Source: Hericium rajendrae
Lineage: Eukaryota > Basidiomycota > Agaricomycetes > Russulales > Hericiaceae
NCBI GenBank assembly: GCA_033439255.1
Contig: CM065886.1
Location: forward strand, 1,922,001 to 1,986,000
DNA length: 64,000 nt
Direction: 5' to 3'
Below, piece after piece: positions 1 through 64,000 of the stretch. The notes under the pieces were generated by a model. The model was not told the origin of the DNA and ran no database searches. It worked only from the letters and a program-made list of their open reading frames with translations. Both the position numbers and the translations under genes were made by a program. The stretch's first letter is position 1. Every line of letters starts with the position of its first letter.

Positions 1-2
1 GC

Positions 3-393
3 AACTTACGCGTGATGCGCGTCTGCTCGAGCGTGCACCAGCAAGTTATCTACACTGACGCGACTCATCATGATGTCCACGGAGGAACTACCATTCCTTC
101 CCTCGACTTTTGGTTCACCACCCCTCGAGCGGTTCAGCGCGACATCGTCTATGCTCAAGACCAAGCGCGCCGGACTATTCCTTTCGTCATCTACCACTGC
201 GAGAATCGAGACGCCTTGATTCCCGTCCCCCCCCATTGAAAAGAATTTGAATACCGTATGGCGAGGAGAAATACTGGTCTATCGCCGAGCACTCCACTCC
301 GACAAACTCATCAACCTACGCGTCGGGGAAGAGAAACTCGTATGGAAGGCAATTGAGAGGTTCGTTTTTCTACTGAGACCCTACCGCAGCTAA
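3..393 (+). pseudogene. Unrecognised coding-like stretch, 5' end outside window
   Basis: An open frame runs in from the window edge and closes at 239; coding-like sequence then continues in a second frame (about 236-393) after a run of C residues near 228-236. The run suggests either a slipped homopolymer in a decayed host gene or a sequencing error. The predicted residues (HHDVHGG, FWFTTPRAVQRD, then WRGEILVYRRALHSDKLINL) resemble no family I can name, though the short 'GxILVxxR' segment recalls agaricomycete lineage-specific hypothetical proteins. It lies on the same strand as the next three genes. I see no intron boundary that would explain the frame change. Function unknown. Confidence 0.4.
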
Positions 394-599
394 TGCCATC
401 AAGCAGCCTACTCCGCACCCTCGCCTGAATACGTCGGTTCTAAGTCTTCCCCCCAAAAACGAGAAACTGCGTAGTAGACAGAAATCTTATAAAAAAATAT
501 ATCACATGCTGTTCATCAACTTGTTCTGTGACGTGAGCGCTTGAACGATAGCACACCAGTGTGACTGTGACGATTCAACACTCTTTCTTCAACCGCTCT
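394..599 (+). promoter_or_regulatory. Intergenic region with TATA-like box upstream of R2-like gene
   Basis: The region between the stop of the upstream coding stretch and the ATG at 600 is AT-richer than its neighbours and holds a TATA-like run (TATAAAAAAATATATC) near 488-503, about 100 nt before the start codon. This is a plausible core promoter for the downstream gene; there is no direct evidence of a transcription start. Confidence 0.4.
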
Positions 600-1381
600 A
601 TGGATTTGACACCCTCCTTACTCAACAATGGTGCACGCCGCTTCGTTCTTTTCCCCATAATCGACGATAAGGTCCGTACTGCACAAATACTGTCCTGACT
701 TTCAATAATGTCAAACAGGTCTGGCGCCTGTACAAAACCGCACAAACCAACTTCTGCACCGCCGAATCCATCGTAACAGAAAGGGACGACCTACACCGCC
801 TGTCTTCTGCAATCCTCCAAGGTCTTGCACACTTCTCTATTGCCAACGGACCTCAATCAGCTACGTGCAACGTGTTGCAGGCAATGACATCGAAATTCGA
901 GTTAGCTGAAGCGAGGTGTATGCTGGGATTTCACGCCATGTCCGCCAACATACACGTCGAGACTGCTTGCAACCTGACGGAAGCGATCTGCCCCAACGTC
1001 GACATAAGATCCATTGTCTTCTCCGAGGCTACTTTGTCTCCACACACTATCAGGCTACATAACTGGATGACGACCGCCGACAACGAGAACGAGACAGCGT
1101 TCTTGCTAGCCTCAAAAATGCTCATCTACTACACAATACTGTTCTCCGGTCTCACGTTCATCACCACCAACGCTTCGCGGCCAACACTACGACTCTGGGC
1201 CGACAATTACAATACGCACATCTCGACACTGTCCAACTTCCTCAAGCATGTCATAGAAACTATACCCGACCCATCTAGTCAAAGCGCGCTACCAGCTCTG
1301 CTAGCGGAAGCGGTCTCCATGGAATTAGCTTTTGTGAAAGGTCAGACTATGTCCAACGCTACATATATGGACAGTACCTAA
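600..1381 (+). CDS. Divergent ribonucleotide reductase small-subunit (R2)-like protein, active-site residues lost
   Basis: Two exons, 600-671 and 719-1381, separated by a 47-nt GT-AG intron, give 244 residues in one phase. The N-terminus carries the class I R2 signature RFVLFPI, then VWRLYKTAQTNFCTAES, and residues around 87-105 match the R2 helix EARCxxGFxxxxxNIHxE. R2 normally supplies the di-iron/tyrosyl radical for dNTP synthesis. Here the helix-C iron-ligand Glu is Ala (SANIH instead of ENIH), the radical Tyr is Ala (HVETA), and in the second ligand pair the Glu is not conserved (NYNTH in place of DEGLH), while both His remain. The protein stops well short of the usual ~390 residues. It is therefore probably a non-catalytic paralog, comparable in logic to yeast Rnr4, or a decaying gene. 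The intron argues for a host gene rather than a viral one. The start was chosen because it is the first ATG of the exon that encodes the R2 N-terminal motif. Confidence 0.72.
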
Positions 1382-1424
1382 CGAATACGCAGATACATAC
1401 AAACCGACAATTTGTAAGGCACAT

Positions 1425-1685
1425 ATGCGGTCCATTCTATCCAACATAAATGACCTTGCGCACAACCTCGGCTCAACATTGCGCTTATCGTCTCAGAATA
1501 TTGTACGGCCGCGGCGTGCACATTTGCATCCACCCAAAAATCACGCCAACCGCGCGGACGTTTCAGTTCAGACGGATAGACCCTACCCACTGATTTTTGA
1601 CCGCTCTGAGTCCTTGTATGTAAATCCCTTGCCTTCACATCCCACAAGACTGACTCTCTCCAGTACGACTACAGATACCTTCTGA
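1425..1685 (+). CDS. Short open frame, doubtful gene
   Basis: An 86-codon frame between the R2-like gene and the next gene. Its product is rich in Ser, Arg, His and Pro with no recognisable motif. It lies 43 nt after the R2-like stop and 16 nt before the next ATG, so it could be a real small gene, a decayed C-terminal part of the R2-like gene, or chance. No intron pair clearly links it to either neighbour. Confidence 0.25.
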   Translation: MRSILSNINDLAHNLGSTLRLSSQNIVRPRRAHLHPPKNHANRADVSVQTDRPYPLIFDRSESLYVNPLPSHPTRLTLSSTTTDTF

Positions 1686-1701
1686 GATTTCACGCAACAG
1701 A

Positions 1702-2259
1702 ATGGTAAAACACATCTTATCTCTATCGTACAATACTCACCCAAATTTTCAGGACACCTTATGGAACGCGGTTGTCATCCACCCCAACTACCAGAACGAA
1801 TCACCTCTCTCGTCTAAGACGACATTCAACTCGTACTTTGACAGCGCAGCATTGTCTCTCGATTCCACTAGCTCTATCCCCACGTCTGAGATAGCGTCAT
1901 TACTCTGCGCTGGACCCTGTGTCAACATCGCCAACATCTATGACAGATCTCCGACGGTCTTCGACTGGTACTACTCCATTTTCGCCACGCACCCCGACCT
2001 CGCATACAATCAGCCCCTAAACACCATAGCCTCCATCGTTCGCCGCCAAAACTATCCACATATCCGTGGCCCGGCCGTCGTTATCAAAAACGGCCCGCTC
2101 GGCGGAAGATGGACTGCTGCCGACAATCTCAGTGCTAAAGCGGTTACTGATTGTCTCTGGTGGTATCATGCCTCCGGCATTGACGTCGATGCTGTACACG
2201 GCGAGCGGGAGCTGTTGCGTTTCGTTCAGAATTTGGAGAGCCGCGACTCTGTCTTGTAG
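1702..2259 (+). CDS. Uncharacterised 185-residue protein
   Basis: An uninterrupted, intronless frame with balanced composition and no low-complexity segments, which supports a real gene. I do not recognise the family. Visible features are an Asn/Tyr/Ser-rich N-terminal third, a central FDWYYSIFATHPDLAYN segment, and a C-terminal 'RGPAVVIKNGPLGGRW' stretch followed by an acidic/aromatic tail. There is no signal peptide, membrane helix or zinc-binding pattern. It sits on the same strand as the flanking R2-like and F-box-like genes with short spacers, a compact arrangement unlike the rest of the window. The ATG at 1702 is the first in frame. Confidence 0.55.
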   Translation: MVKHILSLSYNTHPNFQDTLWNAVVIHPNYQNESPLSSKTTFNSYFDSAALSLDSTSSIPTSEIASLLCAGPCVNIANIYDRSPTVFDWYYSIFATHPDLAYNQPLNTIASIVRRQNYPHIRGPAVVIKNGPLGGRWTAADNLSAKAVTDCLWWYHASGIDVDAVHGERELLRFVQNLESRDSVL

Positions 2260-2279
2260 TACCTAAGCGCATCTCAACA

Positions 2280-2351
2280 GAAAAGTAAAAGCATATAAAT
2301 GACTTTAATACATAGCCCAAACTGCGTGCATTTCACCCTTCTCTACTCATC
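2280..2351 (+). promoter_or_regulatory. Short TATA-containing spacer before F-box-like gene
   Basis: The 92-nt gap before the ATG at 2352 contains CATATAAATG near 2290-2299, followed by a pyrimidine-rich leader (CACCCTTCTCTACTCATC) directly before the start codon. This is a compact fungal promoter candidate, inferred from sequence only. Confidence 0.35.
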
Positions 2352-3233
2352 ATGCTATCCAGCATCAACCTCGATCTCCAGCGTACAATCTTATCGTTCT
2401 GCACTTACGAATCGCTCGCTGCACTGCGCGCGACATCTCGACACATGAGGACGCAGACAAATGCATACATACTGAGTGTATGGACCATCACACTCGCTTC
2501 CTTCTTCGCCAATCCCACCGCGTTCCGTGATCTGTTGGACGCCACGGGGTCCGTCGTCTCCGGTTCGCTCATTCTATGGATCATACTCCAGGGGTCCGCC
2601 TTTCGTACCTGGACGCCTAGCGACATGGATCTCTATGTCCCCATTCACGCCGCCATAACCGTGCTCGACTACCTCCATCGAACTGAGGGTTATGTCGCTT
2701 CCGCATGCGAACATGACCTTAGTGGACTTCCGCTTCGAGGATACGTTGGAGGAATAGCCTCCGTGATGAAACTACAGCATCCTACTCGCGGAACCCGGAT
2801 CGACGTCATCATCAGTGTCCGCTCTTCGGCAATCTTTCCACTCGCGTTTTTTTGGGGGACCCCAGTCATCAATTATTTCGCGGCGGACAGTTTGTGCATC
2901 TGCTACCCAACGTGGACACTCCGCGGGCAGGGTTGCTTGCGCCCAACGATCCACGGCGATCATCGCATAACCGAGTGCGCTGTCAAGTATCGTACACGCA
3001 GATTCGTGCTCGCCAACTTCACAGACACGGATGCCGACCACATTACCAGCAACTACTGTCCACACAGCTACAGACAAATGGGTGACAAACACTGCATGTC
3101 TATAAACTTCGTCGAGGGTGGAAGGCCTTTTGCCGCGCGATTTTGCGACGTGCGCTGGAGGTTCGGAGGACAGGAATGCACCAACTGCTCGCGCACATCC
3201 GACTATTCCATTTTGCTTATTCACAACATTTAA
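2352..3233 (+). CDS. F-box-like / nucleotidyltransferase-fold-like protein
   Basis: An intact 293-codon intronless gene. Residues about 3-42 (INLDLQRTILSFCTYESLAALRATSRHMR) look like an F-box-type helical N-terminus, a Skp1/cullin-ligase adaptor module. Residues about 66-100 read GSVVSGSLILWIIL...WTPSDMDLYVP, resembling the GS...(S/N)D(L/M)D core of a nucleotidyltransferase fold as found in expanded agaricomycete protein families. The remainder has several Cys/His but no clear zinc finger. I infer an agaricomycete-expanded family member of unknown substrate; the catalytic Asp pair is partly conserved (SDMDLY), so activity cannot be judged. It is the last gene of the compact cluster; the first ATG after the pyrimidine leader was taken as start. 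Confidence 0.6.
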   Translation: MLSSINLDLQRTILSFCTYESLAALRATSRHMRTQTNAYILSVWTITLASFFANPTAFRDLLDATGSVVSGSLILWIILQGSAFRTWTPSDMDLYVPIHAAITVLDYLHRTEGYVASACEHDLSGLPLRGYVGGIASVMKLQHPTRGTRIDVIISVRSSAIFPLAFFWGTPVINYFAADSLCICYPTWTLRGQGCLRPTIHGDHRITECAVKYRTRRFVLANFTDTDADHITSNYCPHSYRQMGDKHCMSINFVEGGRPFAARFCDVRWRFGGQECTNCSRTSDYSILLIHNI

Positions 3234-3528
3234 ACACATTCCATGTACTTCCATTAAATATTAGTCGACTGACCTCTTTACCATTTGAAATATTAGTCGG
3301 CTGCCACTTCTCTGCCATTTCGAGTTCTAACGACTTCAAAATTCACAGATCCTCCCTGAGGCCAATCATGGCCTGTACCCCTGTCTAACGAATACCTATG
3401 CTGCATCAACACAAATACACATGTCACAACATATAGCAACCCCCCCCCCCCCCTTCTCAAACCTACTATCAAACTGTCAGATAACACACGATCGCGAATC
3501 GGAGCCAGGGGATGCCCGAAGGGCCGTG
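3234..3528. other. Gene-free spacer with a poly-C run
   Basis: No coding signal. It contains a short near-repeat (TATTAGTCG at 3259 and 3291) and an uninterrupted run of C near 3440-3453, close to the left edge of the composite repeat that follows. The poly-C run may be unstable in sequencing. Confidence 0.5.
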
Positions 3529-4460
3529 GTATTACAAAATATCAAAAAAGTCTGGCACGAACTGGAATTGAACTTGCAAACTCAAGAGAACTCACACTTC
3601 ACCACCGAGTTTTGATTATGTAATCATCACATGATTACCACCATGGTACGGCCGTACCATGGTGAAGTGCTCATGTGATCACAACCATGGTACAGCCGTA
3701 CCATGATGAAGTGCTGCTACATTGGAGCTCATACTAAGACTGAATCTTTCAACAGTCATTAAATGATTTGATCACATAGTAGATTGCTATATAGTATATG
3801 TACTTATTGAGTATGCTCAATGTATACTAAAAATGATTGAGCAACATAGATCACAAAACTGAGTTTTTGTGTGAGTTCTGCATGAATTATAACACATAAA
3901 ATATGCCTAGAAAGCTATGAGTGAGTAGCATCCGATCCACTTGAGAACGAGTGAATCAGTGGAGAATTGACTGAGATAACTAAGAATCAAGCATACTAGG
4001 AGAAAAAATACAGAAGTACTTCGTGTTTTATGAGTTCTGCATGGATCAAGATGCATAAAATATGATTCGAAAGCTATAAATGAGTAGGATTTGATCCACT
4101 TGAGAATGAGTGAATCGGTGGAGAATTGACTGAGATAACTAAGAATCACGCATACTAGGAAAAAAAAATACAGAAATACTTTGCATTCTGCAAGATCTGC
4201 ATGGATCAAGATGCATAATATATGGCTAGAAAGCGATAGATGAGTAGATTCTGATGCATTTGAGAATGAGTGAATTGGTCAAGAACTGACCAAGTTACAG
4301 TAAACAAAGTGTAAAATAAAAAGTCTGGCCAGAGCTGGAATTGAACCTGCAAACTCGTCAGATTGAAGATGTGTGATTATATAAGCCAACTGCCTAATGG
4401 GCATAGTCATCGTTTGCATGTCGTTTTCACTATGAAAAGGCGGTATAGAGTAAACGATTC
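3529..4460 (-). repeat. tRNA-headed composite repeat, copy 1
   Basis: Duplicate of 50893-51977. On the minus strand it begins with a conserved AT-rich segment containing a GATTCCTTAGAATC palindrome, followed by a tRNA-3'-half-like segment with a perfect B box (GGTTCAATTCC, reverse of about 4335-4345), then about three diverged units of 150-160 bp that each carry 'gaaagc..ata..tgagtag' and 'gagaatgagtgaatcggt' blocks, then two hairpins, then a second tRNA-3'-half-like segment (about 3545-3580). It has no protein-coding capacity. It resembles a tRNA-derived retroposon whose body has been expanded by tandem units, but neither a poly-A tail nor a target duplication is visible. Confidence 0.6.
3641..3705. 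repeat. Pair of hairpins with CGGCCG-type core
   Basis: A perfect 22-bp palindrome at 3641-3662 (arms CCATGGTA / TACCATGG around CGGCCG) and a 20-bp near-copy at 3686-3705 (centre AGCC), separated by a TGATCAC-containing spacer. The same pair occurs at 51006-51070. Related hairpins with different arms but the same core lie at 26088, 26841, 35578 and 36331. Confidence 0.75.
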
Positions 4461-4531
4461 TAAGGAATCGTAAAGAGAAAAATCAAAAAAAGACAGACCA
4501 TCAAAGATAAGTAATTAGGACAATCCTGCAT

Positions 4532-5620
4532 TTAAGAATTAGCAAAACCTTTAAGATGATTGCGACGACCAGAAGCTGCTGCTGCTGAGGCATTAGGAGG
4601 TGCATCAGACTTGAGTGTCCGCAGATACTTAGCTAGATCACCCTTGATAAGCTCCCACTTCTCCTCTGTGATCTCTAATGCAATCTCGGCATAGTCTTCA
4701 CTTACACCACCCCAGAGTGATTCAGAGAAGTGACCAGTGATCCTAGCCTGCAGGACAGCATCATCATCATCAGGATCTGGCTGAAGCCACATGGTCAAAG
4801 CTCGCTCCACCTAAGAAAAAATTAGAAAAGCAGAAGAAAAAAAAATATAGACCATACTGCAGTTGCTGCAAGTGTCAAAGCACCCACAGGAATGGCTGTC
4901 TGCCAATTCTTCTCAGAAACAGTGTTGAGACGATTGAAGTGAGCATCTGCCACTGTGCGCAAAATCATCGGACTCATCCACATCTCACGAAGAACCTACA
5001 AATATAGAAATTAGCAAAACAACACTCAGAAGAATGAAAACATACCCCAGAACCATTTGGCCTCCTCTCCAATCCTGCAAACATGAAGGGCGCGATGGAA
5101 TCTTCACCTTGCATTGTCATGCCCAGCCAGTATGCAGCGAAAGCCTCCTTGCTACGCTTGGTCGCACTGGCCTTGTCGCTAGCCCAGTAAATATCGGAAA
5201 CTGCTTCGATCGCTTTGTTGCCAAACTCGGTCCTCCACTCGTACATTCTCTGCTTGAGCTATATCAAACACCATGTCAGCCAAGAAACAGAGAATGAAGA
5301 TACAACTTACCAAGAGAAAAACTTGATCTTGCTTTGAGAAAACATGAGGACAGTCAGGGAAGAGCTTGCCCCACAGCCTCTGTGCCTTTTTAATGAAGCG
5401 GGGATCATCCAGGTCCCAGATGTTGCTGCAACACCCCAGATAATCACGGTACATTACCATGTACTTCTTGCGCCACTTCCCAAGGACACCAGGTGGCAGA
5501 ACAGCATTTGTGATCCTGACGCTGCCTACCACAACACCTTCATCACCATCAGCATCAGAGCCCTCTTGAGGGACAGCATTTTCATCTGCAACAGTGTTCT
5601 AAAATGGACAAGAGTTAATA
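4532..5620 (-). CDS. C-terminal globular domain exons of gene-family member 1
   Basis: Four consecutive exons with good splice sites. The exon encoding VERALTMW is preceded by an AT-rich intron (about 4813-4856). Exon ends at about 5048 (GGGTATG) and 5311 (TTGGTAAGTTG, minus strand) are canonical. The encoded region aligns piece by piece with 56715-55641: KWRKKYMVMYRDYLG with RFSKTYVPRWHCYLG, AQRLWGKLFPDCPHVF with AQALWDDIFPDIPHTI, MYEWRTEFGNKAIEAVS with LYDWCSKFGSHAVAAVS, and VGALTLAATAVE with VGALTLATSAVE. Conservation of exon structure between two diverged copies is the main evidence that this is a genuine protein domain. Function unknown; all segments look soluble. Confidence 0.65.
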
Positions 5621-6869
5621 TAATAGCACAGACTTCAAATATGACTCACCGTATTGGCCTCATGGAGAGCAAATTGCTCTAAAGGTGTGCCGAAACTAAC
5701 CTTACGACGTTGTTGGTCCTGTCCTTGCCACTCTGTAGGTGAGGGTGCTACGCTGAGGGTCACGGAGCGCTGGCCATTGCGTGCCGTACTCAAACGTAAC
5801 ACTGATGGGCCCAGCGTGCAAGGAGGTTGCTGCTTAGAGCTTGAAGGACCAGCGGCTGTGCGTGATGCAGAATGGCCTGCACGTGAGGTAGAGTGGGCTG
5901 TGCATGATGCAGAAGGGCCTGCACGCGATGTAGAAGGTGCTGATGCAAAAGGGCCTGCACGCGATGTAGAAGGTGCTGGTGTACGAGGGGGCTGAGGAGG
6001 CTGCATGGCCCCAGTGCGAGCACCTGAAAGTGTAAGCGAAAAGTTGATATCGTCATCAGAAATAGGATCATCTTCTCCATAAGGAAGAATAGATTTGTCA
6101 TAATACTAAAAAAACTGTATTAGATATAAACATTTGATGACGGAACAAACTCACCTCGCTGTCCTCAACAGATGCAAGTTGAGAAGTCCTAGAGACCTCT
6201 AGGAGTTGGACGGGGTCGAGACGAGCCCATCTCATCGAAAGAGGTAGGCTCCGGTGCTGAGATGTCTGAGGCACGGCAGCGCTGGCCTCCTCGAGTCGAG
6301 CAGGAGGCAGGCTGGGGGGCTGCAGACAGGACTGTGGAATGGGAATTGTTGTTGTGTACATCACGGCCCTGTAAATTAGAAAGTAGACATGGTTAGTACA
6401 AAGAGACCAATGAGAAAGCAACTAATATGCACCTTTACTGGACCCTCGTCACCTGAAAACCCCTCCGTCTCGTCATTTCTGGATCCCTGGAACCCAGCCT
6501 TGTTGAGAGAGGTACGAGCACCATGCGGGTGGGATGCACGGGCCGACGAGGGGGCTGGAGTCGGGAAGTTATCCTCGTCGTACGAGGGAGCTGGATGTAC
6601 ATGACGAGAGTGACCTGCCTCATCGATAAAGGCAGGCGAAGGGCGTCTGGAATCCGCAGCACGGCGTTTAGAGCCTCCGCGTGTCGTGCTGGCTCCAAAC
6701 ATGCCCACATCATCGAAAGATGCAGGTGGAGAGGGTCTGATTTCGGGTCGTGGAGACTCCGCTGTATCGAGTCCATCACCTATGGAAATACGAAAAGAGT
6801 GAGATTTGTCCACTTCATTCAATGAGGTGAACAAGGTGTGGACAGACACGATATTACATGTTACTTACC

Positions 6870-8362
6870 ATAAGTATGGGAGTCCATCTCATCGGATGAG
6901 GCAGACGGACGGGACTTCGTAGCTGAAGAAACGGACAGGGTTGTGCCACGTTGCTGCTTGCTTGTGGGAGCAGCAACAGAATAAGAGATGTCCGCCTCGT
7001 TATACGAGGCAGACGGCTGGACGATGGAAACAAATTAATTACATACCATAAGACTGTTGTACTCCACGACTCGAAACAGATGTTTCAAGTCATGCAGCAT
7101 CAGGAAGGTTGACAACTTTCTGATTGACCTGATAATTTCTAACCCTACTGACAGCTCCTGATTGACCTGATCCACCTGAAAGCAATCTTAACAGGCAAAT
7201 ATCTGATCAAACTTTTACATTTAAGTAAAGACATTTATTGTCAGATATATAAGTTTGTAATCTCTAACTAATAGATATAACAAAATCTCTGATATCTGAA
7301 ATTTTCTAAATCTGAGAGTGTCTGACCTGAGAATTTTTTCAAATCTGGAGGTCAAATATCTGAAAATTATCTGCAACTGTCTGAGAGCATCTGATGGTGT
7401 CTGACACTGTCTGATCCATCTGACTGATATTTGACCTCCAGATTTGAAATCAGGCACTCTCAGATTTTCAAAAATTTCAGATATCAAAGATTTTGATATA
7501 TCTATTAGTTAGAGATTAAAAACTTATATATCTGACAATAAATGTCTTTTCTTGAATGTAAAAGTCTGATCAGATATTTGCTTCTCAAGATTGCTTTCAG
7601 GTGGATCAGGTGAATCAGAAGCTGTCAGTAGGGTTAGAAATTGTCAGGTCAATCAGAAAGTTGTCAACCTTCCTGATGAGTGTCCGCCTTATCGAATGAG
7701 GCAGACGGTCAGGACTTCGTGGCTGAGGCGATGGACACGGTCGTACCACGTTGCTTGCCTGTGATAGCAGCAACGTGATAAGATATGTCCACCTCATTAC
7801 ACGAGGCGGACAACTGGACAATTAAAACATAAGCATTAATTACTCACCATAAGTCCGTTGTAATCCACGACTCGAAATGTCCGTTTCGAGTCATGCAGTG
7901 TCCGCCTCGTCGAATAAGGCAGACGGTCGGGACTTCATAGCTGAGGTGACAGACACGGTCGTACCATGTTGCTGCTTGCCTGTGATAGTAGCAACGTGAT
8001 AAGATACATCCGCCTCATGTAACGAGGCGGACTGATAGCAAGGACAAACATATTTACTACTTACCGTAAGTACGGTGTACTTCACAACTCGAAACAGACG
8101 TTTCGAATCGCACAGTGTCTGCCTCGTTGAATAAGGCAGACGGTCGGGATTTCGTTGTGGTGGAGGGTGTGGGCATTGCTGCAGCATCTCGCTTTTTGCC
8201 TGTGTGAGCAGAAACTTGGTAAGGAATGTCCGCCTCGTCGAACGAGGCGGACGTGTGCGTGCCAGAGATAATAAACAGGCCAACTTACAACCTTGTTGGG
8301 AAGGTCCACAATTCGAAACGTTCGTTTCGAATCGTGAAGAATCCAAAGGCCCACCATTCTTC
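6870..8362 (-). repeat. Tandem exon array of about 215 bp units
   Basis: About six units, each consisting on the minus strand of an exon beginning in the RPSAxxDEAD segment, an intron with a GGTAAGT-type 5' splice site, and a second RPSA/DEAD-type half. Each unit contains imperfect palindromes: GTCCGCCTCGT / ACGAGGCGGAC-type pairs (near 6990, 7681, 7786, 7899, 8009, 8116, 8228) and ACTCGAAA / TTTCGAGT-type pairs (near 7060, 7870, 8090, 8310). One further unit lies beyond the LTR-flanked element at 13728-13875. The DNA palindromes encode the recurring S-x-x-DEAD peptide. Fold-back element 1 interrupts the array. The array belongs to the middle of the host gene described at 4532-16269. Confidence 0.65.
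7098..7678. mobile_element. CATCAG fold-back element 1 (581 bp)
   Basis: Long inverted repeat starting CATCAGGAAGGTTGACAAC and ending with its complement; flanked by a 2-bp AG duplication (7096-7097 / 7679-7680). The uninterrupted target (...CATGCAGTGTCCGCC...) is visible in neighbouring array units. It is almost the same sequence and exactly the same length as elements 5 and 6. The interior is made of TCTGA/TCAGA-rich imperfect palindrome. No coding capacity. Confidence 0.85.
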
Positions 8363-8363
8363 T

Positions 8364-8850
8364 TGTAACGGATGGTTTATAAGTTACTACTATAGTCTTC
8401 TACTTTCTTACTCTTTTTTACCTGGCTTACTTTTCGAGTTTTGCAGAGTTTCCTTATTAGGATAGCTGAGTTTGAATCATGTACTTAGAGCGGATTTCCT
8501 TATTGGGAATAAGCATCTATCTTGCCAACTCACCACCATCTGTCTGCTTTTGTCTCAGTCTCTGCTTGTTCTCCTCATATCTGAAAGGTTCTCTTGGGAT
8601 CCAACCCTCAAAGGAAGGTGTGTGGCCCCCAAAACCCTCATCAGGAGGTCTATATCTGCTGCTGGCCCTCAGAGGAGGTGCCAGCTCATCACTCATCTGC
8701 TTGGCTGCAGGACTGAGGCATCCTCGGTTCTGTTAGCTCTAGCTCGTGGACTCTCTCTAGGAGGTCTACGACACCTTTATACCCTCCTCACTCGCTCGCC
8801 TACCTTGGACTTCCCGGGCAGTAGCGGCTCGACCTCTATCGTCCGTTACA
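8364..8850 (+). repeat. 5' LTR of the LARD-like element
   Basis: 487 bp, TGTAACGG...CCGTTACA; the ends form a short inverted repeat. It is near identical to the LTR at 13025-13726 and serves as the empty-site reference for fold-back element 2. Promoter and polyadenylation signals would be expected here from family knowledge but are not individually visible. Confidence 0.8.
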
Positions 8851-11800
8851 AAGGTGGACATATCCGGAAGTCCACTTGTCTCTGGCTGGCTGGTGAGGAC
8901 TTCACATGTCTCATTCGGTTCCCCTCTCCCTGGACGTGGCATCCACGTCCAGGTTCCTTATCTCAAGTGACGATGTCAAGTCATCTTATCGCCATTCGCT
9001 GAAGAGCCGCGTTCTCGCTCTCCGGTCTCATTCCTTTGTCGACAGTGATCTCGTCAACAATGGGCTTGGTATCTGAGCCCATCGGTTTCAGATCAGGGAG
9101 CCCTTGCTCCATTTTGCCTTAGAGGTCATCGAGCAACTTCAATCGTCGCTCGATCAAGTCTGGTTTTGCGTGCCATACCCCCCAAGGTCTGTCTTCACGG
9201 TCGACAGGGATCTCATTCTTCGTTCCTGTCTTCATGGGTCACCATCTCCCTGGGATGTTCGCTGGGCCTGGCGCACATTGCAGGCACGAGTCGCCGAAGG
9301 TGTCGATATCCTATTCCGGTATGCAGGTGCTCTTTCTCCTGCCATCAGGACTCCTCCTCCTCCTCGAGTTGAGGACCTCAGGGACGTGGAATCCATGTCC
9401 CTGGCAGTCCCAGGAGCTCTCTACCTTCGCACAGAACATGTCCCATGTGTTCTCCGGCCACTGTCTGTCGACGCAAGACTCGCTCGGCCATTCCAGGCCT
9501 CCTCCTCCTCTGGGCAGCTCCCTGCCTCCAGCTCCTCCTTCGGCCCAATTCTGGCTGCTTGGAGGGCTCTATATGCATCTCTAGTCCTCATAGAGATGCT
9601 TCGCTTCATCGCCCTATCAACAGGGCCTTGCCTCGAGAACTCCCATGCCGAGGAGAGGGTCAGGGAGCCTGGTAGTTCACCCCCTCTCTAACTCTCTCAT
9701 TTCTGGACGGATTCCCTCGATTTCTTTTGTATCCTATTCGCTTTTCAAATGCTTTCCACCTCGCTTCAAGTCCAGGAGGCTGGGGGGGCTGTAGATCGCT
9801 GAGATCAGGCTCTGTCAGGCGATGTAGGGAGGGTTTGGATGCAAATCGTGCTTTGTACGTTGCCCCTGCTCCTTAAACCACTCCACCATCCTCTTCGCCT
9901 TTTCAAATGCTTTCGAACGAGCCCAAGAACGTCTCAAGCACTCCAGCGGTTGTCAAGATATCTTCATGCTCTCCTCATCCTCCCTCTGAAGCGAAATTTC
10001 ACTGTATTTCCTTCAAATTTTCTTCTATTCCTTCGAAACTTGCTCCGTGGAATCCATGGAGCATTTGATACACCTTCGCATAACCGCTTTCACCCTGGGA
10101 GAAGACCCAACCTGTCAAATCTTCGCCATAGTCCATCTCCTATGGCCGGACTATCCTGGGGCTCATGAAGTCAGTTCTGCACGGATCCTTATACGGACAG
10201 GACGCCTCGATTCGGACCATCCACACGAATCCAACGAGCCCTTGCACGAGCTGATTGGAGCCCTAGTTCCCATTTCATCGGCGATCCTGCTCTGCCTGGA
10301 GGAGAGATCATATTGCACTGCTGTATCTCTCCTTTCCCTCTATCGATTTGGAACCGGGTTTTTGCACGTCAATGTGTGCCTTTAGGACCGTTCCGCTCAC
10401 CAGGACACTTTTCAGAGTGTCCAGCCATCCCCTTGGAATCCGAGGGTATCAAGGACGCTTCCTGGTGCGCTAAGATGGCCATAGCGTGGCGCTCATGCTA
10501 GCTATGACCAAAAGGACTTTTGGCCCGAGTCCGCATTGCAAATACGCTTCGAACGAGCCCTCATACGTCCAGATCCGACCACCGGTTCTCATTATGCTCG
10601 AGGGGCTACTCACCCTGCTGCCCCTCCTGAGTGCCAGCTGGTATCTCCCTTAATACTGGACCGATTTCGAAGCGGTCTTTTGCACTCGACTCGCATTATT
10701 GACCCGGTACTGGAACACCAAAACGATTTGAGGGACGTCCAGCCGTTTCTCCGGAATTGTGTCCATAGTCCAGGGGATTCCCCAGGCAGCCCCAGCTCCA
10801 TATCTCCGTGACCAGGGGTGCTATCAACAAGCGGTTTCTTGTCATCTATTCCTTTATTTCACCATATTCATTCGTCTTAAGACCAGGAGGCTGGGGGGGC
10901 TGCCAATGGCCAGACTTGGGCGACCCTGGGCGATGTAGTGGCACTTGGATGAAGCTCTGTGGTATCCACTGGAGCTTCATTCCTCCTGTTCTTCCTACAT
11001 TCAGCCTACCCTTTGCAGACGCTTTTCAACAAGCCCAAGATCGTGCTGATTGGTCCAGCCGTTCTCAAGATCGAATCATCTCCTCTTCCTCCTCCCTCTG
11101 GGGCGAATTTTCCTTGTATCTTCTTCAATTCTCCTCCAATTCTTTCGAAACCTTTCTCGGTGGAATCCACTGAGAATTCGCTTTCGTATTCCTGCATTTG
11201 TTCTGCCCTGAGAGGCTCCCTTCTTCACCATCTCTCTGGCCCTGCCTGTTCTTCAGGCCAGACTTATCTCTACACCCAAGGCCGAATATCTGGCGGATTG
11301 TCAAACGGTTTGAACGCCCAAGTTTGCGTTTTTAACGCGATTCCAACAAGCCCTCATACGACCTGATACGACCAGCCCTTCCCATTTCACCTATGGGGCC
11401 ACAGCCTCTGGGAAGGGCCGAGACTGCATATCCATATCTCTGCCATCCGTGGACCAATTCCTAAGCGGATTTTTGCATCTGGACCGCAATAATCGTCGTA
11501 TTCTGGGGCACCCAAAACGTTTCTACGAACGCCATCCCATTCCGTTGGATTCCAATGGAACTGATGGCGCTCTTGGGTGCCTTAGAAGGCTTGTAGCGCT
11601 CGATCCACATGTGCTATCGCTGCAAACTCTTCTGGCCCTTAACACGTTCAAAAAAGGGATTCAAACAAGCCCTCACCCATTGTCATCCACCCAGCCGTTC
11701 CCATTCGACCTTTGCCTGGCTTTTGCAGCTAGCCATCCTCCCTATCCTGCCACATCTCCTTCGTTTCTGGACCGATTTGGATGCGGATTTTTGCGCTCTG

Positions 11801-13024
11801 CTCGCATACTCGAACGCTTTTGAATCCCTATACAAGCTCTGGGGTATTCTATGGCTCGGGTAGTCATCCAGCAAGTCACTTGGCGATTTAGGCCTCTTTT
11901 GGCTCAGCCATATCTCGGCATCCAGACCACAAATCAACAAGCGGATTTTTGCATCTCCTCCGCATTGTTCACACCTCCAAAACGCGCCCTCACACGTCCT
12001 AATCCGACACGACCTTGCTCCGCAAATCCCTTCTCTCCATCCTTATCTCCTTCAACATCCTAGAGATGGCATCCATCCCTTTCTGCTTATCTGCAACCCT
12101 CGCTGCTCTTATGCTCTGTGATCCTCATTCAATCCTGTCTACTCTCAACTCAAATCTCCTGCACCAGTCTGGGGGGGCTCGCACGCCTCACTCATCGTCC
12201 GTCCTCGACCCCACCATCCACCCATATTTTGGACTTCCATCTAGTTTCTGATGTGGAGTCTGGGGGGGCTTGTGTGACTAGGGCCTGAGGCACAGTTTTC
12301 AGGATTTTGGGACCTTAGAGGTATGGAGGTTTCGCTCCCCCTGTTCATCTACTGGGAGTACCTGCACAGAGCTAGCGATGGGGGGCTATAGGGATGTATA
12401 GGAGGGAGGCTGGAGCCTTGCAGAGCACTGGATCCAGCATTCCTTTGGAGTCAGATCCTTAGGGCTGAGAGCAGCTGGGAGCTGCATAGGAGCTTGTGAG
12501 ATCCTGCCTTCTTGCTGTGAGCAGACTGGAGGAGTGGCTGGATGCCTCAGGCCTCAGCCATCCTGAGACCAGCTTGGAGACCTAGGAGCTGAAGAGATCC
12601 TGTCTCTTTGCTGAGAGAAGTCTGGAGTCTGGGTGGCTGAGATAGCCTGTGGCCTTGGCTTAGCATCTTTCATCCTTCTCTTTTGGATGTGAAGTGCTGC
12701 AGCTGGAGGACTTGTAGCTTGGCTAGGGTTGGAGGCTGCTCTGTTAAGAGAGCTTGGTGCAGTTAAGTCTGGAGCTGCAGAGCTTCACATGCAGATTTTC
12801 TCTTCAATTTTCTTCTCTAATTTTTCACTCTAATTTTTCACTCTAATTTTTCACTTTTATCTTGTTTCTACTTTCTTCTCTAGATTTTTCTCTGATTTTT
12901 CTACTTTAATCCTTTTTCTTCTTTTCTAATTTTGTCTTGTTCCCTTTCTGCTTTGTTCATTCTCAGCTTTGCACTACTCACTTTGTGTTCAGGAGTCTCA
13001 AAGACCAAGAAAGTGGGGGGGCTC
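8851..13024 (+). repeat. Interior of LARD-like element: degenerate ~300-400 bp tandem units and repeated G-runs
   Basis: Recurring blocks of the type 'GAACGAGCCCTCATACG..CC.GATCCGACCA' occur near 9910, 10215, 10555, 11035, 11345, 11665 and 11985, alternating with 'GGA(C)CGATTT(C)GGA.GCGG.TTTTTGCA' blocks, indicating an ancient tandem expansion. The motif TGGGGGGGCT recurs near 9781, 10892, 12170 and 12261, and a close variant forms the tract at the 3' LTR. The long open frames here are compositionally odd and match no gag/pol domain, so they are not called as genes. The last 300 bp (12780-12930) is a T-rich run with repeated 'TCTAATTTTTCAC'. Confidence 0.6.
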
Positions 13025-13726
13025 TGTAATGGATGGTTTATAAGTTACTACTATAGTCTTCTACTTTCTTACTCTTTTCTACCTGGCTTACTTTTCGAGT
13101 TTTGCAGAGTTTCCTTATTAGGATAGCTGAGTTTGAATCATGTACTTAGAGCGGATTTCCTTATTGGGAATAAGCATCTATCTTGCCAACTCACCACCAT
13201 CTGTCTGCTTTTGTCTCAGTCTCTGCTTGTTCTCCTCATATCTGAAAGGTTCTCTTGGGATCCAACCCTCAAAGGAAGGTGTGTGGCCCCAAAAACCCTC
13301 ATCAGGAGGTCTATATCTGCTGCTGGCCCTCAGAGGAGGTGCCAGCTCATCACTCACATCAGCAAAATTCAAAATTTCTGATTCTGGTCTGAATTTTATC
13401 TGAAATAGTCTGAAATGCTCTGAATCTGCCTTTCAGACAATTTCAGACCATCAGACCATCAGGCAAGTCTTGTTTTTCTCAGACATAGTGCATATTCAGA
13501 TAAAAAAGACACACAAAAGATGCTCTCAGATGCTCTCAGAGTAGTCAGAAATTTTGAGTTTTGCTGATGCATCTGCTTGGCTGCAGGACTGAGGCATCCT
13601 CGGTTCTGTTAGTTCTAGCTCGTGGACTCTCTCTAGGAGGTCTACGACACCTTTATACCCTCCTCACTCGCTCGCCTACCTTGGACTTCCTGGACAGTAG
13701 CGGCTCGACCTCTATCGTCCGTTACA
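13025..13726 (+). repeat. 3' LTR of the LARD-like element, with nested fold-back element
   Basis: Same 487 bp sequence as the 5' LTR plus the 213 bp fold-back element 2 and its 2-bp duplication. Ends CCGTTACA, followed by the CTTCT duplication. Confidence 0.8.
13357..13569. mobile_element. CATCAG fold-back element 2 (213 bp)
   Basis: Ends CATCAGCAAAATTCAAAA / complement, TSD CA (13355-13356 / 13570-13571). The other LTR at about 8697 provides the exact empty site, so insertion post-dates the LTR element. The terminal block CAAAATTC differs from that of other family members but is matched within this copy. Confidence 0.85.
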
Positions 13727-15290
13727 CTTCTTGCCTGTGGGATTGGAGATGTGATAAGATATGTCTGCCTCGTTGAACGAGGTGGACATTTGTGTGGTAT
13801 ACTTAGTAGACGGGCTCGCTTACCACGTGGTTGATGTTGTCCACGACTCGAAATGTTCGCTTTGAGTCATGAAGAATCCGTTGCTTCGACTGCGACGGGC
13901 GCTTGGATTGTGAAATCGGGTTCTTGCAGGCGCGGAGGTCTCGAGATGTGTGGTTGGGCCAAAAGGGGAGTACGATGAGCACTTTCATGGTCGTCGTACA
14001 GTACGACCGCGATAGGATTGCTCTGTACATGGATATGGTGATAAACTGTGTTAGAAGAGCTTGAAACTAAAGAAAAGACAATAACACACCATTGACAACC
14101 GGCCTTGCTGTCCATCGTCCTCTTCAAACAATCCTGTCTCGTCCTCAGACTCGAACGTGACCGTGGGTTGAGGTACGTTTGTGACATCATTCGGTCCGGC
14201 CGTTTTGAGGCTTGAAGTCCGTGCCTTGTAAGGCTTGACTGGGCGAGTTGGGGTGTGCCAGTCTGGCTTGAAGCCAGACTTGCGTGGAGTCAAGCTAGAG
14301 GTCTCGAGGGTGAGCATGGAACGAAGAGAGAGAAAGACCCGATTAGGACGATAAGCACTGCAACTTGAGATCAATCAACGACTTACACAATCTCGATTGC
14401 TTTTCCCTTGCCTTTCGCCCTCCTCCTCCTTGCCTTCTCCTCTTCGTCTGTCTCTATCTCGACTCCTTCCCCGTTGACATCCATTTCTTCACCTTCTGTG
14501 TCAGCTTCCATATCCACCTGGCCCGGATTAAAGTTTGGATCTGCGACCGAGTCGTCGCCATCCGATTCTTCGTACTCGGGTTCCTCGAACGTGTTGTCAT
14601 CCGATCGTGGACTATCGGAGGAAACTGATCTCAGGTGAGTGTTAGCATTTTAGAATGTGAAGGTTTGACTCACAACCAACAAGCTTCTTCGACAGGCTTG
14701 CATTGATTTTCTCTTCCAACTCGTCAAGATCATTCCACAAGCCCCTCGCGACCTTTATGTTTTTGCCTAGGTAAGCGAGCCACACAGCCTTTTGGGCCTC
14801 AAAGCTAAGCTCGCCGTCAGCTCGCTCATCAACTTGTCCATTGTCTGGCTTCATCCCATCTCCACCCTCGACCTCTCCACCCTCGACCTCTCCATCCTCG
14901 ATCTTTCCATCCTCCATCTCGACATCTTCCCCTTCCACCCCTTGCTCAATCTCCTGTTCCTCGACCTCTCCACCACCCGACTCTGTCTCTCGGTTGGCTC
15001 GTGATATCGTGGCTGCAGCTTCGTAGTTTTAGGTACGTAAACTTTTGGTTCATTTAATAAATATCACTCACCATTGACAACAGTACTTGTCCTGCGATTG
15101 CCACGATCGCGACTCGCACGGATTGCTTGACTTGTCTGCCGATCACGAGTGACACGAGTATCCTGACCCGAGACAGTACGTGCAGCAGTCGACGCACGGG
15201 TGGTTCGAGTGTTGCCACGTTGTGTGTCACGGATCGCTCCATTTTTCTCCGCCTTCTTCTCTGCCATCAAGGCATCGCGTCGGTCATGTG

Positions 15291-15691
15291 CATCAGGAAC
15301 CTTCAAAACTTTCTGATGGATACTGCAGAGTCTGATCAACTGCAAGACCTGATTCAGCTGCAGGCTCTAATTAAAGGACAATTTCTGATCAGAGATTTTA
15401 TATTTTGAAGTCAATAACTATTGGCAGATATAGTAGTCATCCAACTCTAATCATTACATGCAACAAAGTTTTCAATATCTAAAATTTATATGAATCTGAT
15501 CAGTTCTGATCAGTCTGCAAGCATTCTGCATTGATACTTTTTTGAATCTTGAGGTCAAATATTCTGCAGCTAGCTGAGAGAAGCTGATGCTGTCTGAGAG
15601 TGTCTGATGTGTCTGATGCAACTGCTGCAGATCATGCAGACACTGTCAGATGCCTCGCAGGTCAAACAGAAAGTTTTGAAGGTTCCTGATG
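15291..15691. mobile_element. CATCAG fold-back element 3 (401 bp)
   Basis: Ends CATCAGGAACCTTCAAAAC / complement, TSD TG (15289-15290 / 15692-15693). It sits at the junction between the host gene and the LTR-like piece that follows. Interior rich in TCTGA. Confidence 0.85.
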
Positions 15692-16050
15692 TGCTCCAGC
15701 AGCCCCATCACATGTTCACTTCCTCACATGACCTGGGGCTATCCTTCACCCATGCCCTTGTTCCCCTTTGGGACATCCTATTGTTCTCCCTCCCATTGTT
15801 CTCCTTTTGGCCACCATTGTTCTCACTCTATTGTTCGACCCATTATGGTGTCCATTGTTCTTTTCCCATTGTCGTCCCAGTACTTATAGGCTCCCTGTCG
15901 CTCGCCTATTTCCCTAGATTGTCCATTTCGTCTGTACCGTACTGTACCTCCAATACAGGTCACTGCGCTGCTAGTCGCTCTCTGCTCTCTCACTCCCATC
16001 ATCGCTGGTGACTTGGGTGGTTCTCTGCTGTCTACAACCGAGTCTTGACA
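15692..16050 (+). mobile_element. LTR-like piece related to the solo LTR at 33163
   Basis: Shares with the 33163-33544 LTR the repeated 'CCATTGTTC / CTTGTTCCCCTTTGGGACATCC' motif and the terminal block ...GTCTTGACA (here 16042-16050). It interrupts the minus-strand host gene. An 8-bp direct repeat TGTGCTCC flanks the piece (its left copy now carries fold-back element 3), which is longer than LTR elements normally make, so the exact left end is unresolved. Broken or solo; no internal genes. Confidence 0.5.
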
Positions 16051-16269
16051 CTGTGTGCTCCGACTACTATTATCTCATGCTGCACCAGTAGCATGCATAG
16101 CGGCCTCCTCAGCCAGCAACTCGGCTTCCGAACGGCGCTTTTTGCGTGGAGGCTTTGGTATACTCTTGTCCTCCGACTGAGAGACTTCATCGTGAGTCTT
16201 TTTCTTGCATCTTGCTGCGTGTGGCATGGCTAACGGATGGTGGATGATGACTTGTGAGTAGAAAGACAC

Positions 16270-16682
16270 GGAGACCTGACAACCGTCAGTGACTCAATCT
16301 CGGCTGGCTCGACCTAGGCCTCAGCTACAAGTCGTGTGCCACCACTTGACTCAGCCACTCTTTCGCCAGGGACTCGACTTCATTCGTTCAAGTCTGCTTG
16401 CATAATTTCGGTTGTCTGCAGTCTGCAATATTTGCTGCTCTCATTGTTCCTGATCTTTGCTGTCTACGCTTTGCAGTGCTACTATTGACTTGTCTCTTCG
16501 CTGTGACTGCACATAAAGGCCTTGTGTGGATTTAATTCTGCTTGTGACTGGACAGATATCTTCTGTTGACTTGGCTCTGTGACTTGGCTCTGCATTGCGG
16601 CAAGAAATAAAGGACTTGCATTGACTTGATTTTGCATTGCGACTGCACCGTACAGTCTTGTGTTGATATTGCTATAAAGACT
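16270..16682 (+). promoter_or_regulatory. 5' flank/subterminal region of Plavaka copy 1
   Basis: Contains repeated 'TGTGACTGCAC / GGACTTGCATTGACTTG / TTTTGCATTGCGACTGC' units leading up to the transposase ATG, comparable to the repeat-rich 5' flank of Plavaka copy 3 (60185-60415). Such subterminal repeats are expected to bind transposase. The outer terminus of the element cannot be placed. Confidence 0.4.
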
Positions 16683-19578
16683 ATGGTAGGATCTCGGCAG
16701 AAGGCACATCGTGGTCGAGATTATGCTTGTCCAATGCCCACCTCTGCACGGTGTTGGCGTGGCTTTATTACTCCATGGGGACTTGCACAGCATATAAATG
16801 CAATTCATCCATCTTTTGCTCATATGAATGTGACATCACAAGAAGCATCTCCATTGACTCTAGGCAGTGATTCAGAGGATGATTATGATGATATAAAATC
16901 AAAAACTTCTAAACTTGAAATTGACATTCATCCTCTACTTAATGGAACTCCTTGTGATGAGAATGGAGCTGATCTTGCATCTGATGCTCCACCCTGTGGC
17001 CTTCCAGAGCCTAAGGCTATCAATGACTGGTCTCCTTTTCGAAATCGAGTTGAATTTCAAACTGCTGATTTATTGTTCAGACAAATTCAGATATCAGAGG
17101 CTAATCATAATGATCTTATGGACTTGTGGGCTGCTGAACATGATGGAAATCCACCTTTTGCAAATGTGCATGACATGCATAGTGTTATTGATGATATTCA
17201 ATTGGGTGATGCACCTTGGCTGCATTTTTCTGTGGAATACAATGGAAAAAGGCCCAAGAAAAAGGTGCCAAAGTGGATGAAACAACTGTATCATGTTTGG
17301 TATCGTGATCCACGCACTGTGATACAGAATCAGCTGGCAAATTGTGACTTTGAGGGTGAAATTGATTATGCTCCAAAACGCCAATTTAAAAATGGAAAAA
17401 GACAATGGACAGACTTCATGTCAGGAAACTGGGCATGGCGTGAGGCTGATAAAATTGCTCAAGATCCAAATACTCATGGTGCTATGTTTGTGCCTTTGAT
17501 TATGGGCAGTGATAAAACTATAGTTTCAGTAGGCACAGGCCACAATGAATATTATCCACTTTATGCATCTGTGGGTAATATGCATAATAATGTTCGGCGT
17601 GCTCATCGTGATGTTTTAACTGTTATGGGCTTTCTTTCTATTGCAAAAGCAGATCACAGAAGTAAAACGTCAGTCGTATTTCGTAGATTCAAACGACACC
17701 TTTTGCATGAGTCTTTGAAGGCAATTTTAGCACCTTTACATTCTGGCATGACTCTACCTGAAATAGTTCAATGTCCTGATGGACACTTACGTCGTGCTAT
17801 TTATGGACTTGGTCCTTATATTGCAGATTATCCTGAGCAATGTGCTCTTTCTTGCATAGTTCAGAACTGGTGTTTTGAATGCAAAAATAGACCAGACCAC
17901 TTGGATGATAATTCTGGTGAGAAACGAAGTCATGAGGACACTTGTCAATTACATCAGTCTAAAACAAAACAAGAATTATGGTCAGAATATGGCATAGTGC
18001 CAGGGATAATGATAAATATTATTGTTATTATCCTAACATTTGAGTCTAATTTGTCTTTTGAAATAGCCATTTACATACTCATTTTCTCGAGCAGATATTC
18101 ATAGGCTTATTGCTCCAGATCTATTGCATCAGATTATTAAAGGCACTTTTCATGATCATCTTGTGATTTGGGTTGAGCAGTATCTTAGAAAAGTTCATGG
18201 CAAAAAAGCTCCTGAAATAATTGCAGAGATGGATCGAAGGCTTGCAGCTGTGCCATCTTTTCCTGAGCTTTGTCGATTTCCTGATGGACGTAGATTTGCA
18301 TAATGGACTGGAGATGATTCTAAAGCCTTGATGAAAGTGTTTTTAACTGCCATTGATGGTCTTGTCCCATCACAGATGATTAGATGTGTTCGAGCATTTT
18401 TGGACTTCTGCTATATTGCACGCAAATCTACAATTGATGATGATGACTTGAATGCCATGGAAGCAGCCTTGGAGATATTTTGGAATGAGCGTCAGATTTT
18501 TGTAGATGCTGGTGTGTGCCCTGATGGAATTTCTTTGCCTAGACAGCACTCTTTACAACATTTTCGAGAATGGATTGAGGAGTTTGCAGTTCCAAATGGC
18601 TTATGCACATCTTTGACTGAGGCCAAACATATAAAAGCTGTAAAAGAACCATGGCGCCGATCTAGTCGATTTGAAGCTCTTGGGCAAATGTTGATAACAA
18701 ATCAGAGATTAGACAAGCTTTCTGCCTGTTTAAATGATTTTATTTATCGTGGCATATTAGACAAACCTCTTGGAATGCATATGAAAGAAATGAATAAAAA
18801 ATTGGATGCTGAAATCTTTCCTAGTACATCTAAAACATTAAAAAATAACAACATCACAGAGATTGATATTGGAAACAATTCACGAATCATGACCAATGTT
18901 GCTCTTGCTAAAACTAGAAAATCTGGATATCCTAGAAGGCTAGATGATTTAGCTGAACATATTCAACAACCAGAACTTTCCAATATGATTCGTCGCTTTT
19001 TATATGATCAGAAGCATCCAAATGAAGGCAATACTTCATCAGATGTTGATATATCAGAGTGTCCTATTTCACCACATAAAATTGATGTTTTTCATTCTGC
19101 TATTGCTACATACTATTCACCCAGTGATATATCTGGAAGATCAGGATATCATCAGCATCATATCTGATCAAATAGTTTTTGGGGATGTGAAGAATTTCCA
19201 CGTCATGATTGTGTTTATGTTGAGAGTAATCCTGATTTGCCAGGAATGAGAGGATTGTTTGTTGAACAGGTCTTACTATTTTTTTCTTTTGATTATCAAG
19301 AAACAAAATATCCTTGTGCTCTTATCAAATGGCTAATTCCTGTAGATGATAAGCCTGATGAAAATACTGGAATGTGGATTGTGGAATGGGAAGTTGATGA
19401 AGACAATGTCTGCTCAGTAGTTCATTTGGAGAGTATTCTTAGAGGAGCACATCTGATTGGTGTATGTGGAGGAAAACATCTTCCTCCTGACTTTCAGCAC
19501 TTTTATACAATGGATGCCTTTTCTATGTTTTATGTTAACAAGTTTTCTGATCATCATGCTTATGAAATTGCTTTTTAG
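16683..19578 (+). pseudogene. Plavaka-type DNA transposase, copy 1 (nearly complete, two stops)
   Basis: Start ATG 16683 encodes a C2H2-like finger (C16, C24, H37, H42), an acidic linker, then the family core: DWSPFRNRVEFQTADLLFRQ, KVPKWMKQLYHVWYRDPRTVIQNQLAN, and the diagnostic MGSDKTIVSVGTGHNEYYPLYASVGNMHNNVRRAHR (about residues 277-312), followed by GPYIADYPEQCALSCIVQNWCFEC. An intron (about 18005-18069) leads to FSRADIHRLIAPDLLHQIIKG, WTGDDSKALMKVFLTAIDGLVPSQM, HSLQHFREWIEEFAVPNGLCTSLTEAKHIKAVKEPWRRSS, and the C-terminal PGMRGLFVEQVLLFFS...FEIAF-type domain ending 19578. In-frame stops at 18301 (CAA to TAA by comparison with copy 2) and 19165 (CGA to TGA) are both C-to-T type. The family is a CACTA-related transposase of agaricomycetes. 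Confidence 0.85.
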
Positions 19579-19855
19579 TATTACTAGTACTAGTACTAGT
19601 AGTTAGTAAACTATTTCAATTCATCTTGTACTTGTTGTAATTATAAAAACTGACTTGAATCTAGCTTTTTGATTGCCAATATAAAGGTGCTTAAGATGAA
19701 GAAATCTAACTTATCAAATGCTATACTAGATAATATCTGTCTCTTTATTAGTTACTATCACTGACTTAAGTTTAAATGATCTAACCTAATATTTTAGAAG
19801 TCTTTTTATCTGTTTTTAACATATTGAGCTAAAACTATCAATTGAATACTATCTA
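19579..19855. other. AT-rich 3' flank of Plavaka copy 1
   Basis: No coding signal. A short (TACTAG)n-type run follows the stop codon (19582-19602); otherwise AT-rich sequence. Confidence 0.5.
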
Positions 19856-20097
19856 CATCAGGAAGCTCCTAAACTTTCTGATTTGATCTGTCACAATTTG
19901 ACAGCTCTGAGACTGTCTGACAAAAAAAACTATCACTATCTGTGTACATCTTTTAATATCTAACAGTACTTTTTTGATCTGCAAGTGCTGTCATAATTTT
20001 TGCAGATCTTTGCAGAGGTTTACAGAGATTTACAGATCTCAAAAGTTTACAAAAGATTGTGACAGATCAAATCAAAAAGTTTAGGAGCTTCCTGATG
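19856..20097. mobile_element. CATCAG fold-back element 4 (242 bp)
   Basis: Ends CATCAGGAAGCTCCTAAAC / complement; TSD TA (19854-19855 / 20098-20099). The AAGCTCCTAAAC arm differs from those of elements 1, 3 and 5 but is closest to element 8 (AAGCCCCTAAAC). Confidence 0.85.
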
Positions 20098-20219
20098 TAG
20101 CTTACTGAGCTCAAACTATTGTATATGATACAGTCTAGCTTTGCAAGCTCAAATTATTACATAGAACATTTAGCTAAAACATCTGGTTGCTAATATATCT
20201 AATTGCTATTTGACTTCAG

Positions 20220-21330
20220 CTTGACATCTGAAAATTTGCTTGACATCTGAGAACCATCTGATTTTTATCTGATAGTTATTTGATTTCTGCTAGACATCTG
20301 GTTGTTGTCTGATTTCTGCCAGACATCTGGTTTTTATCTGGTTGTTGTTTGGTTTCTGCCAGACACCTGGTTTCTATCTAGTTGTTGTCTGGTTTCTGCC
20401 AGACATCTGCTTTTTATCTGATTGTTGTCTGGTTTCTGCCAGACACCTGGTTTCTATCTGGTTGTTGTCTGGTTTCTACTAGATATCTGGTTTCCATCTG
20501 GTTGTTGTCTGGTTTCTGTCAGACATCTGATTTCTATCTGGTTGTTGTCTGGTTTTTGCCAGACACCTGGTTTTTATCTTGTTGTTGTCTGGTTTTCGCT
20601 GAATATCTGGTTTTTATCTGGTTGTTGTCTGATTTCTGCTGGACTTCTGATTTTTATCTGATTTCTATCTGATTTTTGTCTGGTTACTGTCTGGCTTTTT
20701 CAAGACCAGAAACAATATGTTTTTCAGATAAGTCAGAATTTTTTGTTTTTTTCAGATCATTTAAGATAGAAAAAAGGCAAACAAGATCAACAAGTAACTG
20801 GAAAGGTTTGCTGATGTTGTCTGATCACCTTATATACCTGACAGATTGGTCATTCCTGGCCACAAACAAAATCAGGCAAGTCAGGTAGAGTCAGATTTTA
20901 TCAGATATGCATTTACACCCAGACCTAGTCAGATTTGAAATATCTTCTGTTGCCAGACAGATCAGGCAGGGTGTAGTCTTTCAGACACAGTCAGATTTTG
21001 AATGTTCACCAGATTTTGAATTTTCTCCAGATTTTGAATGTTCTTCAGATTTTGAATGTTCTTCAGATTTTTTTTTCTTGTCAGGTCAGCCAGGCAGGGT
21101 GTAGTCTCTCAGACATAGTCAGATTTTAGATGTCTTCCAGATTTTTTGCTGTCAGACAGATCAGGCAGGGTGTAATCTTCCAGATATAATCAGATTTTGG
21201 ATATCTTCCAGATTTTAGATATCTTCCAGATTTTATGCTGTCAGATAGATCAAGCAGGGTATAGTCTCTCAGACACAGTCAGATTTTGGATATCTTCCAG
21301 ATTTTATACTGTTAAACAGATCAGGCAGAT
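20220..21330. repeat. TCTG/CAGA minisatellite with strand switch
   Basis: From about 20220 to 20700 the plus strand consists of degenerate units 'TCTGGTTGTTGTCTGGTTTCTGCCAGACA' with a period near 54-58 bp. From about 20880 to 21330 the polarity reverses to CAGATTTTGAATNTTC / 'AGACAGATCAGGCAGGGTGTAGTC' units. The two arms are roughly complementary in style but not a perfect palindrome. It lies midway between two convergent Plavaka copies. Apparent open frames here are repeat translations and are not genes. Confidence 0.7.
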
Positions 21331-21590
21331 ATAATTTTTTGACAAAAGAACTACTAACTACAATTTGTACTGTATATGAATTCCATTTCTCATATTCATA
21401 CTTACTATCTTATCTTATTTGATACTATCAAATAAAATGAACTTGAAATGAGTTAACAAGTTACAAATGAAATATTGACTTACATCAATTTTTTACAGTG
21501 TAAAAATGATTCTACTATGGTGAATACTAGTTAAATAGAAGCACTAATTACATAATTTAAAATTCTATAACAGTACTAGTACATTGAAGG
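21331..21590. other. AT-rich spacer downstream of Plavaka copy 2
   Basis: No gene or structured repeat seen; AT-rich sequence between the minisatellite and the 3' end of the minus-strand transposase. Confidence 0.4.
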
Positions 21591-23070
21591 CTAGAAGGCT
21601 ATTTCAAAGGCATGATGATCAGAATATTTGTTTACATAAAAAGAAGCAAAGGCATCAAGAGAATAGACATGCTTGAAGCTGATAGGAATAAGTTCTTGTC
21701 CAGAAACACCAATCAAATGAGCACCTCTCAGAATACAGTCTGTATGTATTACTGAACAAACAAATTCTCCATTTTCATCCACTTCTCTTTCTACTATCCA
21801 CATTCCTGTATCTTCATCAGGTGCATCACCAACAGGAATGAACCATTGGATCAAAGCACATGAATAAGTAATTTCCTCATCTTCAAATGAGAAAAAAAGC
21901 AGCACTCGTCCAATATAAAGTCCTCTCATTCCAGGTAAGGTTGGATCATTTTTAATAAAGACACAGTCTTGACGAGGATAATTTCCATACCATTCACGTG
22001 ATGATCGAATGCGATGCTGATGAATACCCTTTATATCAGATGGATCACTAGGTGCATAATATGTAGCTGTTGCAGAGTAATATATATTGAGTTTATCTGG
22101 AGCCATTGGACATTTTGAAATATCAACATTTAATGATGTATAACCAGCAGTAACATTTGTTTGATCAAATAAAAATTGTCAAATATAATTAGACAAATTT
22201 GGTCTGCCAATTGATTGAGCAATTTGATCAAGTGTTCGAGGATATCCTCGTGCACGTGTTTTTGCCAATTTAACACCCATTCTAATATGTTGACCAAAGT
22301 TATCACTAAGTACAACTTCATTGATTTCCATTGGAAAATGCAGAGGTTTAACAGTGGACTCAGAGTCTGAACTTTTACTTTGAGTTGAACCTAAAGGTTG
22401 ACTCAACATGCCACACTGTATAAAGTCTACTGTGCATGCTTTAAGCTTATCAAGTCTTTGGTTTGTGAGCAACATTTGTCCCAAAGCATTATAGCCACTT
22501 GATCTCCTCCAAGGCTCCTTAACTGCTTTTATATGCTTTGATTCTGTGATAGAAGTGCAAAGTCCATTTGGCACTGCAAATTCCTCAATTAAAGGATGAT
22601 GATGTTTCAATGAATGCTGTCTAGGAAGAGATATTCCTTTTAGACGAACACCAACAGCTTCAAAAATTACATGTTCTTTGTGAAATGTTTCAAGAGCAAT
22701 ATCCATAGCATCCAAAGTGTCCTCATCAATAATATCTCTTCGAGCAAAGTAGCAAAAATCCAAAAATGCACGGATTGCTCTAACCATTTGTGAGGGTACA
22801 TGACCATCAATAGCAGGCAAGAATACTTTCATCAGAGCTTTAGAATCATCTCCTGTCCATTGTTTAAAGTTACGACCCTCAGGAAATCGACGAAGTCCTG
22901 GAAATGCAGGTGCAGCAGCAATTCTTCGATCAATATCTGCCATAATCACATGTGCTTTGGTTGGTCCATGTACAAGTTCAAGATATTCAAAAACCCAAGA
23001 TACCAAGTAATCTTTGAATCTTGAACCAGTCAGAGTTTGCCATCTTTCTTGGATATGAAAAAGAATAGGG
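21591..23070 (-). pseudogene. Plavaka-type transposase, copy 2 (5' truncated)
   Basis: The minus strand encodes the second half of the family protein: FKDYLVSWVFEYLELVHGPTKAHVIMADIDRRIAAAP, WTGDDSKALMKVFLPAIDGHVPSQMVRAIRAFLDFCYFARR, HSLKHHHPLIEEFAVPNGLCTSITESKHIKAVKEPWRRSS, and the C-terminal domain PGMRGLYIGRVLLFFS...HHAFEIAF. A TGA at 22181-22179 stands where copy 1 has Arg (LSNMIRRF), a CGA-to-TGA type change. The N-terminal finger and core are absent; the break lies near 23070. It is convergent with copy 1 and moderately diverged from it, so the two are separate family members rather than halves of one element. Confidence 0.8.
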
Positions 23071-23890
23071 CAGCCAAAATTCCCAGTATTCCTGTGGGAT
23101 CATTTGGTCTAACGTCCGGGTCTTCTGCTTACCAGCTGGTTTTCTTGATCCATCCCACAAGTTATAAGGGGTCATGGATCAATCTGACCCATAAGTTGTA
23201 AGGGGGTTACAGAAGGCATAGAAATGAAATCCGATACTTTTATACATGTAGATACTCCTACTTTCTGATAGGAATCCAATCCAATCCAATCTGAGTTTGT
23301 GCAGAAAATTATCAGGCATATGAGGTTAGGACAACCATCAGATTAATCCATTCAAATCTAATGTAATCTGAGTCAATCCTAACTACATACTTAGCATATC
23401 GGTTTCAATCCAATCCAATCTCATCCTTCCCTTAATCTCAATCCCATGCTCAGATACATAAACCATAAAAAATCCATCTGATCACATCCATGTAGCAATC
23501 TGATGACATGTAATCCTATCTATCACTCTCATCTATCTACCAGTGTCAAAATCTTATCTGATCTCATCCATCTAGATCTAGGGATAATCAGTAATTGAAT
23601 CTATCATAATCCTAGCAGATATACAGTCTTTCCCTGCTCGTTGATACACAACTTTGAGCTTCAAGCTCTGTGGTTGGCACAATGTACTTAAAATTATGGT
23701 TAAATACATATTTTGAGAGAAATTACTATTAATGAACAAGATGTAGATTTATGAGAAGGGGTATCAAATGGTCTAGGCACAATAAAATATTATGTCTGAG
23801 GGGTAAGAATGTCACAAAAATGAGTCCATGAAATAGCTGTGACAGTGAGTGACCACATCAGAAACACCGCGAGTCTGCTGTCACACTCCA
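23071..23890. other. Decayed non-coding region
   Basis: Short GTTRTAAGGGG direct repeats (23161, 23197), 'AATCCAATCC' microsatellite-like stretches (23272, 23410) and a minus-strand frame (23175-23087, NLWDGSRKPAGKQKTRT) that I do not recognise. No supported gene. Confidence 0.4.
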
Positions 23891-23975
23891 ACTTGGTGGA
23901 AGAGGGCCGATGCTTTGCACAGCAATACGATTCCTTTTTTATTGTTAGCTAGTATATTTTATGAAGGTACATAAA
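23891..23975 (+). repeat. Terminal-repeat-like motif (CTTGGTGGAAGAGGGCC end), left orientation
   Basis: About 85 bp beginning CTTGGTGGAAGAGGGCCGAT and running through GCACAGCAATACGATTCC to GAAGGTACATAAAT. It is the inverted counterpart of the right-hand motif at 33558-33640. The same left form occurs at 61679 and the same right form at 40130-40210 and 50657-50735. It behaves like an inverted terminal repeat of a large composite element. Confidence 0.55.
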
Positions 23976-24110
23976 TAAGTAAACTTGCTTCTTGTTTTTT
24001 TTGCATAAATAAGTAAACTTGCTTCTTGTTTTTTTGCATAATGCAAATTGCCAAAATCTGATAGCATAGTACCTTCAAACTCACATTGTCTACCAGTGGT
24101 TGCTCTATTG

Positions 24111-24810
24111 TAGGGTTCAACATGATTCAGAGTCACCTATGTGTCAACACAGATAAACCTGTGAAATTTACTCACAAGTTTCTGACCTGCAGATCCAGAT
24201 CACCTGGTGGCTAAAACCTGTCCAAATCTAGGTCAAGACTTTGCTAAACTTCATCGACCCACAGGTAACCCATGGTGATCTGTAACTTGAACTTCAATTG
24301 CCAAAGTGTTATGATTATTCAGGATATGAGCTTTAATTTATGGTAGTAACTACATATAATTGTAGAGTTAATACTGCTGTACTACACCCTCTGCTGCTAC
24401 CCATCGCATTCTGTAAGTGACATGATTCAATAGCACAGGTTGCCACAGGGCTTGCAAGGGCCATGTATGAGCAGGCACACATGCAGTAAGGAGTTGTGTG
24501 CAGATAAACACAAGGGCACATGGTAGCACATGCACCATCTGTGCCATGCATGGACATACAGTTCAAGAATTGCAGGGATGGCAGGTGCATGTGTGTGCAT
24601 GCACTGCTATGATGTATGCTATTCTAAGCATGCAAAGGCAATTGCACACTGTCACAAAATGGGGTACTACTTACCAGAGACAGCTGAGGGGATGACATGC
24701 TTGTTGAGGAAGTCAAGAATGTCCTCACAGATCTTGACAAGCTTGAGCTCACTTCTGATCCTCTTCCAGTCGCTCTTGATCATGAAGATCTAAACATCTT
24801 CAGTTATACA
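24111..24810. mobile_element. hAT-like element C, left end with captured cargo, right end missing
   Basis: Starts TAGGGTTCAACATGATTCAG, the same end as elements A and B, followed by the subterminal block 'GATCCAGATCACCTGGTGGCT'. CpG-poor. The right terminus (...GAACCCTA) is not found nearby, so the element is truncated. It contains a bounded exon of a 14-3-3 gene on the minus strand (next entry). Confidence 0.6.
24675..24789 (-). pseudogene. Captured exon of a 14-3-3 protein gene
   Basis: A 115-nt minus-strand exon bounded by a 3' splice site (TGTTTAG) and a 5' splice site (GTAAGT). It encodes IFMIKSDWKRIRSELKLV followed by KICEDILDFLNKHVIPSAVSG. The second part matches the 14-3-3 family helix region usually written KICxDILxxLDKHLIPSAxSG, with the preceding IKxxRxKIxxEL segment also recognisable. 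14-3-3 proteins are phosphoserine/threonine-binding dimers. Only one exon is present, inside hAT-like element C, in the opposite orientation to my numbering of that element. I infer a captured gene fragment rather than a functional gene. Confidence 0.75.
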
Positions 24811-25232
24811 ATATGTACTTGATGTACTTGAGAGAAGAGAGACAATGCTTTGCATAGCAAGATAATTTTTTTGTTCCACTATTAGTTATATTTAATAACA
24901 GTATATAAATGAGTAAAGTCTTACTAGTCAGATTGATTATAAATCTCTATGCAATTTATAGCAAATAGTCTATAATAACACTAGGTACAAATTGTTATCA
25001 CTTAATTAAAGTATGATCAGTGGAGATCTGTAAGACTTACCTTAAGGTCAAGAGCCTGGGGGACAAATCTCAATTTTGAGTCTTGATTTTTGAGTTCTTA
25101 ACAATACAAGACCTGTATAGCATGGCTGAGAAGCAGTTCATTAGTAAAATTTGAAGCATTTGAGAACAAGAGAATTGGTAAAGCATTGATGGACTTACCT
25201 CAAGGTCAAGATTTTTGGAGGGGATGATTCCA
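24811..25232. other. Repeat remnants
   Basis: Contains a decayed relative of the 23891 end motif (GCTTTGCATAGCAAGATAATTTTTTTGTTCC near 24850-24880) and two diverged ~155 bp units (from about 25040) of the kind tandemly arranged at 33650-34420. No gene seen. Confidence 0.45.
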
Positions 25233-25299
25233 ATTACGATTTCTTAGAATCGTTTACTCTATACCGCCTTTTCATAGTGAAAACGACACCAAAACAATG

Positions 25300-25385
25300 A
25301 CTATGCCCATTAGGCAGTTGGCTTATATAATCACATATCTTCAATCTAACGAGTTTGCAGGTTCAACTCCAGCTCTAGCCAAACT
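25300..25385 (+). repeat. tRNA-like head of composite repeat
   Basis: Contains an A-box-like TAGGCAGTTGGC (25312-25323) and a perfect-type B box GGTTCAACTCC (25363-25373) about 40 nt apart, followed by AGCTCTAGCCA. The 5' acceptor strand does not pair, so this is a tRNA-derived pol III promoter relic rather than a tRNA gene. Also at 34800-34885 and, reversed, at 4330-4420 and 51845-51920. Confidence 0.55.
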
Positions 25386-25399
25386 TTGTTGATTTAATG

Positions 25400-25970
25400 T
25401 AACTTGATCAGTTCTCAACCAATTCACCTGTTCTCAAATGCATCTGGATCTGCTCATTTATTGCTTTCTGACAGTATTTTTTGCATCCTGATCTGTGCAG
25501 AACTCATAGAATGCAATGAATTTCTACATTTTCCCTTTATGACACTTGAACTTGAGCTAACTCAGTCCATTCTTCACCGATTTACTCGTTCTTAAATGCG
25601 TCTAAATCTACTCACTTATAGCTTTGCTACCATACTTCATGCATCCAAATCGGTTAAGAACTCACAGAATGCAAAGTGTTTCTTTTTTTCCTCTTCTAAA
25701 ATGCTTGAACCCTAGCTAACTAGGCCAATTCTCAAACAATTTACTCGTTCTAAAATGCATCAGAATCTACTTATTGATAGCTTTCTGACGGTACCTTAGG
25801 CGTTAGGATCGGTGCAAAACTCGCAGAATGCGAATTGTTTCTGCATTTTCCCCCTAGAATGCTTGAACTCCAGCTAACTTAATCAGTACTCAACCGATTC
25901 ACTTGTTATCAATTGCATCCAAATATACCAGAAAGCTGGTCTCTAACATAATTTACTGCTTATAGAAAGA
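25400..25970 (+). repeat. Tandem ~158 bp units
   Basis: Four diverged units, with the block 'GTTCTCAAATGCATCT' recurring at about 25430, 25588, 25747 and 25904 (spacing 157-159 bp). Each unit also carries 'GCAGAACTCATAGAATGCAA' and 'TGCTTGAACTTGAGCTAACT'-type blocks. The same unit type, reversed, fills 3840-4320, 51220-51830 and 52300-53470. Confidence 0.7.
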
Positions 25971-26087
25971 TACAGCCACTAAAATGATACACAGCAAACA
26001 AATGTACATACTGTTTATTGATAAAATGAGCAAAAAATGCAATTTATCGGTAGCAGTGGGTCCTGAGACTCGGTCATGTGATCTTAC

Positions 26088-26115
26088 AAGACCTTGTGCG
26101 GCCGAACAAGGTCTT
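26088..26115. repeat. CGGCCG-core hairpin with AAGACCTTGT arms
   Basis: Arms AAGACCTTGT / ACAAGGTCTT around GCGGCCGA. Partner hairpin at 26841-26866; duplicated at 35578-35605 and 36331-36356. Confidence 0.75.
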
Positions 26116-26840
26116 AGCGCCTGCTTACATAAGCATAAGTCGGTTAGAGAGCCAATACACTGTATACAGTAATTGCTTTATAGCTCTGCAACAAAGCAAT
26201 CAATCGACAAACGGTAAATTGTGTTCATATATCTTGGATTACATCTTTCCAACCCAATTTAGAATACGAAAATCGGATCACTGTAAGCAGAGATATTCTT
26301 CGATTTATATGCTATATTAGCAAAACAGTATTGTCTCCTATCTCAACAACCAATGGTGCTATGATGTTGTACACTGTATTGTTAGAAAGCTATTGTAAAT
26401 CTGAGTTCAACAAGCCCTCATACATTATGATTGATGCAGTATCAGCAGAGCTATAAAGCAAACAGTCTGCCACATCATCATAGACATATAGTCCAATAGG
26501 TCAGCATTTTGTCATGCTATTTTGTTGTTTGTGGTACTATTCTAGAGCTATTGTAAATCTGATTCTAACAAGCTTTAACTCATTCTGATTGATGTGGTAT
26601 TGAGAGCTCTATGGCCTGATCTCTATGCCACATCATCAGCAGAAAGTTGGTGATGGCCCCACACCATCATTGGACACCTCAGCCGCAACTCGCTGCAGAT
26701 GGGGACTGGGCGTGTCCAAGCCTTGTAGTTAGTGTGCACTACTGGTAGTGTCACACTGACTTCAAAGCTATCTGAAGAAAAGAAGAGAGAGCAGAGAGCG
26801 CAACATCAACTACTGCTGACATAAGCTAAGCACAGCCACC

Positions 26841-26866
26841 AGACCTTGTGCGGCCGAACAAGGTCT
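26841..26866. repeat. CGGCCG-core hairpin, second of pair
   Basis: Arms AGACCTTGT / ACAAGGTCT around the same core, about 750 bp from the first hairpin. The intervening DNA is AT-rich and non-coding, so the two may mark the ends of a nested unit. Confidence 0.7.
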
Positions 26867-27207
26867 GCTATTGATCATGTGATTGGCCATTAGCTTTGTT
26901 CAACAATACAATGTTTGACATTGATCATATATTCAATCTTGAATCTTGTTTGATTAGACATACAACTAGACTACTATTATAATTGTAGATATTACAAGTA
27001 TTTATAATATAAGCATATATAATAGTGTATATCATATATCGAGCTGAGTATAATAAGATATGATAAGTGTGTACTGTATTACATACCAGATTATATATAT
27101 AATAAGGTACTAAGATATATAACATAGCAAAAAATATAGAGTTATCAGAGGTAGGAGCTGAACTACTCATGATTAGATTAGATTAAATAGTGTTTTTTTA
27201 TATGCTT

Positions 27208-29337
27208 TAGGGTTCGACACAAGTCAGAGTCACCTGTAGGTCAACACGGGTATACCCATAAAATTGACCTGCAGGTATCTAACTTGTAGATCTAGATCAC
27301 CTGGTGGCTGAGACCTGTACAAATCCAGATCAAAGTTGTGCTCAAACCCATTGACCTGTGAGTGACCTGTGGGTAACCTGCTATCCAAACTTTATTTTGG
27401 TTAACATATTATATTGCAAAGTTCAAATCTATATGTCATGATCCCTAACTAACTACATACTATATGTCATCTGCCAACACTAACTTACAGCTCCAATCAC
27501 ATATGCACATTATCACTATATCTTGTCATACCCATGAAGTGTATAAAGTCTACAAGCAAGGCATGGATTCAAAAGGCTGCATACGACATACTTGTAGCAT
27601 CGACATGGGCATGTGCATGTCGGTGGGGCAGCTTTAAGTATGTGTGTGCACATGGGCTGGCACATGTGCAAGGGGAGCATATGTAGGTGCTGGTGTACTG
27701 GCATAGCTGTGGGCATGCACACACAAATGACATCACCAGCTTGGATGGAAATTGGGAATGAGACCGGAGAGGGTGCATTTTGATTGTTGAATAGCACTAA
27801 TGGCATATAAAACTTGTCTCACATTGGGCTTCTGTCAGACGAATGATATGACAGCATGCATAGTGGCATGTGTGATGTCCATGGGCATGAATGCACACAT
27901 GTAGTTTGAGCAATGAACTATGGGATGGTGGAGGCATGTAGTCAAAAATGTGTATGCTGGCAGGGCATGTATTGGTAGATGCACACTGTCTCAGACATGC
28001 AAGGATATGCAAAGCTGTTTGTAGACAACTGCGCATTGTTGAGGCATGCTAGGCACTGCTCGGATGATCAGCAAAAAGATGTCAAGCCTTGCTGTTGTAG
28101 CAACAATGCTGTAGCAACAAGACCTGACAGGCATTGTGGGCCTTGCAGTTGCAGCGCTAGACTGGCACTGTGCATGCTCTTACTGTTGTGAGTGGGAATT
28201 AAATCTCTGGTACACATGAGTACTAGTTGTCGAAGATGGGTAAGGGCCAGTTGGCTGGTTGACCTGTTGATGAGGACGATGGGAGAAGCACAGATGGTAC
28301 ACGAAATATGGTAGATGATGTCAAAAAATGGTGGGATGTCATGAAACCCATCAAACATCATGAAACCTGTGGAAGAACAGTGAAAAATGAGAGCCTTGCC
28401 TGTTATCGAGTGAGACTCCTGAGATCAGTATGGTACAATAAAATAAAAGGCTTTCAGACTCACCTAGAAGCCTCTCAAATCTCCATAACACCCATCCTGC
28501 CATTGAATTGAGGAGATATGGTAAAAAGGGGAGGATTAAGATGAAGAAACAAAGAGAAGGGCATCGTAAAAGTGAGACACAACTTTCAGACCAACTGACT
28601 TGCAAGTGACCTGTGATGTCACAGATACCTGACCTGCAGCTCCAGATCACCCAGTGGTGCAAATCTGCATGGATCCAGGTCAGCACCTTCATCAGGAAGG
28701 TTGACAACTTTCTGATTGACCTGACAATTTCTAACCCTACTGACAGCTCCTGATTGACCTGATCCACCTGAAAGCAATCTTAATAGGCAAATATCTGATC
28801 AAACTTTTACATTTAAGTAAAGACATTTATTGCCAGATATATAAGTTTGTAATCTCTAACTAATAGATATAACAAAATCTCTGATATCTGAAATTTTCTA
28901 AATCTGAGAGTGTCTGATCTGAGATTTTTTTCAAATCTGGAGGTCAAATATCTGAAAATTATCTGCAACTGTCTGAGAGCATCTGATGGTGTCTGACACT
29001 GTCTGATCCATCTGACTGATATTTGACCTCCAGATTTGAAATCAGACACTCTCAGATTTTCAAAAATTTCAGATATCAAAGATTTTGATATATCTATTAG
29101 TTAGAGATTAAAAACTTATATATCTGACAATAAATGTCTTTTCTTGAATGTAAAAGTCTGATCAGATATTTGCTTCCCAAGATTGCTTTCAGGTGGATCA
29201 GGTCAATCAGAAGCTGTCAGTAGGGTTAGAAATTGTCAGGTCAATCAGAAAGTTGTCAACCTTCCTGATGTTGGACAGATAGAATACCTGCGAGTTCAAA
29301 TCTAGGTCACCCACGAGTGCACTTGTGTTGAACCCTA
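27208..29337. mobile_element. hAT-like non-autonomous element B (CpG-poor), with nested fold-back element 5
   Basis: Ends TAGGGTTCGACACAAG / CTTGTGTTGAACCCTA with an 8-bp duplication, ATATGCTT / ATATACTT (one mismatch). The element is about 1547 bp after discounting fold-back element 5, matching copy B' at 36698-38440. Subterminal direct repeats 'GATCACCTGGTGGCTGAGACC' type occur at both ends. The interior is non-coding now but retains an exon-like block (about 28470-28530, minus) with an AGGTGAGT 5' splice site and an intron hairpin at 28389-28418. TG/CA-rich sequence where element A is CG-rich suggests long CpG decay. No transposase. Confidence 0.75.
28690..29270. mobile_element. CATCAG fold-back element 5 (581 bp)
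   Basis: TSD TT (28688-28689 / 29271-29272). The empty site is preserved at 38371-38372 in the second block copy. Same sequence class and length as elements 1 and 6. Confidence 0.9.
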
Positions 29338-29382
29338 ATATACTTAAAGTGATGTTTGCACAATTGATGCTCTCAGGCATTT

Positions 29383-29963
29383 CATCAGGAAGGTTGACAA
29401 CTTTCTGATTGACCTGACAATTTTTAACCCTACTGACAGCTTCTGATTGACCTGATCCACCTGAAAGCAATCTTGAAAAGCAAATATCTGATCAGACTTT
29501 TACATTCAAGAAAAGACATTTATTGTTAGATATATAAGTTTTTAATCTGTAACTAATAGATATATCAAAATCTTTGATATCTGAAATTTTTGAAAATTTG
29601 AGAGTGTCTGATTTCAAATCTGGAGGTCAAATATCAGTCAGATGGATCAGACAGTGTCAGACACCATCAGATGCTCTCAGACAGTTGCAGATAATTTCCA
29701 GATATTTGACCTTCAGATTTGAAAAAAATCTCAGATCAGACACTCTCAGATTTAGAAAATTTCAGATATCAGAGATTTTGTTATATCTATTAGTTAGAGA
29801 TTACAAACTTATATATCTGACAATAAATGTCTTTACTTAAATGTAAAAGTTTGATCAGATATTTGCCTGTTAAGATTGCTTTCAGGTGGATCAGGTCAAT
29901 CAGGAGCTGTCAGTAGGGTTAAAAATTGTCAGGTCAATCAGAAAGTTGTCAACCTTTCTGATG
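29383..29963. mobile_element. CATCAG fold-back element 6 (581 bp)
   Basis: TSD TT (29381-29382 / 29964-29965), with the empty site at about 38484 in the second block copy. It is inverted relative to element 5, judged from the asymmetric TCTGA-rich centre, and lies only 110 bp from it. Confidence 0.9.
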
Positions 29964-30599
29964 TTGTATAAGTTTTTTGTTACTCTAAACCTTCATGCTA
30001 ATCGACAGGCAATTTTACCAGAAAGTAGTTGCCATATTTGGTCACTAATTTCTGCCAGTATACAAAATATGGTTTGAAGGTAAGAATTCAATTTTTATAG
30101 TATTTTATGCATGTAAAATAGAAAAATACTGACTAGATTTAGGGTTCGACACGAGTCAGAGTCACCCGCAGGTCAGCACAGGTATACCTGCAAAATTTAC
30201 CCACAGGTATCTGACCCACAGATCCGGATCACCCGGTGGCTGAGACCCGTGCAGATCCAGGTCAAGGTTTCACTGAAAGGCATTGACCTGCGAGTGACCC
30301 GCAGGTGATCTGCCACCAAACCTTTTTTATTTATCTCCAAGGTATGTTATTGATATTCCTTGTACATATATAAAAGTTTCTAATCTACGAATGCTTACTG
30401 TACCACACCACTGCTCATTTACTGTGCCACCCTGCTCACATACTGTCATCTGCTGTCAACGCAGCTTCTGCATGCACTCATTGTGCGAGTAGCACGAATG
30501 TGGACGGGTCGTTGTGAGCACGCAGGAGTTGTCCGAGGCAAGAGAAGGCCCCGCTGAGCTCGCGCGGGCTGTTGAAGCCAAGCATGAGAGTGTGCGAGT

Positions 30600-31510
30600 C
30601 AGTATGGGCACGCCGCCATGCAGCACAGGGGACCGGATGGATCTTACCTGGAAGGGCAAATGATAGATTTGCGCGAAGAGCGAGGGCACGTGGGGGTGTT
30701 GGGAACCAGGATGTTATCGCTGTTCGCATTGTGGTATTGTGACTGGCAGCAGGAGGCCCAGGAGGGAGAACGGGCCGTGGCGAGCTTGCGCGAGTTGTGG
30801 CCGAGCTTGTATCAGCGGGAGGGTTAATCTTAGCTACGCGTATCACTTGAGATCTCGTTAGCACTCACCTTTCCTGCCTGCAAGATCAATACACCCCATA
30901 GCTTGCCCACAAACCCAAGACCGTCATACGGCGTGCCCTTAGACTTATGAGTTATGACGCGGCGGGGGCACACAGTCGGGTGTGTGCGCTGGTGGGGCAG
31001 GAATGGCAGGACGCACTGTCTGGGCTTGTGAGACTGTGTGAAGCCGTTCGCGCGGGCAACCCAATGCTGTCGGAGGGCATGCGGGGGATCGGAAGGGATG
31101 CGGGTACGGGCGATGTTGAAGTCGGCGTATGCTGCCTTGCGTGGGTGACCAACGAACAGAAATCGAGCCTCATTGCCATAGCAACGAGGTTTCACTTACG
31201 CGTCTGAGCGCAAGTCGAGGGAGATGGACGGGGGCCATGCACCATTGACATGCTGGGCGGATTGTCGAATGCGCGGTTGATAAGGAAAAGCGCGGGTGGT
31301 GCGCGAGATGTGAGAGAAGTATCGAGCGACGGTGGGGTAGGGCGGGGTGTTGTGCACTGTCAAAGAAGAGCAGAAAATGAGTCTCGCTCGGTATCGAGCG
31401 AGATTCCCAAGTTAAGTACAGTCCAGTAGAATCAGAGATTCTTTTCACGCACCTTTAGCCCCTCTGATGAATACAAGACCTTCTCCGCCGTCGAGTTGAG
31501 GAGAAATCGC
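30600..31510 (-). CDS. Spliced gene-like cargo of hAT-like element A, unrecognised
   Basis: On the minus strand a short exon ending LDGGEGLVFIRGAK reaches a 5' splice site (AAGGTGCGTG, about 31455). After an intron with a 3' site TTTGACAG (about 31353) the frame continues in phase as VHNTPPYPTVARYFSHISR...WPPSISLDLRSDA to GTAAGT (about 31200). Further on, THKSKGTPYDGLGFVGKLWGVLILQAGK ends at AAAGGTGAGTGCTAAC (about 30868), and another exon ends at CCAGGTAAG (about 30655). Consistent splice sites and stop-free exons suggest a captured or domesticated gene fragment. I recognise no domain. Both introns begin with strong hairpins. It may be non-functional cargo. Confidence 0.45.
31168..31189. repeat. 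Intron hairpin 2 in hAT-like element A
   Basis: Arms CCTCATTGC / GCAACGAGG just inside the second intron. Counterparts: 46806-46831 (AGTCTCGTTGCC arms) and 63558-63583 (AGTCCCATT arms). Confidence 0.65.
31379..31406. repeat. Intron hairpin 1 in hAT-like element A
   Basis: Arms GAGTCTCGCTCG / CGAGCGAGATTC inside the first intron. Counterparts: 28389-28418, 43011-43040, 46506-46536 and 63196-63228. Confidence 0.7.
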
Positions 31511-32000
31511 GAAGGGGAAGATGGGACTAGGAATGACCTGCGAGTGACTCGTGATGTCACGGGTACCCGACCCGCGGCTCCGGATCACCCGGTGGCTGAA
31601 ACCCGTGCAGATCCAGGTCTGCCCTCGCGATAGGTTGAATACCCGCGGGTTCGGATCCGGGTCACCCGTGAGTGCACTCGTGTTGAACCCTAACTAGATT
31701 ATACATTGAAGAGATATAAGCTCTATTTTAAAAAAAAACTGGTATGATTTATGTTATTTTTTGTAAAAGTCAGAAAAAAATCCAAATATAGAAATTAAAT
31801 TCTGTCTTTGGTGCTAGCAGCAATGTATACAAATCAATAGAAGGTGCACAGGCTAACAGGAAATGTATGAGGTAGTAGAAGCATACATAAGTTTGTTGTG
31901 ATGCTCATAGGTTGATACATGTGTAAGCTAATCAACAAAAGTATGCATAGGTCAAAACATGTGAGCCAAGAGTGCATATATGAGTTGGTGTAGTGTGTAT

Positions 32001-33157
32001 CATCTGAAAAATTGAAATTTCATATAGCCCAGTATTGATCTATATGTTTTATCATAGTACTATAAGGTCTATCACTATTTATGCCACCACAGTTCTCAAC
32101 TATGTAAGACTATGAGGCCTATCATAGCTATCATAACAGTAGTTGGACACTATATAGTGCTACATGTTTCTGAAAGATAGCTGTAGTTGTTGTACAAATC
32201 ATATAAATTCAAAGGCTTGCTCTGATCTATATGATCCCTACTATGATCCTTGCTATTAGTACTGTCTCAGATCAATCAGATACAAGAGATATAAAGCCAA
32301 AATCAATTATATTTCATACAGCTACTAGTACAATCAAGTATATTACAAGTTCAAACAGTGCACACATGCACAATGGTACACATCATGTACAGGTAGAGCT
32401 ATGTACAGGCATGTGTGCACTGGTAAGGCACAACAAAAGTACATATGTGCATAAGGCACTAGGTTCATGCACAAGGCATGATAAGTGTCATAGCTGTGTA
32501 GGAGGTCCAGTGGCCATGCTCACCAATGTTAAGCTGTAGTGGGCCTATATATAAGATGCAATGCACAGTGAGGATGTGTGAGATATTGAGAGCCATGCAT
32601 GAGGCATAGAGGGTGAGCATAAGGCATACAGGCCCATATGTAAGGCTGCTACTAGCTTGTACAGGAGATCAACAGGGTGTGGTGGCCATGCACAGGGTGC
32701 TGCAAGCATGTGCAGAGTGTCAAGATGCTGTGGGCCTGTACATGAAGTACAGTAAGCATCTATAGGATGGTGACTTGTATGCAAGATGTAGTGTAGCATG
32801 ATAAGCATGCATAAGGCACTAAGCCTATGCATGGCTTGGTATGTCTGTGTATGAGGCATGAGGCACAAGGTACAGGCAGGTGACACACCTGCACATAGCA
32901 ACACACAATGCATGTATATAGTTGTGCTGGCTGACATGCTCACATTCAGCTGTAGTCATCTCTAAGCTGTCACTGGCCCATCCACAAGGTACATCGAGAT
33001 GTGGTAGACCAGCATAGGGTGTGACCAGTGAACATGAGGCATAGTGAGCTGGCATGAGGTGTAGCAGGCATGCATGAGGCACTGGCCCCAGCACAATGCT
33101 ACATGCCAAGTATAAGACATGAGGTACAGGCCTGCATGCAAGATGTCAGTATACCTG
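32001..33157. mobile_element. CATCTG element, left half only (block copy 1), CpG-poor
   Basis: Starts CATCTGAAAAATTGAAATTTC and follows 41467 onwards closely in order, but with TG/CA where the 41467 copy has CG. It breaks off near 33157. Also present at 38960-40115 in block copy 2. Non-coding; minus-strand open frames here are decayed versions of the CpG array and are not genes. Confidence 0.7.
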
Positions 33158-33162
33158 TACAT

Positions 33163-33544
33163 TGTCATGAATCACCCATTGGTCTTCTTCATTCTCTTTG
33201 TTCCCTATATGGACACTCCCTTGTTATGTCCCCTTGTTCTCTGTTAGGATATCCCTTGTTCCCTGTTAGGATATCCCTTGTTCCCCTTTGGGACATCCCT
33301 TGTTTCCCTTCCCCTTGTTCCCCTTTCAGGATATCCCTTGTTCCCCTTTGGGCTATCCTTCCAGTATATATAGGGCTACCTTTCTGACTGGCTTCCTCAG
33401 TTTGTCCACTTGACTCTCCAGTCCCATTGTACCCTAGACATTCTCAGCCTGTCTCTACTCTCTATGACATCCTCTGCTCTTTGATCCTTGATCCCTTGGG
33501 GTGACTTGGATGGCTTCACTGTTCCCCTGAACCCAGTCTTGACA
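33163..33544 (+). mobile_element. Solo LTR (382 bp)
   Basis: TGTCATGAATCACC...CAGTCTTGACA with a perfect 5-bp duplication TACAT (33158-33162 / 33545-33549). The empty site is at about 40118 in block copy 2, so it is younger than the block duplication. It contains about six copies of a ~22 bp unit (GATATCCCTTGTTCCCCTTT). Solo LTRs arise by recombination between the LTRs of a full element. Confidence 0.85.
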
Positions 33545-33642
33545 TACATGACCATACATGACGGTAATTTATATACCTTCATTGATGATAAAAAAAAAGG
33601 AATCATTTTGCCATGCACAGCATTGGCCCTCTTCTACCAAGT

Positions 33643-34430
33643 TTCAAGTCTTGGTTTTTGAGCTCTGAACAATCTGAGGACTATGCATTATGTAGCATGT
33701 CTACAAAGCAATTGATTAGTACATTTCAGGGCATTTTAGAACAAGAGAATCAGTAGAGAACTGCTAGACTTACCTCAAAGTCAAGATGTTGAGGGGAAAA
33801 TCTCAATTTTGAGTCTTGATTTTCGAGTTCTAGATGATCTGGGGGCTATGTAGTATGGCTGGAAAGCAATTTACAAGTAGAGTCCAATGCATTTTAGAAT
33901 GAGAAAATTGGTGAAGAACTGCTAGACTTACCTCAAGGTCAAGATCTTGAGGAGATAATCTCAATTTCGAGTCTTGATTTCCGAGTTCTAGATGGTTTGG
34001 GGGCTATATAGCATAGCTGGAAAGCGATTAATCAGTAGAGTCGAACACATTTTAGAATGAGAGAATTGGTGAAGAATTGATGGACTTACCTCAAGGTCAA
34101 GGTTTCTAGGGGGTAATTTCAATTTCGAGTCTTGATTTTCAAGTTCTAGATGGTTTGAGGGATATATAGTATGGCTGGAAAGCAATTAATCAGTAGAGTC
34201 AAATACATTTTAGAATGAGAGAATCGGTGGAGAATTGATGGACTTACCTCAAGGTCAAGGTTCCTAGGGGGTAATTCCAATTTCGAGTCTTGATTTTCGA
34301 GTTCTGGATGGTTTGAGGGATATATAGCATGGCTGAAAAGCAATTAATCAGCACATTCTGACACATTTGAGAACGAGAGAATCAGTGAAGAATTGATGGA
34401 CTTACCTCAAGCTCATTTGAATAATGATGA
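33643..34430 (+). repeat. Tandem ~155 bp units, second subtype
   Basis: Five units, with 'GAGTCTTGATTTTCGAGTTCTAGAT' type blocks beginning near 33650, 33820, 33972, 34127 and 34283 (spacing about 152-165 bp). Each unit contains 'GGCTGGAAAGCAATTAAT', 'TTTAGAATGAGAGAATCGGT' and 'GACTTACCTCAAGGTCAAG'. Related in layout to the 158 bp units but a distinct subtype. Confidence 0.7.
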
Positions 34431-34732
34431 TGGGTTAATTTTCAACTAAGCAGATATGCTAGCATAGCTCAGAAGGCATTGTCTAAAAGCAGCTGTCAAT
34501 GTGATTTTGAAAAGGTATAATACACTCTGGTTGGTGCTAAATTTAGAGACCTATGAATAAATTAGTCTGCCAGCTCAGCAAGTGAGATACATACAAGATG
34601 ACCAAGGTGAGCCATCGGGTTGAGTACCTCCTGGTTTCAAACTGTCAACCACTCAGCGGATGACTTGGAGATACCCATTGAGCCTTGCAGCTAACATGAC
34701 AAGCATGCAGGATGTAAAGCTCATTACGATTC
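34431..34732. other. Non-coding spacer between repeats
   Basis: No gene or clear repeat. Just after it begins the second copy of the large block. Confidence 0.4.
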
Positions 34733-36697
34733 CTTAGAATCGTTTACTCTATACCGCCTTTTCATAGTGAAAACGACACCAAAACGATGACTATGCCCAT
34801 TAGGCAGTTGGCTTATATAATCACATATCTTCAATCTAACGAGTTTGCAGGTTCAACTCCAGCTCTAGCCAAACTTTGTTGATTTAATGTAACTTGATCA
34901 GTTCTCAACCAATTCACCTGTTCTCAAATGCATCTGGATCTGCTCATTTATTGCTTTCTGACAGTATTTTTTGCATCCTGATCTGTGCAGAACTCATAGA
35001 ATGCAATGAATTTCTACATTTTCCCTCTATGACACTTGAACTTGAGCTAACTCAGTCCATTCTTCACCGATTTACTCGTTCTCAAATGCATCTAAATCTA
35101 CTCACTTATAGCTTTGCTACCATACTTCATGCATCCAAATCGGTTAAGAACTCACAGAATGCAAAGTGTTTCTTTTTTTCCTCTTCTAAAATGCTTGAAC
35201 CCTAGCTAACTAGGCCAATTCTCAACCAATTTACTCGTTCTAAAATGCATCAGAATCTACTTATTGATAGCTTTCTGACGGTACCTTAGGCGTTAGGATC
35301 GGTGCAAAACTCGCAGAATGCGAATTGTTTCTGCATTTTCCCCCTAGAATGCTTGAACTCCAGCTAACTTAATCAGTACTCAACCGATTCACTTGTTCTC
35401 AATTGCATCCAAATATACCAGAAAGCTGGTCTCTAACATAATTTACTGCTTATAGAAAGATACAGCCACTAAAATGATACACAGCAAACAAATGTACATA
35501 CTGTTTATTGATAAAATGAGCAAAAAATGCAATTTATCGGTAGCAGTGGGTCCTGAGACTCGGTCATGTGATCTTACAAGACCTTGTGCGGCCGAACAAG
35601 GTCTTAGTGCCTGCTTACATAAGCATAAGTCGGTTAGAGAGCCAATACACTGTATACAGTGATTGCTTTATAGCTCTGCAACAAAGCAGTCAATCGACAA
35701 ACGGTAAATTGTGTTCATATATCTTGGATTACATCTTTCCAACCCAATTTAGAATACAAAAATCGGATCACTGTAAGCAGAGATATTCTTCGATTTATAT
35801 GCTATATTAGCAAAACAGTATTGTCTCCTATCTCAACAACCAATGGTGCTATGATGTTGTACACTGTATTGTTAGAAAGCTATTGTAAATCTGAGTTCAA
35901 CAAGCCCTCATACATTATGATTGATGCAGTATCAGCAGAGCTATAAAGCAAACAGTCTGCCACATCATCATAGACATATAGTCCAATAGGTCAGCATTTT
36001 GTCATGCTATTTTGTTGTTTGTGGTACTATTCTAGAGCTATTGTAAATCTGATTCTAACAAGCTTTAACTCATTCTGATTGATGTGGTATTGAGAGCTCT
36101 ATGGCCTGATCTCTATGCCACATCATCAGCAGAAAGTTGATGATGGCCCCACACCATCATTGGACACCTCAGCCGCAACTCGCTGCAGATGGGAACTGGG
36201 TGTGTCCAAGCCTTGTAGTTAGTGTGCACTACTGGTAGTGTCACACTGACTTCAAAGCTATCTGAAGAAAAGAAGAGAGAGCAGAGAGCGCAACATCAAC
36301 TACTGCTGACATAAGCTAAGCACAGCCACCAGACCTTGTGCGGCCGAACAAGGTCTGCTATTGATCATGTGATTGGCCATTAGCTTTGTTCAACAATACA
36401 ATGTTTGACATTGATCATATATTCAATCTTGAATCTTGTTTGATTAGACATACAACTAGACTACTATTATAATTGTAGATATTACAAGTATTTATAATAT
36501 AAGCATATATAATAGTGTATATCATATATTGGACTGAGTATAATAAGATATGACAAGTGTGTACTGTATTACATACCAGATTATATATATAATAAAGTAC
36601 TAAGATATATAACATAGCAAAAAATATAGAGTTATCAGAGGTAGGAGCTGAACTACTCATGATTAGATTAGATTAAATAGTGTTTTTTTATATGCTT

Positions 36698-38440
36698 TAG
36701 GGTTCGACACAAGTCAGAGTCACCTGTAGGTCAACACGGGTATATCCATAAAATTGACCTGCAGGTATCTAACTTGTAGATCTAGATCACCTGGTGGCTG
36801 AGACCTGTACAAATCCAGATCAAGGTTGTGCTCAAACCCATTGACCTGTGAGTGACCTGTGGGTAACCTGCTATCCAAACTTCATTTTGGTTAACATATT
36901 ATATTGCAAAGTTCAAATCTATATGTCATGATCCCTAACTAACTACATACTATATGTCATCTGCCAACACTAACTTACAGCTCCAATCACATATGCACAT
37001 TATCACTATATCTTGTCATACCCATGAAGTGTATAAAGTCTACAAGCAAGGCATGGATTCAAAAGGCTGCATGCGACATACTTGTAGCATCGACATGGGC
37101 ATGTGCATCATCAGGAAACTCTTCACTTTCCTGGCTTTACTGTTGTAGGTCTGATGTCACTGTTTGAGGCCTGATGTTACTGTTTTCAGACTGTTTTCAG
37201 ACACAAGTCAGATCCAGATGTCTGAAAACAGTAATATCAGGTCCAAAACAGTAACATCAGACCTACAACAGTAAAGCCAGGAAAGTGAGAAGTTTCCTGA
37301 TGATGTCGGTGGGGCAGCTTTAAGTATGTGTGTGCACATGGGCTGGCACATGTGCAAGGGGAGCATATGTGGGTGCTGGTGTACTGGCATAGCTGTAGGC
37401 ATGCACACACAAATGACATCACCAGCTTGGATGGAAATTGGGAATGAGACCGGGGAGGGTGCATTTTGATTGTTGAATAGCACTGATGGCATATAAAACT
37501 TGCCTCACATTGGGCTTCTGTCAGACGAATGATATGACAGCATGCATAGTGGCATGTGTGATGTCCATGGGCATGAATGCACACATGTAGTTTGAGCAAT
37601 GGACTATGGGATGGTGGGGGCATGTAGTCAAAAATGTGTATGCTGGTAGGGCATGTATTGGTAGATGCACACTGTCTCAGACATGCAAGGATATGCAAAG
37701 CTGTTTGTAGACAACTGCGCATTGTTGAGGTATGCTAGGCACTGCTCGGATGATCAGCAAAAAGATGTCAAGCCTTGCTGTTGTAGCAACAATGCTGTAG
37801 CAACAAGACCTGACAGGCATTGTAGGCCTTGCAGTTGCAGCGCTAGACTGGCACTGTACATGCTCTTACTGTTGTGAGTGAGAATTAAATCTCTGGTACA
37901 CATGAGTGCTGGTTGTCGAAGATGGGTGAGGGCCGGTTGGCTGGTTGACCTGTTGATGAGGACGATGGGAGAAGCACAGATGGTACACGAAATATGGTGG
38001 ATGATGTCAAAAAATGGTGAAACATCGTGAAACCTGTCGAACATCATGAAACCTGTGGAAGAACAGTGAAAAATGAGAGCCTTGCCTGTTATCGAGTGAG
38101 ACTCCTGAGATCAGTACAGTACAATGAAATAAAAGGCTTTTGGACTCACTTAGAAGCCTCTCGAATCTCCATAACACCCATCCTGCCATTGAATTGAGGA
38201 GATATGGTAAAAAGGGGAGGATTAAGATGAAGAAACAAAGAGAAGGGCATCGTAAAAGTGAGACACAACTTTCAGACCAACTGACTTGCAAGTGACCTGT
38301 GATGTCACAGATACCTGACCTGCAGCTCCAGATTATCCAGTGGTGCAAATCTGCATAGATCCAGGTTAGCACCTTGGACAGATAGAATACCTGCGAGTTC
38401 AAATCTAGGTCACTCACGAGTGCACTTGTGTTGAACCCTA
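36698..38440. mobile_element. hAT-like element B', block copy 2
   Basis: Duplicate of element B, same ends and same flanking 8-bp duplication; 1547 bp without fold-back element 7. Present before the block duplicated. Confidence 0.75.
37109..37302. mobile_element. CATCAG fold-back element 7 (194 bp)
   Basis: Ends CATCAGGAAACTCTTCACTT / complement; TSD AT (37107-37108 / 37303-37304). The empty site is at about 27619 in block copy 1. The arm AAACTCTTCAC is unique in the window. Confidence 0.9.
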
Positions 38441-40212
38441 ATATACTTAAAGTGATGTTTGCACAATTGATGCTCTCAGGCATTTGTATAAGTTTTTTGT
38501 TACTCTAAACCTTCATGCTAATCGACAGGCAATTTTACCAGAAAGTAGTTGCCATATTTGGTCACTAATTTCTGCCAGTATACAAAATATGGTTTGAAGG
38601 TAAGAATTCAATTTTTATAGTATTTTATGCATGTAAAATAGAAAAATACTGACTAAATTATACATTGAAGAGATATAAGCTCTATTAAAAAAAAAACTGG
38701 TATGATTTATGTTATTTTTTGTAAAAGTCAGAAAAAAAATCCAAATATAAAAATTAAATTCTGTCTTTGGTGCTAGCAGCAATGTATACAAATCAATAGA
38801 AGGTGCACAGGCTAACAGGAAATGTATGAGGTAGTAGAAACATACATAAGTTTGTTGTGATGCTCATAGGTTGATACATGTGTAAGCTAATCAACAAAAG
38901 TATGCATAGGTCAAAAAATGTGAGCCAAGAGTGCATATATGAGTTGGTGTAGTGTGTATCATCTGAAAAATTGAAATTTCATATAGCCCAGTATTGATCT
39001 ATATGTTTTATCATAGCACTATAAGGTCTATCACTATTTATGCCACCACAGTTCTCAACTATGTAAGACTATGAGGCCTATCATAGCTATCATAACAGTA
39101 GTTGAACATTATATAGTGCTACATGTTTCTGAAAGATAGCTGTAGTTGTTGTACAAATCATATAAATTCAAAGGCTTGCTCTGATCTATATGATCTCTAC
39201 TATGATCCTTGCTATTAGTACTGTCTCAGATCAATCAGATACAAGAGATATAAAGCCAAAATCAATTATATTTCATACAGCTACTAGTACAATCAAGTAT
39301 ATTACAAGTTCAAACAGTGCACACATGCACAATGGTACACATTATGTACAGGTAGAGCTATGTGCAGGCATGTGTGCACTGGTAAGGCACAACAAAAGTA
39401 CATATGTGCATAAGGCACTAGGTTCATGCACAAGGCATGATAAGTGTCATAGCTGTGCAGGAGGTCCAGTGGCCATGCTCACCAATGTTAAGCTGTAGTG
39501 GGCCTATATATAAGATGCAATGTGCAGTGAGGATGTGTGAGATATTGAGAGCCATGCATGAGGCATAGAGGGTGAGCATAAGGCATACAGGCCCATATGT
39601 AAGGCTGCTACTAGCTTGTACAGGAGATCAACAGGGTGTGGTGGCCATGCACAGGGTGCTGCAAGCATGTGCAGAGTGTCAAGATGCTGTGGGCCTGTAC
39701 ATGAAGTACAGTAAGCATCTATAGGATGGTGGCTTGTATGCAAGATGTAGTGTAGCATGATAAGCATGCATAAGGCACTAAGCCTATGCATGGCTTGGTA
39801 TGTCTGTGTATGAGGCATGAGGCACAAGGTACAGGCAGGTGACACACCTGCACATAGCAACACACAATGCATGTATATAGTTGTGCTGACTGACATGCTC
39901 ACATTCAGCTGTAGTCATCTCTAAGCTGTCACTGGCCCATCCACAAGGTACATCGAGATGTGGTAGACCAGCATAGGGTGTGACCAGTGAACATGAGGCA
40001 TAGTGAGCTGACATGAGGTGTAGCAGGCATGCATGAGGCACTGGCCCCAGCACAATGCTACATGCCAAGTATAAGACATGAGGTACAGGCCTGCATGCAA
40101 GATGTCAGTATACCTGTACATGACCATACATGACGGTAATTTATATACCTTCATTGATGATAAAAAAAGGAATCGTTTTGCCATGCACAGCATTGGCCCT
40201 CTTCCACCAAGT

Positions 40213-40436
40213 CAATAGAAGGTGCACAGGCTAACAGAAAATGTATGAGGTAGTAGAAGCATACATCAGTTTGCTATGATGCCCATGGGTTGATACATGT
40301 GTAAGTAGATCAACAAAGGTATACATAAGTCAAAAAATGTGAGCCAAGAGTGCATATATGAGTTGGTGTAGTGTATATCATCTGAAAATTTCGAATTTCA
40401 CATAGTCCAGTGTTGATCTATATGTCCTATCATAGT
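40213..40436. repeat. Partial third copy of block interior
   Basis: Matches 31842-32060 (AATAGAAGGTGCACAGGCTAAC... through CATCTGAAAATTTCG at 40379). It breaks off where copia-derived sequence begins. Confidence 0.65.
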
Positions 40437-43010
40437 ACTAGCTTGAAGTAGACAGACGTAGCAGGAAGGTACAATATGCACTGTGCTCGAGATGCATCCA
40501 GCACAGTTGGTGGTTCACTGTGTGTACACACTGGCAATGGGATCTGTAGTGCGGCGGCATGTCCTATTATGAGCAGGGGCTCACTCTGGCAAGTTGCAGG
40601 CACATTCATCACGTCAGGCAGAGTGTCAGCTGGCACGTCGTGCAGGGCTTGCTCTGCGGCGGTTGGTGACATGTGGTCTGGAGGCAGTTGGTCGGCCTCA
40701 GGGACAGTACGGTCTGTCGTGGGGGTATCTCTCAGTACAGCATCGTCCCCATCAATGGCGACCCACTCCTCTGGAGCACGACCATCAAAAAGTTCAATTA
40801 GCCAATCATCTGCAGGCATGTCAGTCATTGGCAGCAGTGCAGCATCATCCCAAATGACATTGCACTCGATAGTGATCGAGTGCTTGCAGGCCAATATACT
40901 AATATTCCTTTGCTCTTGCTGCTGTAGCTGACGAACTTCCCTTTGTTAGCACATTCGTCAAGCTTCCATCAGTTCTCAATGCAGACCCAGATGGGGCATT
41001 CCCATTCATGCAGGTCCAACAGGTCTGGTTTCTCGCTGAATGCCCATTCATATCAGGTTTGGTTGCCAGTGATCTTTCCCCTCGTGCAGTTCCAAAGCTA
41101 CATGGCATGTTGCATCACAGTGGCCCAGAGGAATTTAGGGAGTCCCACGGCCAATAGCATTGTGAGCATGCATGTGACGCTCATGCAGAAAAAAAAGTTC
41201 TGCAGCACCATTCTGTGAAGACGAGTCATGGACCGTCTTTTCATGATGTGTGCCTTGCTTCATGAGATGATCTTCAAATGCGAGGCTGGTGTACTTGCCA
41301 CCTCAGTCAGAACAGAAAGTCTGTATTACAGAGACCCCCCAATGAACTTGGACAAATTTCTCGTAGTTCACATATTTGTCGAAAGCTTCACTCTTGTGCT
41401 GGAGGAATGAGATGAGGACCTCATAGGTTGCATTGTCCAATAATGTCATAGCATACCAATGTCCAGCATCTGAAAAATCACAATTTCATATAGCCTAGTG
41501 TTGATTTATATGTCCTATCATAGTGCCATGAGGTCTATCACTATCTATGTAGCCATCTTTCTCACCTATGTAAGGCTATGAGGCCTATCATAGCTTATAT
41601 AGCAGTAGTTAGACACTATACAGTGCTATATATTCCTAAGGGGCAGCTATAGCTGCTATATAAACTCACTGGCTTGCTATGGTCCCTATGGTCCCTATGA
41701 CCCCTATAGTGAGGTATGGATACTAATATCATTATCTCAAGTCAACTAGGTACGAAAATTATAGAGTCAAAATCAATTATATTCAATACAATTACTTCCT
41801 ACTACAATCAAGTACACTACAAAATAATACAGTGCATGCGTGCACAGTGGCACGCGGCATGCACAGGTAGAGCCATGCGCAGGCATGTGCGCGCTGGCAG
41901 GGCACGACAAGGGCGCGTATGCGCACGAGGCGCGGCAGGCGCGCGCAGCGCGATAGTCGTGCACGCGGCACAGCAGTCGCGCACGAGGCACAGCAGCCCT
42001 GTGCCGAAGCGCTGGGCCCGTGCGCGAGGCGCTGGAGGCGCTGTGGCCGTGCGCACCAGCGTCGGGCTGCGGCGGGCCCGTATGCGAGATGCGGGGTGTG
42101 CGCTGAAGACACAGCGCACGGTGCGTCCATGTGCGAAGTATTGAGGATGTGCGCAAGGCACGGCGGGCGAACGCAAGGCGCCCCATGCCCGCAAGGCGTG
42201 CGAGCCCGTGCGTGAAGCGCTGGCTGCCGCTGGCCCGTGCGCGACGTGCAGCGGGATGTGAGGGGCGGGCATGAGGCACGGCGGGCATGCGCGGAGCATG
42301 AGGCGGCCGCTGGCTCGTGCCCAAGGTGAGGTGAAGGGCGATATGGTGCAGTGGGGCACCGCGGGGCGTGGCGAACGTGCGCTCGGCGTGGCGGGCATGC
42401 GCGGGACGTGGCGGGCATGCGCGGGACGTGGCGGGTGTGCATGAGGCGTGGCGGGCGTGCGTGAGGCGTGACGGGCGGATGCGAAGCGTGATGGGCGCGA
42501 GCGGGGTGCTGGCTCGTGCACGAGGTGCGGCGGGGAGCAGCAGGATACGGCGAGGCAGCGGGCCCGCGCATGGCCACGCACGACGTGTGCGCGTGCGTGT
42601 GCTGGCTGGTGCGCCCGCGCGAGGCTGCGGCCATCAGCCTGCTGTACGTACGCTGACGGGGCTGCACGCAGCACAGCCGGGTTGCGCGCAACCCATGGGC
42701 TCGTGCACGAGACGGGCCACGCACAGCACGCCTGGCCCGTGCGCTGGATCACGAGGCCGTGCGCGAGGGATACAGCCCGTGCTCGAGGCAACGGGCGGGC
42801 GTGGGCGTTATCCGGCGAGGTGCATGCGCTGGCGCACGTGGACGTGGGCATTGGGAGACAGCACGCCAGCCACTGCGGGCGTGACGGCGATGCTGAGCGA
42901 TGGGGAGGCGACGGCGAGGCGACGGGAGGAGACGGCGGGAGGAGACAGCAGGAGGCGACGGCGAGGCGATGGCGGGAGGGGGCAGGGAGAGGCGCGGGAG
43001 AGAGCAGGTC

Positions 43011-43040
43011 GAGAGTACCGCTCGTACGAGCGGTACTCTC
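43011..43040. repeat. Perfect 30-bp palindrome (intron-type hairpin 1)
   Basis: Arms GAGAGTACCGCTCGT / ACGAGCGGTACTCTC. Core CGCTCG/CGAGCG shared with hairpins at 31379 and 46506; outer arms differ but remain complementary. Confidence 0.8.
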
Positions 43041-43476
43041 TACATTAGCACGAATAGACACAGATAGTTTTTTTTTTACTCACCTTATGGCCCCTCGTCA
43101 CCCTACTACCCTCCTTCGGTGTTCAGTTTGAGACGGGAGAGGACGGAGGGAGGGAGAAGGGTTGAGTGGTGGTGGGAGAAGAGTCAAACGTGGAACATTC
43201 GAACTTCGACGTGCGTTCAGCCGTCGAACGCGCGCGAGTTCGAATGTTTCGAGCGTAGTAAATCAAGTTAAATAGAAAAAAATCAAAGAAAAAGCAAGTA
43301 CATACAACTCATTGATAGAATGCAATTGAATGAGCTCATTATCTATCTACTGTACTACAGGCTACCGGGCAGCGACACGAACTTAATGATGTCTGCTGCC
43401 TTAGCCTCTGATGCAGCGTCCGGCAGCGCCCGGGCCGAGTCGCGTCACCCACATTTGGCGCTCCGCTCGCCACGTC

Positions 43477-43486
43477 TATATAAGGC
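43477..43486 (+). promoter_or_regulatory. TATATAAGGC promoter-like box in CATCTG element 1
   Basis: Embedded in a conserved GC-rich context (ACGTC upstream, GCGCGACTCG downstream). The same box occurs reversed at 46052-46061 and 62727-62736 in the other two CATCTG elements, in keeping with their orientation. Suggests a transcribed non-coding unit. Confidence 0.5.
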
Positions 43487-46400
43487 GTGCGCGACTCGCT
43501 TTCTCTCTCTCTTCCTTACCACTACCATCTCTCGTCTTTCGTCATCCCTCTTCTTCTACTTTAACTTTCTTATGTTTGATAAGTTGTCATATTGTTTTAC
43601 TATCTCTAACCTTATATTATTTGTGGCCTTTGCATTTTCGCTTTTTTTTCTTCTTGATATGTTGTTATATTGTTTGATTGCTTCTAACCCTATTGTTCTT
43701 TATAGACTTTGGAGCATTTTTGCTTTTATTTTCTTAGGTAAGCCTTATGTTTCATTTTATTTTCTTGTCTATGTAATACTAATTTGTTGACTTCTTTTGT
43801 AGATCATTTTCGCTTTTTCTTATCTTTATAGTAAGTCTTATCTTTCTTATCTTTTATCTTATCTTATCTTATCTTATCTTATCTTATAGTCTAATCATAT
43901 TTTGTAGTTTATTATAGATAGTATATTATAGATTTGTTAGTAATGTTTGTAATAGTGTACAAGATGTATTACTTGAAATTTAATGCTTTTAAATCTTTGA
44001 TATTTTGAATATTTGAGATATGTTAGCATCCTATGAGCAAGATTGTTGGTAGAGATAATATAGAGTAGATAGCAGTCTTACTAGCTAGATATAATATGAT
44101 ACTAAGGATATATCATATAGATAATATAGCTACAATGTCCATCATATACTATGATAGCTATAATAACTATTGTCCTATAGTAGATGACTATGATGGCTAT
44201 AATAGTTATTGCTTCATCTTATGATAGCTATGATAGCTATGATAGTCCTAGATAGATTGCCTTGCTGCTATGAGAAGCTATGTAGAAAAGAAGACTGTTA
44301 TGAGGAGCTATATAGAAAAGGAGACTGCTATGGCCCTATCAGAGCTATATAAGCTATATAGTGTTATATACCACTGTTATATTTTTCAGATGAGCAAGGG
44401 ATGCAATGTGAGCAGGGCCAAATAGATCAGACGATACAAGTTTGCCATAGATTGTCAATCGAGGCCATGTGCATTCTTTTGGAAATGACACATGCTGGAT
44501 TTTTGCTTGGACACAAGCTCGGCAGAGTTTCATCTCCTGGATCAGATCATCGAGATTAATGCCAGTGATCGTGCCACGCTTGATTAGAGACTTTGCAGCA
44601 TCAATTGACATATGGCCTAGCTGGTGATGAAGGTCAGCAGCGAACAGCATGAGATTGGCACTATGGTCATTGACGGCTGCAATGGAAGCTAGCACATGTG
44701 TGAGTGCATCTGCAGGACTAGTAAATTTGTAGAGGTTGTTGTCACGCAGGATGCATGTGATGGTTTGTCCAGCGGGACTGCAAATCTGGCAATGTCTATT
44801 GCAGAACATTGTCGAAAAGCCCAATGCATTAATGCGGCTAATTGAAATCAGGGTAAACGCTATGCTCAGCGTGTACAGTACTGTACCATTTCGATTGTAA
44901 GCTCATGTCACAGGTCACAGGAACCCTTGAGCTATGCCTAATCACCACTTTGTTACTGGTCACAAAGTCTGATGAGCCTCATTGATATCTGTGACCAAAT
45001 TTTGATTATAATTAAATTAAAATCAAAATTTTCTCGGTGTAATGCAAGACCTTTGTGGAGGGCTAAAATCATCTCATTACATGTTCAAGCTGTCTGAGCA
45101 TTCACACATCTGAAAAACTTACAAGTGGTACATAGCTCTATGAAGTCTACATAGATTTAATAGTTCCATAGCACTGCCCTTTTCTCTGTAGCCCACATAG
45201 CTAAAGGGGAGTGCTATATAGTGCTATGGAGCTTAAGGGTGATGCTATGGAGTGCTATCATAGCTATGAGAGTTGACTATGCAGCTATGATAGTATGACT
45301 AGCTATGAAAGCTATAAGTGTTCATCAAAGCTGTAAGGCTTATGAGTCTTGTATATCTTATACCCAATATGTGTTTTATATATTCTATATTCAATATGTG
45401 TCTCACATATTCTATACTCAGTTTAAGTCTCATATATTTTATATTCAATATGTAGGCCTGATATATATTGAAGCAATAAAAACTGTTAAAACTATAAATC
45501 TTGTCTACAGTCATATCAAAATCAATAACATATAATCACACAAATATAAACTCTTTCAATGCATCAACATTATATTGATATTATAAAACTACTACTAACT
45601 AAAATAAAAAAAAAGTAACAATATAAGTAAGAAAATATAAATTAGATAAGATAAGATAAGATAAATTTATAAGAGATAAGATAAGATAAGTAAGAGAATA
45701 TAAGAAAACATAAGAAAAGATAAAGATAACACATACAAACTTACCAAAGTAACAAAAAGTGAAATCTAAAAAAAACTAACTTGAAGACATTAGTATTAGT
45801 ATGAGCAATAAGAGACCAACAACAATTAATGGTTACCTTATATATAGCAACAACGAGCAAATAAATAAATAAGAATGGTGACGAACAAGCAAGAAATGGT
45901 GACGAACGAGCAAGAAATGATGACGACCGAGCAAGAGATAATGATGACCGAGCAAGAGATAATGACGAGCGAGCAAAGGACGTTGACGAAAGCGTCGATG
46001 TGGCAAGAGATAGTTGGGGTTAAAGAGCAAGAGGCAACGCGCGTCGCGCGAGCCTTATATACGAATCCCGGGCGGATCCGGGATTCGTGGTTGCCGGAGC
46101 ACTTGCTGAGCGTCGCGTCGAGACTGGGCGCCAGACTTCACTAAATGGACTTGGCTCCCTGTGAGCTTCATGCATAGTAGATACCTCGTATGCTCATTAG
46201 TTCGAATCATATGTATAATTTGTAGCTATACTGTTTTTTTTCTAAATTAATGCGAATTTTCTTGATTTGTTGTGGCTCGAGGAATGTAGCTTCGCTCGTT
46301 CGGTGGCTGAAGCACCGAAGGCGTGTCGCTCGACTTGTTGCTTTCACTCGTCATCCTCCCCTTCGTATCTCCTCATGGCTCCTTACATCCTTTCCGTTTC

Positions 46401-46505
46401 AACGTCCTCGTCTGCTCTGTTTTCGAAGCCGGAAGGGTATTATGGGAGTCAGAGGGGCCCAAGATACATATAAAAAGCTTTTATTTTCATTGTATCTACT
46501 AATCT

Positions 46506-46536
46506 CGAGTCTCGCTCGATTATCGAGCGAGACTCG
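46506..46536. repeat. Hairpin 1 in CATCTG element 2
   Basis: Two 15-nt arms (CGAGTCTCGCTCGAT and its complement) with one central base. Confidence 0.75.
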
Positions 46537-46805
46537 TTTTCACTTGTTCTTCGACCACTCTACGCCACCTTCCATGCCCTTCGACACCCCGCCTCGTCTC
46601 TCGCACACTCCGCGCCTGTTTCCCCACTCCCCGCCTCGTCGACAACCCACGCCCACGCCGCCGCCGACACACGCCACCCCCGTCCTGCGCACACAGCTGC
46701 GACAACACGCGGGGACTTCCACCGGCTTGCGCACGGTACCAACCACACGCAGGCACTCCCAGCACCCACGGACGTGGCCTCAAGAGCCTGCCCACCCAGC
46801 AAAGC

Positions 46806-46831
46806 AGTCTCGTTGCCACGGCAACGAGACT
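46806..46831. repeat. Hairpin 2 in CATCTG element 2
   Basis: Arms AGTCTCGTTGCC / GGCAACGAGACT, two-base centre, about 275 bp after hairpin 1. Confidence 0.75.
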
Positions 46832-49440
46832 CGACAATGCGTCGTCCGCCTCATACTGCGTCGCCAGCCACACGCCCGTCTGCCTGCGAGCACGGTCCCC
46901 CACGACAGCGCCAGCACACGGCCGCGCACGCCTGCACCAGCGCACGAACCCGTGCGCACGGACCCCGTCAACATCGCTCAAGCCCCCACACGCATCCTCG
47001 CATGGCAGCGCCAGCGCGCGGACACGATGCGCACGTTGTGCAGAGTCCACTCTGTCCTGCACGCACCCAACGGACCACGCACGGCTGCAGCTCGCACACG
47101 AGCCAAGTAGCGTGCGACCCGCTCTCCTCGTGCACGTCTTGCGCCTGTCTCGCACCCCTCGCACCTGTCTCGCACCTGTCGTCGCCCTCTCGCGCATGTT
47201 GCCGCCTTCTCGCGCATGCCGCCCTCGCATCGCGCACGTCTTGCATGCCTTGCCCATGCCTCGGTGTCATCGCCCTCTCGCACACATTGCCACCCTCTGG
47301 CACACGTCGCCGCCCTTTGGCGCACGCCTCCGCCCCCTCACGCACGCCTCTGCCCCTTTGTGCCCGTCGCTGCTCTCTCGGTCACCTCGCTGCTCTCTCG
47401 GTCACCTCGCTGCTCTTTCGGTCGCCTCGCGCACGTCTCGGATGCCTCGCGCACGCCGCGGACGCCTCGCGCACGGCGCCGCCGTTTCGCGCACGTCCCC
47501 GCCATTTCGCGCACGTCCCCGCTGTTTCGCGCACATCCCCACCGTTTCGCGCACATCCTCGCCATTTCGGCACGTCCCGCCCTCTCGCGCACGTCTCGGC
47601 GCCCTAAGCGCATGTCCCGCGCTCCTCGCACATGGCCTGCGCCTTCATAGATGGCCCCAGCCCTCTCCGCATGCATTGTCTTGCCGACGTTATAATTATC
47701 GTAGCTAGTGACTACTGTAGCTACATTGGGATTGTCAATAAATTCACCTTGACAACTCAGCTTGTGCTCTGGTCTGCTATATAATAAAATTTAGCTTGAT
47801 GTCTTGGGTGTCTATCTGTCTAGTCATAGGGCACATAGCTCCCATAGCATGCTTAGGAGGTTATATAGCAATCATAGCCATCTCTCATGTTTACATAGTG
47901 CTATATCTCTTGTATCTACTGCTATGGAAACTATAATGGCTATTATCGCTCTATATATATGAGAAGGGAACTATGTAGACCACATAGCCATATGATAGAC
48001 TGCATAATCTAACACCAGTCTATGTAGATTTCACATTTTTCAGATGCAACAAGATAATATGAGATGTCTCCAAGCATATGAGCCTGCAAATCCCTGAAAA
48101 CATAAGGGATGAGTGAGCCTATTTTATTTTGGTCATGGGTCACAGCCCGTTGTGAGCCTAAGAGACCAAATGAGCCTACTAAGTTCTCAGTCACAGCTCA
48201 ACCCCCATGAGCCTATGATCAAAATGGTACAGTACATCCTTCAGGGTGATCCTGGTGACTGTGTCACCATTTGGGAAGGTAATAATTACATCACTGCAGC
48301 CTGTCACGAAGAAAACATGCTTGTCAGCAGTGATGATCGGTTTAGGTGCAATCTGATGGAAGTTCAAGAATTCTGATCAGAAAGAGGAGTAATGGTGACT
48401 GGTGCTGATGTCGATGCATTGCATCAGTGCTGAGTCAGGAACCGTGGCAGCTAGTGCTGAGAAAGCAAAATGGGTCTCGAGGGTGGCAGCCACATTTGCT
48501 GTACCTTTCCCATTGCTGTCCTTGTCTTTCCTGCTGCTCTTGCCCTTCCTATCGGATTCCTGCCCCTCCTTTCTGTCTTCTTTCTGCCAGCAATTAGTGG
48601 TGCTGTGAAAATGGTGTCTGCAGTTCGAGCACTTGACATTGTTCTTTGTGCCAGAGCTGCTGCCATTGCTGTTGCCACACATGTCTTGGCTAGTGCCATG
48701 CTTCTTTGGATCAGATCCCACGATGAGCACTGTATCAACCTTGTTGAGCTGGGCCTTGATCGCATGGTGATCAAATTCCTCATCGACGTGAGAAATGATG
48801 GTCATTGGCAGGATGGTCTTTCCAGTGATACAAGCAGCTGAGAGCATTGCTGAGAGGACAGGATTGTAGTCAGTGGGAAGTAAGGATAAAATTATGGCAG
48901 TGAAATTGGTGTCAATTAGTTTAGCCCCCATGCCTGCTAATTCTTCCTTCATGCAAAGCAACAAATTGAAGTGCTTATGGACGTCGCCACTGGTTTGACA
49001 ACCTGTCTCCTGGAGCCATCACCGGAGATCAATTTGGACCATTTTGGTCTTGCCCTTGTATTCATTACAAGTATGGTAGACCATACTTTGTGTGCACGAT
49101 CGAGATCTTGCATGCATAAAAGGAGTGATTTGGTGATCGTCAAGAAGATCTGTTGTTTGATGGTATATTCCTGTTGGAGCCACTTGTCCCACTTTTCTTT
49201 GTAATCATCCAGTTGCTTGGTCATCAGATTGACATCCTTTTTGTCTTTATTGAGTGATGTCAATGGTTCCTTTGGTTCCTTGGCGGTGCCTCTCAGATGG
49301 TGCATCAAACCTTCACTCCGATCATGGTCACGATGCAGGTTTTGTACATCACCCAGTTCGAGCCTTTGGCTGTGAGCTTTGGGACAGTGTAAAGGTTGAA
49401 TGAGTTGTTGAGCAACATTGATTCAGGACCAGGGCCCATA

Positions 49441-49695
49441 ACCTCTTAGAAGAACTAGGGTATGAGAGGTATCTAAAATGATACTGAGCAGTCAGGACTT
49501 AGTGATAGAAGAATTCACTGCATTGATTATGTACCTAGAATGATACCGAGCAGTCAGGACTGCCCATGAAGTAAGTACATTAATAATCAATGAAAGAAGC
49601 ATAGATCACATACCTCAGTGATAGAAGAATTCACTGAGGTAAACATCCTGCAAACTTGTGCCTACATCAACAGCACAAGGGGCTGAAAGCAACTG
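49441..49695. other. Short tandem direct repeats upstream of copia gag
   Basis: The blocks 'AAATGATACTGAGCAGTCAGGACT' type (49469, 49539) and 'AGTGATAGAAGAATTCACTG' type (49501, 49619) are each repeated. Could be leader or LTR-derived sequence of the copia element; no LTR terminus seen. Confidence 0.35.
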
Positions 49696-50116
49696 CATCA
49701 GGAAGCCCCTAAACTTTCTGAGACAGTCTGTCACTTTTACAATAACTGCAGCTACTGCAGAGTCTGATACACCTGTTGCAAATTTTCATATGTTAATATC
49801 TCATTAAATATTTAGCTTAAACAGTAGAGACCTCTTGTTAGATATAGTAGTTATCTATCTTTAATTATTAAATATAATACAATTTCCTTAATCTAAAATT
49901 TACAAAAATCTTTTGTTGTCTGAGATCATTTCTGACTGAATCTGGTAGTCAAATAATCTGATGTTGTCTGAGACTGTCTGATTTTATCTGATGCTATCTT
50001 AACCTAACTAATAGCTCTTTGACATCATCTGATGTGTCTGACTTGACTCACACGATGTTCTGCAGGTCCCGCAGATTTCCACAGGTCAAATCAGAAAGTT
50101 TAGGGGCTTCCTGATG
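49696..50116. mobile_element. CATCAG fold-back element 8 (421 bp)
   Basis: Ends CATCAGGAAGCCCCTAAAC / complement; TSD TG (49694-49695 / 50117-50118). Confidence 0.85.
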
Positions 50117-50238
50117 TGTACAGTAGTGTACATAATCGATCTGGGCTCCAGGCCTGAAACATCTAATCTAAAGGTAAGGAACGAGATAAGATGAAAATCA
50201 CACTTAGTGTGCTTTGGTAATGAGCATTTGCTCCGATC

Positions 50239-50735
50239 TCAACAAAGGTACAGGCAAGTGACATACCTGCACATGGCAACACACAATGTGTGTATATAGT
50301 TGTGCTGACTGACATGCTCATATTCAGCTGTAGCCATCTCTGAGCTGTCACTGGCCCATCCACAAGGTACATCGAGATGTGGTGAACCAGCATAGGGTGT
50401 GACCAGTGAACATGAGGCACAGTGGGCTGGCATGAGGTGTAGCAGGCATGCACGAGGTACTGGCCCTAGCATAATGCTACATGCCAAGTATAAGGCATGA
50501 GGTACAGGTACATGACATGCCTACATAGGTGTGCTAACTGATGTGCTTGTGCATAGCTATGACCATTTATTAGCCATACATATGCTAGCATGTGTAGCAT
50601 CTGAGCCCATGCATAAGACATCAGAGGCAGGGCATGGTGTGTCTGATCTATGTGTGAGGTAATTTATATACCTTCATTAATAATAATAAAAGGAATCGTT
50701 TTGCCATGCACAGCATTGGCCCTCTTCCCCCAAGT
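50239..50735. repeat. Fragment of the large block ending in the right-hand end motif
   Basis: 50245-50500 matches 32865-33120. 50657-50735 is the end motif (GGTAATTTATATACC...CCTCTTCCCCCAAGT). The minus-strand open frames are decayed array translations, not genes. Confidence 0.65.
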
Positions 50736-50892
50736 GAGGAAGCAAGACTTTACTGCTCTCACACTTCACCACTGAGTTTTGATTATGTAATCAGTCTTCA
50801 ACACATAGATTTATAGGCATTTCTATACTTATAATATACTATAAGAGTAGACATTGTACTAATGCTCATTGCTCATTGATTATATTATTTTT

Positions 50893-51977
50893 AGTATTAC
50901 AAAATATCAAAAAAGTCTGGTACGAACTAGAATTGAACTTGCAAACTCAAGAGAACTCACACTTCACCATCGAGTTTTGATTATGTAATCATCACATGAT
51001 CACCACCATGGTACGGCCGTACCATGGTGAAGTGCTCATGTGATCACAACCATGGTACAGCCATACCATAATGAAGTGCTGCTACTCATACTAAGACTGA
51101 ATCTTTCAACAGTCATTAAATGATTTGATCACATAGTAGATTGCTATATAGTATATGTACTTATTGAGTATGCTCAACGTATACTAAAAATGATTGAGCA
51201 ACATAGATCACAAAACCGAGTTTTTGTGTGAGTTCTGCATGGATCATAACACATAAAATATGGCTAGAAAGCTATGAGTGAGTAGCATCCGATCCACTTG
51301 AGAACGAGTGAATCAGTGGAGAATTGACCGAGATAGCTAAGGATCAAGCATACTAGGAGAAAAAATACAGAAGTGCTTCGCATTCTATGAGTTCTGCATG
51401 GATCAAAATGCAAAAAATATAGTTCAAAAGATATAAATGAGTAGTATTCGATCCACTTGAGAATGAGTGAATCAGTGGAGAATTGATTGAGATAACTAAG
51501 AATCAAGCATACGAGGAGAAAAAATACAAAAGTACTTCGTGTTCTACGAGTTCTGCACGGATCAAGATGCATAAAATATGATTCGAAAGCTATAAATGAG
51601 TAGGATTTGATCTACTTGAGAATGAGTGAATCGGTGGAGAATTGACTGAGATAACTAAGAATCACACATACTAGGAGGAAAAATACAGGAATACTTTGCA
51701 TTCTGCAAGATCTGCATGGATCAAGATGCATAATATATGGCTAGAAAGCGATAGATGAGTAGATTCTGATGCATTTGAGAATGAGTGAATTGGTCAAGAA
51801 CTGACCAAGTTACAGTAAACAAAGTGTAAAATAAAAAGTCTGACCAGAGCTGGAATTGAGTCAGATTGAAGATGTGTGATTATATAAGCCAACTGCCTAA
51901 TGGGCATAGTCATCGTTTGCATGTCGTTTTCACTATGAAAAGGCGGTATAGAGTAAACAATTCTAAGGAATCGTAAC
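50893..51977 (-). repeat. tRNA-headed composite repeat, copy 2
   Basis: Near-identical to 3529-4460 but with four instead of three ~155 bp units (blocks near 51301, 51453, 51612, 51777). Hairpins at 51006-51027 and about 51050-51070. Part of the B-box region is missing in the tRNA-like head (about 51858). Confidence 0.7.
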
Positions 51978-51978
51978 T

Positions 51979-52125
51979 TGGAATTAGACAGATGGTCCTC
52001 CAGGCCTGGCTATGGACAAGGCGCATGGTAGGTGCATGAAGATCAGGATCTGCACAGATTCTTGTCCAGACTTCTGTTGGAAGAGATGGCATAGGGATGT
52101 GAATATCAATGCTGGTGTTCATAGT
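51979..52125 (-). pseudogene. F-box-like gene fragment
   Basis: The minus strand encodes MNTSIDIHIPMPSLPTEVWTRICADPDLHAPTMRLVHSQAWRT. PSLPTEVWTRIC is a typical agaricomycete F-box start (L-P-x-E-v-w-x-x-I), followed by a helix with RLVHSQAWR. Only the N-terminus is present; the frame runs directly into the composite repeat. It lies between the composite repeat and further ~155 bp units, so it is most simply a transduced or trapped fragment of a host F-box gene. Confidence 0.5.
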
Positions 52126-52199
52126 GAGATTGTTTAGAGGTGTAGAAGCTGACAGAGTGAAGAGCAAAAGAGCAAGAGCAAAGAGATGATAAGGATTGA

Positions 52200-53478
52200 T
52201 AAGGATCTGTACATCTGAAAACCGAGTTTTGTTTATGTAATCATCAGCCACATGAACCATTCTGACACACTTGATTAAAGTTGAGAACAAGTAAATGAGT
52301 CAAGAACTGACTGAACTAGGTGAGAATATAACATACTAGAGGAGAAAATACAGAAATGGTTCATGTTGTGCAAGTTCTGTATGGATCATAATACATAAAA
52401 TATGGCTAAAAAGCAATTAATGAATAGATTCTGACACATCTGAAAACAAATGAATCAATCAAGAACTGACAGAGCTAGCTATAGATCAAGTATACTACAG
52501 AGGAAAATACAGAAATGGTTTGTGTTTTGTGAGTTCTGCATAGATCATAATGCATAAAACATCAGGAACCTTCAAAACTTTCTGATTTATCCTGCAGAGT
52601 CTGATTAGTCTGCAAGCATTTTGCATTCATACTTTTTTGATTCTGCAGCTAGCTGAGAGTACCTAATATTGTCTGAGAGTATCTGATGTATCTGATGCAA
52701 TTGCTGCAGATCATGCAGATACAGTCAGACATAGTCAGATGTTTGCAGAGTAAATCAGAAAGCTTTGAAAGTTCCTGATGAATATGGCTGGAAAGAAATA
52801 ATGAGTACATTTCACTTGAGAACAAGTGAATCTGTCAAAGACTGATCAAGTTACATTAAATCTAGTGTAAACAAAAGTTTGGTCTGACCTGGAGCTGAAC
52901 CTGCAAACTCTGATGAGTGTTAAGAGGTAGGTCACATGATGTACATCTAAATAAACAGTATCTAACTTTGTTTGCTGTATATCTTTTTACTGGCTCTGTC
53001 TTTTTGTAAGCAGTAAATTGTTTTGGATATCAGCTTTCTAATAGATCTATATGAATTTGAGAACAAGTGAATCGGCAGAGAACTGACCAGTTTAGCTAGG
53101 ATTCAAACATTTTAAGGGGAAAAACAAAGCAATGCTTTGCATTCTGCAAGTTTTGAACTGATCTAAATGCATGAGACATGACTGGAAAGTTACAAATAAG
53201 TGGATTCCTGAAACATGTAAGAACGAGTAAATCGGTGGAGAATTGACCAAGCTAGCTAAAATTCAAACATTTTAGGGGGGAAACAAAGAAACACTTTGCA
53301 TTCTGCAAGTTCTTAACTGATCTAGACACATAAGGTATGGCTGAAAAGCTATAAACAAGAGAATTCAGACACACTTGAGAACGAGTAAATCGGAGGAGAA
53401 TTGACTAAGTTAGCTCAAGTTCAAGTAATACAGGGGGAAAATATATGAATTTATTGCACTCTGTGAGTTCTGCACAGA
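52200..53478 (-). repeat. Further ~155 bp units, interrupted by fold-back element 9
   Basis: At least six diverged units (blocks 'GAGAACGAGTAAATCGG', 'CATTCTGCAAGTTCT', 'CATAAAATATGGCT'), and a third tRNA-3'-half-like segment near 52880-52915 (reverse of GAGTTTGCAGGTTCAGCTCC). No gene. Confidence 0.6.
52560..52780. mobile_element. CATCAG fold-back element 9 (221 bp)
   Basis: Ends CATCAGGAACCTTCAAAAC / near complement; TSD AA (52558-52559 / 52781-52782). Target (CATAAAATATGGCT) is seen intact in sister units. Confidence 0.85.
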
Positions 53479-54096
53479 TGTTGAAGTCTTTTGACTCAGC
53501 ATTCTGGTGCAAAATTACAGCACAGTCAAGGCTCGATCTTAGGTCCTTCTGCAAGCATGCGGACATCTAGAGTCGAACCCAGGACTTGTGACTAGCTTGT
53601 AGTCTCTGAGATTCGATCTTAGAGACACTTGCTTAGTGCGCACTACTCGGAAGTTGAACCTATGATCTTATGCTTTAATGCACTAGTCAGGATTCGAACC
53701 CAGGACCCTTACAGGTCAGTCTAGCATCCTTTACCACTTAGCCAACTGGTTGTTGTTACAGCTCTATTTTTCTCGATCGCATTGCCTTGTCTATTGCACT
53801 GCTTACTCTATGGCTTACTTCACTTTCGCTCTTTTGGGCCTTACCCTTGTTGGTTGTGTCTACTGTACAGTTTTGAAGCCACTGCCCGGCAACTTCCGTA
53901 GAGCATCGTACACCTGCGGTCCCATCGACTGTGAGCTCCTTAGTTGCTCACATTGGACTGCAGGTGTGCTATAGTGTTTCTCTCTCATGTATCAAGTTGC
54001 TCACATTGGACTGCAGTCTCTAATTGATCCCTGTGTCTCCCTCTCGCTTTCTGCACTCCTGAGTCGCTCCCTATCGCTCAGATTTGCACTTTGACA
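53479..54096 (+). mobile_element. LTR-like element with tRNA-like sequence, 618 bp
   Basis: TGTTGAAGTC...CACTTTGACA, same length and sequence class as 59213-59830. The minus strand of its left half carries a tRNA-like segment (53752-53679) with A box TGGCTAAGTGG and B box GGTTCGAATCC, followed by four more B-box-like arms. The right half has 'TTGCTCACATTGGACTGCAG' twice. No open genes; the plus-strand frame near 53750 is not credible. No flanking duplication at this copy because a rearranged second copy abuts it. Confidence 0.65.
53679..53752 (-). repeat. tRNA-like segment inside LTR-like element
   Basis: A box and B box at tRNA spacing; acceptor strands ACCAGT / ACTAGT nearly pair, T-arm good, anticodon arm poor (GACC/GGTC with a six-base loop). 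Probably a pol III promoter relic, not a functional tRNA. Same at 54165-54240 (plus strand) and 59412-59486 (minus strand). Confidence 0.5.
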
Positions 54097-54640
54097 GTAA
54101 GCCATAGAGTAAGCAGTGCAATAGACAAAGCAATGCGAGCGAGAAAAATAGACCTGTAACAACAATCAGTTGGCTAAGTGGTAAAGTGTGCTAGACTGAC
54201 CTGTAAGGGTCTCGAGTTCGAATCCTGACTAGTGCATTAAAGCATAAGGTCATAGGTTCAACTCTCGAGTAGTGCACACTAAGCAAGTGTCTCTAAGATC
54301 GAATCTCAGAGACTACAAGCTAGTCACAAGTCCTAGGTTCGACTCTAGGTGTCCGCATGCTTGCAGAAGGACCTAGGATCGAGCCTTGACTGTGCTGTGA
54401 TTTTGCACCAGGATGCTGAGTCAAAAGACTTCAACACTTCCGTAGAGCGTCGTACACCTGCGGTCCCATCGACTGTGAGCTCCTTAGTTGCTCACATTGG
54501 ACTGCAGGTGCGCTATAGTGTTTCTTTCTCATGTATCTAGTTGCTCACATTGGACTGCAGTCTCTAATCGATCCCTGTGTCTCCCTCTCGCTTCCTGCGC
54601 TCCTGAGTCGCTCCTTATCACTCAGATTCGCACTTTGACA
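54097..54640. mobile_element. Rearranged second copy of the tRNA-containing LTR-like element
   Basis: 54097-54436 is the reverse complement of the left part of the preceding copy (to about 53820). 54437-54640 is a forward copy of its right part, ending CACTTTGACA. About 75 bp of the middle is absent. The result is an inverted-half structure abutting a full copy. Confidence 0.65.
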
Positions 54641-54888
54641 CATATTGTCTGCACTTGCATGAACTTGCACATGAACATAATTTACTCAATTTTTCTGAGC
54701 TAACTGTTGTCAAACTTCAGGGAGTACTTCTTTGTCATCTTTGCAGTGGTCGATGTCAGTGTCTTAGTGCTCATGATGAGCCTGACATCATGATGGATGA
54801 TGCTGAGTAGGAAGCCATGGAGGATACTGCTGCTGCTGATAATACTGTCAGTGATGATCTACAGATACAGCTTTTACACTTCTGACAG
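54641..54888. other. Short unrecognised stretch
   Basis: Contains an acidic-looking plus-strand segment (DEPDIMMDDA, then one stop, EAMEDTAAADNTVSDD) that could be a remnant of a transposase or host exon; not assignable. Confidence 0.25.
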
Positions 54889-55480
54889 CATCAGGAACCT
54901 TGACAAATTTCTTTTTGACCTGAGACCAGTCTGAGAGCAATCTGAGGGTGTCTGAGGGTATCTGATTTATCTGATCTCAGATGAATCAGATGAATCAGGT
55001 AGAATCAGATAGAATCAGAGAGCATCAGATGCTTTCAGATAGCTGCATATAATCTCAGAATATTTGACCATCAGATTGTCTCAGATTTCCCCATCTGCAA
55101 TCAGAAATGCTTTCTGACTACAGATTTATTATCTTTTTTCAGATGTCTCAGAAATTTTATTTTGATCAGACATGTCAGAGTTTCATTGGTTTTAAAGAAT
55201 CTGTCAGATTTGTCCATAAAAATAAGAATCATCTCAGATGTTGATCAGAGTTCCTTCATTTTCTCAGAATTATATCAGATATGAATAAAAAACTGACTCA
55301 ATATCAGAAAAGTTAAGTCAGATCAGAATAACCAGAAAAGTTGAGTCAGATCAGAATCATCAGAAAAGTTGAGTCAGATCTATCAGAAAAGCTAATTCAG
55401 ATTAGGATAATCAGAAAAGCTAGGTCAGATCAGAATGATCAGAAAAGTTGACTCATCAGACTGATCAGAAATGACTGCAA
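54889..55480. mobile_element. CATCAG-type half element, no right end
   Basis: Starts CATCAGGAACCTTGACAAAT followed by TCTGA-rich sequence, then 'AGAAAAGTTGAGTCAGATCA' units repeated about five times (55310-55450). No matching right terminus is found before 55640, so it is truncated or rearranged. Confidence 0.5.
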
Positions 55481-55640
55481 CTTTAAATTTTGCAGATTAA
55501 AAGATATAAAGTAATTCAACCAGACACCCATGTGACTAAGAGACCAGAAAGACAAGCATAGCAAAGGAGAGCATATAGTAGTCTAGAGTAAGAAAAGCTA
55601 GGCAGCAGCAAGAAATGATAAAAGTCTGACCAGTACCAAT

Positions 55641-58600
55641 CTACTCACTTAGATTCTCCTGCAAAGCCAGACGATGCTCAGATGCAACAGAATGACGAGC
55701 TTGATTGAGAATCGGCCGAAGTCGAGATTTAAGGTAAGGCGCTGCACCGGAAATAATCTTCTCCCACTTTACTGCAGAGACCTTCTTGGTGCTGGCCACC
55801 CACTCCTGCGTAGTCATGACCCACAATCCTGAATTGAATTGGCCTTTTGCCTTCACCTTGTCGTCAAGCAAGTCTTCAGCTGTAAATTGAACAAGCTGCA
55901 AAAAGGCACACTCGACCTAGCGGTAAATTAGACCTGAAATAGATATATATGGAATGGAACGTACCGCACTCGTAGCCAATGTCAACGCACCAACAGCAAA
56001 AGAAGTCAGGCATGACTCCGGTGCAACTAACATGATGTACATGAGATGGCACTGAGCGAATGTTCAAAGAATGGGTGATGCAAGAAAAGAGCTGCTGTAC
56101 ACCTACACAAAATTAAATCAGCATTATTAAGAAACAAATAAAGACTTACCGCATCTTCCCCATCTTCAGCCTTAGTTGATTCACTGTAGATAAAGGGCAC
56201 CCGAAAATCTTCAGGTGCATTGTCCATGCCAAGCATCCAGTGTGCGGCTTCAGCCATCTCGTGTTCATGATTCGGCCCTGAAAACTTCAGATATATAGAA
56301 ACAGCAGCTACTGCATGAGAACCAAATTTGCTGCACCAGTCGTACAACTGTTGCTTGGTCTAAAGATGTACTATTGAAAAATGCTAGGGTGTGAGAACTA
56401 GATATGCACCAGAAAAAAGACGAGACCACTCTCCTCAATGGTATGAGGGATGTCAGGAAAGATGTCATCCCACAATGCCTGGGCATCAGGGATGAGGTTA
56501 GGGGTAATGGCATCCCAAGGCTTCTCGAGCGTGCCCAAGTAGCAGTGCCACCTTGGGACATATGTCTTGCTGAAGCGCTCTTGGCTGCCAGGGGGCAGAT
56601 GACGCACTGTGTACTTGACTGATCCGTCGGCAGGGCCATTCAAATCATCGTGGTCATTGCTATTGTCCTCGATATCGGCATCCTCGGGCATGATAAGTTC
56701 CTTATACCATACCACTTGTTAGCTTGTAATTAATGATAATAATTAAACTTACCATGCGCATGTCCGAGATGTTCTTTTGGCTCGATCGAGGGGTTTTCTT
56801 GCTGGCTTGCATGCAGGGAGTTGATGCCATTCATTGCACCATTGATTGCACTGTTGATGTATGCTGTAACCATAAAATCAGCATCCAAAATAGTACTTAG
56901 TATAAATGTACATACACAGCAAATAGAGCAATTACATACCGTCGAGTTTTTCTCCGGTGCAGCTGGACCAGACATGGCCCGAGGAGTTTGTTCTCCTTTC
57001 CAGGACATTAGAGGCATTGGACCAGCACAATATGTTGATGATGTTGCACTCTTGGAGCTTGAAACTGTGCCAGGCATGCGAGATGCAGCACCTGTGGCAG
57101 AAATGTTTGGTGTTGAGACCAAGTGGGAGGTGTTACGATAGGTAGAGGCTAGTTGAGAAATCGAGGACACTGCAATGGGAGTAAGCATGATGTACTTAAC
57201 TAGTATAATTATTCGACATACCTGGACGATCGCGTTGGGCTGAAATGCCCATTTCTGGGGCAATGGGAGTGCTGACCGAACGTGCTGACTTGGGCTTCAT
57301 GTTGTCAGAGACAGTATCTTGTGCGAAACGAATGGTGTGTAGATGGTCATGAGGGGCCATGATGCGGGAGACAGGTGTTGGTGTGATGGGTGCAAGAGTG
57401 GACTGTAAGGAGCCGGCAGTCGAGGAACGCTGGATGGAGACAATTGAGCATGCCTACAGTACAGTAGACATGCAGATGAAAAGATCGTCAGTCTAGCACA
57501 GCGTTATCATGAACGAAGTACGTACCTTGGTCCCCTTTCGCCCGGCATGAGGGTCCTCAACCCCTTCGAACTCCTCGTCATCCTCGAACACGTCCATTGG
57601 CAGCTTCTGCTGCTGCACGATATCAGTATTGAGTCCGCATTGTCGACTTATCTTGTCCACCTTATCGTGCCAGTCCGAGGGAAGGCCAGTCTTCATGTGT
57701 TTCTTGGCGAGACTGAGTGGTGGATGAACGCAACGGGGAATCATCGAGAGATAGTGGTGAATAGATGAGAAAGAACGAGCCCAAGAGTACATGCAAAGTA
57801 GAGGAGGGATATTGTTAGAAAGACATGTATGTTAGACACGCAAATCGAACAAGTCACTTACCTCTCAGCACCAAACTTCCCGATTAAGTCTGCCTCACCT
57901 TCAACACATTTTTTTTGCTTGCTCACCATCTCTCTGAAGGTCTTGCCTTTGTTTTTCTTCTTTTTTGCTGTTTCCTTGCCTTTACCCTTGTCCTTTCCCT
58001 TTACTGTGTTCGACTTTCGCTTTTGAGCCTTTCCCGTACTGGAAGTTGACTCCATTTCGACGTCTTGATCTGTTTTCGATCTCGCGCAGTCGTACTTGAC
58101 ATCATCCTCAATCGGATCGAACGTTGGGTCTCGATCAGAGTTGTCTGTGTTGAAGGAGGTCTTCAGGTGCATCCTACATCAAGATATTAACTTACCTTCA
58201 ATCTGATCTGCCCATCTAGCCTCCCTCGCCCTGTCTTCCTCCCGAATATCCTCGATATCTCATCCAATCTCTTCCAACTCCTTCTCCCACCTTGAGGTTT
58301 GCTCACGCGAGAGTCTCAACTGCTCTTCGAACTTCTCTTCACACCTCTTCTCAGCATCCTCGCCCCCTTCCGATTCCTCCTCTTCTTGTCATTGTCCGAC
58401 AATCTGCAACTCCGTCCACGTTCACGGCGCCGGTGGATCCTCAGTCCCACTGGACTCAGATTCTGTCTCGCTTGGGAGATTCTCAAGAATTTCGTGGTCC
58501 ACGCTTTCGTGGGGGAGCTCTGTTTGTGACTGGTGAGTACTGATTTTCTGCTAAGCTAAAGATGAACACTAACCTTCGTCGACTACCATATTATCAGGGC

Positions 58601-59860
58601 TATTTGCTGTATGATGTGCACCTTGGCCCTTACCCCCCGTCTTTGTCCCTGCACCTTTCTCCACGCCCTTCTCCACACCTGTCTTCGAGTACCCCGGGCA
58701 CTCAGTAGCAGCGTGCGGAATCTCTTCATTAACTGTTCGTATCAGTAAGTACTCACCTCCTGCTCAAGATAAACTTGATGACTGACCTTTGTCGACTACC
58801 ATATTATCAGGGCTGTTTGTGCTGCCCACACCTTGGCCCTCACCCCTGGACCTTTTCTCTACACGCTCCCCCTTCGTGTGCACTGGCAGGTGCTCGATAA
58901 TGACTCGAGCCACTTTCCTAGTAAGTCATGCCTTCGGCCTTGCTGCATCCCAGGCAGCCTCTGCATCGACGGCGAGCGAGTTCTGCTCAAACCGTGCAAC
59001 ACTTTCAGCTGCCTGCTGTTGAGCAGCCAGCTCGGCCTCCTGTGCTGCTTGGCGCTGGGCCTGTGTCTTGCAGACAGGCACCTTCTTTGGAGCCTTAGCG
59101 TGGTGCCGGCTTGTGGTCGTAGTCGACGTGGTCGGTGGATTCGATCTCTTGAGTTTCTTCTTGGGTGGTGGTGGAGGGAGGTCCTCATTAGCAGAAAGGT
59201 CAGGGTCCTTAGTGTTGAAGTCTTTTGACTCAGCATCCTGATGCAAAATCACAGCACAGTCAAGGCTCGATCTTAGGTCCTTCTGCAAGCATGCGGACAT
59301 CTAGAGTCGAACCCAGGACTTGTGACTAGCTTGTAGTCTCTGAGATTCGATCTTAGAGACACTTGCTTAGTGCGCACTACTCGGGAGTTGAACCTATGAC
59401 CTTATGCTTTAATGCACTAGTCAGGATTCGAACCCGGGACCCTTACAGGTCAGTCTAGCACACTTTACCACTTAGCCAACTGGTTGTTGTTACAGGACTA
59501 TTTTTCTCGCTCACATTGCCTTGTCAATTGCACTGCTTACTCTATGGCTTACTTCACTTTCGCTCTTTTGGGCCTTGCCCTTGTTGGTTGTGTCTACTGT
59601 ACAGTTTTGAAGCCACTACCCGGCAACTTCTGTAGAGCATCGTACACCTGCGGTCCTATCGACTGTGAGCTCCTTAGTTGCTCACATTGGACTGCAGGTG
59701 CGCTATAGTGTTTCTTTCTCATGTATCTAGTTGCTCACATTGGACTGCAGTCTCTAATCAATCCCTGTGTCTCCCTCTCGCTTCCTGCGCTCCTGAGTCG
59801 CTCCCTATCGCTCAGATTCACACTTTAACACTTAGCCCTTGAGCGAGTGACAATAGGCAT
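55641..59860 (-). pseudogene. Acidic/basic multi-exon host gene (family member 2), split by an LTR-like element
   Basis: Paralog of 4532-16269. The start is taken at ATG 59860 (MPIVTRSRAK); the frame resumes after the 59213-59830 insertion as DPDLSANEDLPPPPPKKKLKRSN. Further exons: two similar ones ending SPDNMVVDKG and SPDNMVVDEG (about 58930-58790 and 58735-58575, an exon duplication), a decayed coiled-coil-like exon (about 58540-58210), an acidic-to-lysine exon (58172-57860), a DWHDKVDKI exon (57792-57540), Ser/Pro exons (57450-56940), and the C-terminal globular exons (56715-56400, 56347-56150, about 56085-55960, 55901-55641). The C-terminus matches member 1 exon by exon. It has NLS-like runs and no membrane segments. 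Role unknown; some exons carry stops, so it is likely inactive. Confidence 0.6.
59213..59830 (+). mobile_element. LTR-like element with tRNA-like sequence, solo copy in host gene
   Basis: 618 bp, TGTTGAAGTC...CACTTTAACA, flanked by a perfect 5-bp duplication CTTAG (59208-59212 / 59831-59835). TG...CA ends plus a 5-bp duplication are LTR hallmarks; the tRNA-like minus-strand segment at 59412-59486 is unusual for an LTR. It interrupts the first exon of the minus-strand host gene. Looks whole as a solo LTR; differences from the 53479 copy are few. Confidence 0.75.
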
Positions 59861-60053
59861 GCTGACGACAGGTATGGGTGGTTGTTGGTAGGAACAAGAG
59901 TGTCGCAAGCGCAAGAGTGTCACGACGAGTGTCACGGTACCGCGGCTGGAATTGGTCCCGGGAGTCCATCCGGAGGTCTGTCTGTCACTCCAAGCCACAA
60001 CTTGAAGTCCGCACGTCTGCACAACAGCCCTTCAACTTCAGTCTCACCACACG

Positions 60054-60062
60054 ATTTATATA
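60054..60062 (-). promoter_or_regulatory. TATA-like box upstream of host gene member 2
   Basis: TATATAAAT on the minus strand about 195 nt upstream of the ATG at 59860; candidate core promoter only. Confidence 0.3.
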
Positions 60063-60184
60063 CTACATACTACTGCTATTGAAGAGTGCTCTAGTTGTTC
60101 CATTATTCTGAGCACTGTACGACATACTATTGTCGTCCAAAACAGTGACTTGACTTGCCCTGTGTAACTTGCTTTGTGTGTCTG

Positions 60185-60415
60185 GCCACTAAGTGCCATT
60201 GTTTGAAAATGAGATCTAGTTGTCTAACTTGGGCACATACTACTGGCATTGTTTGGAAGGCCCTTGCTGCTTGCTGGCTTTCCTGTGGCCATCTAGTGCC
60301 CGCACTTGAGAGACTTGTCACTTGGGCTTGCTGTGGCCACTTAGTGCCCGTGTTCGAGAAATAGAAACACTTGCTGCATATTTGCTGTGGCCACTGAGTG
60401 CCTGCATTCAAAAGA
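60185..60415 (+). repeat. ~60 bp repeats in 5' flank of Plavaka copy 3
   Basis: Four diverged units containing 'TGTGGCCACTTAGTGCCCG' and 'TTGAGA..CTTG', directly upstream of the transposase start. Likely subterminal transposase-binding repeats by analogy with the repeats before copy 1. Confidence 0.55.
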
Positions 60416-60621
60416 GTGTCATAAATTTACGAGCTCACAAACTATTCTTGACATATTAATTGATCATGGCTCATGGTCGAGGCTCTCGAAAAATTCATAA
60501 GCCTCGTAGTCTGGCTTGTCCATGTCCATGCTCATGGACTTGTCGCAGAGGCTTTGTGACAGAACGTGGCTTGCGGCAGCATATGTATGCTACACATTCT
60601 ACATTTACACAAACCTCTGCT

Positions 60622-60872
60622 CATCAGAAACCCTTACAACTTTCTGATGCATCTGATTCTGTCTGATTCAATCTGATTTCAATCTGATTGATCTGATTTT
60701 TCAAGAAATACATATTTGAGAGTTGAAATATAAACAGTTACAATATTTTATCTTTTATATATATAATACATAGCTCAGAAGTCCTTTAAAACATTTTTCA
60801 GATCAATCAGATTGAAATCAGATTGAGTCAGACAGAATCAGATGCATCAGAAAGTTGTAAGGGTTCCTGATG
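60622..60872. mobile_element. CATCAG fold-back element 10 (251 bp)
   Basis: Ends CATCAGAAACCCTTACAAC / GTTGTAAGGGTTCCTGATG; TSD CT (60620-60621 / 60873-60874). Interrupts the Plavaka copy 3 coding region. Confidence 0.85.
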
Positions 60873-61321
60873 CTAGTGCTCTTGTGACTCCTATTACAAC
60901 TCCACTAGCTTCAATGGTTGACCTATCACCTATGTCTGATGATGATGAGTCTACTTGTCATGTCAATTTACTTGCAGAACATGATGATGATGATGATGAT
61001 GATGTTCCAAGCTTTATGTCTACACATAGAGATGATGGATCTCAGACATTGTTGCATCCAATTATTGATGGCACACCATGTGATGAGCTTGGAAATGATT
61101 TACCACCTAATGCTCCTCCTGCAAATTTACCTGAGTCAAGAGCAGCTCATGATTGGTTTCCATTTCGTGATTGTATAGAATATACCATTGCAGATTTGCT
61201 TTTTCGTCGAGGACAGACATCTGCAGACTTCAATGATGACTTGATGCATGCATAGGCTGCACACCATAATGTTGATCCACCTTTTGCAAACAATGATGAT
61301 TTATTGGAAACTCTTGATGCT

Positions 61322-61530
61322 CATCAGGAAGGTTGACAACTTTCTGCTAGACCTGCGAGCAATCTGAGAGCATCTGAGAGCATCTGATTGACCTGCAGAT
61401 TTTCTGATCTTGTCTGACAAATAAATCAGACACTCTCAGATAAGATCAGAAAATTTGCAGGTCAATCAGATGCTCTCAGATGCTCTCAGATTGCTCGCAG
61501 GTCTAGCAGAAAGTTGTCAACCTTCCTGAT
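61322..61530. mobile_element. CATCAG fold-back element 11 (about 209 bp)
   Basis: Left end CATCAGGAAGGTTGACAAC, right end GTTGTCAACCTTCCTGAT. Left flank CT; the right boundary is altered (CTGATAGG) so no clean 2-bp duplication can be read. The interior is a nearly perfect palindrome. Confidence 0.75.
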
Positions 61531-61678
61531 AGGCTATACCACTAGCAAATACACCTTGGTTATCTTTTATAGTCAAATATAAAGGTCCCATCCCAGAACA
61601 TAATCCACCTGCATAGATGCTTACTGAATATGAGGTGTGGTATCGCAATCCAAAATCAGTAATTGAGAGTCAACTTGC

Positions 61679-61760
61679 ACTTGGTGGAAGAGGGCCGATG
61701 CTTCGCACAGCAATACGATTCCTTTTTCATTGTTAGTTATATTTAGAAACAGTGCATAAA
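61679..61760 (+). repeat. Terminal-repeat-like motif, left orientation
   Basis: CTTGGTGGAAGAGGGCCGAT... through ATACGATTCC, same as at 23891. It truncates Plavaka copy 3. Confidence 0.55.
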
Positions 61761-61828
61761 TGATGTAAAGTCTCACTTGTCAGATTGATTATAAGTCTCT
61801 ATAAAATCTATAGCTACCTCAAGGTCAA

Positions 61829-64000
61829 CATCTGAGAAATATGTCACTGGTATATAACACTATATTAGCTACATAGCTTTCCTAGGTCCATAGCTGTCCT
61901 CTTTTATACATAGCAGTCAAGTAAACTATGCAAAGCTATCATAGCTTGTCATAGCTGTCATAGCATAAGGCATAAGCTATCATAGCTACCATAGCTACCA
62001 TAGCATAGGGCATAAGCTATCATAGCTGTCATAGTTATTCTAGTATAAGATAACTATAGAAGCTATATTAACTATATAATATATCTCTATCATTATATTA
62101 TATCTAGCTAGTAAGATTTCTATCTACTCTATATTACTTCTATCAAATATGCTAAAATAGCATATAAAATAAATATATTATAGATTCAATAGTCTGATGT
62201 CTTACAGTCACAAACATCGAACATCGAAAATTGGATAAATTATATTACTCAAACAATTTTATTACAAAACATTACTATAGCTACAGAGACTACTACAGAA
62301 CTACAAAAGGTAACAAACTTACAATGACTACAAAAAGCAAAAGATACAAATAAGAAAAGACATGAGTATTAGAAGATAACAAAGATAATATATGAAGACT
62401 TACCAGATTAACAAAAAAAGCAAAAATCTACAAGACAATTTGAAGACATCAGTATAAAAAACAATCAAGCTTACCTAGTAGGACTACATGGTAATGTAAT
62501 AAGTATGAAGACATTAGTATAAGTTATAAGATAATTAAGAATAACAGCATACCTTTAGCAACAAAGAGAACAATAATAATAAAATGAGCAAACGACAACA
62601 ACGAGTGAGCAAATGATGACGACGAGCGAGCAAACGATGACAAGTGGGCAAGCAACAACGACAAATGTGTCGACGTGGCAAGGGATGGTGGGGGTTAAAG
62701 AGCAAGAGGTAAAGTGCATCGTGCCAGCCTTATATAGGAATCCCAGACAGAACTGAGATTTGTGGTTGCCGGGCACTTGCTGAGTGTCGTGGCAGAGACT
62801 GGATACCAGACTTTACTACGTTGATGCTGCTGCTCACAGATTTACAGTCCAGTAGATACACAGTGTTCTCATACATTCTAATTAAATGTATAATCTATCA
62901 CTGTCCCTTTTTTTATTGAATTTATACAAGTTTATTTGATTTGCTGAGGCTCGAGCAATGAAGCTTCGCTTGTTTGGTGGCTGAAGCACCAAGTTTAACA
63001 TGTCGAGACTTCACTCCTTTTGACCAGTCTCCCTTCCCCTCCTTTATGTTTCCTCCTCCAGCCTCCTTCTTTCCATTTCTTTCGTTCTCTATCAGCTTTC
63101 AATATAGCTGGGATGGTTTTTTTTAGCAGATACTTAGAGGGCCTTAGGTGAGTAAAAAAAAAAAAAGCCTCTTATCATTTTTTCGTACTAATCAAGAGAG
63201 TGTCAATTGTTTTTCGAGCGACACTCTCGATATCTTTTATTCTATTGATCCCACATCCCTGCGCTATCATCCTATGATCCCACCACCTTTTTTGCACTCT
63301 CATTGCCCCTTCCTCGGCCTGTCTACACCACATCTGTGCCCCGCGTGCAGCTCGTACACCCCATGCCTGACTCCAACAGGCTGCGACCCCTGTGCATGCC
63401 TCTGACCACCATCCCCTTCCACGTGCACCAGCGTGCACAAGGCCACAGCATACGCGCATGCATGTACCACGTGATGTCATCTGCACGATGTCAACGACAT
63501 GTGCGCACGGGCTATGTCATCGTCCATGCCCCATATCCGTGCATGTGCATGCGCCGTAGTCCCATTGTCATGGAAATGGGACTCAGACATCATTCATGCC
63601 TATCGGCCATGACCCCGCATGCTCGTCTCAATCCCCACAAGGCCTCGTGCTTGCATTCAACACTGTGCACACTTGCAATGTCCCGTCCGCATGCTCAAGC
63701 CCCCACACCCACTCACAATGCCTCGCACCTGCTCACAATGCCCCGGACATGCGCGCCATGCCCGGTTGCATGTATACTCCTGCAGCTGCTCAACTCAACA
63801 TGCCCCGCGTGTGTGCACAACAACCTGCACAGATGTACGACAACCACACATGTGTGACATGCCATACAGTGTCTCTTCGTGTATGCAGAATGTCCCGCAT
63901 GCCCACTCCAGGTCTCCCGCACATGCTCGACACCCACACGTGCTGGACATCCCCTGCACGTGCCCAGCTTCACCTCTGCATGCACACAGATGCCAGTGCA
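61829..64000. mobile_element. CATCTG element 3, right side beyond window
   Basis: Starts CATCTGAGAAATATGTCAC (B-end), then TAGCTATCATAGC repeats (61930-62040), reversed TATA box (62727-62736), a 'GGCTCGAGCAATGAAGCTTCGCT' block homologous to 46270-46300, exon-like block ending at a GGTGAGT site (about 63150), hairpin 1 (63196-63228), a C-rich tract, hairpin 2 (63558-63583), then a TG/CG array. Same polarity as element 2 and moderately CpG-depleted, so of intermediate age. Long frames at 63175-63985 are artefacts. Confidence 0.7.

What the first reader, a model, noticed from the sequence alone, without database searches (positions are those of the whole stretch)
28389..63583. Two unrelated transposon families share an exon/intron-hairpin module
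In hAT-like elements A and B and in all three CATCTG elements the same order recurs: a short exon-like block (consensus about L-x4-G-x-V-x4-E-G-x-K), usually a GGTGAGT-type splice site, hairpin 1 (31379, 28389, 43011, 46506, 63196), a C-rich tract of 200-330 bp, then hairpin 2 (31168, 46806, 63558). The hairpins keep a core (CGCTCG/CGAGCG in hairpin 1) while the outer arms differ and stay complementary. Sharing across families with different ends and duplication lengths suggests one module moved between them, by capture of the same host gene or by nesting.
Basis: partly seen in the sequence, partly recalled or inferred. Interest (0 to 1): 0.85.

Follow-up and report, generated by a model that had tools for sequence, protein, structure and literature searches.

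The report
Shared intron-hairpin block in two transposons
In what looks like a mushroom-type fungal genome, two kinds of jumping DNA with different ends carry a related stretch that looks like a short exon, an intron start and a strong hairpin, which suggests that such elements can share non-coding gene parts.

Summary
A block (136-246 columns by blastn, more with gaps) is homologous between TAGGG-ended elements (A; B and its duplicate B'; 8-bp target duplications, empty site for A) and CATCTG-ended elements E1-E3 (2-bp duplications in E1, E2). With hairpin 1 masked, B-E2 likeness still beats 300/300 shuffles.

Whether the block moved between the families after they diversified is open. Strict scores put B and A nearest E2, but the unrooted module tree also fits ordinary descent with E2 as the basal E lineage.

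The core reads as an intron: GTG(A/C)GT in 5 of 6 copies, a YTRAY site 38-43 nt on, then hairpin 1, which holds most AGs before the candidate acceptors. E2 lost both splice sites yet keeps a perfect 14-bp stem, which argues against a pure splicing role.

The hairpins are far beyond chance; covariation is suggestive only. Hairpin 2 is clear in A, E2 and E3, not convincing in E1 or B. B and B' are one insertion. I found no coding signal, no Rfam family, no further copy in the window. No genome is held, so a host source and a real covariation test remain open.

The parts
30140..31692 (-). Element A (TAGGG family), 1.55 kb, intact ends; module on minus strand
   Evidence: Ends TAGGGTTCGACACGAG...GAACCCTA, duplication ACTAGATT at 30132-30139 and 31693-31700; empty site in the duplicated flank at 38652-38659
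27208..29337 (-). Element B, interrupted at 28690-29270 by a CATCAGGAAG...CTTCCTGATG element
36698..38440 (-). Element B', duplicate of B, with an inserted inverted-repeat element at about 37109-37302
   Evidence: 96.6-99% identity to B with flanks; 8-bp duplication with one mismatch; inverted repeat 37106-37305
41467..44392 (-). Element E1 (CATCTG family), module on minus strand
   Evidence: CATCTGAAAA...TTTTCAGATG, flanking AG/AG; an ORF with a copia-type pre-integrase match adjoins on the right
45107..48046 (+). Element E2 (CATCTG family)
   Evidence: flanking CA/CA; copia-type pieces on both sides, 44354-44902 and 48377-49018
61829..64000 (+). Element E3 (CATCTG family), runs off the window
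   Evidence: CATCTGAGAAAT left end; homologous to E1/E2
31150..31530 (-). Module in A
28210..28590 (-). Module in B (CpG-decayed)
   Evidence: nhmmer hit
37896..38276 (-). Module in B' (CpG-decayed)
   Evidence: nhmmer hit
42650..43215 (-). Module in E1
46320..46850 (+). Module in E2
63000..63600 (+). Module in E3
31379..31404 (-). Hairpin 1, A; CGCTCG/CGAGCG core
28391..28418 (-). Hairpin 1, B (decayed; same letters as B')
38077..38104 (-). Hairpin 1, B' (decayed)
   Evidence: fold z +0.34
43011..43040 (-). Hairpin 1, E1: 14-bp perfect stem, 2-nt loop
46506..46536 (+). Hairpin 1, E2: 14-bp perfect stem, 3-nt loop
63196..63228 (+). Hairpin 1, E3: outer arms paired, inner core broken
31166..31191 (-). 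Hairpin 2, A (GTTGCTATGGCAAT core)
46806..46831 (+). Hairpin 2, E2: 12-bp perfect stem, GTTGCCACGGCAAC core
63559..63584 (+). Hairpin 2, E3 (decayed core)
31357..31452 (-). Candidate intron in A, 96 nt: GTGCGT...TACTTAAC...H1...TTTGACAG
28367..28463 (-). Candidate intron in B, 97 nt: GTGAGT...TACTGATC...H1...TTCCACAG
42893..43083 (-). Candidate intron in E1, 191 nt, ending at the first AG after H1
63148..63350 (+). Candidate intron in E3, 203 nt, ending at the first AG after H1

Best explanation
The module is a homologous segment without detectable coding signal, carried by two families of apparently non-autonomous DNA transposons in a fungal genome: a short exon-like block, an intron start and hairpin 1, followed by a C-rich tract. 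Shown: homology across families, the shared order, splice-like signals with near-fixed spacing, and strong hairpins. Inferred with limited support: the segment passed from one family to the other (rather than being captured twice from a host gene), possibly after the E family had diversified, because E2's copy is nearest to those of A and B under strict scoring. Inferred with weak support: it is transcribed, and hairpin 1 acts in the intron, sitting between branch point and acceptor, holding near AGs in a stem and bringing a farther AG into reach (56-58 nt from the branch point in A/B, 152-194 nt in E1-E3). Where the splice sites are lost, as in E2, the hairpin persists and may have another role.
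For: Homology; with H1 masked, B-E2 30.5 vs null maximum 19.0 (0/300), B-E3 2/300, A-E2 2/300. Passage between families: under strict scoring A-E2 55.5 and B'-E2 51.5 exceed A-B' 47.0 and E2-E3 42.0; with H1 masked B-E2 30.5 exceeds A-B 25.5, E1-E3 22.0, E1-E2 22.0 and E2-E3 21.5. Branch {E1,E3}|{A,B',E2}: bootstrap 99 (module), 97 (core), 92 RY-coded. Transversions over intron and H1, five-way alignment: A-E2 0.07, B'-E2 0.13, A-B' 0.17, E1-E3 0.18, E2-E3 0.22, E1-E2 0.26; the promoter segment in contrast has E2-E3 at 0.10. Intron: donor-to-branch distance 38 nt in B, B', E1 and E2 (from the lost donor's place), 39 in A, 43 in E3; AGGTGAGT-N25..45-CTRAT-N0..8-GAG gives 4 matches at 3 places, all modules, shuffles mean 0.03. 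After H1 the first AG comes after 116, 158 and 120 nt in E1, E2 and E3 (shuffle P 0.12, 0.005, 0.04). [quoted passage not shown] cerevisiae introns (PMC12350175, 12 passages seen).
Against: The module tree also has a branch {A,B'}|{E1,E2,E3} at 97, so it fits one E clade with E2 basal; the AU tests only compared placements of E1, E2 and E3 with A+B' kept together. In the core and RY trees B'+E2 gets only 58 and 41. With gap-lenient scoring E2-E3 has the highest raw score, 167.5, against 143.5 (A-E2) and 143.0 (B-E2). By identity over intron and H1, A-E2 and B'-E2 (0.70) hardly differ from E2-E3 (0.68). Over the wider core the transversion contrast is not significant (A-E2 33/188 vs E2-E3 47/197, p 0.13). 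With H1 masked A-E1 (20/300), A-E3 (107), B-E1 (101) and even E1-E2 (72) are within chance. Splicing: E2, with a perfect H1, has lost the donor and the near acceptor; in E1 and E3 the acceptors would be 152-159 nt from the branch point, long for a fungus (recalled); the B/B' stem is decayed although its splice signals are intact. No RNA data.
Confidence: 0.38

Rival explanations
1. Two independent captures of the same host gene's 5' end, as in Pack-TYPE elements, without passage between the transposon families.
For: Exon-intron signals look like an ordinary gene start. The tree fits one E clade and one A/B clade. Capture by non-autonomous elements is known (Pack-TYPE, PMC8903248, and fungal Helitrons, PMC4289320; both search listing only).
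Against: E2 is nearest A/B under strict scoring. No further copy lies in the window. No host genome is held, so the decisive test could not be run.
Confidence: 0.3
2. Hairpins 1 and 2 matter as DNA: palindromic binding sites (H2 has the form of an X-box, GTTGCC-NN-GGCAAC, recalled) or palindromes kept symmetric by templated repair between their arms. This can hold together with either history.
For: E2 keeps a perfect H1 without splice sites. H2 of E2 and A match GTTGCYNNGGCAAY exactly, the only two exact places in the window. Arms differ between copies but stay largely complementary, as arm correction would give.
Against: Loops of H1 differ in length, unusual for a dimer site. With up to 2 mismatches the X-box pattern is not enriched (20 found, 15.25 expected). 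H2 is not convincing in E1 or B. H1 sits at a fixed place after a branch-like site, with the donor on the same strand.
Confidence: 0.3
3. The likeness is convergence of GC-rich, low-complexity sequence, with hairpins by chance.
For: The C-rich tracts align poorly (0.35-0.54 identity just after H1), and some pairs reach only chance scores.
Against: Stems exceed every shuffle; H1 column-shuffle score 13 vs maximum 9 in 60; B-E2 without H1 0/300; near-fixed spacing.
Confidence: 0.02

Closest known systems
TET/JBP dioxygenase genes shared between fungal DNA transposon superfamilies (Kojima 2025, PMC12730594; parts 1-4 of 7 of the text seen)
   Same: One segment occurs in fungal transposons with different ends and duplication lengths; that paper reports no terminal signature at the borders of the shared part.
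   Different: There a protein gene is shared; here a segment without detectable coding signal, with intron signals and hairpins.
Pack-TYPE non-autonomous transposons (PMC8903248, search listing and start of abstract)
   Same: Non-autonomous elements carrying gene-like parts.
   Different: Described in plants; the source here is unknown, and the shared part recurs in two families.
V domain shared by SINEs and the MER6 DNA transposon (PMC6887750, abstract and outline)
   Same: A non-coding domain found in unrelated element classes.
   Different: Animal SINE domain in a mariner-type MITE; the abstract mentions no intron signals or paired hairpins.
[quoted passage not shown] cerevisiae introns (PMC12350175, 12 passages)
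   Same: A stem after the branch point that can hide cryptic 3' splice sites.
   Different: Host introns probed in vivo; here predicted only, in transposons.
PlavakaB and other CMCT elements (PMC12730594)
   Same: E1 and E2 have CA..TG ends and 2-bp duplications, as the CMCT group does.
   Different: PlavakaB ends are CATCA..TGATG; E1 and E2 end CATCTG..CAGATG, and no transposase match was found in the ORFs tested.

Membership tests
hAT (elements A, B) | 8-bp target duplication | tested here: met
   ACTAGATT twice with an empty site (A); ATATGCTT/ATATACTT (B'). Zisupton also makes 8 bp, so this is not specific.
hAT (elements A, B) | hAT transposase | tested here: not met
   No Pfam match up to E 1 in the 3 A/B' ORFs among the 10; other frames not scanned. 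Expected for a non-autonomous element; superfamily left open.
CMCT group / Plavaka (E1-E3) | CA..TG ends and 2-5-bp duplications | tested here: met
   E1 and E2, AG and CA; a 2-bp match has a chance of about 1 in 16 each. E3 not testable (runs off the window).
CMCT group / Plavaka (E1-E3) | Transposase of the group | tested here: not met
   No Pfam match up to E 1 in the 7 E1, E2 and E3 ORFs among the 10; other frames not scanned. A Plavaka transposase lies elsewhere, 16611-18104.
Spliceosomal intron with a downstream stem | Donor, branch site, acceptor in order | tested here: inconclusive
   By sequence in A, B, B', E1 and E3; donor lost in E2; candidate acceptors differ between families. No RNA evidence.
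Spliceosomal intron with a downstream stem | Stable stem between branch site and acceptor | tested here: met
   H1 in E1, E2, E3 and A (z -3.2 to -6.0); not in B' (+0.34)
Known RNA family (Rfam 15) | Match at the module | tested here: not met
   7 matches at E<=1, all below gathering scores and none in a module
Pack-TYPE capture | A host gene as source | not testable with these tools
   No genome held; no further copy in the window
X-box / RFX site (H2) | Bound by an RFX protein | not tested
   Only the letters agree; the consensus is recalled

The most novel reading that the evidence does not exclude
Fungal DNA transposons of different superfamilies trade a portable non-coding start cassette: an exon, and an intron with a built-in hairpin that controls which 3' splice site is used (or keeps the transcript or the DNA from silencing), parallel to the traded TET/JBP genes but without a protein.
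Probability: 0.18. Interest if true: 0.78.

Novelty: new variant of a known kind. Interest (0 to 1): 0.5.

Why it matters
Sharing of protein genes between fungal transposon superfamilies is in print (PMC12730594). Sharing of a non-coding, intron-like block whose hairpin arms change but stay paired would mean that selection or exchange also acts on RNA or DNA structure in non-autonomous elements. Five searches of the paper library listed nothing that, by title and start of abstract, describes this; the library holds open-licence papers only.

Tried and rejected
Protein-coding module: all-frame ORF comparison gave similarity in several frames at once. Frames across the candidate splice junctions are open in A (two phases), B and B' but give no clearly alike peptide across copies (judged by eye), and E1's exon-like frame has stops. 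No Pfam match up to E 1 in 10 ORFs. Rejected as unsupported, not disproved.

Known RNA or tRNA: none in the module. More copies elsewhere: H1 pattern 0 in viral contigs; 12 bacterial records in genome contigs, taken as chance and not examined further. X-box/RFX paper search: listing only, nothing used. Introner search: listing only, not pursued.

A first hairpin scan on the E1-E3 alignment was too strict and found 0; I then loosened the scoring, so that result comes from a second setting. The second hit (43474 / 46064 / 62739, score 8) is within the null. Alignment used wrong B' coordinates and was replaced; misaligned E1, so E1 was left out of the H2 count and the upstream hairpin was not counted. 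The masked part was invalid (mask letters matched each other) and was replaced. An upstream hairpin with loop GCTGAA in E2/E3 is not supported by folding (z -0.9, -0.7); E1 has a strong but different one (z -4.4).
Full report
What the window is. No genome is held for it. A Plavaka transposase (PF18759, E 1.5e-102, 16611-18104) and copia-type gag and pre-integrase pieces point to a fungus, most likely a mushroom-forming one (inference). CpG is at 0.60 of expectation, with TG and CA at 1.30 and 1.27, so CpG decay is expected in old copies.

The elements. A (30140-31692) has ends TAGGGTTCGACACGAG...GAACCCTA and the duplication ACTAGATT. The surrounding DNA is duplicated, and the other copy has the empty site ACTAAATT at 38652-38659, so A is a real insertion. 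B (27208-29337, interrupted by a CATCAG-ended element at 28690-29270) and B' (36698-38440) are one insertion copied with its flanks (25233-28689 against 34723-38375, 97-99%). A and B' align at 54% overall (782 of 1447 columns); by eye the ends and the module are more alike than the middle. E1 (41467-44392), E2 (45107-48046) and E3 (61829 to the window's end) share CATCTGA ends; E1 and E2 have 2-bp flanking repeats AG and CA. The superfamily of A/B is open: 8 bp fits hAT and Zisupton alike. E1 and E2 fit the CMCT group by their ends (PMC12730594).

Is the module real? By blastn, A and E2 share 246 columns at 64% and B' and E2 share 136 at 73%. Gap-lenient alignments extend this to 460-500 columns, where identity is inflated by the gaps. 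Against locally shuffled sequence, 8 of 10 pairs of A, B', E1, E2 and E3 exceed all 300 shuffles; A-E3 (115) and B'-E1 (24) do not. With gap-lenient scoring, A-E3 (9 of 200) and B-E1 (90 of 200) again fail (first table). With hairpin 1 masked, A-B and B-E2 exceed all 300; A-E2, B-E3 and E1-E3 are reached by 2 each and E2-E3 by 4; A-E1 (20), A-E3 (107), B-E1 (101) and E1-E2 (72) are not distinguishable from chance. So the homology of B and A with E2, and of B with E3, goes beyond the hairpin; elsewhere it rests on the hairpin or on neighbouring parts of the E elements. A profile of the five copies finds no further copy in the window beyond B.

Hairpins. Among 13 perfect stems of 10 bp or more with loops of 2-8 nt in 64 kb, the two longest are H1 of E2 and E1 (14 bp). 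H2 of E2 (12 bp) ties with two copies of an unrelated palindrome. Ten shuffled windows gave at most one stem each, none above 10 bp. H1 folds with z -6.0 (E2), -5.1 (E1), -3.9 (A), -3.2 (E3) and +0.3 (B'); H2 with -4.6 (E2), -2.6 (A), -1.1 (E3); the E1 candidate is at -1.2. On the E1-E3 alignment H1 scores 13 against a maximum of 9 in 60 column shuffles (second setting; the first found nothing). Counting pairs on 5 distinct rows, 89.8% of cells pair against 24-41% when slid. Two pairs change on both sides; the covariation score is reached by 15 of 500 shuffles and the pair count by 116 of 500. H2 on 3 rows has 3 such pairs, reached by 37 of 500. That is suggestive; with so few copies it is no proof of a conserved RNA.

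Intron reading. In the strand where the donor reads GTGAGT (A: GTGCGT; E2: lost) a YTRAY site follows 38, 38, 38, 38, 39 and 43 nt later in B, B', E1, E2, A and E3. The combined pattern gives 4 matches at three places in the window, all of them modules (B, E1, E3), against 0.03 expected. H1 begins 4-9 nt after the branch A. In A and B a pyrimidine-rich stretch and CAG follow H1, giving introns of 96 and 97 nt. In E1, E2 and E3 the first AG after H1 comes only after 116, 158 and 120 nt; the chance of this in shuffled 200 nt is 0.12, 0.005 and 0.04, and the test was chosen after looking. AGs nearer the branch site lie in H1, one of them straddling its first base in E1 and in E3; the exception is an AG 6 nt from the branch A in B and B'. 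[quoted passage not shown] cerevisiae (PMC12350175, passages) and AG exclusion zones in human introns (PMC1431707, listing only). Against it, E2 keeps a perfect H1 with both splice sites gone, and B/B' keep splice signals with a decayed stem.

Passage or capture. Along E1-E3 the similarity is mosaic. Near the ends E1 and E3 are alike (75%; E2 54-55%). In the promoter region E2 and E3 are alike (68-71%; E1 50-61%). In the intron and H1, E2 is nearest to A and B' by transversions (0.07, 0.13; E2-E3 0.22, E1-E2 0.26 in the five-way alignment, 0.24 and 0.20 in the three-way one), although by identity the gap is small (0.70, 0.70 against 0.68). The tree separates {E1,E3} from the rest (97-99; RY 92), and the two other placements tested have AU p 0.045 (module) and 0.033 (core). 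The same module tree separates A+B' from all E copies (97), so it also fits E2 as the basal E lineage. Over the wider core the transversion contrast is not significant (p 0.13), and gap-lenient raw scores put E2 nearest E3. I hold passage between families somewhat more likely than two host captures, at limited confidence; its date is open.

Coding. No frame is favoured: several frames match at once, no Pfam family is hit in the ORFs tested, and E1 has stops in the exon-like frame.

Known or new. Sharing across superfamilies is known for TET/JBP genes in fungi (PMC12730594) and for a SINE domain in a MITE (PMC6887750, abstract). A traded non-coding exon-intron-hairpin block was not described in what five searches listed. 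I rate it a new variant of a known kind, interest 0.5, because the part that would be surprising (a conserved, functional, exchanged hairpin block) cannot be settled with five copies.

Noticed in passing
25233-28689 and 34723-38375 (also 31690-33175 and 38649-40134): A direct duplication of several kb at 97-99% identity, about 9.5 kb apart (about 7 kb for the second pair of intervals), carrying element B; later insertions in the copies leave empty sites in the other.
   Followed up: partly
7098-7678, 28690-29270, 29383-29963, 49696-50116: CATCAGGAAG...CTGATG inverted-repeat elements with the end type that PMC12730594 gives for PlavakaB; two sit in and beside element B.
   Followed up: partly
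45730-46335, 62400-62997, 43210-43780: E elements have a conserved CTTATATA block (TATA-like, reading away from the module) and, toward the end, GGTAAG donors with branch-like sites seen by eye, as if a second, divergent spliced unit existed.
   Followed up: no
46061-46088 and 43190-43275: Further hairpins upstream of the module: an 11-bp stem by the TATA block in E2 (decayed in E3), and a long stem in E1 (fold z -4.4).
   Followed up: partly
32001, 38960, 40379: More CATCTGAAAA-type ends; the first two lie in the duplicated DNA and continue as a CpG-poor relative of E1's left part, without a module hit.
   Followed up: partly
3872-4290, 25412-25879, 33689-34415, 34890-35418, 51230-51790, 53060-53441: Tandem arrays of a 158-160-bp unit, related to one another on both strands, recurring through the window.
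   Followed up: no
61379-61474: Rfam miRNA families (mir-3914 and others) match below gathering score on both strands; by eye this is the inverted repeat of a CATCAG-type element.
   Followed up: no
671-1381: ORF with a Pfam ribonucleotide reductase small-chain match (E 5.6e-10), possibly a host gene or pseudogene.
   Followed up: no
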